NCBI RefSeq assembly: GCF_000688255.1
Contig: NZ_JHYS01000003.1
Span: forward strand, 1 to 64,000
Length of the DNA stretch: 64,000 nt
Reading direction: 5' to 3'
DNA from: Simplicispira psychrophila DSM 11588
GTDB taxonomy: Bacteria; Pseudomonadota; Gammaproteobacteria; Burkholderiales; Burkholderiaceae_C
The notes beneath the pieces are model-generated. The model was given only the letters and a program-made list of their open reading frames with translations. It ran no database searches and was not told the origin of the DNA. The position numbers were made by a program, and so were the translations under genes. Of the stretch, positions 1 to 64,000 are shown piece after piece; position 1 is the stretch's first letter, and each line of letters begins with the position of its first letter.

Positions 1-329
<329 letters not shown>

Positions 330-389
330 GCACATGGTGACCACCTAGCGCGAAGCACTGGCAACACGCTGGCCGCCGCGTTTGGCTCC

Positions 390-872
390 ATGAACTTTGC
401 CGACTTGGCAGGCCATGCCAAGCGAGTGATTGACCGACAGACACGCCAGCGCGAAGCCGTGGCACGGTTTGGCAGTGAGGCGGCTATGTGGGCTGACCAA
501 GCAACGGAGCTGTTTTGCATCGACGCGCTGATTGACTTGGAGCCGAGCGGGATGTTCGACGAGTACGACGGCGACGATGTTGTCAAAGCGTTTGAAGCGC
601 ACGCCACCTTGCGCCCTCACACGCTGGCCGACTGCTTGCACGAGCTGGGTTACTGGAGCGCCCTCTACACCCAGCGCAGCGCATGGCCCGACGCTGGCGA
701 CGGCTTGCCACAGACCCGCACCCGTGAGGATTACTTGCGCCGCTGCCTGTCCGTGCTGCGCCCCAAGAGCCGCGACGATGCCAAGGCGGTGCTGCGCCAC
801 ATTGCAGATGACCGCGATTCATTCGGCAACGAGGAGGTCACAGATGCCATTCTGGAAAACCTGATCGGTTGA
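390..872 (+). CDS. Hypothetical protein, possibly 5'-truncated by the IS
   Basis: I do not recognise this 160-residue product. It is acidic and probably soluble, with no signal peptide or membrane segment, and it contains the stretches ELFCIDALIDLEPSGMFDEY and CLHELGYWSALYTQR. The ATG at 390 is the first in-frame Met beyond the IS end, but the frame stays open back through 330 into the IS. The native start may therefore have been lost to the insertion. It is followed by a good intrinsic terminator at 895-918. The setting beside a transposon and a tRNA end suggests accessory (phage, plasmid or integrative-element) origin; this is inference. Confidence 0.5.
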   Translation: MNFADLAGHAKRVIDRQTRQREAVARFGSEAAMWADQATELFCIDALIDLEPSGMFDEYDGDDVVKAFEAHATLRPHTLADCLHELGYWSALYTQRSAWPDAGDGLPQTRTREDYLRRCLSVLRPKSRDDAKAVLRHIADDRDSFGNEEVTDAILENLIG

Positions 873-894
873 CCCACCCAGCACCACCACCCAG

Positions 895-918
895 CCCGGC
901 CACTGCGCCGGGTTTTTT
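895..918 (+). terminator. Intrinsic terminator of the hypothetical gene
   Basis: CCCGGC (895-900), a six-base loop and GCCGGG (907-912) are followed by six T. It lies 23 bases after the stop codon. Confidence 0.8.
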
Positions 919-1840
919 GTTGCTGGCGCAGGACGACACGCACGCCCACCGAGATGCCCTGAACATTCAGGACACCGCCGCCGTCCAACCAAAACCAACA
1001 CCGCGTAGGTTTTCAAATGCGGGATGTTCCCGCAATTGGCCAGCCTCTACGCCCACCGAATGGAAGGGGCCAGAACCGACCTGACCCCCAAGTCGCCCGG
1101 CCAAAGATGATCCAGTTTTGGAGCATCACCCAAGGCAGCTAGATGCAGCGAAGAATTCAACCGGCTGAAAACTGAGCCGGTTGATGGCGGCATCCAGCGC
1201 GGCAGGCGTAACAGGGCGCTGTAACAGCGTGCGTAACAGCAGAACTGGTTACCAAGGGCGCGGTTACCAGACTGGTTACCAAGGAATCAGCGGTTTCCAA
1301 GAGGCAGGTTTCCAAGGGTGTTTCCACGGAAAGCGTCACCCAGTCGCTGTAAACAAGGCACTGGTTAGCGCCGGGGTTAGTGCGCAATCAGGCGGTACGC
1401 ACTGCCCGGTACGCAAACTGGTACGCACGGAAAGCCCCCAAGAAGACCCGCCTGCGCCAGACGCTGAATGCGCTGCTGCCCTCCTCAGAAAACCTCAGAT
1501 TGCCAGCCGAGCGAACAGGCCGGCCCTGTTATGAAATGTCATGGTTCAAGGGGGCACTGGCGACCCGTTGACGGACTTAGTAAAACTTAGCACTGCAAGC
1601 TGGATTTGAAATCCGAATGGGCTGCTGGTGCTGCTGGTGCTGCTGGTGCGCCCGTCATCACATCCGAAAAAGGAAAGCGCACCAAAACGCGACAAGCCAA
1701 GGCGCTGCTGCTGCTGCTGGCCTGCACCCGATGGCCGAGACTTTCCGCAGCAGTACGCCCGCGCACGCGAGGCGGGCAGTGGATGGCGGGCAACAATCCC
1801 GCCGCCACTGGCGCGCACGACCAGAAAACCAGCGCTGTAT
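919..1840. other. Accessory stretch without a recognisable gene
   Basis: No open frame here has a family signature or a convincing ribosome-binding site. The stretch holds the periodic word array described at 1205-1428 and two runs of CTG/CTGGTG trinucleotides (about 1620-1650 and 1704-1720). Short frames are open on both strands mainly because of the high GC content. It probably represents decayed mobile DNA between the IS3 end and the tRNA-Thr 3' flank. Confidence 0.4.
1205..1428. repeat. Array of short words in groups of two or three with 15/12-base spacing
   Basis: Successive groups of a 5-7 base word are visible: GTAAC at 1208, 1221 and 1233; GGTTACC at 1247, 1262 and 1274; GTTTCC at 1293, 1308 and 1320; GGTTAG at 1363 and 1375; GGTACGC at 1394, 1409 and 1421. 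Three groups share exactly the 15-then-12 spacing. The spacing is a multiple of three and in one frame gives GYQGRGYQTGYQG then GFQEAGFQGCF, so it may be part of a repetitive protein. Neither a coding nor a regulatory role is established. Confidence 0.45.
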
Positions 1841-1890
1841 TTAGACAAGTTGCCTACAGATTGCCTACAGACGACCAAAAGCAAAAAACC
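1841..1890 (-). repeat. tRNA-flanking 50-bp repeat, copy 1 (after tRNA-Thr)
   Basis: Read on the minus strand, this begins in the T-run of the tRNA-Thr terminator and contains a tandem CTGTAGGCAA word, ending CTTGTCTAA. Almost the same sequence follows the tRNA-His terminator at 15531-15580. Its position just beyond a tRNA 3' end suggests a remnant of an integrated element (attachment arm sites or the end of an integrase gene). That role is inferred. Confidence 0.65.
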
Positions 1891-1915
1891 CCGCTACCAG
1901 ATTGATAGCGAGGTT
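1883..1915 (-). terminator. Intrinsic terminator of tRNA-Thr
   Basis: On the minus strand an inverted pair ACCTCGCTA / TAGCGGGGT, with a short loop, is followed by six T. Confidence 0.75.
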
Positions 1916-1928
1916 TCCTTTGCTGTAT

Positions 1929-2004
1929 TGGTGCCGGAGAGATGAATCGAACACCCGACCTTCTCATTACGAATGAGCTGCTCTACCGACTGAGCTACAC
2001 CGGC
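1929..2004 (-). tRNA. tRNA-Thr (anticodon CGT)
   Basis: A 76-base cloverleaf read on the minus strand. It starts GCCGGTGTAGCTCAG and ends GGCACCA, so CCA is encoded. The anticodon loop is TTCGTAA, giving CGT, for the threonine codon ACG. The acceptor stem has one T-T mismatch at pair 6. Accessory DNA begins directly past its 3' end, a common integration site. Confidence 0.9.
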
Positions 2005-2015
2005 GTAAGCTTTAA

Positions 2016-2043
2016 ATTATAGCTCGGAATGGTAGCTTGTCAC
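2016..2043 (-). promoter_or_regulatory. Promoter of tRNA-Thr inside the fbp 3' end
   Basis: On the minus strand GTGACA (2038-2043), a 16-base spacer and a perfect TATAAT (2016-2021) lie 12 bases upstream of the tRNA 5' end. The -10 box overlaps the fbp stop codon (2017-2019), so the promoter is embedded in coding sequence. Confidence 0.65.
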
Positions 2044-3024
2044 GCGCTCAACTTCATTTTTTGAGCCTAGGATGACGCTGACGCGCTCGTGCAGCTGGCC
2101 CGGCTGGATGTCCAGGATGCGTTGCTTGCCATTGGTGGCGGCGCCGCCGGCTTGTTCTACCAGCCAGCCCATGGGGTTGGCTTCGTACATCAGGCGCAGT
2201 TTGCCGGGCTTGTTTGGCTCGCGTTTGTCCCAGGGGTACATGAAGATGCCGCCGCGCGTCAGGATGCGGTGCACGTCGGCCACCATGCTGGCCACCCAGC
2301 GCATGTTGAAGTTCTTGCCGCGCGGGCCTTCTACGCCTTGCAGGCATTCATCGACATAGCGCTTGATGGGGGCATCCCAGTGGCGCATATTGCTCATATT
2401 GATGGCGAATTCTTTGGTGTCTTCGGGAATGCGCACATTTTCTTGCGTCAAGATGAACGAACCCTGCTCGCGGTCCAGCGTGAACATAGCCACGCCGTCG
2501 CCCACGGTGAGCACCAGCGTGGTTTGCGGGCCATAGACGCAGTAGCCGGCAGCGACCTGCTGGTGACCGGCTTGCAGAAAATCGCCGGCTTCCACACCAC
2601 GGTCGCCTTCGGGCTTTTTCAGCACGCTGAAGATGGTGCCGATGCTGACGTTGACGTCGATGTTGCTGGAGCCGTCCAGGGGATCGAACAGCAGTAGGTA
2701 TTCACCCTGCGGATAGCGGTTGGGTACGACGTAGATGCCGTCCATTTCTTCCGATGCCATGGCCGCCAGGTGGCCGCCCCATTCGTTGGCTTCGATCAGC
2801 ACCTCGTTGGCGATGATGTCGAGCTTTTTCTGAATTTCACCCTGGACGTTTTCGCTGTCCGCGCTGCCCAGCACGCCACCCAGTGCGCCCTTGTTGACGG
2901 CGTGGCTGATGCTTTTGCAGGCGCGTGCCACCACTTCGAGCAGTAGGCGCAGTTGTCCGGGGATGAGGCCGTCCACACGTTGTTGTTCGACCAGGTAGCG
3001 GGTCAGGCTGATTCTTTTTGCCAT
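2017..3024 (-). CDS. fbp: Class I fructose-1,6-bisphosphatase
   Basis: Hydrolyses fructose-1,6-bisphosphate to fructose-6-phosphate in gluconeogenesis (and in the Calvin cycle, if present). The 335-residue product has the usual class I length. The metal- and substrate-binding signature DPLDGSSN is at residues 114-121, an acidic SEE is near 91-93, and the C-terminal half carries [20 protein letters not shown], the sugar-phosphate-binding region. The start ATG lies 18 bases after pepN, so it is the last gene of a prfB-pepN-fbp transcription unit. Cytosolic. Confidence 0.95.
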
Positions 3025-3042
3025 GAAAATTCTCTTTCTTTC

Positions 3043-5775
3043 TTATGGGGCTGATGAAGCCAAGGCGCGGGTCACCACCTCGCGCACGTCGTTGCTTAGA
3101 TCGGAGCGGGTAGCGATGCGGCCGATAGCTTCGTGTGCGGCAGTGCGCCACGGCTCGGCCAATTTTTGCCACCGGTCCAGGGCGCGCGCCAAGCGCGCGG
3201 CGACTTGCGGGTTGATGGCGTCCAGTTCGATCACCCGGTCGCTCCAGAACACGTAGCCAGCAGCATCGCTGCGGTGGAAAGCGCCGGGGTTGGCGCTGCA
3301 GTAGCTGAAGATGACGCTGCGCGCGCGGTTGGGGTTTTTCAGCGAAAAGTCCGGGTGCTGCATCAGCTGCTTGACCAGCGGCAGTACGTGGCCGTTTCGG
3401 TCAGGCGCACCGGCTTGCAGGGCAAACCATTTGTCCAATACCAAAGGCTCGTCCTTGAACAGCGCATAAAAACGCGCCAGCGCGGGTGCAGCCAAGTCGT
3501 GGCCGCTGCCGACCAAGGCACTGAGGGCGCCCATGCGATCGGTCATGTTGCCGGCGTCCTTGAAGCGCTGTAGCGCCTTGCCCGGCCAGACGCTGTCGCC
3601 ACTGCGCTGCGCTGCGAGGCACAACATGGACAGTGCCAGACCGCTCAGGGCGCGTCGCCCAGCCGAGATGGCGTCGGGTTGGTAGCTGCCGCTGTCCTGG
3701 TGCTGCTCGAAAGCCCATTGCCAGTCTGTCTGCAAGGCCAGTGCCAGTTGCGCGCGCATGTGCTCGCGCACGCCGTGCACGCGCTGTGGATTGACCACCT
3801 CAAGCTGCTCGGCGATATAGGTTTCGGACGGCAGTGTCAGCAGCAGCTCTTTGTAGGACGCGTCCAGCGCCGGGTCGCGCAGCACGTTGCGCAGCGCTTG
3901 CAGCACTGGCTCTGACAAGAATTTATGCTCAAAAGCGCCTGTAACGCTTATGGGGTCTGTGGTATTGGCTATATTTTTAATAGCGCAACGCAGCAGCAGG
4001 CGCTGACCGGCTTCCCAGCGGTTGAAGGCGTCGCTGTCGTGCGCCAGCAGCGTCAGCAGGTCGGCGTCGCTGTAATCGATGTCCAGCACCACCGGGGCAC
4101 TGAAGCCGCGCAGCAGTGACGGCACCGGCGCGCTGTCTACATTGACAAAGCGCAGGGTCTGGCTGGATTCGGACAGCACCACTGTACGGCTGGTGGCGCC
4201 CGGAGTGTCTTCTCCATCGAACTGCAAGGGCAGGGCGTGGCCGTCCTGCGTCAACAGGCCAAGTTCGACCGGAATGACGAACGGCTCTTTCACCGGCTGG
4301 CCGGGCGTGGCCGCGCAGCTTTGCGTCAGTGTCAGGGTGTAGCTGCGCGTCACCGCGTCGTAATGGCCAGTGGCGTGCACGCGTGGCGTGCCAGCCTGAG
4401 CGTACCAGCGCTTGAAAGGCTCTAGGCGACTGGTCAGTTCACTGTCGGGGTTGGCGTCAGCAATGGCCTGCGCAAAGTCATCGCAGGTTACTGCATGACC
4501 GTCGTGGCGCTCAAAGTACAGCTTCATGCCAAGCGCAAAGCCATCGCGCCCGACCAGGGTGTGCATCATGCGCACCACTTCGGCCCCTTTTTCGTAAATG
4601 GTGACGGTGTAGAAATTGTTGATTTCAACGTAGTGGTCGGGGCGCACCGGGTGTGCCATCGGGCCGGCGTCTTCGGGGAACTGGGCGGTGCGCAGCACGC
4701 GCACGTCCTCGATGCGCTTGACGGCGCGCGCCGATGCGCTGCCGGCCATGTCCATGCTGAATTCCTGGTCGCGGAAAACCGTCAGGCCTTCTTTCAGGCT
4801 CAGCTGGAACCAGTCGCGGCAGGTGATGCGGTTGCCGGTCCAGTTGTGGAAATATTCGTGGCCGACGACCGATTCGATGTTGGCGTAATCGACATCGGTG
4901 GCCGTGGCGGGGCTGGCCAGTACGTACTTGGTGTTGAAGACGTTCAGACCCTTGTTTTCCATTGCACCCATGTTGAAGTCGCTGGTGGCGACGATCATGA
5001 AGCGCTCCAAGTCGAGCGTCAGGCCAAAACGCGCCTCGTCCCAGGCAATGCTGGCCATGAGTGAGTGCATCGCGTGTTCGGTCTTGCCTAGGTCCCCCGG
5101 GCGCACGTAGACCTGCAGCAAGTGCGGATTGCCAGCGCGCGAGGTGATGCGTTGCTCGCGTGCCACCAGCTTGCCGGCCACCAGCGCAAACAGGTAGCTG
5201 GGTTTTTTGTGTGGATCGACCCACTTGGCAAAGTGACGGCCCGCATCCAGATCGCCGTGATCAACCAAATTACCGTTGGAAAGCAGCACCGGGTACAGCG
5301 CCTTGTCAGCACGCAGCACCACGCTGTAGCTGGCCATGACGTCGGGTCGGTCAAGAAAATAGGTGATGCGGCGAAACCCTTGGGCTTCACACTGCGTGAA
5401 AAAGGTGCCCTGGCTGACGTACAAGCCCGACAGCTGGGTGTTCTTGAGGGGGGCACAGGTGGTGAAGATTTCCAAGTCAAAGGGTGCATCGCCCTCGGGC
5501 AGGTTTTCTAGCACCAGTTGGTCACCGTCCATCTTGAACGAGGTGCCCGCGCCGTTGACCAGTACGCGTGAGAGGTTGAGCTCTTCGCCGTCCAGGCGCA
5601 GCGCCTGCGGCGCCACGTCCGGGTTGCGGCGCAGGCGCATCTTGTTGAGCACCCGTGTTTTGGCCGGGTCAAGGTCAAACGCCAGGTCCACAGTGTCGAT
5701 CCACCAGGCCGGAGCCCGGTAGTCGCCGCGCTGGATCGCGGTGGCAGCAGCCTGCCCGTCACGCATTGGCAACAT
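3043..5775 (-). CDS. pepN: Aminopeptidase N (M1 zinc metallopeptidase)
   Basis: Removes N-terminal residues from peptides in the cytosol. The 910-residue protein shows the M1 order: an N-terminal beta domain, the exopeptidase motif GAMEN (270-274), the zinc motif HEYFH (306-310) with a second Glu ligand in KEGLTVFRDQEF, and a long helical C-terminal domain. Length matches the E. coli PepN class. Residues about 599-615 (KNIANTTDPISVTGAF) are encoded by a dispersed palindromic repeat and sit in a variable helix-loop region of the C-terminal part, away from the active site. The gene starts 9 bases after prfB ends and is probably co-transcribed with prfB and fbp. Confidence 0.95.
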   Translation of the reverse strand: MLPMRDGQAAATAIQRGDYRAPAWWIDTVDLAFDLDPAKTRVLNKMRLRRNPDVAPQALRLDGEELNLSRVLVNGAGTSFKMDGDQLVLENLPEGDAPFDLEIFTTCAPLKNTQLSGLYVSQGTFFTQCEAQGFRRITYFLDRPDVMASYSVVLRADKALYPVLLSNGNLVDHGDLDAGRHFAKWVDPHKKPSYLFALVAGKLVAREQRITSRAGNPHLLQVYVRPGDLGKTEHAMHSLMASIAWDEARFGLTLDLERFMIVATSDFNMGAMENKGLNVFNTKYVLASPATATDVDYANIESVVGHEYFHNWTGNRITCRDWFQLSLKEGLTVFRDQEFSMDMAGSASARAVKRIEDVRVLRTAQFPEDAGPMAHPVRPDHYVEINNFYTVTIYEKGAEVVRMMHTLVGRDGFALGMKLYFERHDGHAVTCDDFAQAIADANPDSELTSRLEPFKRWYAQAGTPRVHATGHYDAVTRSYTLTLTQSCAATPGQPVKEPFVIPVELGLLTQDGHALPLQFDGEDTPGATSRTVVLSESSQTLRFVNVDSAPVPSLLRGFSAPVVLDIDYSDADLLTLLAHDSDAFNRWEAGQRLLLRCAIKNIANTTDPISVTGAFEHKFLSEPVLQALRNVLRDPALDASYKELLLTLPSETYIAEQLEVVNPQRVHGVREHMRAQLALALQTDWQWAFEQHQDSGSYQPDAISAGRRALSGLALSMLCLAAQRSGDSVWPGKALQRFKDAGNMTDRMGALSALVGSGHDLAAPALARFYALFKDEPLVLDKWFALQAGAPDRNGHVLPLVKQLMQHPDFSLKNPNRARSVIFSYCSANPGAFHRSDAAGYVFWSDRVIELDAINPQVAARLARALDRWQKLAEPWRTAAHEAIGRIATRSDLSNDVREVVTRALASSAP
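3931..3978 (-). repeat. Dispersed palindromic repeat inside pepN
   Basis: Read on the minus strand it contains CAGACCCCATAAGCGTTACA, close to the copy in the GNAT gene at 44801. It is translated in the sense frame as NIANTTDPISVTGAF, aligning without gaps to the peptides from the other sense copies. Confidence 0.7.
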
Positions 5776-5783
5776 GGTTTTCC

Positions 5784-6888
5784 TTAAATGCCTTGCTTGA
5801 GCGAGGCTTCGATGAAGGCGTCGAGATCGCCGTCCAGCACTTTTTGTGTGGCCGAGATTTCAACGTTCGTGCGCAAGTCCTTGATGCGGCTGTTGTCCAG
5901 CACATACGAGCGGATCTGGTGTCCCCAGCCGACATCGGTCTTGGTGTCTTCGAGTTTTTGCGCTTCTTCCTGGCGCTTGCGCATCTCAAAGTCATACAGC
6001 TTGGAGCGCAGGCGCTGCCAAGCGATGTCGCGGTTGCCGTGCTGGCTGCGGCCGTCTTGGCACTGCACCACGATACCGGTCGGCATGTGCGTCAGCCGCA
6101 CTGCCGAATCGGTCTTGTTGATGTGCTGGCCGCCGGCGCCCGAAGCGCGGTAGGTGTCGGTGCGCACGTCGGACGGGTTGATGTCGATCTGAATCGAGTC
6201 GTCAATATCGGGGTAGACAAATACGCTGGCAAAACTGGTATGGCGCCCGCCCGAGCTGTCAAACGGCGATTTGCGCACCAAGCGGTGTACGCCGGTTTCG
6301 GTGCGCAGCAGGCCATAGGCGTACTCGCCCTCAATGTGGATCGTCGCGCCCTTGATGCCGGCCACGTCGCCCGCCGTCTCATCGTCCACGCTGGTCTTGA
6401 AACCCTTGCGCTCGGCGTAACGCAAATATTGGCGCAGCAACATGCTGGCCCAGTCGCAGGCTTCGGTGCCGCCGGCGCCGGCCTGGATGTCCAGATAACA
6501 GTTGAGCGGATCGGCCTCGTGGCGGAACATGCGGCGAAACTCCAGCTCTTCGATCTGGGGCTGCAGCTTGGTGGCCTCTTTGGCAATGGCCAGCAGGTCG
6601 GCATCGTTGCCTTCTTCCGCGCTCATTTCGTAGAGCTCGGTGTTGTCGGCCAACTCGCGCGTCAGGTGCTGGAGTGTCAGCACGACGTTATCGAGTGATT
6701 TTTTTTCTTTGCCCAGCTCTTGGGCCTTTTTGGGATCGTTCCAGACCGCTGGGTCTTCGAGCGAGGCGTTTACCGTGCGCAGGCGTTCAAATTTAGCATC
6801 GTAGTCAAAGATACCCCCGTAACTCTTGCGTGCGCTCGGACAGGTCGATGAGGGTGTTGCCGATTTGGTTGATGTGTTCTGCGTCCAT
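5784..6888 (-). CDS. prfB: Peptide chain release factor 2, with programmed +1 frameshift
   Basis: Terminates translation at UGA and UAA. The gene starts at ATG 6888 and runs 27 codons ([11 protein letters not shown] ... LRGYL) to an in-frame TGA at 6805-6807. The canonical site GGGGGTATCTTTGAC then shifts reading by +1 and the frame continues ([10 protein letters not shown] ...) to 5784, giving about 367 residues, the normal RF2 length. The RF2 anticodon tripeptide SPF is in [10 protein letters not shown], and the catalytic GGQ is in [11 protein letters not shown] gene call that ignores the shift would start falsely at an internal Met near 6683. Expression is autoregulated by RF2 level (known for the family). 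pepN follows directly. Confidence 0.95.
6803..6818 (-). promoter_or_regulatory. prfB programmed +1 frameshift site
   Basis: On the minus strand GGGGG TAT CTT TGA C: a Shine-Dalgarno-like G-rich run, the slippery CTT and the poor-context UGA followed by C. This matches the classic RF2 autoregulatory site. Confidence 0.95.
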
Positions 6889-6968
6889 GGTGTTGTCCTG
6901 TGGGTAGATGGAAATAAAGGCGGATTTTCTCATGGGATGCGCTGGACAACATGCAGGCACTCCGGCAT

Positions 6969-6999
6969 AAAAAAAGGCTTCCCGAAGGAAGCCTTTTTT
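6969..6999 (-). terminator. Intrinsic terminator of efp (bidirectional form)
   Basis: A symmetrical AAGGCTTCC / GGAAGCCTT hairpin is flanked by an A-run (left) and a T-run (right). It follows efp on the minus strand. Confidence 0.8.
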
Positions 7000-7039
7000 G
7001 CCTGATGGCTGCGCGGTGGGCTGCGCCGCCCCACCGGCA

Positions 7040-7594
7040 TTACACGCGCTTGCGGTATTCGCCGGTGCGGGTGTCGATTTCGATCTTGTCGCCTTGCGCG
7101 ACGAACAACGGCACGGGCACTTCAAAGCCGGTAGCGATTTTGGCAGGCTTCAAAACCTTGCCGGAGGTGTCGCCCTTGACGGCTGGCTCGGTCCAGGTGA
7201 TTTCGCGCTCGACGTTGGTGGGCAGTTCGACGGAGATGGCCTTGCCGTCGTAGAACACCACTTCCAGAGTCATGCCATCTTCAAGGTAGTTCAGCGCATC
7301 GCCCATATTGCTGGCTTCGACTTCGTACTGGTTGTACTCGGTGTCCATGCAGACATACATCGGGTCGGCAAAGTAGGAGTAAGTGCAATCCTTTTTGTCC
7401 AGGATCACGTTGTCGATTTTGTCGTCGGCCTTATAGACGTTTTCGGTGCCGAAGTTGCCGATCAGGCTCTTGAGCTTCATGCGCACGGTAGCTGCACCGC
7501 GGCCGCCGCGGGCGTATTCGGTCTTGAGGACGACCATAGGGTCTTTGCCGTGCATGATGACGTTACCGGCGCGGATTTCTTGAGCGATTTTCAT
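7040..7594 (-). CDS. efp: Translation elongation factor P, arginine type
   Basis: EF-P relieves ribosome stalling at polyproline. The product is 184 residues with three beta-barrel domains. The start is the ATG at 7594 ([11 protein letters not shown]); an upstream in-frame Met at 7654 would add a non-conserved leader. The tip loop YARGGRGAA has Arg at position 32 where the E. coli protein has a modified Lys, so it belongs to the subfamily activated by rhamnosylation. The modifying enzyme gene earP is immediately upstream on the same strand, which supports this. A terminator lies at 6969-6999. Confidence 0.95.
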
Positions 7595-7733
7595 AGCATG
7601 TTTGCCTGTGGTGAAGCCGCTCAATGCAGGGACGGGCAGCTGTTGGGCGACCACGCCGATGCATGTTCCGCGGCGAGGATGCGCAGTGCCAGTACAAAGA
7701 TCTGACCGGCAGTTTTGCGCAAAGCCTGAGATT

Positions 7734-8903
7734 TTAGCGTTTTCCCAGGCAAAACCCGAGTAGTTGTGTCAACAAGTCGTTTTGTGTCCAGAGTTGTGCG
7801 CGTGCACGGCGCACGCAGTCGCCCCATGCACGCAGTGTGTCCTGGTCCAAGACGGGCAGGCGTGCGGTGCTGATGCCATTCCAGACGGCATGGAATTGGC
7901 GCAGCGAAGGGGGGGCTTGCAGCCAATCCAGAAAGGCGTGCAGCTTGGCGTGGTGTGCGTTGTCATGCTGTGGGTAGATGTGCCACACCAACGGCTTGCC
8001 GGCCCACAGCGCCCGCACCAGGGAGTCTTCGCCGCGCACCAGGTTAAGGTCGCAGGCCCACAGCAGCTCGTCAAACGCGCTTTGCGTGCACGGCTCCAAG
8101 TATGAAAAAGAGAGCTGACTGCGCACGTCCAGTAAGGGCTTGAGGCCATTTTTATACTCAATCTCGTGTTCTATGCCGTCCCAGGCGCTACGCACCGCTG
8201 CCGCCGCCCGGCCCGGTGTCACCAGCAGCTGCGTTGGCGCGCTGGCATGGGCGCATTGCGCCAGCAACTGCGCCAGTGCCGGCGGCTCGTAGCAAAACAG
8301 AGAGATCCAGCGCTCCCCCGATGTGGGGTTTACGCCAGTGCCTGCTTGGTGCGCATTGCGCCAGGCAGCAATGTCAAAGCGGGTCTGGCGTGTTTGTAAA
8401 TCCGGCTCGCGCAGCACACCACCAGTGGCCGGGGTGAAGCCGGGGTAAAAAAACCACTTGATCCAGCCCGCTGCCGGGCCGTGCTGCACCGGCGAGGGCA
8501 GGGCGTGGCAGCGCTCGACATAGCGTTCTGCAGACAAGTATTCGAGGTTGATCCATACGGGTTTTTGGCCTCTAACGCTTGCCTGGTGTGCGCAAATAGC
8601 TATTGTTTCAGGAGTTATTTCGCAACCGAAGGCTTCGATCAGCACATCTGTGGGCGCGGCGTGTGCTGGCAGAGTGCTGCCCCAAGGCCACACCTGCACG
8701 CCAGCGCAGCCGTGGGGCGCCATCCATTGCAAGGCGCTGGTGTCGTCGATCCACAGGCGCACGCACTGGCCGCGCTGCGCCAAGTCGCAGGCCAGGCGCC
8801 AGCACACGCCGATGTCGCCAAAGTTGTCGATCACTTGGCAGAAGATGTCCCATTGCAGGGTAGGTGTGGGTATAGGAATGAGTGCGGCAGTCATGGCGCG
8901 CAT
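7734..8903 (-). CDS. earP: Protein-arginine rhamnosyltransferase EarP (DUF2331)
   Basis: Transfers rhamnose from dTDP-rhamnose to Arg32 of EF-P. About 389 residues in a GT-B fold. The N-terminal signature [17 protein letters not shown] contains the catalytic Asp region, and the C-terminal nucleotide-sugar site is [19 protein letters not shown] followed by IYPQHDNAH. The start at 8903 (MRAM) is chosen because the longer frame would overlap the divergent uvrC start; ATG 8894 is an alternative. Residues about 98-114 ([16 protein letters not shown]) come from the dispersed palindromic repeat, just before the conserved [10 protein letters not shown] segment. Forms an operon with efp. Confidence 0.92.
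8562..8610 (-). repeat. Dispersed palindromic repeat inside earP
   Basis: On the minus strand it begins AATAGCTATTTGCGC and ends AAGCGTTAGAGGCCAAAAA. It is translated in frame as [15 protein letters not shown]. Confidence 0.75.
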
Positions 8904-8949
8904 TGTCCCCGGCGTGCCATGTGCTGGCCGGAATTTGCACAATAGCGCC

Positions 8950-10926
8950 ATGTCCCTAATGCATTCTCCCGAACTGCTGGCGCAGGTCGCCGCGCTGCCG
9001 CCCTTGCCCGGTGTGTACCGTTATTTCGACGTCCAAGACGCGCTCTTGTACGTGGGCAAGGCGCTGAACCTCAAGCGCCGCGTATCGAGCTATTTTCAGA
9101 AAAACCATGGCGGTACGCGCACCGGCCACATGGTCAGCAAAATTGTGCGGCTGGAGACCACGGTGGTGCGCTCGGAGGCCGAGGCGCTGCTGCTGGAGAA
9201 CAATCTCATCAAGTCGCTGCAGCCCAAATACAACATCTTGTTTCGCGATGACAAGAGCTATCCGTACCTGAAGATCACCGGCGTGGCCGCCAAAGACGGC
9301 ACCGGGGATGCGCCTGCCCAGGCTTTTGCACGCCTGTCCTATTACCGTGGCAGCATCGATAAAAAGCACCGCTACTTTGGCCCGTATCCCACCGCCTGGG
9401 CGATCAAGGAAACCATCTTGTTGCTGCAGAAGGTGTTTCGCCTGCGCACCTGTGAAGACACGGTGTTTGTCAACCGCACGCGCCCATGTCTGCTGTACCA
9501 GATCAAGCGCTGCACCGCGCCGTGCGTCGGCTTGATCTCGCGCGAGGCTTATGCGCAGGCCGTGGCACACGCCGAGGCGCTACTGCGCGGTGATACGCAA
9601 GAGCTGCTGGAGCAATTGCAACTGCGCATGATGGCGTACGCTGACCAACTTGAATTCGAGCAAGCCGCCGAACTGCGCAACCAGATGACGGCCTTGTCGC
9701 GCGTGCTGCACCAGCAGTCGATTGAAACGGTGTCTGACAAGGACGTGGACATCTTGGCCGTCAAAGTGCAGGGCGGGCGTGCCTGCGTCAATCTGGCCAT
9801 GGTGCGTGGGGGTCGCCACGTAGGGGATCGCGCCTACTTTCCGGCGCATGTCGAGGACGCGGCAGCGGTGTTTGTGCCCGAAGGCGCAGCGGATACGCCG
9901 GAGGGGGTAGGGACGGAAGTTGAAGCCACACCAGCGCGCAGTGTCGAGTCGCTGGTGCTGCACGCCTTTATCGCTCAGCACTACATCGCTGTGCCGGTGC
10001 CGCCGACGCTGGTGGTGAGCGTGCCGGTGGATGCTGCGTTGCTGGATGCGCTGAGTGAGCAAAGCGGTGTGCGCATCCACAGCGTGCACCAGCCGCGTGA
10101 GCAGCGCCGCGCCTGGCTGGATATGGCGCTCACCAACGCCAGTCTGCAACTGGCGCGTTTGCTGGCCGAAGAAGGCTCGCAGCAGGCGCGCACGCGTGCT
10201 TTGGCGCAGGCGCTGGACTTGCCGCAAGAAGACCTGGAGGCGCTGCGCATTGAATGCTTTGATGTTTCACACACCGCTGGCGAGGCCACACAGGCATCGT
10301 GTGTGGTGTTTGCGCAGCACAAGCTGCAGAGCAGCCAGTACCGGCGCTACAACATCGCAGGCATTACCGGCGGCGACGATTACGCCGCTATGCGCCAGGT
10401 GCTCCAGCGCCGCTACAGCAAGCTGGCTGAGGCGCAGCGGGAGGCCGGCGGTGCCGAGTTGCCTTCGGGCCAGGCGCGTCTGCCGGATCTGGTGTTGATC
10501 GATGGCGGTAAAGGCCAGGTCAGCATGGCGCGCGAGGTATTCACGGCGCTCGGGCTGGATATCGCGCACATCGTCGGCGTGCAAAAGGGCGAGGGCCGAA
10601 AGGTCGGCCTGGAAGATCTGGTGTTTGCCGACGGACGCGAGAAAGTCGCGCTGGGCAAAGATTCAGCCGCACTGATGCTGGTAGCGCAGATCCGCGACGA
10701 GGCACACCGCTTTGCCATCACCGGGATGCGGGCGCAGCGTGCCAAGGTACGCGTGGGCGGTGGTCAACTCGAAGAAATCGCCGGCGTTGGGCCGAAGAAA
10801 CGTGCGCGCCTGCTGCAACGCTTTGGTGGCGTGCGCGGTGTGGCTTCGGCCAGCGTCGAGGATCTGATCACGGTGGAAGGCATTTCGCGCGATCTGGCCG
10901 AGGCCATTTACCGCGCGTTACGCTGA
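8950..10926 (+). CDS. uvrC: Excinuclease ABC subunit C
   Basis: Makes the dual incisions in nucleotide excision repair with UvrAB. 658 residues from the ATG at 8950 ([12 protein letters not shown]); a second ATG at 8959 is possible. The GIY-YIG nuclease domain starts at PGVYRYFD ... LYVGKA (about residues 20-40), the UvrB-binding UVR motif is [13 protein letters not shown], the RNase H-like second nuclease contains ECFDVSH and [11 protein letters not shown], and a tandem helix-hairpin-helix ends the protein ([18 protein letters not shown]). A longer open frame upstream overlaps earP and is not used. pgsA follows after 60 bases, the uvrC-pgsA order seen in many Proteobacteria. Confidence 0.95.
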
Positions 10927-10986
10927 ACCGCCTGCGCCAAGTCCGACCGCCTTCTGGCCCTTGTATGGCGTGACACAATCGCCGCC

Positions 10987-11556
10987 ATGTTCTGGACCAT
11001 TCCCACCATCATGACTTGGACGCGCATTGTCGCGATACCTTTGATCGTCGGGGTGTTCTACACACCCATCGCGCCAGAGATGCAAAACCTCATCGCCACG
11101 GTGATGTTCGTGGTGTTTGCGGCCACCGATTGGCTCGATGGCTTCCTCGCGCGCAAGCTAAACCAGACGTCGTCTTTTGGTGCTTTTCTGGACCCGGTGG
11201 CCGACAAATTTCTGGTCTGTGCTTCGTTGCTGGTGCTGGTCCACCTGCAGCGTGCCGATGTGTTTGTGGCGCTGATCATCATCGGGCGCGAGATTGCCAT
11301 CTCGGCGCTGCGCGAATGGATGGCACAAATTGGCGCCAGTAGGAGCGTTGCCGTCCACATGATCGGCAAGCTCAAGACCACGGTGCAGATGATGGCGATG
11401 CCATTTCTGCTGTACGACGGACGGCTGTTTGACGTCATCGATACCGGCGTCTGGGGGACTTGGCTGATCTGGATCGCCGCCGTGCTCACGGTGTGGTCGA
11501 TGGTCTATTACCTGCAAAAGGCAATACCCGAGATCCGGGCTCGCGTCAAACACTGA
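10987..11556 (+). CDS. pgsA: CDP-diacylglycerol-glycerol-3-phosphate 3-phosphatidyltransferase
   Basis: Makes phosphatidylglycerophosphate, the first committed step to phosphatidylglycerol and cardiolipin, in the inner membrane. 189 residues with several membrane helices. The CDP-alcohol phosphotransferase motif is complete: DWLDGFLARKLNQ ... GAFLDPVADK, with the D-G-A-R-G-D-D residues. It sits 60 bases after uvrC and is likely co-transcribed. Confidence 0.93.
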   Translation: MFWTIPTIMTWTRIVAIPLIVGVFYTPIAPEMQNLIATVMFVVFAATDWLDGFLARKLNQTSSFGAFLDPVADKFLVCASLLVLVHLQRADVFVALIIIGREIAISALREWMAQIGASRSVAVHMIGKLKTTVQMMAMPFLLYDGRLFDVIDTGVWGTWLIWIAAVLTVWSMVYYLQKAIPEIRARVKH

Positions 11557-11582
11557 ATGGGGTATTAAAAGACGCTCTGACG

Positions 11583-11616
11583 TCCGTAACATAAGCAGTT
11601 ATAGCTATCAATAAAG
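11583..11616 (-). repeat. Degenerate dispersed repeat between pgsA and the dehydrogenase gene
   Basis: The minus strand reads TTGATAGCTATAACTGCTTA and on to TGTTACGG, matching the 5' half of the family. The second half is poor, so this copy is uncertain. Confidence 0.35.
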
Positions 11617-11624
11617 GAATAAAC

Positions 11625-12707
11625 GTGGTGCATCGTATTGCTGTGATTGCCGGAGACGGGATTGGCCAGGAAGTCATGCCCGAGGGCCTGCGCGTACTCG
11701 ACGCTGTGGCGCGCAAGTTCAATATTGACTTGCACTTCGATCACTTTGATTTTTCTAGCTGGGACTATTTCGAGCGCCACGGCAAGATGCTGCCGGACGA
11801 CTGGAAAGCACAAATCAGTGGTCATGATGCGATCTACTTTGGCGCCGTCGGCTGGCCTGAAAAAATTGCCGATCACGTCTCGCTGTGGGGTTCGCTGCTG
11901 CTGTTTCGGCGCGAATTTGACCAGTATGTGAACCTGCGCCCGGCGCGCCTGATGCCGGGCATCATCGCCCCGGTAGTGCGGCGCGACGGCAGCGCACGCC
12001 AGCCCGGCGAGATCGACATGCTCATCGTGCGCGAGAACACCGAAGGTGAATATTCCAGTATTGGCGGGCGCATGTACGAGGGCACGGCGCGCGAGATCGT
12101 CATGCAGGAGACGGTGATGAGCCGCCACGGCGTGGATCGCGTGCTGAAATTTGCCTTTGACCTGGCCCAGTCGCGCCCGAAAAAGCACTTGACCAGCGCC
12201 ACCAAGTCCAACGGTATCGCCATCACCATGCCGTACTGGGACGAGCGCGTTGCTGAAATGGCCAAGAGCTATCCTGACGTGCGCGTGGACAAATTCCACA
12301 TTGACATCCTGACGGCGCACTTTGTCCAACGCCCGGACCAGTTCGATGTCGTCGTCGCCAGTAATCTGTTTGGCGACATCCTGAGCGACCTGGGCCCGGC
12401 GTGCACCGGCACCATCGGCATCGCCCCCAGCGCCAACCTGAATCCGCAGCGCGACTTTCCCTCGTTGTTTGAACCGGTGCATGGTTCAGCCCCCGACATT
12501 GCCGGGCGCAGCATCGCCAACCCGATTGGCCAGATCTGGAGCGGTGCCTTGATGCTGGACTTTCTGGGTTACCGCGCTGCCCACGACGCCGTGCTGGCGG
12601 CCATTGAAACCGTACTCGATCCGCACAGCGGCGGTCCGCGCACGCCGGATCTGGGCGGCACTGCAACGACGCAGGATGTGGGTCTGGCAATTGTTCAGGC
12701 GCTGTGA
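11625..12707 (+). CDS. Tartrate dehydrogenase/decarboxylase or D-malate dehydrogenase (isopropylmalate dehydrogenase family)
   Basis: An NAD-dependent beta-hydroxyacid oxidative decarboxylase of 360 residues starting at GTG 11625. The family features are IAGDGIGQEVMPEGLRVL at the N-terminus, NLRPARLMPG, VRENTEGEYSSIGGRM and SNLFGDILSDLGPACTGTIG (metal/substrate Asp cluster). The substrate loop and the F-GAVGWP region fit the tartrate/D-malate group rather than LeuB, but substrate preference cannot be fixed from sequence. It is not beside leu genes (leuA is 44 kb away). A monocistronic gene is likely. Confidence 0.85.
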   Translation: MVHRIAVIAGDGIGQEVMPEGLRVLDAVARKFNIDLHFDHFDFSSWDYFERHGKMLPDDWKAQISGHDAIYFGAVGWPEKIADHVSLWGSLLLFRREFDQYVNLRPARLMPGIIAPVVRRDGSARQPGEIDMLIVRENTEGEYSSIGGRMYEGTAREIVMQETVMSRHGVDRVLKFAFDLAQSRPKKHLTSATKSNGIAITMPYWDERVAEMAKSYPDVRVDKFHIDILTAHFVQRPDQFDVVVASNLFGDILSDLGPACTGTIGIAPSANLNPQRDFPSLFEPVHGSAPDIAGRSIANPIGQIWSGALMLDFLGYRAAHDAVLAAIETVLDPHSGGPRTPDLGGTATTQDVGLAIVQAL

Positions 12708-13016
12708 GCGCATAAACCAAGTGGCGGGTTTGGCGGCTGTCAACTGGGATGGCGAATTTGCAGCGGTTGTGAGACAAAAGCTGTGGCCAGTGCTGGCCAA
12801 GGTTGATTTTGCGACTAGAATTGAAGGCGACGCTGCTGCAAGGCAGCGACCCATATTGACACGTTGAATGTCGATGGCTTTAATCTGAATACGCGTCCAT
12901 TGACGTGTATCCTCCACTCTTAAACACCCTGTCACCGCTTTCCAGAGCGCAGTCAGCTGTGTCAGAGTCAGATGGTCAAGGGACATTCCATCAACTCCGA
13001 TACCGAGAGGTTTCTT
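12708..13016. other. Intergenic region upstream of hupB
   Basis: 309 bases with no supported gene. The only feature I can support is the sigma70-like promoter at 12856-12884. The transcript would have a 5' leader of about 125 bases. Confidence 0.5.
12856..12884 (+). promoter_or_regulatory. Sigma70-type promoter for hupB
   Basis: A perfect TTGACA (12856-12861), a 17-base spacer and TTTAAT (12879-12884, 5 of 6 matches to consensus). Confidence 0.65.
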
Positions 13017-13289
13017 GTGAACAAAACCGAACTCATTGAGCACATTGCGAACAACGCCGACATGCCCAAGGCCGCCGCTGCCCGCGCGCTGGAAGCCACG
13101 ATCGATGCGGTTAAGAAGACGCTGAAAAAAGGCGGTACAGTGTCGCTCGTCGGTTTCGGTACCTTTGCCGTAGGCAAACGCGCAGCACGCACCGGCCGCA
13201 ATCCACGCACCGGCACTGCGATTAACATCAAGGCTGCTAAAGTGCCAAAATTTCGTCCAGGCAAGGCATTGAAAGATGCCTTGAACTGA
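13017..13289 (+). CDS. hupB: DNA-binding protein HU, beta type
   Basis: A small histone-like nucleoid protein of 90 residues that bends and compacts DNA as a dimer. The GTG at 13017 ([12 protein letters not shown]) is preferred because GAGAGG precedes it at the right distance; an ATG at 12972 would add a non-conserved tail. The HU signature [21 protein letters not shown], with the DNA-intercalating Pro, is present. The order hupB then ppiD (with tRNA-Val between) matches enterobacterial gene order, which supports the beta assignment. Confidence 0.93.
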
Positions 13290-13303
13290 CAGTCAGTCAG
13301 GTA

Positions 13304-13379
13304 GGGTCCTTAGCTCAGTTGGTAGAGCGGCTCCTTTACACGGAGTAGGTCGGCGGTTCGAGACCGTCAGGACCCACCA
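13304..13379 (+). tRNA. tRNA-Val (anticodon TAC)
   Basis: 76 bases, GGGTCCTTAGCTCAG to AGGACCCACCA, with perfect acceptor pairing and encoded CCA. The anticodon loop TTTACAC gives TAC. It lies 14 bases after hupB, so it is probably on the same transcript. Confidence 0.95.
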
Positions 13380-13390
13380 CCACCACCGAA

Positions 13391-13418
13391 CAAAGGCGAA
13401 CGAAAGTTCGCCTTTTGT
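13391..13418 (+). terminator. Intrinsic terminator after tRNA-Val
   Basis: AAAGGCGAAC, a GAAA tetraloop and GTTCGCCTTTT form a strong hairpin with a T-rich tail. It ends 23 bases before ppiD. Confidence 0.85.
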
Positions 13419-13440
13419 TTTTGTCTCTGAAAGATTGAAC

Positions 13441-15366
13441 ATGTTTGAATCCATCCGCAAGCACTCCAGAGTCGTGATGCTCTTTCTGTTCTTGTTGATC
13501 ATTCCCTCCTTCGTGCTGGTTGGCATCAATTCCAGCTATTTTTCAGGTGGCAGCCCCGTGGTGGCGCGGGTGGATGGCCATGACATCACCCAGGCAGATT
13601 GGGACAGCACGCATCGGACAGAGTCCGACCGGATCCGGGCACAGCAGCCGGCGATCGATGCCAAGTTGCTCGATTCGCCTAGCGCGCGTTATGCCACGCT
13701 GGAGCGTATGGTCCGTGATCGTGTTCTACAGGTGGCTGCTAAAAAAATGCACCTGATCACCAGCGATGCCAAATTGGCCAGCAGCTTGCAGGAAATTCCG
13801 CAAATTGCTGCGCTGCGGCGCGCGGACGGTACGCTCGACGCAGACGCCTACCGCGCCTTGGTCGGTACTCAAGGCATGACGCCCGAGGGTTTTGAGTCCA
13901 GCATGCGCCGGGATATGGCCGTCAACCAAGTCATGGGGGCTGTTATTGGCACCTCTTTTGCCACCAATGCCCAAGCTAACGTATCGCTCGATCCCTTGTT
14001 CCAGCGACGTGACATCCAGGTTGTTCGCTTCCAACCAAAAGATTTTTCCAGCCAAGTCCAGCCCACAGATGCAGAGTTGCAGGCATATTATCAACAACAT
14101 CCGGCGCTGTTTCAGCAGGCGGAGCAGGCCAGCGTGGACTATGTCGTGCTTGATCTGGAGGGCGTTCGTGCAGGCATTACGTTAAATGAAGATGATTTGC
14201 GCACGTACTACAAAGAAAATGTCGCCCGTTTGGCCGGCAAAGAAGAGCGCCGCGCCAGCCATATTCTGATCGCCGTACCGCAGGGTGCCTCAGCGCCAGA
14301 GCGTGAAAAGGCCAAGGAACGCGCCACGCAATTACTGGAACAAGTGCGCAAGACACCGCCCAGTTTTGCCGAGGAGGCAAAAAAATCATCTGATGACACA
14401 AGTTCTGCTAATCAAGGTGGTGATCTGGGCTTTTTTGCCCGCGGTTCCATGGTCAAGCCCTTTGAGGAGGCGGCCTTTGCCCTCAAGAAGGGCGAGATCA
14501 GTGACTTGGTTGAGAGCGATTTTGGTTACCACATCCTTTTGCTGACCGACATCAAGACACCGCGTCAGCCCAGCTTTGAAGAATTGCGTCCGTCGATCGA
14601 GGTTGAACTTAAGCAGCAGCAGGCACAGCGCAAATATGCTGAGGTGGCCGAGGCCTTCACCAACGATGTCTATGAGCAGTCCGACAGTCTGCAGCCAGTG
14701 GCAGAAAAGCTCAAACTCAAGTTGCAAACTGCCAAGAGTGTGACGCGCACCCCTGCACCGGGTGCATCAGGCCCATTGGCCAATGAAAAATTCTTGCAAG
14801 CACTTTTCTCAGCCGATTCGCTGGAGCACAAACGCAACACTGAAGCGATAGAAATTGGCACCCACCAGATGGTGGCCGGACGCGTCACGCAATACATCCC
14901 AGCACGTACGCTGGCGTTTGATGAAGTGCATGCGCAGGTTAGCCAACTGTATGTGGGCGAAAAATCTGCCGAACTGGCAGGTAAGGAAGGCGAAGCCAAG
15001 CTTGCCGCCTGGATCGCCAAACCCGATAGCGCCACAGGTCTTTCAGCTTCCGTGCTCATCTCCCGCGATCAGCCGCAAAACCAGCCCCGTGCCGTGGTGG
15101 AGGCCGTCTTGCGTGCAAAGACGGATACATTGCCGGCGTGGGCTGGGGTGAGTCTGGGCTTGCAAGGCTATGCAATTGCCAAAATCAACCAAGTGATACC
15201 GGGCGCGGCTCCCGACGCCAAAGTTGCCGCACAACGCCACCAGCAATATCTGCAGTGGTTGTCTAACGCTGAAGGGTTGGCTTACTATGAAATGCTCAAA
15301 GACCGCTACAAAGTGCAGATCAAAGTCGCGCGGCCTACAGCAACCCCAGAAATGGTAGAAAAGTAA
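13441..15366 (+). CDS. ppiD: Periplasmic folding chaperone PpiD (SurA-like, parvulin domain)
   Basis: An inner-membrane-anchored chaperone for outer-membrane protein folding, 641 residues. One N-terminal membrane helix ([19 protein letters not shown]), a SurA-N-like region ([15 protein letters not shown]), and a central parvulin domain from [13 protein letters not shown] to [12 protein letters not shown] (about residues 270-380). The C-terminal part matches the PpiD shape. The ATG at 13441 is preferred over a TTG at 13435. The gene sits behind hupB and tRNA-Val, and tRNA-His follows. Confidence 0.92.
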
Positions 15367-15399
15367 TGCGATCTTATAAAAATCGCCTTTTTAATAGGC

Positions 15400-15405
15400 T
15401 ATAAT
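15400..15405 (+). promoter_or_regulatory. -10 box of tRNA-His
   Basis: A perfect TATAAT ends 10 bases before the tRNA 5' end. No clear -35 box is visible. Confidence 0.55.
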
Positions 15406-15415
15406 TTGAAGCTAC

Positions 15416-15492
15416 GGTGGCTGTAGCTCAGTTGGTAGAGTCCAGGATTGTGATTCCTGTTGTCGTGGGTTCGAGCCCCATCAGCCACCCCA
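15416..15492 (+). tRNA. tRNA-His (anticodon GTG)
   Basis: 77 bases including the extra 5' G typical of tRNA-His, starting GGTGGCTGTAGC and ending GCCACCCCA. The anticodon stem-loop is CAGGA TTGTGAT TCCTG. Confidence 0.95.
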
Positions 15493-15505
15493 AGCACAGT
15501 AACGA

Positions 15506-15538
15506 AACCCTGCTATTTAAAAGATAGCAGGGTTTTTT
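15506..15538 (+). terminator. Intrinsic terminator of tRNA-His
   Basis: ACCCTGCTAT / ATAGCAGGGT hairpin (15507-15533) with six T. Confidence 0.85.
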
Positions 15539-15580
15539 GTTTTTTGCTGCCTGTAGGCAAGCTGTAGGCAACTTGCCTAA
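15531..15580 (+). repeat. tRNA-flanking 50-bp repeat, copy 2 (after tRNA-His)
   Basis: Starts in the terminator T-run and contains CTGTAGGCAAGCTGTAGGCA, then ACTTGCCTAA. It is nearly identical to the sequence following tRNA-Thr at 1841-1890 (read on the minus strand). The IS5-family element begins at its end. Confidence 0.65.
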
Positions 15581-16470
15581 GAATTTGTCCGTAAATTAAA
15601 ATCACTCCCGAGCCGAGCCGGCCCGGCGCCGGAGCGACAGATGACCAAGACCCATGCCATTCATGGGAAGTCACGGACGAGTTCTGGGAGAGGGTGGAGA
15701 AATTGGTGCCCGAGCGCGTACGCGATCCCCTCAAGCAATACCTGCGCAGCGCAGGTGCGGGGCACCCGCCCAAGCCGGCCCGACTGGTTTTTGAGGCCAT
15801 CGTTTATGTGCTCAGAACAGGCTGCCAGTGGAAGGCACTGCCCTTTGAGTGCTTTGGCAGCGCCAATGCAGTGCATAGCAAATTCATGCAATGGTCCAGG
15901 GCTGGTTTCTTCGCGGCACTATGCAAGGCCGGCTTTACCGAGTATGACGAGCTCGAAGGCATTGCCTGGCGCTGGCACAGCATCGATGGAGCGATGTTCA
16001 AGGCGCCTTTGGCGCAGGAGGCCGTCGGATCCAATCCGACGGATCGGGGAAAAAATGGCAGCCAACGCCATCTTCTGGTGGACGGGCCTGGCGTCCGGTC
16101 GTCGCTGGTAGTCACAGGAGCCAACGCACACGATGTGACGCAGAGGGAGGCGGTGCTGGATGCCATCGTTGTTAAACGCCCCTCTCCCAAGCAGCGCCGC
16201 TCCAAACATTTATGTGCCGATGCGGGTTACCGGGGCAAAGGTGCCATGACCGTAATCTTGGCGCATGGCTACATCCCGCATGTGCTCAGCCGTAAAAGCG
16301 AGGCAGAGCAAAAGAAGCGTGATGCCACGAAGAAGGCCCGGCGTTGGGTCGTACAAGCGTGTCGCGGCTGGTTCAACAGGTTCAGCAAGCTGCTGGTGCG
16401 CTACGAGAAGCTGGAGCACACCTTCCTGGCTCTTTGCTGCTTAGGAAGCGTAAACAGATTCTCAGCCGCC
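15577..16470 (+). mobile_element. Decayed IS5-family insertion sequence
   Basis: About 890 bases between tRNA-His and the DUF2249 gene. The left end CTAAGAATTTGT and the reverse complement of the right end CTGAGAATCTGT form short imperfect inverted repeats. Its length fits the small IS5-family groups. The right end abuts the stop codon of the DUF2249 gene (16462-16464). The boundaries are estimated from these repeats and are not certain. Confidence 0.6.
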
Positions 16471-16593
16471 GCAGGCACCGCCCGAGCAGCACGAGCCGCT
16501 CGACTCAGGTTTCTCGAGTTTGCTGATCAGCACGCGCCACTGGCTTGGGCCTTGTTCCAGATACGCCCACTGAAACTGGCCTGGCGAGCGTGA
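15694..16593 (+). pseudogene. IS5-family transposase, probably inactive
   Basis: The open frame shows the IS5-type order: an N-terminal DUF4096-like region (VLRTGCQWKALP), the first catalytic Asp in SIDGAMFKAP, the second in CADAGYRGKG and the third region in RRWVVQACRGWFNRF. The third acidic residue, normally Glu in VVE, is Gln (CAA at the VVQ motif). Family-like residues continue upstream of the GTG start in the same frame (HSWEVTDEFWERVEKL) without a start codon. The C-terminus after FLALCC leaves family sequence and runs antisense through the DUF2249 gene. The frame is therefore open but likely does not make an active enzyme. Confidence 0.75.
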
Positions 16594-16755
16594 ATCGAGT
16601 TGGCGGCGCAGCGGTTGTGGATCGTGGTCATTGACGATTTGCAGTGCCTGACCAGGCAGCAGATCGTCAAAACTGCCAAAAATTTTGGAATGACGCTCGG
16701 AGGGGGCGATTTGGCGCACGTCGATGTCGATGACGGAAGAAGCGGTAGAACCCAT
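16462..16755 (-). CDS. DUF2249 domain protein
   Basis: 97 residues. The DUF2249 pattern is visible: IDVRQIAPSERHSKIFGSFD, then LQIVNDHDPQPLRRQL and QFQWAYLEQGP. The C-terminus is Cys-rich (SGSCCSGGACGG), which could bind metal or take part in thiol chemistry. Members of this family often sit beside nitric-oxide or denitrification genes; here nnrS is directly upstream on the same strand (75-base gap), so a role in nitrosative-stress handling is inferred. The IS5 element inserted right at its stop codon, so any native downstream sequence was displaced. Confidence 0.8.
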   Translation of the reverse strand: MGSTASSVIDIDVRQIAPSERHSKIFGSFDDLLPGQALQIVNDHDPQPLRRQLDSRSPGQFQWAYLEQGPSQWRVLISKLEKPESSGSCCSGGACGG

Positions 16756-16830
16756 GACAAGACCTTTCTGAGGGGAGGTGAAAAATGCGAATAACGAAAA
16801 CGATATAGGCGAGAAGCGATCAGGTGCTGC

Positions 16831-18045
16831 TCAGCCGTCCTTGCCGTCGGCGCGCGTCTGCAGCAGCCATGGTGTATAGATGATCAGGTAAATGGCAAAG
16901 GCCAGCGACCAAGCCAGCGCCGCCCACACCAGTGCAGCGGCATACCACTGCGGTGCGGCGATCGGGACCAGTACCCGCAGCAGTGCCGCGCTCATCACCA
17001 GTACATAGGCCAGCACTTCGGGCTGGGATACCTGCAGTGCGCGTCCGGTGTGGCCCCGCGCGGTGCGGGTGAGCATGCCGATGATCAGGCCGCCGGTAGT
17101 ACCCACGGCCAGTGCATGGACTGCTGGCGACACTGCCACCCAGCCCCATTGGGCCAAGGCCAGCAGGGCAAAGCCCACCACGATCCAGGCGTAGGCCAGG
17201 TGCAGAATCCACAAGATGGGACGGTTGCGTGTGGCCCAAGGATGCCATTGTGCCAAGCGCACGGCGTGCAGCACGGCCGCCAGCGCGCAGGCCACCAGCG
17301 TCACTGGACCGGGCGGTGCCAGCACCCATAGTGCCAATGCCAATGCCGTCACTGCCAAGGTGGTCAACTCGCTCCAGCGTGGGATCTTGATCTTCAATCC
17401 CGGATTCACGCTCATGGTAAAGGCCGGTACCACGCGTCCAGCCATCACGCATTCGATCATCACGATCATCGCCAGACCAGCGTACAGCGCCTGCACTGGC
17501 GCGATAGGGAGGACGCCCAGCACACTCAGGTGAAATGCCAGATTAGCGCAGCCTAGCAGCAGCAGCACACCGATCAAGGGCAGGTTGCGGCGGTTTTTGG
17601 CGCGCAGCAGGACGCGCAGCAAGATCACCGCCACCGCCGGCAGCAGCACGACATCTAGCGCGGCATACACCACATAGGGTCCGGTCAACCCGGCGATCCG
17701 GGCTGCGGCCCATAGCACGAACAGCACACCCAGTGGGGTGCCACGCGGCGTCGCCAGTCCCGTCCAGGCTTTTACCGCCGTGAGCAAAAAACCCGCAATG
17801 ACACCAGCAGCGAAGCCAAACAACATTTCATGGGCATGCCACAGCAAAGGCGTCACCGGCAGTTGCAGAGGGATCCAGCCTAGAAAAATAGCAATCCACA
17901 GGGGCACGGTCAGACAAGCCACCAGTGCGGTGCCAATATAAAAAGGTCGAAAGCCCAAGCGCAGAACGGGCCAGTTTTTCAGCGCTGCGGGGGGGGTAGA
18001 GGCCGCCTTGACAGAAGGCGCTATGGGCAATTCGGAGGATTTCAT
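16831..18045 (-). CDS. nnrS: NnrS family membrane protein (nitric-oxide response)
   Basis: A heme- and copper-containing membrane protein in characterised members, protecting against nitrosative stress. 404 residues with about twelve membrane helices. Family motifs: LRLGFRPFYIG near the N-terminus, LLWHAHEMLFGFAAGVIAGFLLTAV with conserved His residues, and AVGTTGGLIIGMLTRTARGHTGR. It is the first gene of a probable unit with the DUF2249 gene. A 23-base Rrf2-type palindrome at 18076-18098, 31 bases upstream of the start, suggests NsrR control. Confidence 0.92.
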   Translation of the reverse strand: MKSSELPIAPSVKAASTPPAALKNWPVLRLGFRPFYIGTALVACLTVPLWIAIFLGWIPLQLPVTPLLWHAHEMLFGFAAGVIAGFLLTAVKAWTGLATPRGTPLGVLFVLWAAARIAGLTGPYVVYAALDVVLLPAVAVILLRVLLRAKNRRNLPLIGVLLLLGCANLAFHLSVLGVLPIAPVQALYAGLAMIVMIECVMAGRVVPAFTMSVNPGLKIKIPRWSELTTLAVTALALALWVLAPPGPVTLVACALAAVLHAVRLAQWHPWATRNRPILWILHLAYAWIVVGFALLALAQWGWVAVSPAVHALAVGTTGGLIIGMLTRTARGHTGRALQVSQPEVLAYVLVMSAALLRVLVPIAAPQWYAAALVWAALAWSLAFAIYLIIYTPWLLQTRADGKDG

Positions 18046-18075
18046 TCGTTATGTCTCACGGGCATGGCGATTTAT

Positions 18076-18098
18076 AACATTCATTCTAAATGAATATT
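18076..18098 (-). promoter_or_regulatory. Candidate NsrR-type operator upstream of nnrS
   Basis: AACATTCATT-CTA-AATGAATATT holds a perfect 7-base inverted repeat (ATTCATT/AATGAAT). It matches the known NsrR consensus (AAGATGYATTT-N-AAATRCATCTT) at most positions. Its place just upstream of nnrS, a known NsrR target in several Proteobacteria, supports the call. No regulator gene is in the window. Confidence 0.55.
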
Positions 18099-18230
18099 AA
18101 ATCTCGGCCCAAGCTGTAGCAAAAAAACAGACACAACTGGCATTGGCAACATGTCCACGCTGCAACAACAGACGCTGCGCTGTTTAACGCGTGAACGTCG
18201 GTATCCCCAGCAGCGTTAGCGCCTTGCTTT

Positions 18231-18755
18231 TTATTGCCGGGTGATTTGTGCCAACAAGCCCATTTCGGTGCTGTCCAGGAGAGACTCGATATCCATCATG
18301 ATCAACATGCGTTCACCCAGGCGGGCAATGCCGGTGACAAAGGCGGCATCAAGTTGGGATTGAAACTGGGGCGCTGGCTTGATGGCGTCGCTTGTCAGGG
18401 CTACCACGTCGGCCACCGCATCTACCACCACGCCCATCACCGTACCGCGCACATTGAGGATGATGACTACGGTGAAATCGGTGTAGTCGGCTTTGGCGCA
18501 TTGCAGCTTCAAGCGCAGGTCAATGATGGGAACAATGACGCCTCGCAGATCAATGATGCCCTTGATAAAACTGGGGGCCTGCGCCATACGGGTGGGCTGC
18601 TCGTAGGAGCGGATTTCCTGCACCTTCAGGATATCAATACCGTATTCTTCCTGGCCCAATTGGAGCGTCAGATATTCAGCTGCAGGCGCCTTTTTGGCTG
18701 TCGCTGCCTTGGTCGCGGCAGGCTGGAGGGCGTCGTTGGAATTGTCAGAATGCAT
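18231..18755 (-). CDS. cheW: Chemotaxis coupling protein CheW
   Basis: A scaffold linking chemoreceptors to the CheA kinase at the cell pole. 174 residues with an Ala/Lys-rich, probably disordered, N-terminal extension of about 27 residues, then the CheW SH3-like fold: YLTLQLGQEEYGIDILKVQE, MAQAPSFIKGIIDLRGVIVPIIDLR and VVVDAVADVVAL. No other chemotaxis gene is nearby, so its partners are elsewhere. Confidence 0.93.
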   Translation of the reverse strand: MHSDNSNDALQPAATKAATAKKAPAAEYLTLQLGQEEYGIDILKVQEIRSYEQPTRMAQAPSFIKGIIDLRGVIVPIIDLRLKLQCAKADYTDFTVVIILNVRGTVMGVVVDAVADVVALTSDAIKPAPQFQSQLDAAFVTGIARLGERMLIMMDIESLLDSTEMGLLAQITRQ

Positions 18756-18868
18756 CGTATCGGTCTCTTTCCTTGCGTCAATTCAAGCCATCTTACGGCT
18801 TGCAATGCGAGCCACCACCCACAGGGGTATCAGCGTTGGCGTTTCGTTTTGTCACATCCGGCGCCGCC

Positions 18869-19534
18869 TCAACGGTGGCTCAGGCGGCGCACGGCCCAGT
18901 CGCCCAGGCTTTGGATGGCCTGAACAAAAAAGATCAGTAGGACCACCACCGCCAGCATGACATCGGGCAAAAAGCGCTGATAACCATAGCGAATGCCCAA
19001 ATCTCCCAGCCCGCCGCCGCCGACGGCGCCGGCCATGGCGGAGTAACCGGTCAGGCTGACAAAGCTGATGGTCAGGCCCGCCACAATGCCTGGCATGGCC
19101 TCGGGCAGCAGCACCTTCCAGACAATCTGGCTGGTGGTCGCGCCCATCGCCTGCGCCGCCTCAACCAAGCCGTTATCGACCTCGCGCAGCGCAGTTTCGA
19201 CCAGACGCGCGATGAAGGGCGCGGCCGCCAGGGTCAAGGGCACCACGGCCGCCGCCGTACCAATCGACGAGCCGACAATCAAGCGTGTCAGCGGAATGAT
19301 GGCCACCAGCAAGATGATGAAGGGCGTGGAGCGCGCAGCATTGACGATCCAGCCGACGGTCTTGTTCAGCGAACCGTTCTCCAGCACACCGCCCCGGTCG
19401 GTCAGGCGCAAGAACACGCCCAGTGGAATGCCGATGAATGCCCCTACCACGCCTGAGATACCGACCATCACCACGGTTTCCCACAGCGAAGTGGCAAACA
19501 GCTCCAGCATCATTTCTGAAAAATTCTCAAACAT
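18869..19534 (-). CDS. metI: Methionine ABC transporter permease MetI
   Basis: The inner-membrane permease of the D/L-methionine importer. 221 residues with five or six membrane segments and the binding-protein-dependent transport motif ([23 protein letters not shown]) that contacts MetN. Its start overlaps the metN end by 8 bases. The substrate-binding gene metQ, usually third in this operon, is not found here; cheW follows instead. Confidence 0.93.
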
Positions 19535-20600
19535 CGCCCATTCCCTGCGTTGTTGGCACGTCGCCAGTTTTCACCACCTCGACCTGCACACCCTGGCTGC
19601 GCAAATAGCCAATGGCGCGGTGGATCTGTGCGCTGGCACCGCTGGCAAACACCGCCAGCGAGCCAAACGTCTGGCCTTGAATCTCGTCGATCTGGCCGTG
19701 CAAGATGCTCAAGTCCAGCCCCAGCTCACGGATCAGGTGCGACAAGATGGGCTGGTACGCGCTCTCGCCGGCATACGACAAGCGCAGCAATTGGCCGCTG
19801 GCGCCGCCTAACTGGGCTGCCAGCGCCTGCACCCGCGTCAGGACACTGGCCGGCAGTTCCTGCGGCACGATCTCGTCGATCAGGCTTTTGGTGATCGCCT
19901 GCTGTGGGCGGGTAAACACCTCCAGCACCGCGCCCATTTCGACAATGCGCCCACCGTCAATCACCGCGACGCGGTCGGCCACGTCCTTGATGACTTGCAT
20001 CTGGTGCGTGATTAGCACCACCGTCAGACCCATCTCGCGGTTCACCTTGCGCAGTAAAGCCAGAATCGAGCGCGTGGTTTCCGGGTCCAGCGCTGACGTT
20101 GCTTCGTCCGACAGCAGCACCTTGGGGTGGCTGGCGAGCGCCCGCGCGATGCCGACGCGCTGCTTTTGCCCGCCACTGATCTGTGCTGGATAGCGCTTGG
20201 CGAGTGCTGTCAGGCCGACCAGTTCGAGCAGTGGCTCGATACGCTGGCGGATGGCGTCTTTGGACAGGCCGGCCAGCTCCAGCGGCAGCGCGGCGTTGTC
20301 AAACACCGTGCGCGACGACAGCAAATTGAAGTGCTGAAACACCATGCCAATGTCACGCCGCGCGGCGCGCAAATCAGCATCTCCCAGTTGTGTCAGGTCG
20401 CGGCCATTGACGATGACAGCACCTTGGGTAGGGCGGTTGAGCAGGTTGATGGTGCGCACCAGCGAGCTTTTACCGGCGCCGCTTTTGCCGATGATGCCGA
20501 ACACCTCGCCCGGTTGGATATGCAGGTCGATGCCGCGCAGCGCCTCGACCGGGCCGTGTGCGCCCTGGTAAATCTGGGAAAGTCCCCGAATCTCGATCAT
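19527..20600 (-). CDS. metN: Methionine ABC transporter ATP-binding protein MetN
   Basis: An ATPase of the methionine importer, 357 residues. Walker [10 protein letters not shown] (about residues 38-46), Q-loop, signature [15 protein letters not shown] and Walker [13 protein letters not shown] are intact. The C-terminal NIL regulatory domain ([21 protein letters not shown] ... GVQVEVV) is present, which in family members binds methionine and inhibits transport. Translationally coupled to metI. Confidence 0.94.
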
Positions 20601-20929
20601 GGAAAAAAGGGGCCGTTACACGCTGGCTGCGCTGCCCCGGCCGGTCTGAAAAAGAGTGAAGAAAGGACAGAAAGAAAAGTCCATTTGCGCTGCACGCTAG
20701 ACGGGGCGCCGCTTGAAACTATTATTTCAATAGCTAAAAGCGTACGTCCCTGTTGCGTTACAGGCTGATTTGGCCTTGATTATGACGCAGCACAGTAATG
20801 CCCGTACGGCCTGCGCGGCGCATACGGATCGAGCCTAGGCGCCAAGCAGCGGCTGTCACCACCAGAACGCGCTGGTGCGGAGTTAGCAGCGCTGCAGTTG
20901 GTGAGCGGCGCGTACCGCCAGATGGAGTG
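20601..20929. other. Intergenic region between sbp and metN
   Basis: 329 bases with one copy of the dispersed palindromic repeat and no supported gene. No clear terminator for sbp or promoter for metN was recognised. Confidence 0.5.
20723..20772 (+). repeat. Dispersed palindromic repeat between sbp and metN
   Basis: AATAGCTAAAAGCGTACGTC followed by GTTGCGTTACAGGCTGATTT, matching the family with several substitutions. Confidence 0.6.
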
Positions 20930-21952
20930 TTATTTTTTGGCATAGATCTGGTCAAAAAATCCGTGGTCACCAAAATGTGCTTTGCTCACGTGGGCCCAGC
21001 CGCCAAAGGCTTCAGCGATGGTGAACAGCTTGAGCTGGGGAAACTGCGCCGCGTATTTCGCCTGGGCCTTGGCACCAGTGGGCCGGTAATAGTTGCGTCC
21101 AGCAATGTCCTGCCCTTCGTCGGAATACAAATACTCCAAGTACGCCTGCGCCACCTTGCGCGTACCCTTTTTATCGACGTTCTTATCAACCAGCGCCACC
21201 GTGGGCTCGGCCAGGATGCTCAGAGACGGCACAACGATCTCGAACTTGTCGGCGCCAAACTCCTTCAGTGCCAGAAACGCCTCGTTCTCCCAGGCCAGCA
21301 GCACATCGCCCATGGCGCGCTGCGCAAAGGTGACTGTTGAGCCGCGCGCCCCGGTGTCCAGCACCGGCACGTTCTGGTACAGGCGGGCGACAAAGTTTTT
21401 GGCCGCCGCCTCGCCGCCGCCCTTGCGCTTGCCGTATTCCCAGGCGGCCAGGTAATTCCACTGCGCCCCGGCAGAGGTCTTGGGGTTGGGTGTGATCACC
21501 GCCACGCCGGGCTTGATCAAATCGTCCCAGTCCCTGATGCCTTTGGGATTGCCCTTGCGCACCAAAAAAATGATGGTCGAGGTATAGGGCGCGGCATTGT
21601 GTGGCAGGCGTTTTTGCCAGTCTGGTGCCACCAGACCACCGTTTTTTACCAGCGCATCGATGTCGGGCGCCAAGCCCAGCGTCACGACATCGGCGCTGAT
21701 GCCGTCGATGACCGAACGGGCCTGTTTGCCCGAGCCGCCATGCGACTGCTGGATGGTCACGTCCTGCCCGTTCGTGGCCTTCCAGTGGCGTGCAAACGCC
21801 TGGTTGAACTGCACATACAGCTCGCGTGTCGGGTCGTAAGAGACATTGAGCAAGGTCACACCTTGCGCAAACGACGGCAATGTGCTCAGGGCCAAGCTGG
21901 CAGCCAGAGCTGAGGCCAAAGGAAACTTGATAAAGTGACGGCGAAGTTGCAT
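20930..21952 (-). CDS. sbp: Sulfate ABC transporter periplasmic binding protein
   Basis: Binds sulfate (or thiosulfate) in the periplasm for CysTWA uptake. 340 residues from ATG 21952 ([10 protein letters not shown]), with a Sec signal peptide ending near SFAQG. The conserved Sbp features are [42 protein letters not shown] and [12 protein letters not shown] longer frame from 21988 would spoil the signal peptide. No cysTWA permease/ATPase genes are adjacent; the nearest ABC genes are metNI, which belong to a different class. The AT-rich upstream stretch (about 21990-22075) may carry sulfur-control sites, but none was assigned. Confidence 0.92.
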
Positions 21953-22088
21953 GGGGTGCTTTCTGAAATAAAAAACGGTGTCAATCACCGCTGCAATGCA
22001 TTCTGAAAGCCACTTATTAAAACTGGAACGAATAAGAATTTACTTCTTAATATTCAAATCCATATAAAACCACCTTACAAGGATTTTC

Positions 22089-22361
22089 ATGGCACGTACT
22101 GTCCACTGCATCAAACTCAACAAAGACGCTGAGGGCCTCGACTTTGCGCCTTACCCAGGCGAACTGGGTAAACGCCTGTGGGAAAACGTCAGCAAGGAAG
22201 CCTGGGCCGCCTGGCTCAAGCACCAGACCATGCTGGTCAACGAAAACCGCTTGAACCTCGCTGATGCCCGCGCGCGCCAGTACTTGGCACGCCAGATGGA
22301 GCAGCACTTCTTTGGCGGCGGCGCCGACGCTGTGCAGGGTTACGTACCGCCCAGCGCCTGA
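22089..22361 (+). CDS. yggX: Probable Fe(2+)-trafficking protein (oxidative damage protection)
   Basis: A small cytosolic protein of 90 residues linked to iron handling and protection of Fe-S proteins. Nearly all family signatures are present: [18 protein letters not shown] with the conserved Cys, [19 protein letters not shown], and [19 protein letters not shown]. It stands alone, with a strong terminator at 22391-22414. Confidence 0.95.
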
Positions 22362-22390
22362 GCGCACACGGGGCACACTTATCCCTCCAG

Positions 22391-22414
22391 GGCGCCTCTT
22401 GCGGCGCCTTTTTT
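22391..22414 (+). terminator. Intrinsic terminator of yggX
   Basis: GGCGCC, a six-base loop and GGCGCC, followed by six T. It ends 22 bases before mnmC. Confidence 0.85.
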
Positions 22415-22436
22415 ATTGCTTTTTTCTTTTACCTCC

Positions 22437-24353
22437 ATGGCCGAGCACATTCAATGGTTAGACGACGGTACGCCTTACAGCCCGCGTTTTGGCGACCGCT
22501 ACCACAGCGAAGACGGTGGTTTGGCGCAGGCGCAGCAGGCATTTCTGCATGGCTGCGGTCTACCGGCGGCGTGGGCAGGCCAGCCGCAGTGGCGCATTCT
22601 GGAGACCGGTTTTGGCCTGGGACTGAATTTTTTGGTCACCTGGGCAGCCTGGCGCGCCGATCCGCAGCGCTGCCGGATGCTGCACTTTGTCTCGCTCGAA
22701 GCCTGGCCGGTGGCGCCGGCCGACCTGCTGCGCGCCGCTCGGCAATACCCTGATCTGCTGCCGCTGGCGCAGGAACTGCACGACCAATTTTGGGGATTGC
22801 TGCCCGGCGTGCACCGCCTGAGTTTCGACAATGGACAAGTACTGCTGACGTTGTGCATTGGTGATGCGCAGACGCTGCTGCGCCAGCAGGATTGGACGGC
22901 CGACAGCGTCTACCTGGATGTTTTCAGCCCCGAGCGCAACCCGGATCTGTGGAGCCTGCACACCTTGAAAGCGGTTGCACGCTGCTGCCGCCGTGGCACC
23001 CACCTTGCGACCTCGACAGTCGCAGGGGCGGTACGCGATGCGTTGGCGCAGTGCGGTTTTGAAGTGCACACGGTGCCCGGTGTGGCGCCCCAACGCGACC
23101 GCCTGCAGGTCATGTTCAACCCGCGCTGGGAGTTGCGCAAACCGCGCGCCGCCATGGCGCCCGCCACGCCCAGGCGCTGTATCGTCATCGGTGGCGGGCT
23201 GGCGGGTGCGGCTACGGCGGCCAGCCTAGCGCGGCGCGGCTGGCAGGTGCAGGTGCTGGACACTGCCGCCGCTCCAGCCAGTGGTGCCTCGGGTCTGCCG
23301 GTGGGCCTGTTTGCACCGCACTTATCGCCCGATGACAACGTGTTCTCGCGGGTCTCGCGCAGCGGCGTGCGCGCCATGCTGCAGCAGTGCGCAGCATTGC
23401 TGCACAGCGGCGTGGATTGGTGCCCCAGTGGCGTGCTGGAGCGCCGGTCGCCAGACCGCCTGGGCGTACCTGCCGACTGGGACAGTGGCCCTGGTGCGGA
23501 CTGGTGCGGTTTGGCCAGCGCAGCGGTATTGCACGCCGCCGGCCTGCCGAGCGGCACCAGTGCCTGCTGGCACGCCCGCGCCGGTTGGCTGCGCCCGGCA
23601 CGGCTGGTGGCGGCGCTGCTGGCGCACCCCGGTATTACCTGGTGCCCGAACGCCTGTGTCGCGCAACTCCAGCGCGCAGCTCCGGACGCTGAGCACACGG
23701 GCGACACTTGGACCGTGTGGCAGGCGCTGGACGCTCCAGGGCACCTGCTGGCTGAAGCTGAACTGGTGGTGCTGGCCGCTGGTCCGGCCTGCAATGCGCT
23801 GCTGGCGGGACTGGCAACGCCCCCTTTGCCGCTGCAGTCGGTGCGCGGTCAGTTGTCATGGGGTCTGCAGGACACCCAAGCCACGGGCTTGCCGCCGTTT
23901 CCGGTCAATGGCAGTGGCGCACTGGTGTCCCATGTACCCTTTGGCGGTGGCCACGCTTGGCACATGGGCTCGACCTTTGAGCGCGATGTGGAGCATCTGC
24001 CCCTCAGCCACGCCGAAGCCGCTGCCGCCCACGCCAGTAATTGGCAACATCTGCAGGCGCTGCTGCCCGGCACCGCACCCACGCTGCAAGCGGCGTTTGA
24101 CCCAGCGGCGCCGGCCGATGCGCAGCGCGTGCAGGCCTGGGCCAGCGTGCGTTGCACCGCACACGACCGCCTGCCCATCGTTGGCCCCATCCAGGCAACG
24201 GCACTGCCCGGTCTGTGGGTCTGCACCGCCATGGGCGCGCGTGGCCTGACGCGTGCGGTGTTGTGCGGCGAATTGCTGGCGGCTCAGTTGCACGATGAGC
24301 CGCTGCCGCTGGAAGCCAAGCTGGCGCGGGCGATGTCTCCTGCAAGGCGTTAA
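22437..24353 (+). CDS. mnmC: Bifunctional tRNA 5-methylaminomethyl-2-thiouridine enzyme MnmC
   Basis: Completes mnm5s2U at the tRNA wobble position. The FAD domain removes the carboxymethyl group and the SAM domain then methylates. 638 residues. The N-terminal methyltransferase has ETGFGLGLNFLVTW; the C-terminal oxidoreductase starts at RRCIVIGGGLAGAATAASLARRGW (dinucleotide fold) with GASGLPVGLFAPHLSPDDN. The ATG at 22437 (MAEHIQWLDDG) is the family start; an upstream Met at 22416 lies in the yggX terminator tail. Confidence 0.94.
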   Translation: MAEHIQWLDDGTPYSPRFGDRYHSEDGGLAQAQQAFLHGCGLPAAWAGQPQWRILETGFGLGLNFLVTWAAWRADPQRCRMLHFVSLEAWPVAPADLLRAARQYPDLLPLAQELHDQFWGLLPGVHRLSFDNGQVLLTLCIGDAQTLLRQQDWTADSVYLDVFSPERNPDLWSLHTLKAVARCCRRGTHLATSTVAGAVRDALAQCGFEVHTVPGVAPQRDRLQVMFNPRWELRKPRAAMAPATPRRCIVIGGGLAGAATAASLARRGWQVQVLDTAAAPASGASGLPVGLFAPHLSPDDNVFSRVSRSGVRAMLQQCAALLHSGVDWCPSGVLERRSPDRLGVPADWDSGPGADWCGLASAAVLHAAGLPSGTSACWHARAGWLRPARLVAALLAHPGITWCPNACVAQLQRAAPDAEHTGDTWTVWQALDAPGHLLAEAELVVLAAGPACNALLAGLATPPLPLQSVRGQLSWGLQDTQATGLPPFPVNGSGALVSHVPFGGGHAWHMGSTFERDVEHLPLSHAEAAAAHASNWQHLQALLPGTAPTLQAAFDPAAPADAQRVQAWASVRCTAHDRLPIVGPIQATALPGLWVCTAMGARGLTRAVLCGELLAAQLHDEPLPLEAKLARAMSPARR

Positions 24354-24507
24354 AAAGCGCCGGGCAGTGCTCTCTTTTTAGAAATCCTGCCCCTGCGTTG
24401 CTTGTCCATAGCCCTGGCTACTGTTGTTTTAAATATATGCTTATTGGAATAAAGGAAGCATAAAAAAATCGTTTGTTTTTATAAGCGGCGCTTTTACATT
24501 CGCCGCT

Positions 24508-25311
24508 ATGCCTGATTTCGCGTTCATCCTTGCCGGCTTCGCTGTTGGCCTTACTGTTGGTCTGACCGGTGTCGGTGGGGGCTCGCTGATGACGCCGGTG
24601 CTGATTTTTTTCTTTGGCGTCAAGCCGCACTTGGCGATTGGCACCGATTTGCTGTTTGCCGCGTTTACCAAGTTGGGCGGCACGGTCAGTCTGGCGCGCC
24701 AGCGCATCGTGCCGTGGCGCGTGGTCGGTTTGTTGTGCGCGGGTAGCATTCCGGCGGCGCTGGGTGCGCTGTGGTTGCTGCACCGCTTGGGCCCGGCGAC
24801 GGCGCAGGTACAGCATTTGATGACCAGCACGCTGGGTTTTGCCCTGCTGCTGACAGCCGCTGCCATGGCTTACAAGGTGTTGGTGTTTTCGCCGCTGCGC
24901 CAAGCAGCTGAACTGGCGGCACGCAACTCCAATGCCGCCCACGCCACCCAGCCGCGCCACTGGAGTCTGCCGGTGCTGCTGGGCGCGGTGATTGGCACCT
25001 TGGTGACTTTTACCTCGGTCGGCGCGGGTGCGATTGGCGTGACGGTGCTGCTGCTGGTGTTTCCGCACCTGCCGCTGCCGCGCATCATCGCCGCCGATAT
25101 TGCCTACGCCGTACCGCTGACGCTGGTGGCCGGCATGGGCCATGCCTCGCTCGGCTCGGTCGATTGGCCGCTGCTGGCGCAATTGCTGGCCGGCTCGCTG
25201 CCCGGTATCTGGATTGGCTCGCGCCTGATGTCGCGCACGCCGGAGCGCTTGATCCGCTCGGCGCTGTCGCTGCTGCTGGCTTGGGCCGGCGCCAAGCTGG
25301 TGCTGATTTGA
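24508..25311 (+). CDS. TauE/SafE family sulfite exporter-like protein
   Basis: An inner-membrane anion transporter of 267 residues with about eight helices. The duplicated family motifs are GLTVGLTGVGGGSLMTPVLI near the N-terminus and GTLVTFTSVGAGAIGVTVLL in the second half. It precedes the sulfite reductase gene by 37 bases, so it probably exports excess sulfite or handles a sulfur anion for the pathway. The substrate is inferred from context. Confidence 0.88.
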   Translation: MPDFAFILAGFAVGLTVGLTGVGGGSLMTPVLIFFFGVKPHLAIGTDLLFAAFTKLGGTVSLARQRIVPWRVVGLLCAGSIPAALGALWLLHRLGPATAQVQHLMTSTLGFALLLTAAAMAYKVLVFSPLRQAAELAARNSNAAHATQPRHWSLPVLLGAVIGTLVTFTSVGAGAIGVTVLLLVFPHLPLPRIIAADIAYAVPLTLVAGMGHASLGSVDWPLLAQLLAGSLPGIWIGSRLMSRTPERLIRSALSLLLAWAGAKLVLI

Positions 25312-25348
25312 ATTTGTGGTTTTTTGAATTTGAGATGGGGGTTTCCTG

Positions 25349-27145
25349 ATGTACCAATACACCGACTTCGACAAGCAATTTGTCCAGCTGCGCGCGGCGC
25401 AGTTTCGCGACCAGCTGGAGCGCTGGGAACGCGGTGAGCTGACGGACGAACAGCTCTTGCCGCTGCGCCTGCAAAACGGCTGGTACATCCAGCGCTATGC
25501 CCCTATGGCACGCATTGCCGTGCCTTATGGAGAAATCAGCAGCACGCAACTGCGCACACTGGCACACATTGCACGCGACTACGACCAACCTGCGCCCGAG
25601 TTGCTGGCGCACGCCCAGGCCACGCAAAACGCGCTGCAAGACGCCCAGCCCGGTGCGACGCTGGCGGCACCGCCGCTGCGCTACGGCTACGGCCACTTCA
25701 CCACGCGCACCAATGTGCAGTTCAACTGGATTCCGCTGGGCCGCGCCGCCGATGTGATGGATCTGTTGGCCAGCGTGGGTATGCACGGCATCCAGACCAG
25801 CGGCAACGACATCCGCAACATCACCTGCGACGCGCTCGAAGGCATTGCCGAAGACAGCATCGTGGACTGCCGCCCGTTTGCTGAAATCACGCGCCAGTGG
25901 AGCTCGCTGCACCCTGAATTCACCTACCTGCCGCGCAAGTTCAAAATTGCCTTCAACGGCGCCAAAGAAGACCGCGCTGCCATCGGCTGGTATGACATCG
26001 GCCTGCAAGCACGCCGCGCCGACGACGGCAGTGTCGGCTTCACCATGAAGGTCGGCGGCGGCATGGGCCGCACGCCCATCATCGGCAGCGTGATCCGCGA
26101 ATTTTTGCCATGGGATCAGTTGCTGAACTACATCGAAGCCGTGGTGCGCACCTACAACAGCTACGGCCGACGCGACAACAAGTGGAAGGCGCGCGTCAAA
26201 ATTTTGGTCAAGAGCGAAGGACAGAAATTTATCGATGCTGTCGAGAAGGAATACCGCGACATCGTCGAGCTGGACGGCGCCCCGCACACCATCACCCAGG
26301 CCGAGTTCGACCGCGTCAGCAGCCACTTTGTCGTGCCTGAACTGAAGGCCGCCGACCTGCCCTCCAAGGTCAGTCCGCAAGGCCAGCTGTACCAGCGCTG
26401 GTTGCAGCAAAACGTGCGGGGCCACCAGTTGCCCGGCCTCAAGACCGTCACCCTGTCGTTCAAGCGCCCGGGGTTTGCCACGGGTGATGCCGACGCCGAT
26501 ACCCTGCATGCCCTGGCGCAACTGGCCGAGCAATTCTCTGCGTCCGAAGCGCGCCTGACACACGAGCAGAACCTGCTGCTGCCCTGGGTGCACGCCAGTG
26601 ACCTGCCGGCACTCTACGAAGCCGCCCGCGCGCTGGGCTTGGCGCAGCCCAACATTGGCCTGCTGACCGACATGATCATCTGCCCCGGCGGCGATTTTTG
26701 CTCGCTGGCCAATGCCCGTTCACTGCACATTGGCGCCGCCGTGACCGAGCGCTACCAAGACCTGGACGAGTTGTTTGACCTCGGTCCCATCGACCTGCAC
26801 ATGAGCGGCTGCATCAACTCCTGCGGCCACCACCACAGTGGCCACATCGGCATTTTGGGCGTGGATAAAGACGGCAAGGAGTGGTACCAGATCACACTGG
26901 GCGGCTCGGATGGCAGCCATCTGTCCGGTCCGGCGATTGGCGGCAAAGTGGTCGGCCCGTCGTTCACAGCTGCCGAAATACCCGACGTGATCGAAGCGCT
27001 GTTGGGCACCTTCCGTGCGCTGCGCAAGCCGGGCGAGTTTTTCATTGATGCGTTGCGCCGCCTCGGCCATGACCCTTTCAAGCAGGCTGCCCATAGCGCC
27101 CGCCGCCCCAAGGCCGACCAAGAAGTCCTGGCTGAACAAGACTAA
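25349..27145 (+). CDS. cysI: Assimilatory sulfite (nitrite/sulfite) reductase, hemoprotein
   Basis: Reduces sulfite to sulfide with six electrons using siroheme and a [4Fe-4S] cluster. 598 residues in two ferredoxin-like/hemoprotein repeats. The cluster ligands lie in ICPGGDFC and MSGCINSCGHHH, and the siroheme pocket includes TSGNDIRNITCD. It heads DUF934, cysH, cysD and cysN, so sulfite rather than nitrite is the probable substrate. No flavoprotein subunit (cysJ) is present; ferredoxin is a possible donor, and fdxA and a ferredoxin-NADP reductase lie downstream. Confidence 0.93.
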   Translation: MYQYTDFDKQFVQLRAAQFRDQLERWERGELTDEQLLPLRLQNGWYIQRYAPMARIAVPYGEISSTQLRTLAHIARDYDQPAPELLAHAQATQNALQDAQPGATLAAPPLRYGYGHFTTRTNVQFNWIPLGRAADVMDLLASVGMHGIQTSGNDIRNITCDALEGIAEDSIVDCRPFAEITRQWSSLHPEFTYLPRKFKIAFNGAKEDRAAIGWYDIGLQARRADDGSVGFTMKVGGGMGRTPIIGSVIREFLPWDQLLNYIEAVVRTYNSYGRRDNKWKARVKILVKSEGQKFIDAVEKEYRDIVELDGAPHTITQAEFDRVSSHFVVPELKAADLPSKVSPQGQLYQRWLQQNVRGHQLPGLKTVTLSFKRPGFATGDADADTLHALAQLAEQFSASEARLTHEQNLLLPWVHASDLPALYEAARALGLAQPNIGLLTDMIICPGGDFCSLANARSLHIGAAVTERYQDLDELFDLGPIDLHMSGCINSCGHHHSGHIGILGVDKDGKEWYQITLGGSDGSHLSGPAIGGKVVGPSFTAAEIPDVIEALLGTFRALRKPGEFFIDALRRLGHDPFKQAAHSARRPKADQEVLAEQD

Positions 27146-27160
27146 GAGCGATTAAATACC

Positions 27161-27568
27161 ATGAAAATAATAGCTGCCAGCGCTGTATCCACGGGGCTTG
27201 ACACCGAAAACACCCTGCAAATTACCAACGACGCCGAGCTGGCCGAACTGGCCGCCAACGGCGCGCTCGACGGCGTGCAGCGCGTGGAACTGCAGTTTCC
27301 CAAATTCACCGATGGCCGCGCCTACAGCCAGGCGCTGCTGCTGCGCCGGCGCTACCGCTTCAGCGGCGACATCCGCGCCACGGGCGATGTGCTGATCGAC
27401 CAGTTGGTGCACATGCACCGCAGCGGCTTTACCAGCGCTGTACTGGCCGAGGGTGTGGATGCGGCCGCCGCCGAGCGCCAGTTTGAGCGCTTTGCCGGCT
27501 TCTATCAGGGCGATGTGCTGGAGCCGCGCCCGCTGTTTGCCCGCGATGCGGCACTGGAATCGGCATGA
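27161..27568 (+). CDS. DUF934 family protein of the sulfate-assimilation operon
   Basis: 135 residues of the oxidoreductase-like DUF934 family, regularly found between sulfite reductase and cysH in Proteobacteria. Its exact role is unknown. Core signatures: RVELQFPKFTDGRAYSQALLLRRRYRFSGDIRATGDVLIDQ and the Phe-rich end FERFAGFYQGDV. The first residues (KIIAASAVSTGLD) are encoded by the dispersed palindromic repeat, so the start region of this gene was rebuilt on a repeat copy. The stop overlaps the cysH start (ATGA). Confidence 0.88.
   Translation: MKIIAASAVSTGLDTENTLQITNDAELAELAANGALDGVQRVELQFPKFTDGRAYSQALLLRRRYRFSGDIRATGDVLIDQLVHMHRSGFTSAVLAEGVDAAAAERQFERFAGFYQGDVLEPRPLFARDAALESA
27164..27201 (+). 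repeat. Dispersed palindromic repeat forming the DUF934 N-terminus
   Basis: AAAATAATAGCTGCCAGCGC directly after the ATG, then TGTATCCACGGGGCTTGACA; the second half is eroded. Translated as KIIAASAVSTGLD. Confidence 0.7.
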
Positions 27569-28197
27569 GCACCGCACACACGCTCGACCTCGCGCACGTC
27601 AACGCCACGCTCGGGCGCGACGCGCCCGGCCTCGTCGCCTGGGCGCTCGGCCTGGGCGAGCGCTCCATCGTCACCACCAACTTCCGCCCCTTCGAGGCGG
27701 TGATCCTGCACTTGGTCACGCAGGTGCAACCCGACGTGCCGGTGGTCTGGATGGACAACGGCTACAACACCGCAGCCACCTACCGCTTTGCCGACGAGGT
27801 GACGCAGCAGCTCGGGCTGAACCTGCAAATTTACCTGCCGCGCCGCTCACGTGCACACCGCGAAGCCGTGCACGGGCTCACCCCCGCGCTGGATGACCCG
27901 CGCCACGCAGCTTTCACCGCAGAAGTGAAGCTCGAACCCTTCACCCGCGCGCTGCGCGAGACGGCGCCTAAGGTGTGGTTCACCGCACTGCGCGCCACCG
28001 ACACCGCCGTGCGCGCGCAGATGGACCCCGTGGGCATCAACCCCGACGGCCTCATCAAGGTGGCACCGCTGCTGCACTGGTCGTCCAAAGACCTGCACGA
28101 ATACTGCGTGCGGCACGGCCTGCCGAACAACTTCGACTACATCGACCCCACCAAGGGCGAAGACAACCGCGAGTGCGGCCTGCACTTGGCGCACTGA
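27565..28197 (+). CDS. cysH: Phosphoadenosine (or adenosine) phosphosulfate reductase
   Basis: Reduces activated sulfate to sulfite in assimilation. 210 residues, on the short side for the family. The PP-loop-like fold begins SIVTTNFRPFEAVILHLV, followed by VVWMDNGYNTAATYRFAD, and the catalytic Cys is in ECGLHLAH at the C-terminus. The extra CC and CxxC cluster cysteines of APS-type enzymes are absent, favouring the PAPS type. However, no cysC (APS kinase) is found in the window and cysN ends without a kinase domain. Substrate choice is open. Overlaps the DUF934 gene by four bases. Confidence 0.88.
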   Translation: MSTAHTLDLAHVNATLGRDAPGLVAWALGLGERSIVTTNFRPFEAVILHLVTQVQPDVPVVWMDNGYNTAATYRFADEVTQQLGLNLQIYLPRRSRAHREAVHGLTPALDDPRHAAFTAEVKLEPFTRALRETAPKVWFTALRATDTAVRAQMDPVGINPDGLIKVAPLLHWSSKDLHEYCVRHGLPNNFDYIDPTKGEDNRECGLHLAH

Positions 28198-28221
28198 ACC
28201 CGCCGACCCATTTGCAAACAT

Positions 28222-28273
28222 CAAAAACAATAGCTGCTAACGCTTTACCCATATGCGCTGCAGCCCCATTTGA
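28222..28273 (+). repeat. Dispersed palindromic repeat between cysH and cysD
   Basis: CAAAAACAATAGCTGCTAAC, then CATATGCGCTGCAGCC. It ends 12 bases before the cysD ATG, inside the operon. Confidence 0.75.
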
Positions 28274-28285
28274 TAGGAAAAACGC

Positions 28286-29218
28286 ATGAACGCCCGCACC
28301 GATCCCTCCGCGCTGAGCGCCCTCAGCAACCGCCACCTCGATGCGCTGGAAGAAGAAACCATCTTCATCCTGCGCGAAGTGGCCGCCGCTTTTGAGCGCC
28401 CGACGCTGCTGTTCTCGGGCGGCAAAGACTCGCTGGTGATGCTGAAATGTGCTGAAAAAGCCTTTGGCGCTGGGCGCATTCCGTACCCGCTGTTGATGAT
28501 TGACACCGGCCACAACTTCACCGAAGTCACCGATTTCCGCGACTTTCGCGCCAACGAGCTGGGCGCGGAACTGATTGTGCGCAGCGTCGAAGACTCGATG
28601 GCGCGCGGCACGGTGCGCTTGGCCCATCCCGGCGAATCGCGCAACGTGCACCAGTCAGTGACGCTGCTGGAAGCGATTGAAGAATTCCGTTTTGACGCGC
28701 TGATTGGCGGCGCGCGGCGTGACGAAGAAAAGGCCCGCGCCAAAGAGCGCATTTTTTCGCACCGCGACAGCTTCGGCCAATGGCAACCCAAAGACCAGCG
28801 CCCCGAGCTGTGGACGCTGTTCAATCACCGCCTGCAACCGGGCGAGCATTTCCGCGTCTTTCCGATCAGCAACTGGACGGAATTGGACGTGTGGCAGTAC
28901 ATCGAGCGCGAGCAGATTGCGCTGCCGTCGCTGTACTACACGCACAAGCGCGACATCGTCGAGCGCAAGGGTTTGCTGGTGCCGGTGACGCCGCTGACGC
29001 CGCCGCGCGCCGGCGAAACGGTTGAACAGCGCGACGTGCGCTTTCGCACCGTCGGTGATGTGACCTGCACCTGCCCGGTGGCCAGCCTGGCCGCCACTGC
29101 CGCCGACATCGTGCTGGAAACCCTGAGCGTGGACGTGAGCGAACGCGGCGCCACCCGCATGGACGACAAAACCTCTGACGCCTCAATGGAAAAGCGCAAG
29201 AAAGACGGGTACTTCTGA
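28286..29218 (+). CDS. cysD: Sulfate adenylyltransferase small subunit
   Basis: Makes adenosine phosphosulfate from ATP and sulfate, driven by the CysN GTPase. 310 residues. The PP-loop is LLFSGGKDSLVMLKC; other signatures are DTGHNFTEVTDFRD, GGARRDEEKARAKER, NWTELDVWQYIE and MEKRKKDGYF at the end. Stop and cysN start overlap by one base (TGATG). Confidence 0.96.
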   Translation: MNARTDPSALSALSNRHLDALEEETIFILREVAAAFERPTLLFSGGKDSLVMLKCAEKAFGAGRIPYPLLMIDTGHNFTEVTDFRDFRANELGAELIVRSVEDSMARGTVRLAHPGESRNVHQSVTLLEAIEEFRFDALIGGARRDEEKARAKERIFSHRDSFGQWQPKDQRPELWTLFNHRLQPGEHFRVFPISNWTELDVWQYIEREQIALPSLYYTHKRDIVERKGLLVPVTPLTPPRAGETVEQRDVRFRTVGDVTCTCPVASLAATAADIVLETLSVDVSERGATRMDDKTSDASMEKRKKDGYF

Positions 29219-30594
29219 TGACAACGACTACTGAATTGATAGCTGCCAGCGTAGATGCAGCAAGCGCTACAGGCAAAAATGACCATTTTTCTGCGCTGCG
29301 CTTCATCACCTGCGGCAGTGTGGACGATGGCAAAAGCACGCTGATTGGCCGCTTGCTGGTCGATAGCAAGGCGGTGCTGCAAGACCACCTGGCAGGCGTG
29401 CAGCGCGCCGGCGAGACCGATCTGGCGCTGCTCACTGACGGCCTGAGCGCCGAGCGCGAGCAGGGCATCACCATCGACGTGGCCTACCGCTACTTCGCCA
29501 CCGAGTCGCGCAAATTCATCATTGGCGACGCACCCGGCCACGCGCAGTACACGCGCAACATGGTGACGGCGGCGTCGCAGGCCGATGCCGCCGTGGTGCT
29601 GGTAGACGCCACCAAGCTCGACTGGAAAAACCCGCAATTGGCGCTGCTGGAGCAAACCCGCCGCCACAGCCTGCTGGTGCATTTGCTGCGTGTGCCGTCG
29701 CTGGTGTTTGCCGTCAACAAGTTGGACGCGGTGGAGAACCCTGAGTTGGCGTGGCAACACATCAGCGCCGCGCTGGCGCAGTTTGCCCAAGACGCCGGCA
29801 TTGCCGTGCGCGCCACGGTGCCGGTGTCGGCGCTGAAGGGGTGGAACGTCGTTACGCCGCGCCCCGATTGGTGCGGTTATGCCGGCCCCAGCCTGCTGCA
29901 ATGGCTGGAGCAGCTACCGACCATCGCCAGCGAGCGTGATCTGCCGTTGGCGTTTCCGGTGCAGTGGGTCGAAAAATTTGCGTCCTCTGCCGATACCTCG
30001 CAAGGCCGGCGCGTGTTCTGGGGCCGTGTCGCTACCGGCACGGTGGCCGTGGGCGCTGCGGTGCAGATTTTCCCCAGCGGCCAAACGGCCAGCGTGGCGC
30101 AAGTGTTAGACCATGCGCGCCGCCCCGGCACGGTCGCCGCCGGTCAAAGCGCCGGCTTGGTACTGGATAAAGAGGTCGATGTCTCGCGTGGTGACTGGAT
30201 CGTGGCGACGGCATCGGCCAGCGCTGCGGTCGTGGCTGATGATGACTTTGACACCCCTGTCGCCAGCACCAGCGCCTGGCCGGCGCAGCGCGAAATCTCC
30301 GCCACGGTGGCGTGGATGGACGACGAGCCGCTGGTGGTGGGCCGCGTGTATTGGGTGCTGCATGGTCATCGCTGGGTTAAGACCAAGGTGCAGCGGGTGC
30401 TGCACCGGCTCAACGTCCACACCTTGGCTGAAGAGGATGCCGACACGCTGGCGGCCAATGCCATCGGCCAAGTGCAACTGCTGCTGCAAGAGGCGTTGCC
30501 GACGGCGCCATTTGCCCAGTCGCGCGTGCTGGGGTCGCTGATCCTGGTGGACACCGCCAGCCACCGCACCGCTGCGGCAGTGCTGGTGCAATAG
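29218..30594 (+). CDS. cysN: Sulfate adenylyltransferase large subunit (GTPase)
   Basis: The EF-Tu-like GTPase that drives CysD. 458 residues. P-loop GSVDDGKSTLIGRLL (about residues 36-50), switch region AEREQGITIDVAYRYF, DAPGHAQYTRNM, and NKLD for guanine. Two beta-barrel domains follow and no APS-kinase domain is fused. Residues about 7-24 (LIAASVDAASATGKND) come from the dispersed repeat, which extends the N-terminus ahead of the conserved SALRFITCGSVDDGK. Confidence 0.95.
   Translation: MTTTTELIAASVDAASATGKNDHFSALRFITCGSVDDGKSTLIGRLLVDSKAVLQDHLAGVQRAGETDLALLTDGLSAEREQGITIDVAYRYFATESRKFIIGDAPGHAQYTRNMVTAASQADAAVVLVDATKLDWKNPQLALLEQTRRHSLLVHLLRVPSLVFAVNKLDAVENPELAWQHISAALAQFAQDAGIAVRATVPVSALKGWNVVTPRPDWCGYAGPSLLQWLEQLPTIASERDLPLAFPVQWVEKFASSADTSQGRRVFWGRVATGTVAVGAAVQIFPSGQTASVAQVLDHARRPGTVAAGQSAGLVLDKEVDVSRGDWIVATASASAAVVADDDFDTPVASTSAWPAQREISATVAWMDDEPLVVGRVYWVLHGHRWVKTKVQRVLHRLNVHTLAEEDADTLAANAIGQVQLLLQEALPTAPFAQSRVLGSLILVDTASHRTAAAVLVQ
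29236..29290 (+). repeat. Dispersed palindromic repeat inside the cysN N-terminus
   Basis: TTGATAGCTGCCAGCGTAGA followed by CAAGCGCTACAGGC and a T-rich end. Aligned without gaps to the intergenic copies and translated as LIAASVDAASATGK. Confidence 0.8.
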
Positions 30595-30679
30595 TGGGGT
30601 GCTTTGGGGGAATGCGCGCCAAGCCCTTGGTGCAAACCCTTAAAATTTCATCTTTCCCACGTCTCTTCAGAAAAACGCC

Positions 30680-31009
30680 ATGACACACGTAGTCTCCGAA
30701 AACTGCATCAAATGCAAATACACCGATTGTGTGGACGTGTGTCCCGTCGATTGCTTTGTCGAAGGCCCGAACATGCTCGTCATCAATCCCGATGAGTGCA
30801 TCGACTGCGCCGTGTGCGTGCCCGAGTGCCCGGCCAACGCCATTTTTGCTGAAGAAGACCTGCCGCCCACCGAGCTGGCCTTCATCAAGATCAACGCCGA
30901 TCTGACCAACGCCAAGGGATGGAAAGTCATCACCAAACGCAAGACTGCCTTGGCCGATGCCGATGAATGGAACGGCCAACCCGGCAAGGTCAAAGACCTG
31001 CAACGTTGA
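30680..31009 (+). CDS. fdxA: Seven-iron ferredoxin FdxA
   Basis: A 109-residue electron carrier with one [3Fe-4S] and one [4Fe-4S] cluster. Cysteines are arranged [17 protein letters not shown] and [12 protein letters not shown], and the C-terminal extension ([12 protein letters not shown] ... [10 protein letters not shown]) is typical of the proteobacterial type. The downstream gene encodes a ferredoxin-NADP reductase, so the two may form an electron-transfer pair. Confidence 0.95.
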
Positions 31010-31019
31010 GTCTGGGCTG

Positions 31020-32087
31020 ATGACCGCGGCCCCCGCCTCGCCTTCAGCAGTTGCTGATGTCGTCGTCATTGGCGCGGGCCCGGTCGGCCTGTTCCAGGTC
31101 TTTCAATTGGGCCTGCAGGGGCTGCGCGTCCACCTTATCGATGCACTGGCGCATCCTGGAGGGCAGTGCGCCGAGCTGTACGGCGATAAACCTCTCTACG
31201 ATATTCCCGGCCTGGCGGTATGCACCGGATACGAGCTGGTGCAGCGCCTGCTGCAGCAGATCGCGCCGTTTGCGCCGCACTGGCACCTGGGCCAGCAAGT
31301 GGCGCAACTGACAGCGCAGCCCGATGGCAGTTTTCTGGTCGTGACCAGCGCGGGGACGCCACTGCGCGCACGCGCGGTGTGTATCGCCGCCGGTGTTGGC
31401 GCGTTTGTGCCGCGTGCGCTCAAAGTGCCTGGCTTGGAGGCCTTTGCCGGCACACAACTGCTCTACCACTGGGATGGGCAAGATGCGCCGGCGCGCCTCG
31501 CCGGTCAGCAGGTCGTGGTGCATGGCGGCGACGCCCCGGCTGTGGCGCAAGTGCTGGCCTGCGCCAGCGCTGCGCAACCGCCAGCGAGCTTGACGCTGCA
31601 GCACCGGCGCGACGTTTTTGACGCTCCGCCCGAGCAACTGGCGCAGTTGCACGACTTGCGCAGCGCCGGACGCGTACAGATTGCCGTCGGCCAAATCAGC
31701 GCCGTGGAGCAGGTGGGCGAGCGCCTGACGGCCCTGCAACTGCTGGTTTCCGATGGCAGCACACAACGCTTGCCGCTGGATCTGCTGCTGGTGCGCCTGG
31801 GTCTGTCGCCGCGGCTGGGCGCGCTGACCGATTGGGGTCTGGCGCTGGAGCGCAAACAACTGGTGGTGGACACGGCCACCTTCGCTACCAGCGTGCCGGG
31901 TGTCCACGCCGTGGGCGACATTGCCACCTATCCCGGCAAGCGCCGCCTCATCGTCTGCGGCTTTCACGAAGCCACCTTGGCCGCTTTTGCCATCGCCGAG
32001 CGCTTGGCCGGACATCCCCTGCCGCTCGAATACACCACCAGCAGTAGCCGTTTGCAGCAGCGTCTGGGCGTGTCGGCAGCGTCCTGA
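31020..32087 (+). CDS. Ferredoxin-NADP reductase, thioredoxin-reductase-like type
   Basis: A FAD/NAD(P) flavoprotein of about 355 residues transferring electrons between NADPH and ferredoxin. FAD-binding VVVIGAGPVGLFQVFQLGLQG and PGGQCAELYGDKPLYDIPG are hallmarks of the TrxR-like FNR class, which lacks the redox-active CxxC. The second nucleotide site is VVVHGGDAPA. GVHAVGDIATYPGKRRLIVCGFHEATLAAF closes the FAD domain. The ATG at 31020 (MTAAPASPS) lies 10 bases after fdxA; the earlier in-frame Met at 30957 is inside fdxA. Confidence 0.92.
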   Translation: MTAAPASPSAVADVVVIGAGPVGLFQVFQLGLQGLRVHLIDALAHPGGQCAELYGDKPLYDIPGLAVCTGYELVQRLLQQIAPFAPHWHLGQQVAQLTAQPDGSFLVVTSAGTPLRARAVCIAAGVGAFVPRALKVPGLEAFAGTQLLYHWDGQDAPARLAGQQVVVHGGDAPAVAQVLACASAAQPPASLTLQHRRDVFDAPPEQLAQLHDLRSAGRVQIAVGQISAVEQVGERLTALQLLVSDGSTQRLPLDLLLVRLGLSPRLGALTDWGLALERKQLVVDTATFATSVPGVHAVGDIATYPGKRRLIVCGFHEATLAAFAIAERLAGHPLPLEYTTSSSRLQQRLGVSAAS

Positions 32088-32111
32088 GCACCTGTCTGCC
32101 GTAGTGCTCCT

Positions 32112-32160
32112 GAAATAAGAGCTGCTATCGCTGGTGCAATAAGCCTTTCAGGGTTTTTTG
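32112..32160 (+). repeat. Dispersed palindromic repeat after the FNR gene
   Basis: GAAATAAGAGCTGCTATCGC, then GTGCAATAAGCCTTTCAGGG and a T-run. The T-run after a potential stem could also help termination. Confidence 0.55.
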
Positions 32161-32293
32161 TCTCTTGGGGCGGAATCGTCCTGAAAGCTCGCTTCTTGCT
32201 TGGCGCGCCTGATGGCTGTCTTTTTTGTTCAGCCAAGACCCTATTCATCACACTAGAATCCCTCTGTTTTACATTTTGAAATAACCCTCCCGC

Positions 32294-35146
32294 ATGCGCT
32301 TGTCTGCCAACGAAACCACGATGCCGCGGCTCCACCTGATTGGCACGCTGGTATTGATACTGGTAGTGACACTGGCCATGACGGGATTTTTTTCATGGCA
32401 GAACGAGCAGGAGCAAGGCCACGCCTTCAAACGCGTCGCGCAGTTGCTGACACAGCAGCAAAAAGAACGCCTGACAGCGGAAATGCGCTCCGCCCTGGAC
32501 TATGTTGATTTTGTCCACCAGCGCACCGAAGATGTCCTGCGCAGCCGGGTGATCGAGCAAGTCGATGTGGCGCTCGACATGGCGCAGGCGATCCATGCGC
32601 GTGAATCGGGACGTCGGCCAGCGGCCGAGGTGAAACAACTCATCATGGAAGCCTTGCGTCCGGTGCAGTTTTTCGACGGCCGGGGCTACCTCTTCATTGA
32701 TGATATGCAAGGCCAGTTCGTGCTGCTGCCGACGGCGCCGCAATACGAAGGGCGCAGTGGCATTGACAACCAGGACGACCAAGGCACCTACATCATGCGC
32801 GGGCTGATCGCGGCCGCACACCAACCGCCGGGCGAATCATTTTTTCGCTACCGCTGGTATCGGCCAGACAACCCGCTGCAAATGGCCGAAAAATTGGCTT
32901 ATGTACGCCACTTTGCTCCCTACGACTGGCTGATTGGCAGCGGCGATTACGTCTATGAATGGGAGACTCGGCAAAAGAATGAAGCCATGCAGCGCCTGCG
33001 GGCACTGCGCTTTGGCGACAGCGGTACGGTCGGCCTGATAGCGCCCGATGGGCGCTCACTGCTCAGCCCCAACGATATTGCCATTGAAGGGCTGCTGCCC
33101 GAAAAAATGCCCCCGCTGCAACGGGCCGCCCTGGACAAAATCCGTACCACCGCCCTGGCTGGAGGCGGTTTTGTCGAATATGAATGGCCCCGGGTAGGCC
33201 ACCAAGACGGCCAGCAAGACCAGTTGCTGGGCCGCAAGACGGCGCTGGTCAGCGTCTACGGGCCGTGGAATTGGGTGCTGGTGACCGCGATGTTCAACGA
33301 CGAGTTGCAATCAACGCTGCGCACTGAAACCCAGGCATACAGCCAGGGCAGTACGCAGCGGCGGCTGCAATTGGCGCTGCTGCTGTGCGGAGCGCTGGCG
33401 CTGGGCGTGATCGGCTCGTTTGGCTTTTCACGCTGGTCGCGCCATTTGTTCATGCGCTACCACCGCGAACTGGCTGCTGCAAACGCCAACCTGCGCGTGG
33501 CAGCCATTGCCTTTGAGTCGCAAGAGGGCATGTGCGTCACCGACCCCCAGGGTGTCATCCTGCGCGTCAACCAGTCGTTTACCCGCATCACCGGTTACAG
33601 CGCTGAAGAGGCCGTTGGCCAGACGCCTGCGCTGCTGAAATCGGGCCGGCACGATGCGCCTTTCTACGATTGCATGCACAGTGTGCTTGCCAGCACCGGT
33701 GTTTGGCAGGGCGAAATCTGGAACCGCCGCAAGGACGGCTCGGTATTTCCCGAATGGCTCACCATCACTGCCGTCAAAACCGAAGTCGGCGTTATCTCGC
33801 ACTTTGTCAGCACCCTGATCGACATCACCCAGCGCAAGGAAGACGAAGAAAAAATTCGCTATCTGGCGTATTACGACCTCCTGACCCTGCTGCCCAACCG
33901 CCGTCTGCTGATGGATCGCCTGCAGCGTGCGTTGGCCACCAGCCGGCGCACACAGTACCTGGGTGCGCTGATGTTCATTGACCTGGACAATTTCAAGTTG
34001 GTCAACGACAGCCTGGGCCACGACAAGGGCGATCTGCTGCTGCATGAGATGGCACAGCGCCTGTCCGCCGCCGTACGTGAAATCGACACCGTGGCCCGGC
34101 TGGGCGGCGACGAGTTCGTGGTGGTGCTGGAAAACCTGAATACGCAAGTGCGCAAAGCCGCCCGCCAAGCCGAAGATATTGCTGAAAAAATACGCTCGGC
34201 CCTGGCCCAGCCGATGCTGCTGGCAGAGCAGTCGATACAAAGCTCTTGCAGCATTGGCGTGGTGCTGTTCACCGACGCCCACGCCAGCGCTGACGACCTG
34301 ATGAAACACGCTGACCTGGCCATGTACCAGGCCAAGGAAGCCGGGCGCAACACCGTGCGCTTTTTTGACCCGCAAATGCATGCTGCCGTGCTCCATCGCG
34401 TAGCCCTGGAACAAGACCTGCGCACCGCGCTGCAGGACGGCCATCTGGTGCTTTTCTACCAGGTCCAAGTAGATGCGCTGGGTCACTGCGTGGGTGTCGA
34501 AGCGCTGGTGCGTTGGCGCCACCCGCAGCGCGGCCTGGTCTCGCCTGGGGAATTCATTCCTCTGGCCGAAGAGTGCGGACTGATTCTGCCGCTGGGCCAG
34601 TGGGTGCTGCACAGCGCCTGCGAGCAACTGGCACGCTGGGCCCACGAGCCCGCGCATACGCACCTGACGGTGGCCGTCAACGTCAGCGGCCGGCAGATGA
34701 TTCAGAGCGACTTTGTGGCCCAAGTGCTGCAAACGCTGGCACGCACCGGCGCCCCGGCGCAGCGCCTGAAGCTGGAGTTGACCGAGAGTCTGCTGCTGGA
34801 CAACCCGCAAGACGCCATCACCAAGATGAGCGAATTGAAAGCGAACGGCGTCGGTTTTTCGCTGGATGATTTCGGTACCGGTTATTCGTCGCTGGCCTAC
34901 CTGCGCCAGTTGCCGCTGGACCAGATCAAGATTGACCAAAGTTTTGTGCACAACCTGGTGTCTGATCCGCGCGCCATGGCCATCGTGCGCACGATCGTCA
35001 CCCTGGCCGATAACCTGGACCTGAGCGTGATTGCCGAAGGCGTGGAAACCGAGGCACAGCGCCAAAGCTTGGCAACCCATGGCTGCCATGCCTATCAAGG
35101 CTATCTATTTGGCCGGCCGGTGCCGATAGAAGAACTGATTTTGTAA
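32294..35146 (+). CDS. Cache-PAS-GGDEF-EAL cyclic-di-GMP signalling protein
   Basis: A 950-residue membrane sensor. One N-terminal helix (about 13-32), a periplasmic Cache region with two similar halves (RGYLFIDDMQGQFVLLPT; LVSVYGPWNWVLVTAMF), a second helix (about 355-380), a PAS domain (ITGYSAEEAVGQ), a GGDEF domain and an EAL domain. Both active motifs are intact: RLGGDEFVVVL (about 602) and VEALVRW (about 736) with DDFGTGYSSLAYL. It could therefore both make and degrade c-di-GMP, although in such fusions one activity usually dominates. A later Met at 32321 is an alternative start. No operon partner. Confidence 0.93.
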   Translation: MRLSANETTMPRLHLIGTLVLILVVTLAMTGFFSWQNEQEQGHAFKRVAQLLTQQQKERLTAEMRSALDYVDFVHQRTEDVLRSRVIEQVDVALDMAQAIHARESGRRPAAEVKQLIMEALRPVQFFDGRGYLFIDDMQGQFVLLPTAPQYEGRSGIDNQDDQGTYIMRGLIAAAHQPPGESFFRYRWYRPDNPLQMAEKLAYVRHFAPYDWLIGSGDYVYEWETRQKNEAMQRLRALRFGDSGTVGLIAPDGRSLLSPNDIAIEGLLPEKMPPLQRAALDKIRTTALAGGGFVEYEWPRVGHQDGQQDQLLGRKTALVSVYGPWNWVLVTAMFNDELQSTLRTETQAYSQGSTQRRLQLALLLCGALALGVIGSFGFSRWSRHLFMRYHRELAAANANLRVAAIAFESQEGMCVTDPQGVILRVNQSFTRITGYSAEEAVGQTPALLKSGRHDAPFYDCMHSVLASTGVWQGEIWNRRKDGSVFPEWLTITAVKTEVGVISHFVSTLIDITQRKEDEEKIRYLAYYDLLTLLPNRRLLMDRLQRALATSRRTQYLGALMFIDLDNFKLVNDSLGHDKGDLLLHEMAQRLSAAVREIDTVARLGGDEFVVVLENLNTQVRKAARQAEDIAEKIRSALAQPMLLAEQSIQSSCSIGVVLFTDAHASADDLMKHADLAMYQAKEAGRNTVRFFDPQMHAAVLHRVALEQDLRTALQDGHLVLFYQVQVDALGHCVGVEALVRWRHPQRGLVSPGEFIPLAEECGLILPLGQWVLHSACEQLARWAHEPAHTHLTVAVNVSGRQMIQSDFVAQVLQTLARTGAPAQRLKLELTESLLLDNPQDAITKMSELKANGVGFSLDDFGTGYSSLAYLRQLPLDQIKIDQSFVHNLVSDPRAMAIVRTIVTLADNLDLSVIAEGVETEAQRQSLATHGCHAYQGYLFGRPVPIEELIL

Positions 35147-35240
35147 AACATGGGCCTGCACCTGAGCGATTTCCGCGTGGAGATGGGCGTTGCCAGGGGA
35201 TGGCAAGGGCGGACAGGATGGAAGACCGCGGCAACAATCC

Positions 35241-35290
35241 TTTTTTGATAGCTGGAAGCGCTTTATGCATAAGGGTTGCAGGTGTTTTTG
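35241..35290 (+). repeat. Dispersed palindromic repeat upstream of the NCS1 permease
   Basis: TTTTGATAGCTGGAAGCGCT, then TATGCATAAGGGTTGCAGGT and a T-rich end. A good, full-length copy. Confidence 0.8.
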
Positions 35291-35360
35291 ACTCGAAAAT
35301 TCAAGTGGCAAGTGAGCGCCCCCCTGCCTTCTACAATCACGTCCTGTCCGAAGGCATTGC

Positions 35361-36683
35361 ATGACACCTCCTACCACCGCCGCCAACCAAGCCCTGACCC
35401 CGATTGCGCCCGAGCAGCGCGTCTTCCAGTGGCACGACCATGCCTCGCTGTGGTTCAGCCTGGGTGTGGGTCTGCTGGTGATGCAGGTGGGTGCTTACCT
35501 GATCCCGGCGATGGGCACGCAGGACGCACTGCTGGCCATTGTCTGCGGCTCCCTGCTGGGCGCAGCGCTGCTCGGCTGGGTGGCCAAAATCGGCTGCGAC
35601 AGTGGCTTGGCCAGCGCCGGCCTGATGCACGCGGTGTATGGCAGCTCGTTTGCGCGCCTGCCGATCGTGCTCAACATCGTGCAGCTGCTGGGCTGGGGCA
35701 CGTTTGAACTGGTGGTGATGCGCGACGCCACCGTGGCCATCGGTCGCCAGTCAGGCAGCATGGTGGACAGCTATTGGCCGCTACTGGCGACGCTGCTGTG
35801 GGGCGGCGTCATCACGCTGCTGATCAGCGGCTCCATGGTGCAACTGGTGCGCCGCATCATTGCGCGCGTGGCACTGCCGTTGGTGGTGCTGTCGCTGCTG
35901 TGGCTGTCGTGGCAATTTTTGTCGCTGGCACAAGTGCAGGGTTTAACTGAAATCTGGCAACGGCGCGGTGCAGGCGGTATGGGCGTGATGCCGGCGCTCG
36001 ACCTGGTGATTGCCATGCCCATGTCCTGGCTGCCGCTGGTGGCCGACTACGCACGCCACGGCGTCAGCGGCAAATCGGCATTTCGTGGCACCTGGGCCGG
36101 TTTTGCCCTGGCCAATATCTGGTGTTATGCCCTGGGTGTGCTGGTCGCTCTGGTGCTGCCCAGCCAGGATCTGGTGACCGCCCTGCTGCTGGCGCAAGGT
36201 GGGCTGATTGCGCTGTCGCTCATCCTGATCGACGAAGTGGACAACGCTTATGGCGACGCCTATTCAGGTGCCGTCTCGGCCCACGCCCTGCAGCCGCGCT
36301 GGAGCGTGCGTCGCTGGGGCGTGGGGATCGCGGTGCTGTGCACGTTGCTGGCGCTGGTGCTGCCAATGCACAGCCTAGAGCCCTTTCTGATGCTGCTCAG
36401 TTCCATCTTCCTGCCGCTGTTTGGCGTCATCCTCGGGCGTCTGGCCTTTGCCGCCCCCGGTACGGTGCTGTTGAACCCAGTGCACGCAGCACGCCCTGTG
36501 CATGTGGCTCCTATCGCCCTGTGGTTGGCAGGCATTGGCTTTTACCATTTGGTGCCGACATTCGCCCCTGCGCTGGGCGCGGCCTTGCCGACGCTGGCGT
36601 TGTGCTTTGTGCTCGCCTATGTCAGCCGGCCGCGTACCCAGGTGGATGCCGCAGCGCTGACCAGCCACAGCCGGCAGACCTAA
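35361..36683 (+). CDS. NCS1-family cytosine/hydroxymethylpyrimidine permease
   Basis: A nucleobase:cation symporter of 440 residues with about twelve helices. The N-terminal HDHASLWFSLGVGLLVMQVG and VLNIVQLLGWGTFELVVMRD match the CytX/CodB branch, which takes up cytosine or the thiamine precursor hydroxymethylpyrimidine. No thiamine riboswitch or thi gene is visible nearby, so the substrate cannot be fixed. It stands alone. Confidence 0.82.
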   Translation: MTPPTTAANQALTPIAPEQRVFQWHDHASLWFSLGVGLLVMQVGAYLIPAMGTQDALLAIVCGSLLGAALLGWVAKIGCDSGLASAGLMHAVYGSSFARLPIVLNIVQLLGWGTFELVVMRDATVAIGRQSGSMVDSYWPLLATLLWGGVITLLISGSMVQLVRRIIARVALPLVVLSLLWLSWQFLSLAQVQGLTEIWQRRGAGGMGVMPALDLVIAMPMSWLPLVADYARHGVSGKSAFRGTWAGFALANIWCYALGVLVALVLPSQDLVTALLLAQGGLIALSLILIDEVDNAYGDAYSGAVSAHALQPRWSVRRWGVGIAVLCTLLALVLPMHSLEPFLMLLSSIFLPLFGVILGRLAFAAPGTVLLNPVHAARPVHVAPIALWLAGIGFYHLVPTFAPALGAALPTLALCFVLAYVSRPRTQVDAAALTSHSRQT

Positions 36684-36808
36684 AAAATACCGCAGCCGAC
36701 GGGCGACAAGACGGCAAATCTATTCGATGAATTGATGTATTCACGGTCATGGCAGGGCGCAAGAATGCTATGGTGACTTTCATTTCAAAATAAGAAGGAC
36801 TTCAGGTC

Positions 36809-38410
36809 ATGGAGCTTGCAGGAATGAGTTTGGTGGAGACAGATGGCCACATTTTTTTACAAGTCCAGCCGCAGGAAAAACGCCCGCCAGTGGATGCAGT
36901 CATGCTGCATACCTTGCTCACCGAGCAGGGTTATGGCGACTGCGCCTTGGACGAAGCAGCTATTACGGCAGCAGTCACCGATTGCAATACCCTGACGGAG
37001 CTTTTTTCAGTCCCTGTGGCGCAGCGGTGCAATGCTGCCATTGAGATTAATGTGTCCCGCGACGAGATGGTCGCCCATCTCACTTTGGTGGCCGCGCAGG
37101 GGGGCAAAGCCGCCACGCTGGGCGACATCCTTCAGGCGCTGAGCGATGCCGGGGTGGTTTTTGGTGTCAACGATCAAGCCCTGTTGCACGCCAGCGAATC
37201 CGGTGTGGGCCACCAAATTGTGATTGCCGAGGCCAAAAAACCTGAAAATGGACAAAACAGCCTGTTTGAAGCGCTGATTGAAAATCCGCCCAACCGAGCT
37301 CCGCTGGTCGATGAGAACGGTTTCATCGATTACCGCGAGCGTGGCGCCATCCAGACCGTCCAGCCCGACACCCCCTTGATGCGCCGCATTCCGGCGACGC
37401 CAGGAATGGACGGATGCACTGTTCGAGGGCGCATTCTGTCGCCCCGTCCAGGGCGAGACGTGCTTTTTGCCAAAAATCTGGCGGGTACCCAAATCGATCC
37501 CAACGACCCCGGCGTGCTGCTGGCAGCGGTGGCCGGGCAGGCAGTGCAGGTAGCCGATGGAATGATCGTCGAGCCGGTCCTGAAAGTGGCCGAGGTCAAC
37601 ATGGCTTCGGGCAATATCCACTTTGATGGCAGCGTGCATATCAAGGGCGATGTGCTCCAGGGCCTGTTGGTCAAAGCCACTGGCGACATCGTGATCCGCG
37701 GCATGGTCGATGGTGGCCGGCTGGAGGCGGGCGGCAATATCACCATTGCCGGGGGCGTTATTGCCCATGCCAGCGTGCATGCCGCCGGCTCGGTCAGTGC
37801 CCGTTTTGCGCAAGGGGTGAAAATTTCTGCCGGCACCGTCATTGAACTGCACGACATGGCACTTGATTGCCAGCTGGATGCACTCAACCAGATTCTCATC
37901 GGCACGCAAAAACCAGGGCGCGGGCGCCTGGTAGGCGGCACCGCCACCGCCATGATGCTGCTGCGGGTACCCATCCTGGGTTCTACCACCAGCCCCATCA
38001 CCAAAGTCGTGCTGGGCGCCAATCCGGAACTGGACGCGAAATACGTTGCCCTGCAAGAATGTCTGCTCAAGCAAAAGCAGGCGGAAGAAAGCCTGGATCA
38101 GCTGGAAAAACAGGTCGCCGCCGCCGGCGATCCGACAGGCATGTTGCCGCGCATCAAACAGTCCAGACAACGTGCGCTGCAGGAGTGGGGGAAATTGCTG
38201 GCCGAGCGCAAAGAACTGGAAGCACAAATCGCCGCCGAAGAAACCGCCCGGCTGGAAATTAGTACTTCCGTGGACGGTGCCGTCGATATGTTGATTGACA
38301 AACAGCTGGTGCGCTTGCGCACCGAATATGGCGCTGGTGTATTTTCCAAAAACCCTGTCGGCCACATTGTGTTCACCGATGCCAAAGAGGCGAGCGTGCG
38401 CGTCGGCTAA
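36809..38410 (+). CDS. FapA family protein (DUF342)
   Basis: 533 residues with the DUF342/FapA layout: an N-terminal region with FIDYRERGAIQTVQPDTPLMRRIPATPG and DGCTVRGRIL, a polymer-forming beta-helix (GSVHIKGDVLQGLLVKATGDIVIRGMVDGG ... GGNITIAGGVIAHASV), and a C-terminal coiled coil (KQKQAEESLDQLEKQVAA ... AERKELEAQIAAEE). Family members are linked to cell-surface or flagellar functions and some respond to signals; the role here is unknown. Located between the permease and the suf operon with no partner. Confidence 0.85.
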   Translation: MELAGMSLVETDGHIFLQVQPQEKRPPVDAVMLHTLLTEQGYGDCALDEAAITAAVTDCNTLTELFSVPVAQRCNAAIEINVSRDEMVAHLTLVAAQGGKAATLGDILQALSDAGVVFGVNDQALLHASESGVGHQIVIAEAKKPENGQNSLFEALIENPPNRAPLVDENGFIDYRERGAIQTVQPDTPLMRRIPATPGMDGCTVRGRILSPRPGRDVLFAKNLAGTQIDPNDPGVLLAAVAGQAVQVADGMIVEPVLKVAEVNMASGNIHFDGSVHIKGDVLQGLLVKATGDIVIRGMVDGGRLEAGGNITIAGGVIAHASVHAAGSVSARFAQGVKISAGTVIELHDMALDCQLDALNQILIGTQKPGRGRLVGGTATAMMLLRVPILGSTTSPITKVVLGANPELDAKYVALQECLLKQKQAEESLDQLEKQVAAAGDPTGMLPRIKQSRQRALQEWGKLLAERKELEAQIAAEETARLEISTSVDGAVDMLIDKQLVRLRTEYGAGVFSKNPVGHIVFTDAKEASVRVG

Positions 38411-38488
38411 GAAGGACAGATTTTCCGTCAATCCACCCCTCCTCCAGAACACGCCCACCAGACAGATCAATTTTTGGTGGTGGCGCGG

Positions 38489-39037
38489 CTATAAGCCGAG
38501 TGTCAGCTGTGCGGCTTCGGACATGCGCGAGCGATCCCAAGGTGGATCAAACACCAGATTGACGGTGATTTCGCCCACCAGCGGCAGGGCCAGCACTTTG
38601 TCGCAGACCTCTTCGGCAATCGATTCGCCCATGCCGCAGCCCGGTGCCGTCAGCGACATGTCGATCAGTACATGCATCTTTCCATCGTCCATGGCTTCCA
38701 GCTCGCAGCCGTAGATCAGCCCGAGTTCAACGATGTTCACCGGGATTTCCGGGTCATAGCAGGTGGCCAGGGTTTGCCAGAGGAGGTCTTTCAGGTCTTT
38801 CAACTCGATCTTGTCCGGCAGCACCACGCTGGCCGGGGGCGTTTTGCCGATGGCGGCGGCGTCGGCCCCTTTGAGACGCACCAGTTGCCCATGGACCACC
38901 AGCGTGAACGAGGAACCCAGCGCCTGCGTGAGCTGCGCCAGGGTGCCGGCGCGCAGTTCCATCAGTGAGCCGTCGGGAATGCATTCGACCTGTACCGTGT
39001 GCTGCACCAGCACGTCTTCGCGGTGGCGTTTCATCAT
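38489..39037 (-). CDS. sufT: Fe-S cluster assembly protein SufT (DUF59)
   Basis: A maturation factor used when Fe-S demand is high. 182 residues from ATG 39037 (MMKRHREDV), with the MIP18/DUF59 core in the C-terminal half: LATCYDPEIPVNIVELGLIYG and IDMSLTAPGCGMGESIAEEV (conserved Cys), ending VNLVFDPPWDRSRMSE. The start overlaps the sufU stop by four bases. Last gene of the suf operon. Confidence 0.92.
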   Translation of the reverse strand: MMKRHREDVLVQHTVQVECIPDGSLMELRAGTLAQLTQALGSSFTLVVHGQLVRLKGADAAAIGKTPPASVVLPDKIELKDLKDLLWQTLATCYDPEIPVNIVELGLIYGCELEAMDDGKMHVLIDMSLTAPGCGMGESIAEEVCDKVLALPLVGEITVNLVFDPPWDRSRMSEAAQLTLGL

Positions 39038-39495
39038 GGCGTGTTCCCCGTTGGCGCGTCGGCCGGCGCTGTATCGGCCAGGGCGTGGCTGAGGGCATGC
39101 CAGCCCAGCAGCGCGCACTTGATGCGGCTGGGGTAGCGGCGCACGCCGGTCAGGCTGATGAGTTTGCCCAGATAAGCGTCGTCCGGCTCGGTCTGGCCGG
39201 TCAGCACGGCGCGAAAGTGCTGTTGCAAATTTTCCGCGTCGGCGACGGCATGGCCTTTGACGGCCTCGCTCATCATCGATGCCGAGGCGATGCAGATGGC
39301 GCAGCCCTGGCCGCTGAAGCGGATGTCGTGCACCTGGCCGTGCTGCACGTCCAGCTCGACACGCAGATCGTCGCCGCACTGCGGGTTGGTGCCGCGCGCC
39401 TGGTGCGTTGGGGCGGTTAGGTGGCCAAAGTTGCGCGGCGCGCGTTTGTGTTCCACCACTACTTCTTGGTAAAGATCGTTTTCTGCGCTGCTCAT
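39034..39495 (-). CDS. sufU: Fe-S scaffold/sulfur-transfer protein SufU
   Basis: 153 residues of the NifU-N/SufU fold, receiving sulfur from SufS. Three conserved Cys regions: NPQCGDDL, SGQGCAICIASAS and RIKCALLGWHAL. The spacing between the first and second regions fits the SufU subgroup, which accepts sulfur with a bound zinc. Its stop overlaps the sufT start and its own start overlaps the sufS stop (four bases each). Confidence 0.92.
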   Translation of the reverse strand: MSSAENDLYQEVVVEHKRAPRNFGHLTAPTHQARGTNPQCGDDLRVELDVQHGQVHDIRFSGQGCAICIASASMMSEAVKGHAVADAENLQQHFRAVLTGQTEPDDAYLGKLISLTGVRRYPSRIKCALLGWHALSHALADTAPADAPTGNTP

Positions 39496-40787
39496 TGCAA
39501 TACCTCCAGGGCGCGTGCCACGCCGGCCAGCAGGCGCTCGACCTCGGCGTGGCTGTTGTAGAGCGCAAAGGACGCGCGTGTCGTCGGCCCCAGGCCCAGG
39601 TGATCCAGCAGCGGCTGCGCACAGTGGTGGCCGGTGCGCACGGCAATGCCTTGCTCGTCAAGCAGGGTGCCGATGTCGTGCGGGTGCGCGTTATGCGCGA
39701 CAAACGACACGATGGCCGAGTCGTTGGCCTGCGGCGACAGCACCGTGATGCCATCGATGGCGGCCAGGCCGCTGGCGGCATGGGCGCGCAGCGCGCTGAC
39801 GTGGGCGTCGATGGCGCTGCGCCCGGTGTGCTCGATAAACGCCGCCGCCGCCGCCATGCCGATGGCGCCGGCGACATTCGGTGTGCCGCCTTCGAGGCGG
39901 CTGGGCAGGGCGGCAAATTGGGCGTCGGCATACGTCACCCACTCGACCATGTCGCCGCCGTAGCGCAGCGGTGCCAGGCGCTCCAGCGCGGCGCGCCGGC
40001 CGACCAAGGCGCCGGTGCCCATGGGGCCGTACATCTTGTGACCCGAGAAGGCCATGAAGTCGCAGTCCAGCGCCGACAGCGCGGGCACGGCGTGCGCCAT
40101 GGCCTGCGCCGCGTCGAGCACGGTCAGCGCGCCGGCCTGTGCGGCCAGCGCCAGCAGGGCGGCATAGGGCGGCGTCTCGCCGATGGCGTTGGAACAGGCG
40201 GTGACGGCCAACAGCCGCGTGCGCGGCGTCAGCAGAGCCTGCAGGTCTTGCGGGTGCAAACGACCTTGGGCATCGGGCAGCAGCACGCGCAGCGTGGCGC
40301 CGCTGCGCCGCGCCGCCTGTTGCCAAGGCACCAAGTTGGCGTGGTGCTCCAGACCGCTGACGATGATCTCGTCGCCCGGCTGCAGCACGGCGCCGCCAAG
40401 CTGCGGGGCCGACAGCCCGTGCGCCACCAAGTTCAGTGACTCGGTGGTGCCCGAGGTGAACACCAGTTCGTGCCCAGCGTTCGCACCGACAAAGCGTTTC
40501 AGATCGCTGCGCGCCTGCTCGAAGGCGTCGGTGGCACGCTGGCTCAGGCGGTGCACGCCGCGGTGGATGTTGGCGCGGTCATGCTCTTCAAAGCGGCGCA
40601 TGGCCTCCAGCACTGGTAGCGGCAGTTGCGTGGTAGCGGCGTTGTCCAGATAGGCCAGAGGATGGCCGTGGATGCGCTGCACCAATATCGGAAACAGCGC
40701 GCGCACGGAGGCTGGCAGATCGGTGCTGGTGCCCGTATCGGTGCCCGAGCCAGCGTCCAGCGTGGGTGCCAAAGGGGTGTCAAACAT
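39492..40787 (-). CDS. sufS: Cysteine desulfurase SufS
   Basis: A PLP enzyme that takes sulfur from cysteine. 431 residues from ATG 40787 (MFDTPLAP), chosen because AGGAGG precedes it; an ATG at 40805 is less likely. The PLP Lys is in FSGHKMYGPMGTG, the PLP-ring His in SGLEHHANLVPW, and the sulfur-carrying Cys in RTGHHCAQPL. The start overlaps the end of sufD by eight bases, so translation is coupled. Confidence 0.95.
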   Translation of the reverse strand: MFDTPLAPTLDAGSGTDTGTSTDLPASVRALFPILVQRIHGHPLAYLDNAATTQLPLPVLEAMRRFEEHDRANIHRGVHRLSQRATDAFEQARSDLKRFVGANAGHELVFTSGTTESLNLVAHGLSAPQLGGAVLQPGDEIIVSGLEHHANLVPWQQAARRSGATLRVLLPDAQGRLHPQDLQALLTPRTRLLAVTACSNAIGETPPYAALLALAAQAGALTVLDAAQAMAHAVPALSALDCDFMAFSGHKMYGPMGTGALVGRRAALERLAPLRYGGDMVEWVTYADAQFAALPSRLEGGTPNVAGAIGMAAAAAFIEHTGRSAIDAHVSALRAHAASGLAAIDGITVLSPQANDSAIVSFVAHNAHPHDIGTLLDEQGIAVRTGHHCAQPLLDHLGLGPTTRASFALYNSHAEVERLLAGVARALEVLQ

Positions 40788-42042
40788 GGTGTACCTCCTG
40801 TGCATTCGCCAAGTGCTGCGCCATGGCGTGCGCCAGCTGGCCGTCCGCCATCAGCGTGGCGACCAGTTCGGGGTCGTCAAAGCCGCGCTCCAGCAGGGCA
40901 GTGGCCATGCCCTGCACGATCAGGCTGCGTGCGCTGTCCTCGTCCAGGCCACGCTGGCGGGCATAGAACAGCGCGTCTGCGGGCAGGGCGCCCCAGGTAG
41001 CGCCGTGCGCGGCTTGCACGTTGTCGTGGTGGATCTCTAGGTGCGGGCGCAGCACCAAGCGCGGCTGGCCGGTCAGCGGGATGCCGTGCAGGCGCTGGTG
41101 CACGTCGGCTGCATCGGCGCCTGCAGCGATGTGGCTGTGCGCGTTGGCCACGGCGTGCGCCTTGCCGCTGGCCAGCACCAGCATTTCGACGTGGCTGCGG
41201 CTGTGGGCGGCGTGGTGTGTGGTGTGGACTTGCTGCTCCAGCGCCGCATCGGCTGCCAGCAGCAGACCGGCGGTGCGCGCGCTGGCGTGCGCGCCTTGCA
41301 GGTCGATGGCGCTGCGCTGCAGGTGGTAGGCACTGCCCGAGGCAATCAGCGCCTGGGCGTAGTGCGCGCGCCGGCCCAGTTGCGCATGTACCTGGTGGGC
41401 TACTTGGTCGTGCGGCCCAGGTGCCACTTGGCGCAGATGTTGCAGCACGGCGCCTTGGCCCAGGCGCAGGTGGATTTGCAGGTTTTGCGTGACGCCGTGC
41501 GTGCAGGACAGGCTGCTGCGCTCATGCGTCTCCAGCAGCACGCAGCGCACGCCGTCGGCCAGCTCCAGCACTAAGAGCGGCGCTTCGACGCTGGCCGTGG
41601 GCTGGTGGCGCAGTTGCAGCCAGACGGTGGGCGCTTGGCTGGCGCCGGCTGTGCCAGCAGTGATGTGCAGGCGCAGGCCTTGCTGGCACAGCGCGCGGTG
41701 CGCCCAGCCAAAGGGTGCGGCGTCGCCCGCGCCGGGCAGTGGCAGGCCGGCGAACAGCTCGGCGCGCTGCTGCGGATCGCTGGCGTCGAGCCAGCGTGCG
41801 GTGATGTGGCTCGGGTCGGTGTGGCTGACCGGGTGCAGCGTCCAGCCCGCGCCTTGCAGCGGCGAGGCGTCACACGGCGGTGCAGTCGGTGCAGTCAGCG
41901 CGTCGGTGCTGCCCATCCAGCTGGCCAGTGGTGGCGGCCGTAGATGGCGGAAGGATTCGTTGCGTGCCGCTATCCAGCCATGCTGGTGCAGGTGGTCGCG
42001 GGCGGCCAGGATGTCGGCGCGTGCGGTGTCCATGGTGTTCAA
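40780..42042 (-). CDS. sufD: Fe-S cluster assembly protein SufD
   Basis: A scaffold partner of SufB and SufC. 420 residues with the right-handed beta-helix body and the C-terminal FeS-assembly block HHDNVQAAHGATWGALPADALFYARQRGLDEDSARSLIVQGMA. The His in HHDN corresponds to the residue at the SufB-SufD interface. Overlaps sufC by four bases. Confidence 0.94.
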   Translation of the reverse strand: MNTMDTARADILAARDHLHQHGWIAARNESFRHLRPPPLASWMGSTDALTAPTAPPCDASPLQGAGWTLHPVSHTDPSHITARWLDASDPQQRAELFAGLPLPGAGDAAPFGWAHRALCQQGLRLHITAGTAGASQAPTVWLQLRHQPTASVEAPLLVLELADGVRCVLLETHERSSLSCTHGVTQNLQIHLRLGQGAVLQHLRQVAPGPHDQVAHQVHAQLGRRAHYAQALIASGSAYHLQRSAIDLQGAHASARTAGLLLAADAALEQQVHTTHHAAHSRSHVEMLVLASGKAHAVANAHSHIAAGADAADVHQRLHGIPLTGQPRLVLRPHLEIHHDNVQAAHGATWGALPADALFYARQRGLDEDSARSLIVQGMATALLERGFDDPELVATLMADGQLAHAMAQHLANAQEVHHV

Positions 42043-42809
42043 GCCTCCACCGGTTCGGTGCTGCGGGCAAAGCCGGTGCGGGCGATGTGCCGCGCCAGTG
42101 TGATATCACCGGTCTCGGCAATACAGCCTTGGTCTAGCCGCAGCACGGCATCGGGTTGCAGCAACTCAATCAGTTGCAGGTAGTGCGAGACGATGACAAA
42201 GGCCGTGCCCTGGGCGCGCAACTGCTGCACCAGCGCCACGACAGCGTGCACGCCATCGACGTCCATGCCCGAGTCGATCTCGTCCAGCAGCGCCAAGCGC
42301 GGTTGCAGTAGCGCCAGTTGCAGCAATTCGTTGCGCTTGCGCTCGCCGCCGGAAAAGCCTTCATTCACCGGGCGGCTCAACATGGCTTCGGGCAGGCCCA
42401 GCTGGCGCGCTGCTGTGCGCGCCTGGCCAAGAAAGTCGAAGGCATCCAGCGGTTCCTGGTCGCGTGCCTGGCGCACGGCATTCAGGGCCGTGCGGATGAA
42501 CAAGTTGTTTTTCACGCCGGCAATGTCGGGTGGCGACTGGAAGGACAAAAACAGGCCGGCGCGGGCACGCTCCTGCACGTTCATGGCCAGCAGGTCTTGC
42601 CCGGCAAAAGTTGCCTGGCCGCTGGTGACGTGGTAGCTGGGGTGGCCGGCCAGCGTCAGGGCGAGCGTGCTTTTGCCACTGCCGTTGGCGCCCATCAGCA
42701 CCACCAGGGCGCCGGGCGCCACGTCGAGCGACACCGACTTGAGTACGTGGTGGTCGCCCACTTGAACGCGCAGGTCGCGCACTTGCAGCAAGGCAGTGGA
42801 AGTGGTCAT
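42039..42809 (-). CDS. sufC: Fe-S cluster assembly ATPase SufC
   Basis: The ABC-type ATPase of the SufBCD complex. 256 residues. Walker A GANGSGKSTL, signature GFSGGERKRNE, Walker B LALLDEIDSGMDVD and a switch His in VIVSHYLQ. A repeat copy separates it from sufB; otherwise the operon is tightly packed. Confidence 0.95.
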   Translation of the reverse strand: MTTSTALLQVRDLRVQVGDHHVLKSVSLDVAPGALVVLMGANGSGKSTLALTLAGHPSYHVTSGQATFAGQDLLAMNVQERARAGLFLSFQSPPDIAGVKNNLFIRTALNAVRQARDQEPLDAFDFLGQARTAARQLGLPEAMLSRPVNEGFSGGERKRNELLQLALLQPRLALLDEIDSGMDVDGVHAVVALVQQLRAQGTAFVIVSHYLQLIELLQPDAVLRLDQGCIAETGDITLARHIARTGFARSTEPVEA

Positions 42810-42824
42810 GGAGAGTCCTTTTTA

Positions 42825-42874
42825 ATTTTGATAGCTAATAGCGCTGGTGGAATAAGGGCTAGAGGCACTTTTTG
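42825..42874 (+). repeat. Dispersed palindromic repeat between sufB and sufC
   Basis: TTTTGATAGCTAATAGCGCT, then GGAATAAGGGCTAGAGGCAC and TTTTTG. It is one of the cleanest copies, lying inside the suf operon in the orientation opposite to transcription. Confidence 0.85.
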
Positions 42875-42890
42875 TATAAAAACGAGTGAC

Positions 42891-44345
<1,455 letters not shown>

Positions 44346-44401
44346 GGCGCGTCTCCGGGGGAGGAGTAAAGATCATCGGGGGCCTCCTGCGTGGGTCTTA
44401 A

Positions 44402-44424
44402 TAGATTCATACGATATGCATCTT
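44402..44424 (-). promoter_or_regulatory. Candidate Rrf2-type operator upstream of sufB
   Basis: On the minus strand AAGATGCATAT-C-GTATGAATCTA is an imperfect palindrome close to the NsrR/Rrf2 half-site form and similar to the box upstream of nnrS (18076-18098). A weak promoter TTGCAG (44434-44439), 17 bases, TATCGT overlaps it. Control by an IscR/NsrR-like regulator is inferred. Confidence 0.45.
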
Positions 44425-44485
44425 TAAAGACGGCTGCAAAGTGGGACGCTGGTGTCCGCGCTGTCGGCAAGGGTATGGCGGTGAT

Positions 44486-45676
44486 TCAGGGTTGGCGAAA
44501 CGGGCTGCGCGACTGCAGTTCGTCCAAGTACTGCGCTACCCCTTCGCCTTCACGTTCCAGAAAGCGGTCCACCGCATCGGCAAACGCCGGGTGCGCCAGC
44601 CAGTGCGCGCTGTGGGCCTGCACCGGCAGCAGGGCGCGTGCCATTTTGTGCTCGCCCTGTGCGCCGCCCTCAAAGCGCTGCACGCCGTGCGCGATGCACC
44701 ATTCCAGTGGCTGGTAATAGCAGGCTTCAAAGTGCAGGCAGTCCACGCGCTCCAGCGCGCCCCAGTAGCGGCCATAGGCTGTCAGGGGATAGAAATTTTG
44801 GTCTTTTTGGCCTCTAGCCCTTATGGGGTCTGCGCTGACAGCTATCAAGCTACTAGCGATGGGGCGGCCTTGGCGCTCGGCGATGAACAGCACCCAGTGC
44901 TCCGGCATGTCGCTTTCCATCTGCGCAAAGAAATTACGCGTCAGGTAGGGCGGGTTGCCGTGTTCCAGATAGGTGCGTTCGTAGCAGCGGTAGAAAAAAT
45001 CCCAGTCAGAGGGCGCGATGTCGTGGCCGCGCGCCCAGCGGAAGGTCACGCCGGCTTCGGCGACACGGCGGCGTTCCTGGCGGATTTTCTTGCGCTTCTC
45101 CTGGTTCAGGCTGCCCAAAAAACCATCAAAGTCAGCGTACGGCGCATTGTTCCAATGGAATTGCACTGTGTGGCGCAGCATCAGCCCGGCGCTGGCGCAG
45201 GCGGCCATGTCCTCGTCGCTGGCAAACAGCACATGCAACGACGACACACTGGCCTCCTCGCACCACGCACGCAGCGCCTGCACCAAAGCCGCGCGCGCTG
45301 GCGCATCCCGTGCCATCAGGCGCGTGCCGGGCACGGGAGTGAAGGGCACCGCGACTACCGCCTTGGGGTAATAGTGCAGGCCGTGCTCGGCATAGGCGCG
45401 CGCCCAAGCCCAGTCAAACACGTACTCGCCATACGAATGCTCTTTCAGGTACAGCGGACAGGCGGCGATCAGCGTGTCACCCTGCCATAGCGTGAAAAAG
45501 CGCGCTGTCCAGCCGGTGGCAGGGGTGGCGCTGCCACTGTCCTGCAATGCCGCCAAATAGGCGTGGCGCATGAATGGCGTCGGCTGCGACTGGCACGCCA
45601 GCAGGGCGTTCCAAGCCTGCGCGTCCACGCCCTGCAGAGAATCGAACACGCGGGTGATAATCGCTGCCTCAGCCAC
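44486..45676 (-). CDS. GNAT family N-acetyltransferase (peptidogalycan/DUF482 type)
   Basis: 396 residues from GTG 45676, chosen for the AGGAGG just upstream. The FemAB-like acyltransferase pattern is visible: PFMRHAYLAALQDSGSA, YVFDWAWARAYAEHGLHYYPK, NQEKRKKIRQERRRVAEAG, CYERTYLEHGNPPYL, YGRYWGALERVDCLHFEACYYQ and FEGGAQGEHKMARALLP. The substrate is unknown. Residues about 276-292 (LIAVSADPIRARGQK) are encoded by a dispersed repeat between ERQGRPIASS and YGRYWG, a position where related proteins have a short loop. Divergent from nadE. Confidence 0.85.
   Translation of the reverse strand: MAEAAIITRVFDSLQGVDAQAWNALLACQSQPTPFMRHAYLAALQDSGSATPATGWTARFFTLWQGDTLIAACPLYLKEHSYGEYVFDWAWARAYAEHGLHYYPKAVVAVPFTPVPGTRLMARDAPARAALVQALRAWCEEASVSSLHVLFASDEDMAACASAGLMLRHTVQFHWNNAPYADFDGFLGSLNQEKRKKIRQERRRVAEAGVTFRWARGHDIAPSDWDFFYRCYERTYLEHGNPPYLTRNFFAQMESDMPEHWVLFIAERQGRPIASSLIAVSADPIRARGQKDQNFYPLTAYGRYWGALERVDCLHFEACYYQPLEWCIAHGVQRFEGGAQGEHKMARALLPVQAHSAHWLAHPAFADAVDRFLEREGEGVAQYLDELQSRSPFRQP
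44801..44849 (-). repeat. Dispersed palindromic repeat inside the GNAT gene
   Basis: On the minus strand CTTGATAGCTGTCAGCGCAG, then CCCCATAAGGGCTAGAGGCC and AAAAAGAC. Full length and translated as LIAVSADPIRARGQK. Confidence 0.85.
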
Positions 45677-45765
45677 GTGGCCTCCTGTCGCTGTCGCCCG
45701 CCCTCGGGCAGCGCCCAGTCGGCAAGGCGTTCTTCCATCCGGCGACAAGGGCCGTTTTCCATTCC

Positions 45766-47433
45766 ATGACGCTCTCCATTTGCACTGCGCAGCTTAATTT
45801 TGTTGTGGGCGATCTGCCCGGGAATACGCACCAAATCATTGCCGCCGCCCACGAGGCCCATGCCGCCGGCGCGCAATTGCTGCTGACGCCCGAATTGGCC
45901 CTGTGCGGTTATGCGGCCGAAGACCTGTTCTTGCGCCCGGCTTTTTTGGCGGCCTGTGATGATGCCGTGAAAGCCGTGGCTGCTGCGTGTGCAGGGTTGA
46001 ACGACCTGGCCGTGGTGCTGGGTCATCCCCAGCGTGGCGCGGCGCGCGCCGATGGCACGGTGCCGTGCTTCAACGCTGCCAGCGTATTGCGCCATGGCAT
46101 GGTTGAGCAGACCTATGCCAAACACGCGCTGCCCGACTATGGGGTGTTTGACGAGACACGCTACTTCACCCCTCCTACGCCCGGCCAGTCGCCCTGTGTG
46201 TTTGAGGTTGGCGGTGTGCGCGTCGGCCTGCTGATTTGTGAAGATGCGTGGCTGGAAGCGCCAGCGCAGGCCAGTGCGCGGGCCGGCGCCCAGTTGCTGG
46301 CGGTCATCAATGCCTCGCCGTTCCATGCGGGCAAGGCTACCGAACGCGAGCAAACCATGCGCGCGCGGGTGCAGCAAACCGGCTTGCCGCTGGTGTACGC
46401 GCACTTGGTGGGCGGGCAGGATGAGCTGGTGTTTGATGGCCGCTCGTTTGCCTTGAATGCCGATGGCTCGCTGGCCGGCCGGGCGCCCGGATTTGTAGAA
46501 AAACTGGTGTTTACCCAAGTCACACAAGCGCTATCAGCTATTAAAATAGAAGCAGAAATCGCTCCCGAAGCCACGCCCGAAGCCGAGTTGTGGGAGGCAC
46601 TGGTGCTGGCGGTGCGCGACTATGTTGGCAAAAACGGTTTTCCGGGCGCGCTGCTGGGCCTGTCGGGCGGTATGGACTCTGCCTTGGTATTGGCAATTGC
46701 TGTCGATGCGCTGGGTGCGAACAAAGTGCGTGCGGTGATGATGCCATCGCCCTACACCGCAGACATCAGCGGCATTGATGCGCGCGACATGGCGGCGCGT
46801 ATGCATGTGCGCTGCGACGAAATCGCCATTGCGCCCACATTCGAGGCTTTCAAGTCAGCGCTGGCCCCCGACTTTGCTGGCCGCGCCGAAGACACCACCG
46901 AAGAAAACCTCCAAGCGCGCATTCGCGGCACGCTGCTGATGGCGCTGTCGAATAAATTTGGATCGGTGGTTCTGACCACCGGCAACAAGAGCGAGCTGGC
47001 GACGGGCTACTGCACGCTGTACGGCGACATGGCCGGTGGTTTTGCTGTCATCAAGGATGTGCTGAAAACCACGGTGTATGCCCTGGCGCGCTGGCGCAAT
47101 GCGCACGACCCGTATGGCACCGGGCTGAACCCGATTCCTGAGCGCATCATCACGCGCCCACCCAGCGCCGAACTGCGCCCGGACCAGACCGACCAGGACA
47201 GCCTGCCGGCCTATGAGGTACTGGATGCCATCGTGGTGCGCTATATGGAAAACAACGAATCCATTGCGTCGCTGATCGCTGATGGTTTTGCCGCAGCCGA
47301 TGTCGAGCGTGTCACGCGCCTCATCCAGATCAACGAATACAAGCGCCGCCAGGCCCCGCTAGGTCCGCGTTTGACGCGGCGCAGCTTTGGCAAGGATTGG
47401 CGCTATCCGGTGACCAATCGTTTTCGGGCCTAA
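45766..47433 (+). CDS. nadE: Glutamine-dependent NAD+ synthetase
   Basis: Forms NAD+ from deamido-NAD+ with glutamine as nitrogen donor. 555 residues. The N-terminal nitrilase-type glutaminase has the Glu (LLLTPELALCGYAAED), Lys and Cys (LLICEDAWL) triad regions. The C-terminal synthetase has the PP-loop GLSGGMDSALVLAIAV and TTGNKSELATGYCTLYGD. The linker at about residues 253-262 (ALSAIKIEA) is encoded by half a dispersed repeat in antisense orientation. glnB follows after 60 bases. Confidence 0.95.
   Translation: MTLSICTAQLNFVVGDLPGNTHQIIAAAHEAHAAGAQLLLTPELALCGYAAEDLFLRPAFLAACDDAVKAVAAACAGLNDLAVVLGHPQRGAARADGTVPCFNAASVLRHGMVEQTYAKHALPDYGVFDETRYFTPPTPGQSPCVFEVGGVRVGLLICEDAWLEAPAQASARAGAQLLAVINASPFHAGKATEREQTMRARVQQTGLPLVYAHLVGGQDELVFDGRSFALNADGSLAGRAPGFVEKLVFTQVTQALSAIKIEAEIAPEATPEAELWEALVLAVRDYVGKNGFPGALLGLSGGMDSALVLAIAVDALGANKVRAVMMPSPYTADISGIDARDMAARMHVRCDEIAIAPTFEAFKSALAPDFAGRAEDTTEENLQARIRGTLLMALSNKFGSVVLTTGNKSELATGYCTLYGDMAGGFAVIKDVLKTTVYALARWRNAHDPYGTGLNPIPERIITRPPSAELRPDQTDQDSLPAYEVLDAIVVRYMENNESIASLIADGFAAADVERVTRLIQINEYKRRQAPLGPRLTRRSFGKDWRYPVTNRFRA
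46522..46549 (-). repeat. Partial dispersed repeat inside nadE (antisense)
   Basis: CACAAGCGCTATCAGCTATT and AAAATAG: the 5' half of the repeat read on the minus strand, so nadE reads its complement. It lies in the linker between the glutaminase and synthetase domains. Confidence 0.6.
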
Positions 47434-47832
<399 letters not shown>

Positions 47833-47851
47833 AACGCAATGGGTTGAGTGG

Positions 47852-48445
47852 TCAGATTACCGTGCGCAGCGCCGGCTGCGTTACTGCCGTAGCGGCAGCT
47901 TGTACCAGCCGGGGCAGCAGGGTGTCGATGTCGGTACTGGTCTCCATCAGGCCCATTTGCCATTCGCTCATGAAGCCGCCCGCCACGCTGCTACGCAAAA
48001 ATTCGAGCATGGCGTCGTAATAGCCGGCGATATTGAGCAGCCCGATGGGCTTGTCGTGGTAGCCCAGCTGGCGCCAGGTCCAGACTTCAAACAGTTCTTC
48101 AAACGTGCCAATGCCGCCGGGCAGGGCCAGAAAAACGTTGCTGCGTTCGGCCATCATGGCTTTGCGCTCGTGCATGGTCTGCACGATGTGCAATTCGTCG
48201 CAGGCCGTGCGTGCATGCTCCTTGTCTACCAGTGTCTGTGGAATCACGCCCACCACGCGCCCACCGGCGGCTTGGGTCGCGTCGGCGACGATGCCCATCA
48301 GGCCACTGCGTCCGCCGCCATACACCAGTTGGCCGCCACGCTCGCCAATCCAGGCGCCCACGGCGCGGGCAGCGTCGGCAAACAGCGGATTTTCTCCGGG
48401 GCGTGAGCCGCAATAGACGCAGATGGAAAAACTCGGATCAGCCAT
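47852..48445 (-). CDS. LOG family protein (cytokinin-activating type phosphoribohydrolase)
   Basis: 197 residues from ATG 48445 (MADPSFSICVYCGSR). The LOG/TIGR00730 motif LPGGIGTFEELFEVWTW and the PGENPLFADAARAVG and GGGRSGLMGIVADA nucleotide-binding parts are present. Family enzymes hydrolyse nucleoside 5'-monophosphates to base and ribose phosphate; in bacteria the physiological role is often nucleotide salvage. The start overlaps dgkA by eight bases. Confidence 0.9.
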   Translation of the reverse strand: MADPSFSICVYCGSRPGENPLFADAARAVGAWIGERGGQLVYGGGRSGLMGIVADATQAAGGRVVGVIPQTLVDKEHARTACDELHIVQTMHERKAMMAERSNVFLALPGGIGTFEELFEVWTWRQLGYHDKPIGLLNIAGYYDAMLEFLRSSVAGGFMSEWQMGLMETSTDIDTLLPRLVQAAATAVTQPALRTVI

Positions 48446-48848
48446 GAAAAAACCTTTGAAAAAGCGCTGCGGCCCAAATGCCGGCGCACAACAACACACT
48501 GAGCAAGACGGCGGCGCTGCCCATGTCCTTGGCCTGCTTGGACAGCGGGTGCCACTCTGGACCGATGCGATCAATCACCGCTTCGATGCCGCTGTTGAGT
48601 AGTTCTACCACCATCAGCAACACCACCGAGCCGCCGAGCAGCGCCACTTCAATCCAGCTCTGGCCTAGCCATAACGACAGCGGCAGCAGTATCAAGGCGG
48701 CCAGGGCTTCCTGGCGGAAGGCGGTCTCACCCCAGCCGGCGCGCAGTCCGTCGAGAGAGTAGCGTGTGGCATGCCATACACGGTGCAGGCCGGTACGGCT
48801 TTTTTGTGCGTTGACGGGTTCGTGGGCGGGAGTCGATGGCAAGGGCAT
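48438..48848 (-). CDS. dgkA: Diacylglycerol kinase
   Basis: A small inner-membrane kinase recycling diacylglycerol to phosphatidate. 136 residues with three helices. The active-site signature is ELLNSGIEAVIDRIGPEWHPLSKQAKDMGSAAV. The N-terminal 20 residues are an extension beyond the usual length. Coupled to the LOG gene. Confidence 0.94.
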   Translation of the reverse strand: MPLPSTPAHEPVNAQKSRTGLHRVWHATRYSLDGLRAGWGETAFRQEALAALILLPLSLWLGQSWIEVALLGGSVVLLMVVELLNSGIEAVIDRIGPEWHPLSKQAKDMGSAAVLLSVLLCAGIWAAALFQRFFHG

Positions 48849-48893
48849 GGGGAAGGCATTTTGATGGACAAGGCGCCGCCGACGGCACTATCG

Positions 48894-49442
48894 CTATTTT
48901 TTGGCGGGTTCGAAATGTACCAGTCGGGTGCCCGCCCATGCGTCATGCCAGAACTGCTGCTGTGGATGAAAGCGGCTCAAAAGTGCCCACACCGCCACCC
49001 AGCCGATCAGCAGGACGGTAATTTCTGGTGCGGAGAGCGAGAATGGCGCCATGGCGACCAGCGGTGGCAAGAACCACAGCCAGCTCAGCATATAGCGCCC
49101 CAGCGCACGCGCTTGCGTTACCGGTTGGCCGGTGGCATCCACCACGCGCATGTGCCAAGTCTTCATCGCCAAAGTCTGGCCCTTGGCCCAGAACCAGGTG
49201 AAATAAATGCCAAACACGACAAACAGAAAGGCCTGTAGCGCATGGCGGTTGTCCATGGCGTTGCGGGTCTGACTCAGGGTGCCAAACAGATAGCCGGCAA
49301 CAAACACCACGCCAAACATCAGGATGCCTTCGTACAACCAGCAGGCCATCCGGCGCGTCAGGCGCGGCGCTTGCAGCGGGCTAGGACAGGGAGCGACGTC
49401 AGGTGGGGATGCAGGCAAGGGATGCAGGGTAGAGGCAGGCAT
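48894..49442 (-). CDS. RDD family membrane protein
   Basis: 182 residues with about four membrane segments. The RDD pattern is recognisable: APRLTRRMACWLYEGILMFG, then KTWHMRVVDATGQPVTQARALGRYMLSW and QFWHDAWAGTRLV. The function of family members is mostly unknown. Sits third from the end of the sigma-factor block, 16 bases after the DUF3106 gene. Confidence 0.88.
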   Translation of the reverse strand: MPASTLHPLPASPPDVAPCPSPLQAPRLTRRMACWLYEGILMFGVVFVAGYLFGTLSQTRNAMDNRHALQAFLFVVFGIYFTWFWAKGQTLAMKTWHMRVVDATGQPVTQARALGRYMLSWLWFLPPLVAMAPFSLSAPEITVLLIGWVAVWALLSRFHPQQQFWHDAWAGTRLVHFEPAKK

Positions 49443-49457
49443 GCAGCAGAGGGAGGA

Positions 49458-50276
49458 TCAGTGGGAATACTGGGCTGCAGCGTCTGGAGACATCGGTACC
49501 GCAGTCTCAGTGGAGGGCGTCAGGGGGGGCAGAGGGATTGGCACAGCCACCGGGACAATGACCGGCGCGGTTTCTACTACAGCCACTGGCTTTGTCTCGG
49601 TAGCGGTCGGAGTAACCCAATCTGCTGTAGCCGGAATTTTGGGTGGGTTGGCCGGGTTGTTGGCGGCAGCAGTCGCTGCCGGCACTTTGGCCAGTTTGCG
49701 CGTTGCGACGGGGCGCACAGCCGTGGCAGCGCCCATGGAGCGGCGTGTCGCGGCGGCGGCCAGACGATTTTTTTCTTCGGCGCTCAAGGCTTGATAAGCC
49801 TCCCATTGGGCACGTTTGCTGTCGGCGGAGAGTTTGCTGGTGACAGCGTAATTGAACCGCGCCTGGCTGCGCTGCTGGGCGCTGAGGCTGGCCCATTCAG
49901 ACATGCGGGCGTGCAGCCGTTCCTGTTCTGTGGGCGGTAGCGCGGGGAAATTTTTAGCAAGAGCCAGCCAGCGACGCTTTTGCAGCTCGCTCAGAATGGC
50001 CCAGCGTGGTGCCAGGGGTTGCAACGCTATTTTTTGTGCCGCATCGAGTTGCTCCCAAGCCGGCCCAGGGGTTGGCGTGGGGTTTTTTTCTGACTGCAGG
50101 TGATGGCTGTGTGCAGTTGAGGAGGCGGCAAATGCCTCTGCTGGTACCACCGTGCCGGGCGCCATCCGCCCTTGTTGCCACACCTGAAAACCACCAAAGG
50201 TCAAGGCGCCCAGCAAGGCCAACGCCAGCACGAAGGCTGGCGTTGTACGGCGGGCGTCAGGGGAAGATGCGTACAT
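49458..50276 (-). CDS. DUF3106 domain protein
   Basis: 272 residues. One N-terminal membrane helix (AFVLALALLGALTFGGFQVW), a DUF3106 core rich in short helices (WEQLDAAQKIALQPLAPRW, LPPTEQERLHARMSEWASLSAQQRSQAR, WEAYQALSAEEKNRLA) and a long Pro/Ala/Thr-rich tail (about residues 200-272). Topology suggests a periplasmic domain. Function unknown; it is regularly linked to the DUF3619/ECF sigma pair. Confidence 0.85.
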   Translation of the reverse strand: MYASSPDARRTTPAFVLALALLGALTFGGFQVWQQGRMAPGTVVPAEAFAASSTAHSHHLQSEKNPTPTPGPAWEQLDAAQKIALQPLAPRWAILSELQKRRWLALAKNFPALPPTEQERLHARMSEWASLSAQQRSQARFNYAVTSKLSADSKRAQWEAYQALSAEEKNRLAAAATRRSMGAATAVRPVATRKLAKVPAATAAANNPANPPKIPATADWVTPTATETKPVAVVETAPVIVPVAVPIPLPPLTPSTETAVPMSPDAAAQYSH

Positions 50277-50293
50277 GTAGGCGTGAAAGAAGC

Positions 50294-50740
50294 TTAGTTG
50301 CTTTGTGTTGCGCCGATTTTAAGAAATTGCGCAAATCCCGGATCGGCATAGGCGGCGGGCGGCAAATCATCGGTGAGCAGGGCAGCGTCCACTTCAGCCA
50401 CTTCCGTCGTGCCGTGTTCATCTTGTGACAAATTGATCACCACCAAACCAGCCACCAAGGCCAGCACCGGCACTGCAGACAGCAGGGCGCGCCACCAGTT
50501 GCCACCCTCGCTACCCCACCAGCCCAGAGCGGCACTGGAGCCAGACTGGGCTACGACAGGGGCGGTGTGGGGTACGAGCAAGGTTCTTTTGCGTTTTGCC
50601 ACGGCTTGGACGCGCGTGGCGCGCAGACGCTCGGAAATGTCATAAGGCAATGTGCCTGTGCCTTCAGTCAGGCGTGCAGTGATGCGGCGCGCAAAGCGTT
50701 CAGCAGCTACTTCAGGGGAGGGCAGATGCGAGGTGTTCAT
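50294..50740 (-). CDS. DUF3619 protein, possible anti-sigma partner
   Basis: 148 residues with a cytosolic N-terminal half (ERFARRITARLTEGTGTLPYDISERLRATR), one membrane helix (LLSAVPVLALVAGLVVI) and a short periplasmic tail. The layout and the four-base overlap with the ECF sigma gene suggest it may hold the sigma factor at the membrane. That is inference; no classic anti-sigma zinc motif is seen. Confidence 0.82.
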   Translation of the reverse strand: MNTSHLPSPEVAAERFARRITARLTEGTGTLPYDISERLRATRVQAVAKRKRTLLVPHTAPVVAQSGSSAALGWWGSEGGNWWRALLSAVPVLALVAGLVVINLSQDEHGTTEVAEVDAALLTDDLPPAAYADPGFAQFLKIGATQSN

Positions 50741-51306
50741 AGTTCAATTCCTTTGGCCTTGAGTGCTTTGCTCAGGGCCTGAACGGCACGAAAGCAGTGG
50801 GTTTTGACGCTGCCTTCAGAGCAGCCCATGGCGGCGGCCGTTTCAGCGACATCCATCTCCTCCCAATAACGCATCAAAAACGCCTCTCGTTGACGAGCTG
50901 GCAGCTGTTGGATCTCTATTTCAATATCGCGCAGTGTTTGGCCGCGCCGCGCCAGATCTTCAGCGCTTTGGGCGCGTTCGCCATTGTCGGGGCCGGCCCA
51001 GGCTTCCAGCAGGTCAAATTCGCCACCTTCGTCGCCTGGTTTTTCAAAATCGCTCAGATGCGAGAACAGTGCATTGTGCGTTTTCTGGCGCCGAAACCAG
51101 TCCAGCGTGCAGTTGGACAGGATGCGATGGAACAGCATCGGCAATTCGTTGGCGGGTTTGTCGCCGTAATGCTCGGACAGCTTCATCATGCTGTCTTGCA
51201 CGATGTCCAGGGCCGATTCCTCATTGCGTACGTGGTAGAGCGAACGCTTGAAGGCGCGTTTTTCTACGCTTTTGAGGAAATCGGAGAGTTCTTGTTCAGA
51301 AGCCAA
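50737..51306 (-). CDS. ECF-type RNA polymerase sigma factor
   Basis: 189 residues with sigma region 2 (LYHVRNEESALDIVQDSMMKLSEHY ... RILSNCTLDWFRRQK) and region 4 (LPARQREAFLMRYWEEMDVAETAAAMGCSEGSVKTHCFRAVQAL). The linker of about 50 residues (DFEKPGDEGGEFDLLEAWAGP) is acidic. First gene of a minus-strand unit: sigma, DUF3619, DUF3106, RDD, dgkA, LOG. The target regulon is unknown. Confidence 0.93.
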   Translation of the reverse strand: MASEQELSDFLKSVEKRAFKRSLYHVRNEESALDIVQDSMMKLSEHYGDKPANELPMLFHRILSNCTLDWFRRQKTHNALFSHLSDFEKPGDEGGEFDLLEAWAGPDNGERAQSAEDLARRGQTLRDIEIEIQQLPARQREAFLMRYWEEMDVAETAAAMGCSEGSVKTHCFRAVQALSKALKAKGIEL

Positions 51307-51329
51307 AAGTGTTCAGGCTGAAAGGAGGG

Positions 51330-51558
51330 CGGGCGTGGGCGCTGGATTATGGCATTGGATCAATTTTTTTCAATTAGGCGCAATTCCCTGATGGTGCGGT
51401 GCAATAATGGCGCCTGCAATTTAAAGGCAAACGGGTCACGGTCCGGCGCAGTCATCTTCTCGCCCATGTCCTTGGCCTCAAGTTCCGAGCCGGCTTCACG
51501 AGAGTCAGCGCAAGGGGCACCGAAGGTTTTTCGTTAGAGAAAATCACAAAGGTTCATC
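51330..51558 (+). other. Leader region of ilvB
   Basis: About 230 bases without a supported gene between the divergent sigma-factor gene and ilvB. A cis-regulatory RNA is plausible, as betaproteobacterial ilvB leaders are known to carry conserved RNA structures. I see no branched-chain-rich leader peptide and no clear terminator hairpin; the most structured part is the stretch around 51500-51540. Confidence 0.35.
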
Positions 51559-53346
51559 ATGGAAATCAACAGGGCTGAAAACGCCTTAGCAGCGGCAGCC
51601 GCCGCAGCACAAAACCCCCCCGAATCCCAAGAGCTCATGGGCGCTGAAATTCTCGTCAAAGCCTTGCAGGCTGAAGGCGTGCAATACATCTGGGGCTATC
51701 CCGGCGGCGCGGTTCTCTACATTTACGATGCCCTGTACAAGCAGGACACCATGCAGCATGTGCTGGTGCGCCACGAGCAGGCTGCCGTGCACGCCGCCGA
51801 TGGCTATGCGCGCGCCACGGGCGAGGTCGGTGTGGCCCTGGTCACTTCCGGCCCCGGCGTGACCAACGCCGTCACCGGCATTGCCACTGCCTACATGGAC
51901 AGCATCCCGATGGTGATCATCACCGGCCAGGTGCCTACGGCGGCGATTGGTCTGGATGCCTTCCAAGAGTGCGACACCGTCGGCATCACCCGCCCCATCG
52001 TCAAGCACAACTTCCTCGTCAAAGACCCGCGCGACTTGGCGATGACGCTGAAAAAGGCTTTTCATATCGCCCGCACTGGCCGTCCCGGCCCGGTGGTGGT
52101 CGATATTCCGAAGGATGTGTCCTTCCAAAAAGCGACCTACACCGGCTACCCCAAGAGCGTTGAAATGCGTTCGTACAACCCCGTGCGCAAAGGCCACGGT
52201 GGGCAAATTCGCAAGGCCCTGCAATTGTTGTTGACCGCCAAGCGTCCGTTCATCTACACCGGCGGCGGTGTGTTGCTGGGCAATGCCACTGAAGAGTTGC
52301 GCACGCTGGTCAACATGCTCGGCTACCCCATCACCAATACGCTGATGGGTTTGGGCGCCTTCCCGGCCAGTGACCGCAAATACCTCGGTATGCCGGGGAT
52401 GCACGGCACGGTCGAGGCCAATAACGCCATGCAGCACTGCGATGTGCTGCTGGCCGTCGGCGCGCGTTTTGACGACCGCGTGATTGGCAACCCCAAGCAC
52501 TTTGCACAAAACGACCGCAAGATCATCCACGTCGATATTGACCCGTCCAGCATCTCCAAGCGCGTCAAGGTCGATATCCCGATCGTTGGCGACGTCAAAG
52601 ACGTGCTGACCGAACTGATTTCGATGATCCGCGAGACCACCACCCGCGCCGACGCCGGTGCTCTGGCGGCGTGGTGGGACACGATTGAAGGCTGGCGCCA
52701 GCGCGACTGCCTCAAATACGACATGGGCAGCTCCGACGTCATCAAGCCGCAATACGTGGTCGAGACGCTGTGGAACATGACCAAGGACGCTGACGCTTAC
52801 GTCACCTCCGACGTGGGCCAGCACCAGATGTGGGCGGCGCAGTACTACCGCTTTGACGAGCCACGCCGCTGGATCAACTCCGGCGGTTTGGGCACCATGG
52901 GCGTGGGCGTGCCTTACGCCATGGGCATCAAGCTGGCCAAGCCGGACTCCGAAGTGTTCTGTATCACCGGCGAAGGCTCGGTGCAGATGAACATCCAGGA
53001 GTTGTCCACCTGCTTGCAATACAACACGCCGATCAAGATTTGCGCGCTGAACAACCGCTATCTGGGCATGGTGCGCCAGTGGCAAGAGATCGAATACTCG
53101 GGCCGCTACAGCCACAGCTACATGGATGCGCTGCCCAACTTCGTCAAACTGGCCGAGGCGTATGGCCACGTCGGTATGCTGATCGAACGTCCACAAGACG
53201 TGGAGCCGGCACTGCGCGAAGCCCGCAAGCTCAAAGATCGCACCGTGTTCATGGACTTCCGCACCGACCCGACCGAAAACGTGTTCCCGATGATTCAGGC
53301 TGGTAAGGGTCTGACGGAAATGCTGCTGGGCTCGGAAGACCTTTAA
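51559..53346 (+). CDS. ilvB: Acetolactate synthase large subunit
   Basis: A TPP- and FAD-dependent enzyme condensing pyruvate in valine/leucine/isoleucine synthesis. 595 residues. TPP Glu in VRHEQAAVHAADGYARATG, FAD region GARFDDRVIGNPKHFAQN, and Mg/TPP motif GEGSVQMNIQELSTCLQYN. The N-terminal Ala-rich extension (about 25 residues) precedes the usual MGAEILVKALQAEGV. ilvH and ilvC follow on the same strand. Confidence 0.95.
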   Translation: MEINRAENALAAAAAAAQNPPESQELMGAEILVKALQAEGVQYIWGYPGGAVLYIYDALYKQDTMQHVLVRHEQAAVHAADGYARATGEVGVALVTSGPGVTNAVTGIATAYMDSIPMVIITGQVPTAAIGLDAFQECDTVGITRPIVKHNFLVKDPRDLAMTLKKAFHIARTGRPGPVVVDIPKDVSFQKATYTGYPKSVEMRSYNPVRKGHGGQIRKALQLLLTAKRPFIYTGGGVLLGNATEELRTLVNMLGYPITNTLMGLGAFPASDRKYLGMPGMHGTVEANNAMQHCDVLLAVGARFDDRVIGNPKHFAQNDRKIIHVDIDPSSISKRVKVDIPIVGDVKDVLTELISMIRETTTRADAGALAAWWDTIEGWRQRDCLKYDMGSSDVIKPQYVVETLWNMTKDADAYVTSDVGQHQMWAAQYYRFDEPRRWINSGGLGTMGVGVPYAMGIKLAKPDSEVFCITGEGSVQMNIQELSTCLQYNTPIKICALNNRYLGMVRQWQEIEYSGRYSHSYMDALPNFVKLAEAYGHVGMLIERPQDVEPALREARKLKDRTVFMDFRTDPTENVFPMIQAGKGLTEMLLGSEDL

Positions 53347-53353
53347 TTTAGGT

Positions 53354-53403
53354 AAAATCGGCCTCTAGCCCTTGCTAGTCAAGCGCTAGCAGCTATTATT
53401 TTT
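53354..53403 (-). repeat. Dispersed palindromic repeat between ilvB and ilvH
   Basis: AAAATCGGCCTCTAGCCCTT, then AAGCGCTAGCAGCTATTATT: a clean copy starting 8 bases after the ilvB stop. Inverted CTAGC words make a potential hairpin. Confidence 0.85.
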
Positions 53404-53477
53404 GACGAATCTATTGCCTGCCAAACCCGCGCATTACCGTGTGCAGGCGAGGGCAGCGAAATGAGGAATCTGCACTT

Positions 53478-55038
<1,561 letters not shown>

Positions 55039-55067
55039 TAGCACTGCCACGCGGCAGCCGCTCTTGT

Positions 55068-55097
55068 AAAGGCCACTTCGGTGGCCTTTGTTTTTTT
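55068..55097 (+). terminator. Intrinsic terminator of ilvC
   Basis: AAAGGCCAC, a TTCG tetraloop and GTGGCCTTT, then a G and seven T. Confidence 0.9.
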
Positions 55098-55190
55098 GCG
55101 CCAGCGCTTTTGTTTTCTGCGAACGCCGGCTCCGGGCTGTTTCTGCGTACAGCTACACTTGAGCAGTGTATAAAATCGTAAAACACTATC

Positions 55191-55239
55191 GTTTTAATAG
55201 CTGCAAGCGCATACTGGATATGCGCTGGAGGTCCATTTG
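55191..55239 (+). repeat. Dispersed palindromic repeat just upstream of pssA
   Basis: GTTTTAATAGCTGCAAGCGC, then GATATGCGCTGGAGGTCCAT. It runs to the base before the ATG, and its GGAGGTC (in the place of the GAGGCC word of other copies) is at Shine-Dalgarno distance. Confidence 0.75.
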
Positions 55240-56076
55240 ATGCATGACGGCAACGATTTCCGCCAAGACTCCGGCGTGGTGTTGCGCAAGCGCCGCAAGG
55301 GCATTTATATCTTGCCCAATCTGTTCACGCTGGCAGCGTTGTTCGGTGGTTTTTATTCTGTGGTGATGGCCATGAATGGGCGTTTTGATCTGGCCGCCAT
55401 TGGGGTTTTTTGCGCCATGGTGCTCGACAGCCTAGATGGCCGCGTCGCGCGTATGACCAATACCCAAAGTGCGTTTGGTGAGCAGATGGATTCGCTCTCG
55501 GACATGGTGTCTTTTGGTGCTGCACCGGCGCTGATCGCTTATGAGTGGTCGCTCAAAGGCTTGGGTCGCTGGGGCTGGATTGCCGCTTTTGTGTATTGCG
55601 CTTGCGCTGCGCTGCGCTTGGCCCGCTTTAACGTCAATACCAGCGTGGTGGACAAGCGTTACTTTCAGGGCTTGCCATCGCCGGCTGCTGCGGCTCTGGT
55701 GGCCGGCTTCATCTGGTTGATGACGGAGCTGGGCGTGCATCGCGGCATGGATGCGTATTGGCTGAGCTGGGGACAAATCACCTGGATCATGTTTGGCTTT
55801 ACGCTGTATGCGGGCCTGACGATGGTGACCAACGTGCCTTTTTATAGCTTCAAAGACGTGCAAATGAAAAAAAGCGTGCCTTTTGTCGTCATCGTGCTGA
55901 TTGCGCTGGCCATTGCCATCATCAACATCCACCCGCCTATCGTGCTGTTCGGCATTTTTGTGCTGTATGGTTTGAGCGGCTATGCGGTCTATGCCTGGCG
56001 CAAGGCCAAAGGCCAGCACAGCAGTGTGATCAGCATTTCTACTGATGAGCCCGACGAGCGTGGTCTTCATAAATAG
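55240..56076 (+). CDS. pssA: CDP-diacylglycerol-serine O-phosphatidyltransferase
   Basis: Makes phosphatidylserine, the precursor of phosphatidylethanolamine. 278 residues, integral membrane type. The CDP-alcohol phosphotransferase motif is DSLDGRVARMTNTQSAFGEQMDSLSD. Hydrophobic segments include FTLAALFGGFYSVVMAM. ATG 55240 is preferred to TTG 55237. The Shine-Dalgarno GGAGG lies within a repeat copy. The ilv-pssA-leuA order is common in Burkholderiales (psd, often between ilvC and pssA, is not here). Confidence 0.93.
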   Translation: MHDGNDFRQDSGVVLRKRRKGIYILPNLFTLAALFGGFYSVVMAMNGRFDLAAIGVFCAMVLDSLDGRVARMTNTQSAFGEQMDSLSDMVSFGAAPALIAYEWSLKGLGRWGWIAAFVYCACAALRLARFNVNTSVVDKRYFQGLPSPAAAALVAGFIWLMTELGVHRGMDAYWLSWGQITWIMFGFTLYAGLTMVTNVPFYSFKDVQMKKSVPFVVIVLIALAIAIINIHPPIVLFGIFVLYGLSGYAVYAWRKAKGQHSSVISISTDEPDERGLHK

Positions 56077-56115
56077 CATCGACGCGTCCCTTGGAGCTGT
56101 GCTACATTGCACGAC

Positions 56116-56169
56116 ATGAAAATGTTTGCCCTGGCCCTACTGCTACCCCCTCACGGGCGGAGACATTAG
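56116..56169 (+). CDS. leuL: leuA leader peptide (attenuation)
   Basis: A 17-codon frame MKMFALALLLPPHGRRH with four leucine codons among residues 6-10 (CTG GCC CTA CTG CTA), two of them CTA, which are probably rare in GC-rich genomes. It lies 24 bases before a terminator hairpin and 119 bases before leuA. This is the arrangement of leucine-controlled transcription attenuation. No strong Shine-Dalgarno is obvious, so the start is tentative. Confidence 0.7.
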   Translation: MKMFALALLLPPHGRRH

Positions 56170-56192
56170 GGCGCGCGCGCACTCTTTTCCTC

Positions 56193-56225
56193 AAAGGCCC
56201 GTATGCACCCGCAACGGGCCTTTTT
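56193..56225 (+). terminator. Attenuator terminator upstream of leuA
   Basis: AAGGCCCGT (56194-56202) pairs with ACGGGCCTT (56214-56222), followed by a T-run. Lies between the leader peptide and leuA. Confidence 0.8.
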
Positions 56226-56287
56226 GTTTGGGAAACCGAAATTTTCACGTTGCAGGCACACCGTAATCAGGAATCAGGAGTAAAGAC

Positions 56288-57826
56288 ATGGCTGACCAAT
56301 TGATCATTTTTGACACCACCTTGCGTGACGGCGAGCAGTCGCCCGGCGCTTCCATGACCAAGGATGAGAAACTGCGCATTGCCCGCCAGTTGGAGCGTCT
56401 CAAGGTGGACGTGATCGAAGCCGGATTTGCCGCCAGTTCGAATGGGGACTTCGATGCCGTGCAGTTGATCGCCAATTCGATCAAGGACGCGACCATCTGC
56501 TCGCTTTCGCGCGCGAACGACCGCGATATTTCCCGGGCGGCCGAAGCCTTGAAAGGTGCCAACCGCGCACGCATCCACACCTTCATTGCCACCTCAGCGC
56601 TGCACATGGAGAAAAAACTGCGCATGTCACCCGAGCAGGTGCTGGAGCAGGCCAAACAGTCGGTGCGCTTTGCTCGCAATTTGTGCGCTGACATTGAGTT
56701 CAGCCCAGAAGACGGCTATCGCAGCGATATGGACTTTTTGTGCCGTGTGATTGAGGCGGTAATTAACGAAGGCGCCACCACCATCAATGTGCCCGATACC
56801 GTCGGTTACGCCATTCCTGAGTTGTACGGCAATTTCATCAAAACACTGCGCGAGCGTGTGCCCAACAGTGACAAGGCGATCTGGTCGGTGCATTGCCACA
56901 ACGACCTGGGCATGGCGGTGGCGAACTCGTTGGCTGGTGTGAAGATCGGTGGCGCGCGGCAGATCGAGTGCACCATCAATGGCCTGGGCGAGCGCGCGGG
57001 CAACTGCGCCCTGGAAGAAGTCGTCATGGCGGTCAAGACGCGGCGTGATTATTTCAATTTGGATCTGAACATTGATGCACAGCACATCCTTGCCGCCAGC
57101 CGCATGGTCAGCCAAATCACCGGTTTTGTGGTGCAGCCCAACAAGGCTGTGGTCGGTGCCAATGCTTTCGCCCACGCCAGTGGCATTCACCAGGATGGTG
57201 TGCTCAAGGCGCGCGATACCTACGAAATCATGCGCGCTGAGGACGTTGGCTGGAGCGCCAACAAGATCGTGCTGGGCAAACTGAGCGGTCGCAACGCCTT
57301 TAAGCAGCGCTTGCAAGAGTTGGGTGTCAGTTTGGAGAGCGAAGTCGAAACCAATGCCGCGTTTGCCCGTTTCAAGGAGCTGGCTGACCGTAAAAGCGAG
57401 ATTTTTGACGAAGACATTCTGGCGTTGGTTAATGATGAGAGCTTGGCCAATGTGCAAGAACAATACGGCTTTGTGTCGTTGGTGCAGCACAGCGAAACTG
57501 GCGAACGGCCTTACGCGCGCGTGGTGTTTACCGTCGATGGCAAAGAAGTGACCAGCGAGGCCGAAGGCAATGGCCCGGTGGACGCATCGCTCAAGGCGAT
57601 TGAGGCGCACGCCCAAAGTGGTGCCGAGATGGTGCTGTATTCGGTCAACGCCATCAGTGGCTCCACTGAAAGTCAGGGCGAAGTCACGGTACGTTTACAA
57701 AACAGCGGCCGGGTTGTCAATGGTGTGGGCGCAGATCCGGACATTGTGGTCGCATCTGCCAAAGCCTATCTCCATGCACTGAACAAGCTGCACAGCAAGG
57801 CCGAGCGGGTGGCTGCCCAGGGCTGA
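56288..57826 (+). CDS. leuA: 2-isopropylmalate synthase
   Basis: The first step of leucine synthesis: acetyl-CoA plus 2-ketoisovalerate. 512 residues. Catalytic [15 protein letters not shown], metal His in [16 protein letters not shown], second signature [21 protein letters not shown], and the C-terminal LeuA dimer/regulatory domain (from about residue 390), where leucine feedback acts. Preceded by a leader peptide and attenuator. Confidence 0.96.
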
Positions 57827-57892
57827 ATTGTGTCGAAAAAGTGACTGCAGGAAGAGTAGCCAACTTATAATCTCACCTAGATTATGGAAGAG

Positions 57893-57924
57893 TCGCGCAA
57901 GTTGTTGATCTTGCGCGATTTTTT
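57893..57924 (+). terminator. Intrinsic terminator of leuA
   Basis: TCGCGCAAG / CTTGCGCGA hairpin with an eight-base loop and six T. Confidence 0.85.
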
Positions 57925-57969
57925 CACTTTGCTACACTGGCAGACAATTTTTCGTTTGGAGATATTTTG

Positions 57970-59121
57970 ATGCATCGCCCTTCCCGGACTGCGTTACGCT
58001 CGTTTTTTAAGGTGCTGAGCGTGGTGGCTCTGGGCGTTGCCCTGGCTGCACCAGGCGCCCACGCCGCAGAGCGCAAAAAATCACCTGTCAAAAAGCATCA
58101 GGTCAGTTCGGTCAGTGTCAAGCGCTCGACGTCGCGCGCTGCGCCGCGTAAAGTTGTTACTCGTGCCAAGGTGGCACGTGCTGCTTCAGTGTCGATTGCC
58201 AAGGGCGGGCGTGCTGTTCCCTCTTCAGCGGTCAAGGTGTCACGTGCTACGGCAGCTTCTGTTCGTGCTCCGATACGTGCGGTTTATGACGCCCCCGCTA
58301 AACTGTCGTTTGGCGAAATGGCCGGGCTGCACGCACTGAGCGATCCGTTAGACCTCAAGTCCAGCGTGGCCCTGATCATCGATCAGGATACGAAAGAGAT
58401 CTTGCTGAGTAAAAACGACCATGCGGTGTTGCCCATTGCATCGCTCACCAAACTGATGACAGGCCACCTCATCAGCAAGGCGCGTCTGCCCATGGATGAG
58501 CCCATCACCATCACGCAGGACGATGTGGATACCGAAAAGGGCAGCCGCTCACGCCTGATGGTGGGTACCACTTTGACCCGGCGCGAAATGCTGCATCTGG
58601 CACTGATGTCGAGCGAAAACCGCGCTGCCAATGCGCTGGGTCGCACTTACCCTGGTGGTCTAGTTGCCTTTGTGGCGCAAATGAATGCTACAGCGCGTAC
58701 GTTGGGGATGGTCGATACGCGCTACGTCGAACCCACCGGGTTGTCCAGCAAGAACCAGTCTAGCGCACGAGATCTGGCTATTTTGGTCAACGTGGCACAC
58801 AGCGATCCGGTGCTGCGCGAGTTCTCCACGTCACCCGGCTATGAGGTGGCCGTCGGCAAACGTACCTTGCAATACAACAACACCAACCGCTTGGTCCGCA
58901 GTCCATCTTGGGATATTGGCTTGCAAAAAACCGGCTATATCTCAGAGGCTGGGCGTTGCTTGGTGATGCAAACGCAAATTGCTGGGCGCAAGCTGATCAT
59001 GGTGTTCCTAGATTCGGCTGGAAAATTCAGCCGTCTGGCTGATGCCGAACGGGTGCGCCACTGGGTTGAATCCAAGCCGGCGCTGCGCTCTGCAGCGCCA
59101 CAGATAGCGGCTGCCCGTTGA
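57970..59121 (+). CDS. pbpG: D-Ala-D-Ala endopeptidase/carboxypeptidase (PBP7-like)
   Basis: A periplasmic low-molecular-weight penicillin-binding protein remodelling peptidoglycan. 383 residues. Signal peptide ending near GAHAA, then a basic Ser/Lys/Arg-rich linker of about 70 residues, and the S11 peptidase domain with SxxK in IASLTKLM, SxN in SSENRAANALG and KTG in LQKTGYI. The basic linker is unusual in length and may bind the wall. ATG 57970 chosen over TTG 57967. Confidence 0.92.
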   Translation: MHRPSRTALRSFFKVLSVVALGVALAAPGAHAAERKKSPVKKHQVSSVSVKRSTSRAAPRKVVTRAKVARAASVSIAKGGRAVPSSAVKVSRATAASVRAPIRAVYDAPAKLSFGEMAGLHALSDPLDLKSSVALIIDQDTKEILLSKNDHAVLPIASLTKLMTGHLISKARLPMDEPITITQDDVDTEKGSRSRLMVGTTLTRREMLHLALMSSENRAANALGRTYPGGLVAFVAQMNATARTLGMVDTRYVEPTGLSSKNQSSARDLAILVNVAHSDPVLREFSTSPGYEVAVGKRTLQYNNTNRLVRSPSWDIGLQKTGYISEAGRCLVMQTQIAGRKLIMVFLDSAGKFSRLADAERVRHWVESKPALRSAAPQIAAAR

Positions 59122-59212
59122 TGGGCCACTCTGATCACCCATCGATTTGTATCCCAGTGGGCGACGCGCACTGACAGGCCTGTGCTTGGTATGGCAGGGC
59201 GTGCACCTATTC

Positions 59213-60004
59213 TCAGAAGCTGGCTGGCGTGCCCTTGTAGCCCAGGGCCACTGAAATGCCATTGGCCGTAGACTGCAATTTGGGCAACCACTCTTCTTCG
59301 AGCCGACTGGCCGGCGCTGAAATGGACAAACCGGCTACCAGTTTGCCTTGGTCGTCATACACGCCGGCAGCAATGCAGCGCACTCCCAATTCCAGTTCTT
59401 CGTTATCGCGGGCCACGCCGTATTGCCGTGCCTTGGCCAGTTCACGTTCCAGGGTCAGTAGTTGCGTGATGCTGTTACGCGTCTGTCCGGGCAAGCCGGT
59501 GCGCGTGGCGTAAGCACGCACGCGCTGTGGATCGTCTGCCGCCAAAAACAATTTTCCAGTGGAGGTCAGATGCAGTGGCGCCCGGCCACCAATGGCGCGT
59601 ACGACCTGCATCCCTGAGCGCTCGCTGTACGCGCGTTCTACATAGATGATCTCATCGCCCTGGCGCATGCTCAGATTGACGGGTTGCTGTATCAGTTTGT
59701 GCAGGTCGCGCATGGGCACCAGCGCAGCATCACGCACGTTCAAACGCCCTTTAACCAAGTTACCCAGTTCCAGCAACCGCATGCCCAGCCGGTAGCTGCC
59801 GGATTCTGGCCGGTCAACAAACCGTCCTGTGGCCAAATCGTTGAGGATGCGGTGGGTGGTCGAAGGGTGTAGTCCTGTTTTTTCGCTGATTTCTTTCAGG
59901 GAAATGGCTTCTTCGCGCGAGGCGAGAACATCGATCAGCGCAAACATGCGTTCGATCACCTGAACACTGGGCTTGACGGGTATTGCAGGATCGATTTTTT
60001 TCAT
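59213..60004 (-). CDS. IclR family transcriptional regulator
   Basis: 263 residues. The N-terminal winged helix is SVQVIERMFALIDVLASREEAISLKEISEKTGLHPSTTHRILNDL, and the C-terminal GAF-like effector domain includes AIGGRAPLHLTSTGKLFLA and ELELGVRCIAAGVYDDQGKLVAGLSISAP. The effector is unknown. No catabolic operon is adjacent; the neighbours are pbpG (convergent) and bpt. Confidence 0.92.
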   Translation of the reverse strand: MKKIDPAIPVKPSVQVIERMFALIDVLASREEAISLKEISEKTGLHPSTTHRILNDLATGRFVDRPESGSYRLGMRLLELGNLVKGRLNVRDAALVPMRDLHKLIQQPVNLSMRQGDEIIYVERAYSERSGMQVVRAIGGRAPLHLTSTGKLFLAADDPQRVRAYATRTGLPGQTRNSITQLLTLERELAKARQYGVARDNEELELGVRCIAAGVYDDQGKLVAGLSISAPASRLEEEWLPKLQSTANGISVALGYKGTPASF

Positions 60005-60059
60005 GGTAGCAAACTCTTGGAAGGAGTCGTGAATTTTACCATGTGAAATTGAATGGCGC

Positions 60060-60815
60060 TCAGACTGCGTCTTTGTGCCGTTCCATACGTTGCCACTGCT
60101 CTTGCACGCGGACTTCGTGGGGTAAAAAAAGTGCCTTGTAGTTCATTTTGCTGCTGGCCTCAATCCAGTAACCCAGGTACACATGGGCCAGTTCCATCTG
60201 ACGTGCCTGTTCGATTTGCCACAGTACGTTATAGGTGCCATAGCTGCAGTTGGCCTCGGGTTCGTAAAACGTGTAAACCGCTGACAGACCATCATCAAGC
60301 ACATCCAGAATTGACACCATCTTGAGCGTGCCATCGGCGCTGTGGCCATTGGGCTGGCGAAACTCCACCAGACGCGAATCGACGCGGCTTTGCAATAAAA
60401 ATTGCGTGTATTGGTCCACGCTGTCGTGGTCCATGCCGCCACCGGCATGGCGGCCGCTCTGGTAGCGCAGATAAAGCTGGTAATGCTCGGGCACAAAGCT
60501 TGGATGCAGCACGCGCGTTTGCAGGTCGGCATGGCGCTTGCCGGCACGGCGTTGGCTGCGGTCAGGCACAAATTCCTGCGCCAGCACGCGCAGGGGTGTG
60601 CAGGCTTGGCAACCGTCGCAGTACGGGCGATACGTGAAAAGGCCGCTGCGCCGAAATCCCTGTGCGACCAAGGCGGAGTAAGCCTCGCTGCGCACCAGGT
60701 GGGCGGGTGTGGCGACTTGTGAGCGTGCTTGCCGATCGGGCAAATAGCTGCAGGCATACGCCGCTGTGGCGTAGAACTGCAATGTTTGAAAAGGAAGCTC
60801 GTGGAGTTGCGTCAT
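60060..60815 (-). CDS. bpt: Aspartate/glutamate leucyltransferase (Bpt)
   Basis: Transfers leucine from tRNA-Leu to N-terminal Asp or Glu of proteins, marking them for ClpS/ClpAP. 251 residues from ATG 60815 ([10 protein letters not shown]). Conserved Cys/Trp features: [57 protein letters not shown] and [18 protein letters not shown]. The start overlaps the aat stop by four bases. Confidence 0.94.
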
Positions 60816-61567
60816 GGCGTCAGTGCCGCAGAGGGCACCAGCTCGTTCCAAAGCAGGGAATCAAAACTCCAGTCGATGCTCGGTTGGGTGTGGGCTTGTT
60901 GCAAGTGTTGCAGAAACTGTGCGCGGGCAATTTCATGGGCACCGAGGGAGGCCAGGTGCGGCGTGTTTTGCTGACAATCGATGAGTGCTACGCCCCCACG
61001 CCGGCACAGGCATACCAAGGCAGCGAGGGCGATTTTGGAGGCATCGGTGGTGTGTGCAAACATCGATTCGCCAAAAACGGCGTGTCCCAAGCTGACGCAA
61101 TAGAGGCCACCTGCCAGTTTGTCATCGATCCATGTTTCCACACTGTGGGCGTGGCCGGCAGCATGGAAAGCTTCATAAGCCGCCACCATTTCGGGCAGGA
61201 TCCAGGTGCCGTGCTGGTTGTGGCGAACGGCATTGGCACAGGCATGCATGACAGCGCCAAAGCCATGGTCGATGCGAATCTCGCAGCGTGGATTGGCGCG
61301 GAATTTTTGCAAGGTCTTGCGCAGGGAGTGGTGCAAACGAAAGGTGCCGGGTTGCAACACCATGCGTGGGTCGGGGGACCACCACAATACCGGCTGGCCC
61401 GCGCTGAACCACGGAAAAGTACCCTGGCGATAGGCACTGAGCAGATGTGCTACATCCAGTACGCCGCCGGCGGCCAGCAGGCCGGGTGCCGGAGCGTCTC
61501 TTCCCCAGGCATGGTGGGGTGGAGGAAATGGATCTTGTGGCTCCAGCCAGGGCAGGGTAGAGGACAT
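60812..61567 (-). CDS. aat: Leucyl/phenylalanyl-tRNA-protein transferase
   Basis: Adds Leu or Phe to N-terminal Lys or Arg of proteins in the N-degron pathway. 251 residues. Signatures: [63 protein letters not shown] and [16 protein letters not shown]. Forms a two-gene unit with bpt, so both bacterial N-degron transferases are made together. Confidence 0.95.
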
Positions 61568-61690
61568 CGGGCAATGGTGTGATGGGGCGACTTTGATTGT
61601 CGCAGCAGTTCACTATTTTTGCGCCAGTACCTGTACCAGGTAGATGCGCCTCCCGCAATTGCCAAGGCCTTCAGCTAGGAGGCTGGACGA

Positions 61691-61767
61691 TGGCGCGGCG
61701 TGAGGGACTCGAACCCCCGACAGCCCGGGTAGAAGCCGGGTACTCTATCCAGCTGAGTTAACGCCGC
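61691..61767 (-). tRNA. tRNA-Arg (anticodon TCT)
   Basis: 77 bases on the minus strand, from GCGGCGTTAACTCAG to ACGCCGCGCCA, with a perfect acceptor stem and encoded CCA. The anticodon stem-loop CCCGG CTTCTAC CCGGG gives TCT, for AGA. Confidence 0.95.
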
Positions 61768-61776
61768 GAGCCGCTG

Positions 61777-61782
61777 ATTCTA
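61777..61782 (-). promoter_or_regulatory. -10 box of tRNA-Arg
   Basis: TAGAAT on the minus strand ends nine bases before the tRNA 5' end. No clear -35 element. Confidence 0.5.
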
Positions 61783-61870
61783 AGGGCTATTGGCCGGAGT
61801 TTTGGATGCTGGCGCCGCTGGCGCCGTTCCATGCTGCCAGGTCACCGCAGCATGGATTGATTCAACTATT

Positions 61871-61920
61871 AAAATAATAGCTGTTAGCGCTTGATGGTTA
61901 AGCGTTTGAGGCTATTTTCA
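61871..61920 (+). repeat. Dispersed palindromic repeat at the end of the M14 peptidase gene
   Basis: AAAATAATAGCTGTTAGCGC, then GTTAAGCGTTTGAGGCTATT and TTCA. Its last three bases are the complement of the peptidase stop codon (61918-61920). Confidence 0.8.
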
Positions 61921-63801
61921 TTCACTTTCTTCAAAGACCAGGGCCGGGGTGGACATGATGCGGGCGGTGTCGGAGAGATCACCAATCAGCCGGTTGGCAA
62001 AGTAGCTGCTTTGCGTGTCTGGCTCCAGAGCGGCGACGACCAGCGCGGCCAGGGGCTGGTTCATGGGCACGTAGTAGCTGCCTGCCGTGACGTCGATGGC
62101 GCTGCGCACCAGGGCCACTTGCACCCGCTGCGGACTGGTCTGGCCATTCAAGGTGGCGAGCGCTTCTTGGGGGGTGGGCGCAGAGTTGCCGGTCTGGTGG
62201 TATGTATCGGCCAGCAAGGAGCCTTGTTCGGCCACCCGCAGCACCTGGACGCCCAGCAGTTTGAGCCGCTCGATGGCGGTTTCGGCGCTTGCCGCCAGCC
62301 AGTAGCCGCAAGGGCGTGGGCGCGATACCAGCGTGCGCAGCTTGAGCGAGGAATTCCAGTCCACTTGCACCGTTTTGTCGGCGCCTGTATCGGGATCGAG
62401 CATCGTGATGTCATGCTGCTCGGGTGTACTGCCCGCTTCGACGATGACCTGATCGCGGCAGGCTTGGGCGCTGATATCGCGCACCACGAATGAGCGCACT
62501 TGTTCGAGGCTTTCTGCCCGCTCCACGCTGCTGTGCAATGCGCTGGTGATGGCGGTGACGTGGGTGTGTACGCGGCGCTGGATGTGGGTATGACCCAGAC
62601 CGATGCCGCGCGATTCGACAACCAGGCTGACCGCGTTTTTCAGGCCGTTCACGTTGCGTGCGCTGTCAACTTGTGCGTCTCCCATGGACAGCTGTACATC
62701 ATTGGGTTCGTTGGAGAGGGTGTAGAGCCACTCGCTGGTGAGGTTTTGTTCCTTGAGCGCTTTCACCATCGGCTGGTGGTACCACTCCTTGGATGCCTTG
62801 GTGATGAAGGGCTGTATGTTGGCGGGGGTGGCGTATTCCAGCAAGGCGTCGTAGTACTGCAACGCCTTGAATTTTTCCAGATACGGTCCAGCCACGGTGA
62901 ATTCATGGGCGTCCAGTACCAGGATGGGACGGTAATTGCGCACCAGAACCGCCAGCGCGCGTGCCTCCGGGGTGTTCAGTACCAAGTGGTCGCGGTCCAT
63001 GTCGATGCCGTTCGCTGTCGCACGGGTCCCCACTTCTGCGCCGTCGGGGTTGGCGCGCGGCACGACGATGACGTTGAGGCGCTCCAGCAGAGGTTCGAGC
63101 AGGCCCTGGGCAAGTTCTTGCGCCACCACCAGCAAAGCTTCGCTGCTGGCGGGTTCATCGCCATGCTGCTGGCCTATCAGTACCACGGTTGGGCGATGGG
63201 TGGCGTCCAGGCTGTCGGGATTGATGTCTTGGGCGCGTGTCACCACCAGCGCCTCGATAGGTGTGCCTTGCTGTGAGTGTCCCAGTTCCAGTAGTGTGGC
63301 TTTCGTGCCCTTGGGTGAGGGCGCGTTGGTCAGGTTGCGCAGCCATTGATCGAGTTCAGCGTTGGTCGTGAAAGCGCGTCGATCCGTGGCCAGTCCCGGC
63401 GTGGCATAGCGCGTGCCGGGGTCTGGAAACCGTGCTGCTACTGCGCCGCTGTAAGGCAGTTCACCAATCTCGCGGATCTGCACGGGTGCGGTCACGGCGC
63501 CGGATGGAATTTCTGGCGTGGGTGCCGGTGCGGGTGTGAGCGTTGGCGTGGTGACGACGCCGGCTAGCGCTGGAGCGGTCCACGGGGGTACGCCGCCGAT
63601 CGGGCGTTGCTTGGGTGGCATGGGCGCCTTGGCCGCCGACCAGGGAGGCAAAGGGGTACTGCCGCAGGCGGACAGCAGTGCTGCGGTGGCCACTACCGCT
63701 GCAAGATGCCAGCCATGGCTGTGTGATGCAGACGGTAAAGCAGCCAGTGCAGCGGGTCGGCAGGCGCGAAATGCTGCGCCAAAGTACGAAGGCAGGGTCA
63801 T
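61918..63801 (-). CDS. M14-family zinc carboxypeptidase, predicted lipoprotein
   Basis: About 627 residues from ATG 63801 (MTLPSYFGAAF); an ATG at 63855 is possible. A long leader ends in a lipobox LLSAC, followed by a Pro/Ala/Thr-rich linker, so the enzyme is probably anchored in the outer membrane or periplasm. The M14 zinc site is GQQHGDEPASSE (His and Glu) with a later His in LDAHEFTVAGPY; the Arg/Asn substrate residues are in PRANPDGAE and the catalytic Glu probably in VVESRGIGLGH. The C-terminal 200 residues form an extra domain. Substrate unknown (peptides or wall fragments). Confidence 0.85.
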   Translation of the reverse strand: MTLPSYFGAAFRACRPAALAALPSASHSHGWHLAAVVATAALLSACGSTPLPPWSAAKAPMPPKQRPIGGVPPWTAPALAGVVTTPTLTPAPAPTPEIPSGAVTAPVQIREIGELPYSGAVAARFPDPGTRYATPGLATDRRAFTTNAELDQWLRNLTNAPSPKGTKATLLELGHSQQGTPIEALVVTRAQDINPDSLDATHRPTVVLIGQQHGDEPASSEALLVVAQELAQGLLEPLLERLNVIVVPRANPDGAEVGTRATANGIDMDRDHLVLNTPEARALAVLVRNYRPILVLDAHEFTVAGPYLEKFKALQYYDALLEYATPANIQPFITKASKEWYHQPMVKALKEQNLTSEWLYTLSNEPNDVQLSMGDAQVDSARNVNGLKNAVSLVVESRGIGLGHTHIQRRVHTHVTAITSALHSSVERAESLEQVRSFVVRDISAQACRDQVIVEAGSTPEQHDITMLDPDTGADKTVQVDWNSSLKLRTLVSRPRPCGYWLAASAETAIERLKLLGVQVLRVAEQGSLLADTYHQTGNSAPTPQEALATLNGQTSPQRVQVALVRSAIDVTAGSYYVPMNQPLAALVVAALEPDTQSSYFANRLIGDLSDTARIMSTPALVFEESE

Positions 63802-63965
63802 GGGTGTGATCGGCGGGGGGAGCTGAAGGGGCGGAGCGAGGGGGCTTGTCGGCACACGGGGAATGCAATGGTAGCGGGCTCTGCCACAGCGTGCGTGGCC
63901 GCACGTCTGACTTCAGCATGCCCGACGTGCGACTGGATCGATATAGTCCGTTACTGGGGTTGATT

Positions 63966-64000
63966 GATATTAAATAGATAGCGGATTACGCTTGACCCAT
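63966..64000 (+). repeat. Dispersed palindromic repeat cut by the window end
   Basis: AAATAGATAGCGGATTACGC then TTGACCCAT, matching the first 30 bases of the family. Confidence 0.6.

What the first reader, a model, noticed from the sequence alone, without database searches (positions are those of the whole stretch)
27164..44849. Repeat copies inside genes are translated in one fixed frame, giving a shared peptide
Five unrelated proteins contain a gapless related segment exactly over the repeat: cysN LIAASVDAASATGK, GNAT LIAVSADPIRARGQK, Ear[16 protein letters not shown], PepN NIANTTDPISVTGAF, DUF934 IIAASAVSTGLD. All sense copies use the same frame; other forward frames meet TAG in GATAGC or CTAGAGG. 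The host proteins otherwise look intact. This is the behaviour described for Rickettsia palindromic elements, but here in a betaproteobacterium. The element may be selected to be an in-frame, stop-free, tolerated peptide, creating new loops and termini.
Basis: partly seen in the sequence, partly recalled or inferred. Interest (0 to 1): 0.9.

Follow-up and report, generated by a model that had tools for sequence, protein, structure and literature searches.

The report
Repeat overlaid on genes, not inserted
A 47-letter DNA repeat that occurs hundreds of times in this bacterium also lies inside working genes, where it mostly shares its letters with the gene's own old protein sequence instead of adding a new peptide.

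Summary
The window has 16 copies of a fixed-length 47-nt imperfect palindrome; 7 lie in genes, and the 5 sense ones are read in one frame. In 460 kb of this genome there are 107 copies; none is found in 1.62 Mb of an element-poor congener. The interpretation mostly fails. Against that congener, 16 in-gene copies differ in length by 0 aa in 9 cases and by about 15 aa in one (GNAT, a 46% identical match). Distant homologues of Dxr and LpxB align without a gap across the repeat. So the motif mostly overlays native coding sequence. Spacer copies do look like added DNA. They are open in the shared frame in only 23 of 60 cases, so the element is not kept translatable. At three sites in-gene copies are shared across the genus, and ATA (2.8% of Ile codons) is invariant in the sequences analysed. 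The family is abundant in 26 of 200 genomes of the bacterial family. Best reading: a genome-wide DNA signal with REP-like placement and uptake-sequence-like behaviour in genes. Its reader is unknown.

The parts
3931..3977 (-). element copy in pepN, sense, phase 1 (NIANTTDPISVTGAF)
   Evidence: 39 bits; 17 of 17 rows from high-copy congeners (own included) at least 18 bits, 0 of 3 from low-copy congeners; +6 aa against G002, +7 against a PDB homologue
8106..8152 (+). element copy in earP, antisense to the gene
   Evidence: 48 bits; +9 aa against G002; about +6 against PDB EarP
8562..8608 (-). element copy in earP, sense, phase 1 ([15 protein letters not shown])
   Evidence: 47 bits; -1 aa against G002; about +4 against PDB EarP
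11567..11613 (-). element copy, spacer
   Evidence: 35 bits
20725..20771 (+). element copy, spacer
   Evidence: 44 bits
27165..27211 (+). element copy at the N-terminus of the DUF934 gene, 19 nt after the cysI stop
   Evidence: 26 bits; 33 of 74 orthologues scored in loci at least 18 bits
28225..28271 (+). element copy, cysH-cysD spacer
   Evidence: 48 bits; spacer 88 nt here; 8-43 nt in 11 of 12 element-free loci (the twelfth 183 nt)
29234..29280 (+). element copy at the N-terminus of cysN, 15 nt after the cysD stop (LIAASVDAASATGK)
   Evidence: 49 bits; 39 of 80 orthologues in loci at least 18 bits
32113..32159 (+). element copy, spacer
   Evidence: 48 bits; spacer +128 nt against G002
35243..35289 (+). 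element copy, spacer
   Evidence: 48 bits
42826..42872 (+). element copy, sufB-sufC spacer
   Evidence: 57 bits; spacer 67-85 nt with element (5 loci), 30-33 nt without (2 loci)
44804..44850 (-). element copy in the GNAT gene, sense, phase 1 (LIAVSADPIRARGQK); the one case that looks like an insertion
   Evidence: 41 bits; 18 of 19 congeneric rows at least 18 bits, 0 of 11 outgroup or about-50%-identical rows, which are 12-15 aa shorter
46500..46546 (-). element copy in nadE, antisense to the gene
   Evidence: 42 bits; 11 of 11 loci at least 18 bits (own included); 0 aa against G002
53355..53401 (-). element copy, spacer, just upstream of the ilvH RNA
   Evidence: 61 bits; spacer +42 nt against G002
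55192..55238 (+). element copy, spacer
   Evidence: 52 bits; spacer +32 nt against G002
61872..61918 (+). element copy, spacer
   Evidence: 61 bits

Best explanation
A family-wide, fixed 47-nt DNA signal, extrapolated to about 840 copies in this genome. It lies mainly just after stop codons and sometimes forms inverted pairs of exactly 90 nt. SHOWN: spacer copies go with added DNA; in-gene copies mostly do not change protein length by anything near 15 aa; at GNAT, PepN and NadE the motif is shared by all or nearly all congeners that have the family and is absent in the three that lack it (PepN); at two of four tested genes the element is the gene's most codon-conserved stretch; frames are those in which the copy is stop-free and, beyond that, two frames are preferred. 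INFERRED: something that reads this DNA sequence genome-wide (an uptake preference acting as molecular drive, or a DNA-binding protein) favours bases that complete the motif, so matches appear and persist on top of native coding sequence where the protein allows it.
For: Length in genes: 9 of 16 copies 0 aa, 6 of 16 between -3 and +9, 1 of 16 +15 (without one copy that fails the outside-gene PWM, 8 of 15 are 0). Distant homologues across the element: Dxr 0, LpxB 0, NadE +1 to +3, OTC +3 to +4, an rRNA methylase 0 to +4, EarP about +4 and about +6, PepN +7. PolA: one length in 22 genomes of the genus, own included; 5 of 22 reach about 18-28 bits, through codons such as ATA, GCT and GCA. cysI: the motif runs over the FVPPAL-like stretch in 19 of 72 loci, with segment lengths (50-55) inside the element-free range (43-58). 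DNA-level constraint: synonymous identity ranks 1 of 347 windows (GNAT) and 1 of 437 (NadE). Family on/off: 23 of 26 genomes of the genus, own included, have 53-390 pattern hits and three have 0, 1 and 3; those three form one clade. In loci of at least 8 kb, cysN with the element has other copies nearby in 26 of 35, without it in 3 of 35. Spacing more even than random: var/mean 0.41, one-sided P 0.006. Half-sites at one spacing in 87 of 92.
Against: No excess of partial matches: between 8 and 17 bits the own sample has 1 site in 460 kb, G002 has 7 in 841 kb. Gradual build-up should leave intermediates in this genome; only orthologue series (PolA, NadE, cysI) show grading. Not all in-gene copies are shared: PolA 5 of 22, and several copies in one gene match in only 1 or 2 of 3 orthologues. 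A subfamily with a shared loop points to copying of whole units in spacers. PepN ranks only 61 of 861 and cysN 133 of 421 for codon conservation. No reader was identified. Known uptake sequences are far shorter and described as not palindromic.
Confidence: 0.45

Rival explanations
1. A REP-like mobile element, possibly spread by a Y1 (RAYT or TIR-type) transposase, inserting after stop codons; in-gene copies arise by ectopic conversion or length-neutral replacement.
For: High copy, inverted doublets (7, all offset 43 nt), 3 of 74 spacer copies in divergent spacers, 47 of 107 copies within -15 to +30 nt of a stop; added DNA in spacers, median +64.5 nt in 8 against 0 in 86 controls; shared-loop subfamily; an element at the 3' end of the Y1 gene in 8 of 12 high-copy loci (one of the eight at only 17 bits) and 0 of 14 low-copy loci.
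Against: Y1_Tnp matches occur in 24 of 27 high-copy and 24 of 33 low-copy genomes. 56 of 402 genes have an element near their stop anyway. In 8 of 10 high-copy loci where the gene's start motif was found, the gene has GGGGWSAS-like motifs of its own on at least one side. No target-site duplication seen in the one spacer read by eye. Copies are evenly spaced. Length-neutral replacement inside genes is not a REP behaviour that I know of (recalled).
Confidence: 0.3
2. RPE-like selfish element inserted in frame, adding a tolerated peptide.
For: GNAT is 12-15 aa longer than 11 of 11 outgroup or about-50%-identical rows; the cysD-stop to cysN-core distance is 36 nt longer in L055 (with element) than in L079 (without); same-site sharing among orthologues, as reported for RPEs (PMC3767692, abstract and passages).
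Against: 15 of 16 in-gene copies lack a 15-aa length difference; ungapped Dxr and LpxB alignments; over all loci the cysN distance medians are 74 nt with (n 37) and 68 nt without (n 38) the element; the frame is not kept open in spacers.
Confidence: 0.1
3. An RNA hairpin (terminator or 3' UTR stabiliser) selected after genes; in-gene copies are by-products.
For: Placement after stops; mean folding z -2.1 against letter shuffles on the sense strand of 60 spacer copies.
Against: At the stem and flank pairs covariation is weak at best in 107 copies: z between -1.6 and 2.2. Many copies carry G-G at pair 18-32 and A-A at 20-30. Fixed spacing even where loops could vary. 31 of 107 lie wholly in called genes, in both orientations.
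Confidence: 0.12
4. Chance coding similarity.
For: Some in-gene matches are weak: 4 of 32 fall under 18 bits on the outside-gene PWM.
Against: 0 matches in 1.62 Mb of an element-poor congener; 0-1 genes in each of five codon shuffles against 26.
Confidence: 0.02

Closest known systems
Rickettsia palindromic elements (RPE)
   Same: Repeat found inside open reading frames without breaking them; orthologues carry an insert at the same place (PMC3767692, abstract and passages).
   Different: 47 nt instead of 100-150 bp; most in-gene copies compared add no comparable length; another class of Proteobacteria; frame openness not kept in spacers.
REP / REPIN with RAYT transposases (GTAG and CGTC classes)
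   Same: High copy, palindromic, inverted dimers, downstream of genes between codirectional or convergent ORFs, some inside genes (PMC3733652, abstract and passages).
   Different: No GTAG or CGTC tag at the end of the consensus (AATTAATAGCT...); fixed 47 nt; little stem covariation; Y1 gene presence barely separates rich from poor genomes; in-gene copies mostly length-neutral. The main text of that paper has no word beginning Comamonas, Acidovorax, Delftia, Polaromonas or Burkholderi.
DNA uptake sequences of Pasteurellaceae and Neisseriaceae (USS/DUS)
   Same: Hundreds to thousands of copies, orientation and position bias in genes (PMC2346458, abstract and passages); proposed origin by point mutation in existing sequence and not by insertion, and even spacing reported by others though questioned by that author (PMC1939737, passages).
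   Different: Those are about 9-12 nt and not palindromes; no uptake data here; spacer copies here look like added DNA; partial matches are not in excess here.
BRE, betaproteobacterial repeat element
   Same: Repeats in Comamonadaceae and other betaproteobacteria, some inside genes (PMC3110155, passages).
   Different: About 90 bp, 69% GC on average in Bordetella, at most 29 copies per genome; its sequence was not compared here.

Membership tests
RPE | 100-150 bp repeat | tested here: not met
   47 nt; half-site spacing fixed in 87 of 92
RPE | insertion adds in-frame residues to existing ORFs | tested here: not met
   about +15 aa in 1 of 16 copies
RPE | same site shared by orthologues of related species | tested here: met
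   GNAT 18 of 19, PepN 17 of 17, NadE 11 of 11 rows in high-copy species; but PolA only 5 of 22
REP | high-copy short palindrome | tested here: met
   107 in 460 kb; mean folding z -2.1
REP | GTAG or CGTC tag at one end | tested here: not met
   consensus AATTAATAGCTGCTAGCGCATGTCTCAAAAGGGCTAGAGGCCGATTT
REP | inverted dimers and placement downstream of genes | tested here: met
   7 doublets, all offset 43; 47 of 107 copies near a stop
REP | cognate RAYT gene flanked by the repeat | tested here: inconclusive
   3' adjacency in 8 of 12 high-copy loci, but Y1 matches in 24 of 27 rich and 24 of 33 poor genomes, and own end motifs
DNA uptake sequence | genome-wide motif in genes arising without insertion | tested here: met
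   GNAT is an exception
DNA uptake sequence | excess of near-matches grading to background | tested here: not met
   1 site between 8 and 17 bits in 460 kb
DNA uptake sequence | raises DNA uptake | not testable with these tools
   needs transformation assays
BRE | sequence of about 90 bp, GC-rich | not tested

The most novel reading that the evidence does not exclude
A long (47-nt) palindromic DNA signal of the Comamonadaceae spreads inside conserved genes by base substitution, not insertion, forcing rare codons and small residue changes onto proteins such as PolA, Dxr, LpxB, NadE and CysI. It would be a third, independent uptake-signal-like system, or a genome-wide binding site with a lost-and-kept pattern across the family.
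Probability: 0.35. Interest if true: 0.82.

Novelty: new variant of a known kind. Interest (0 to 1): 0.62.

Why it matters
If in-gene copies are written onto native codons, a genome-wide DNA signal is shaping conserved enzymes in a whole bacterial family. That can be tested with public genomes and simple uptake or binding assays. It also warns that a shared peptide in unrelated proteins need not mean insertion of a mobile element.

Tried and rejected
RPE-type insertion (rejected for most copies). RNA hairpin as the conserved property (weak covariation at best). Rfam: 5 matches in the window at gathering score (four tRNAs, one ilvH RNA), none over an element. RAYT as sole driver (one search does not separate rich from poor genomes). 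BRE from the literature (different size and GC; sequence not compared). Searching print for the sequence: six 12- to 14-letter pieces of the element gave three unrelated papers; other literature searches were made, of which I saw listings. No paper on this element was found in those; most subscription journals are not covered. Structure prediction was not run. A strand or replichore bias was suspected from truncated listings but not tested. The tree does not resolve where the element-poor clade branches within the genus, so loss versus never-gained there rests on the presence of cysN copies in other genera.

Limits and rows dropped. The gene set of the own sample comes from a home-made codon-usage caller, not from an annotation. 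Of 31 in-CDS copies, 13 had no usable hit in the fetched G002 stretches and 2 (cysN, DUF934) lay at the alignment edge. For codon conservation I gave 16 of the 17 element-bearing PepN rows, 12 of the 19 GNAT loci and 10 hand-chosen of the 39 element-bearing cysN loci. In one search, four high-copy loci and one low-copy locus with short IS200-type genes are left out of the 12 and 14; none of them has an element at the gene's end. In-gene scores of the main PWM are slightly inflated by training on the copies themselves; removes that.
Full report
Observation. The five peptides and their common frame are real. The DNA behind them is a 47-nt imperfect palindrome with AT-rich ends. A PWM finds 16 copies in the window and 107 in 460 kb of the genome, against a best reversed-sequence score of 14.7 bits. 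A congener, G002, is a natural control: 1.62 Mb give no site of 18 bits or more. One of its contigs has the same length as a Giesbergeria anulus contig listed, which suggests its identity (inference). With a PWM trained only on the 75 copies outside genes, 28 of 32 in-gene copies still reach about 18 bits, and codon shuffling gives 0-1 such genes against 26 of 416.

Anatomy. The two half-sites stand at one spacing in 87 of 92 cases, and only 5 good 5' halves stand outside full copies. The consensus can fold (mean z -2.1 against letter shuffles on the sense strand of spacer copies), but paired columns show weak covariation at best in 107 copies (z -1.6 to 2.2 at stem and flank pairs). Seven pairs of copies are inverted at an offset of exactly 43 nt, making 90-nt doublets. 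47 of 107 copies lie within -15 to +30 nt of a stop codon, serving 56 of 402 genes, and only 3 of 74 spacer copies are in divergent spacers. Of 84 copies with an upstream stop within 400 nt, 33 lie 5-20 nt after it. Doublets counted once, the spread along the genome is more even than Poisson (var/mean 0.41, one-sided P 0.006 over 23 bins).

Distribution. In 200 genomes of the family, 26 (19 genera) have at least 29 pattern hits; 118 have none. In the genus, 23 of 26 genomes, own included, have 53-390 hits and three have 0, 1 and 3. In a PepN tree these three are one clade, with unresolved position.

Frame. In 31 in-gene copies the sense phase 1 frame is used 15 times and antisense phase 2 eight times, more skewed than stop-freedom of spacer copies predicts (Monte Carlo P 0.0002). 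In the loci, which span several genera, the same two frames hold 75 of 78 in-gene matches, many of them orthologous. Spacer copies are open in sense phase 1 in 23 of 60, no more than in antisense phase 0 (26) or phase 2 (23). So the frame is a filter by stops and by what proteins accept, not a property kept by the element.

Insertion or overlay. Against G002, 16 comparable in-gene copies give own-minus-G002 lengths of 0 (nine), +1, +2, -1, -3, +6, +9 and +15. An insertion older than the split from G002 could hide from that test, so I compared distant solved homologues: Dxr and LpxB align without a gap across the element; NadE differs by +1 to +3, OTC by +3 to +4, an rRNA methylase by 0 to +4, EarP by about +4 and about +6, PepN by +7. 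GNAT alone fits an insertion (12-15 aa). For PolA the solved homologues do not cover the site, but it has one length in 22 genomes of the genus, and 5 of them reach about 18-28 bits by codon choice and, in three, a Ser where others have Gly. In cysI of 19 of 72 loci (10 of the 19 titled Rhodoferax) the motif runs over the FVPPAL-like stretch, and the segment lengths fall inside the range of element-free loci. Spacers behave differently: sufB-sufC is 67-85 nt with and 30-33 nt without the element, and eight syntenic spacers with elements are longer than in G002 by a median of 64.5 nt (one is 5 nt shorter) against 0 for 86 controls. A short spacer cannot host the motif, so part of this contrast is expected without insertion.

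Age and constraint. Some in-gene copies are widely shared: GNAT 18 of 19 congeneric rows, PepN 17 of 17 rows from high-copy species and 0 of 3 from the element-poor clade, NadE 11 of 11. Others are not: PolA 5 of 22, and copies in one gene in 1 or 2 of 3. At cysN, 39 of 80 orthologues and at DUF934 33 of 74 match. In loci of at least 8 kb, cysN with the element goes with other copies nearby in 26 of 35, without it in 3 of 35. Ile at the motif is ATA in 16 of 16 PepN, 12 of 12 GNAT and 10 of 10 chosen cysN sequences, though ATA is 2.8% of Ile codons outside the elements. The element window has the highest synonymous identity in GNAT (1 of 347) and NadE (1 of 437), but not in PepN (61 of 861) or cysN (133 of 421).

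Mechanism. These facts fit a DNA signal that something reads, with matches favoured wherever proteins allow. Uptake sequences are the best-known precedent: they are described as arising by point mutation in existing sequence (PMC1939737, passages) and as biased in orientation and position within genes (PMC2346458, abstract and passages). Against this, the own genome has hardly any partial matches between 8 and 17 bits, and spacer copies form a shared-loop subfamily, which suggests copying of whole units. A REP-like mobile origin for spacer copies plus conversion or selection in genes is therefore a strong rival. A Y1 transposase gene has the element at its 3' end in 8 of 12 high-copy loci (one at 17 bits) and 0 of 14 low-copy loci. 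But 56 of 402 genes in this genome have an element near their stop, the gene is common in element-poor genomes too, and it often has its own GGGGWSAS-like end motifs, as described for TIR-flanked relatives in PMC3733652 (passages).

cysN and DUF934. Both copies sit 15 and 19 nt after the stop of the gene upstream, within the commonest distance of the family, and are read only because the next start codon lies before them. They are the weakest support for a peptide-adding element.

Verdict. The sequence observation is confirmed and not chance. RPE-type insertion is not supported for most copies. What remains is unusual: a long DNA motif maintained on top of conserved coding sequence across a bacterial family.

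Noticed in passing
GNAT orthologues of G004, G012, G015, G016, G019, about residue 178: The protein match is split at residue 178 by an extra 45 to 333 nt, with both halves in one open frame; a second variable insertion site.
   Followed up: no
window 53404-53471: An ilvH RNA (Rfam RF02993) begins 2 nt beyond an element copy at 53355-53401; the window and 8 congener loci, 9 of 9, have an element in that spacer.
   Followed up: partly
cysD-cysN spacers of several loci (for example L046, L047, L087, L100): A GC-rich repeat-like stretch sits between cysD and cysN in other lineages; it may be the published BRE but was not compared.
   Followed up: no
L109 1061-1925: The only RAYT-type Y1 gene of about full length among 5 Y1_Tnp matches in this genome, with GGGGTCAG/GGGGTCAC-like motifs on both sides and an element between its stop codon and the end motif.
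   Followed up: partly
cysI of Rhodoferax loci (for example L029, L046, L063): An antisense element overlays the FVPPAL-like stretch of sulfite reductase; the window's own cysI lacks it.
   Followed up: yes
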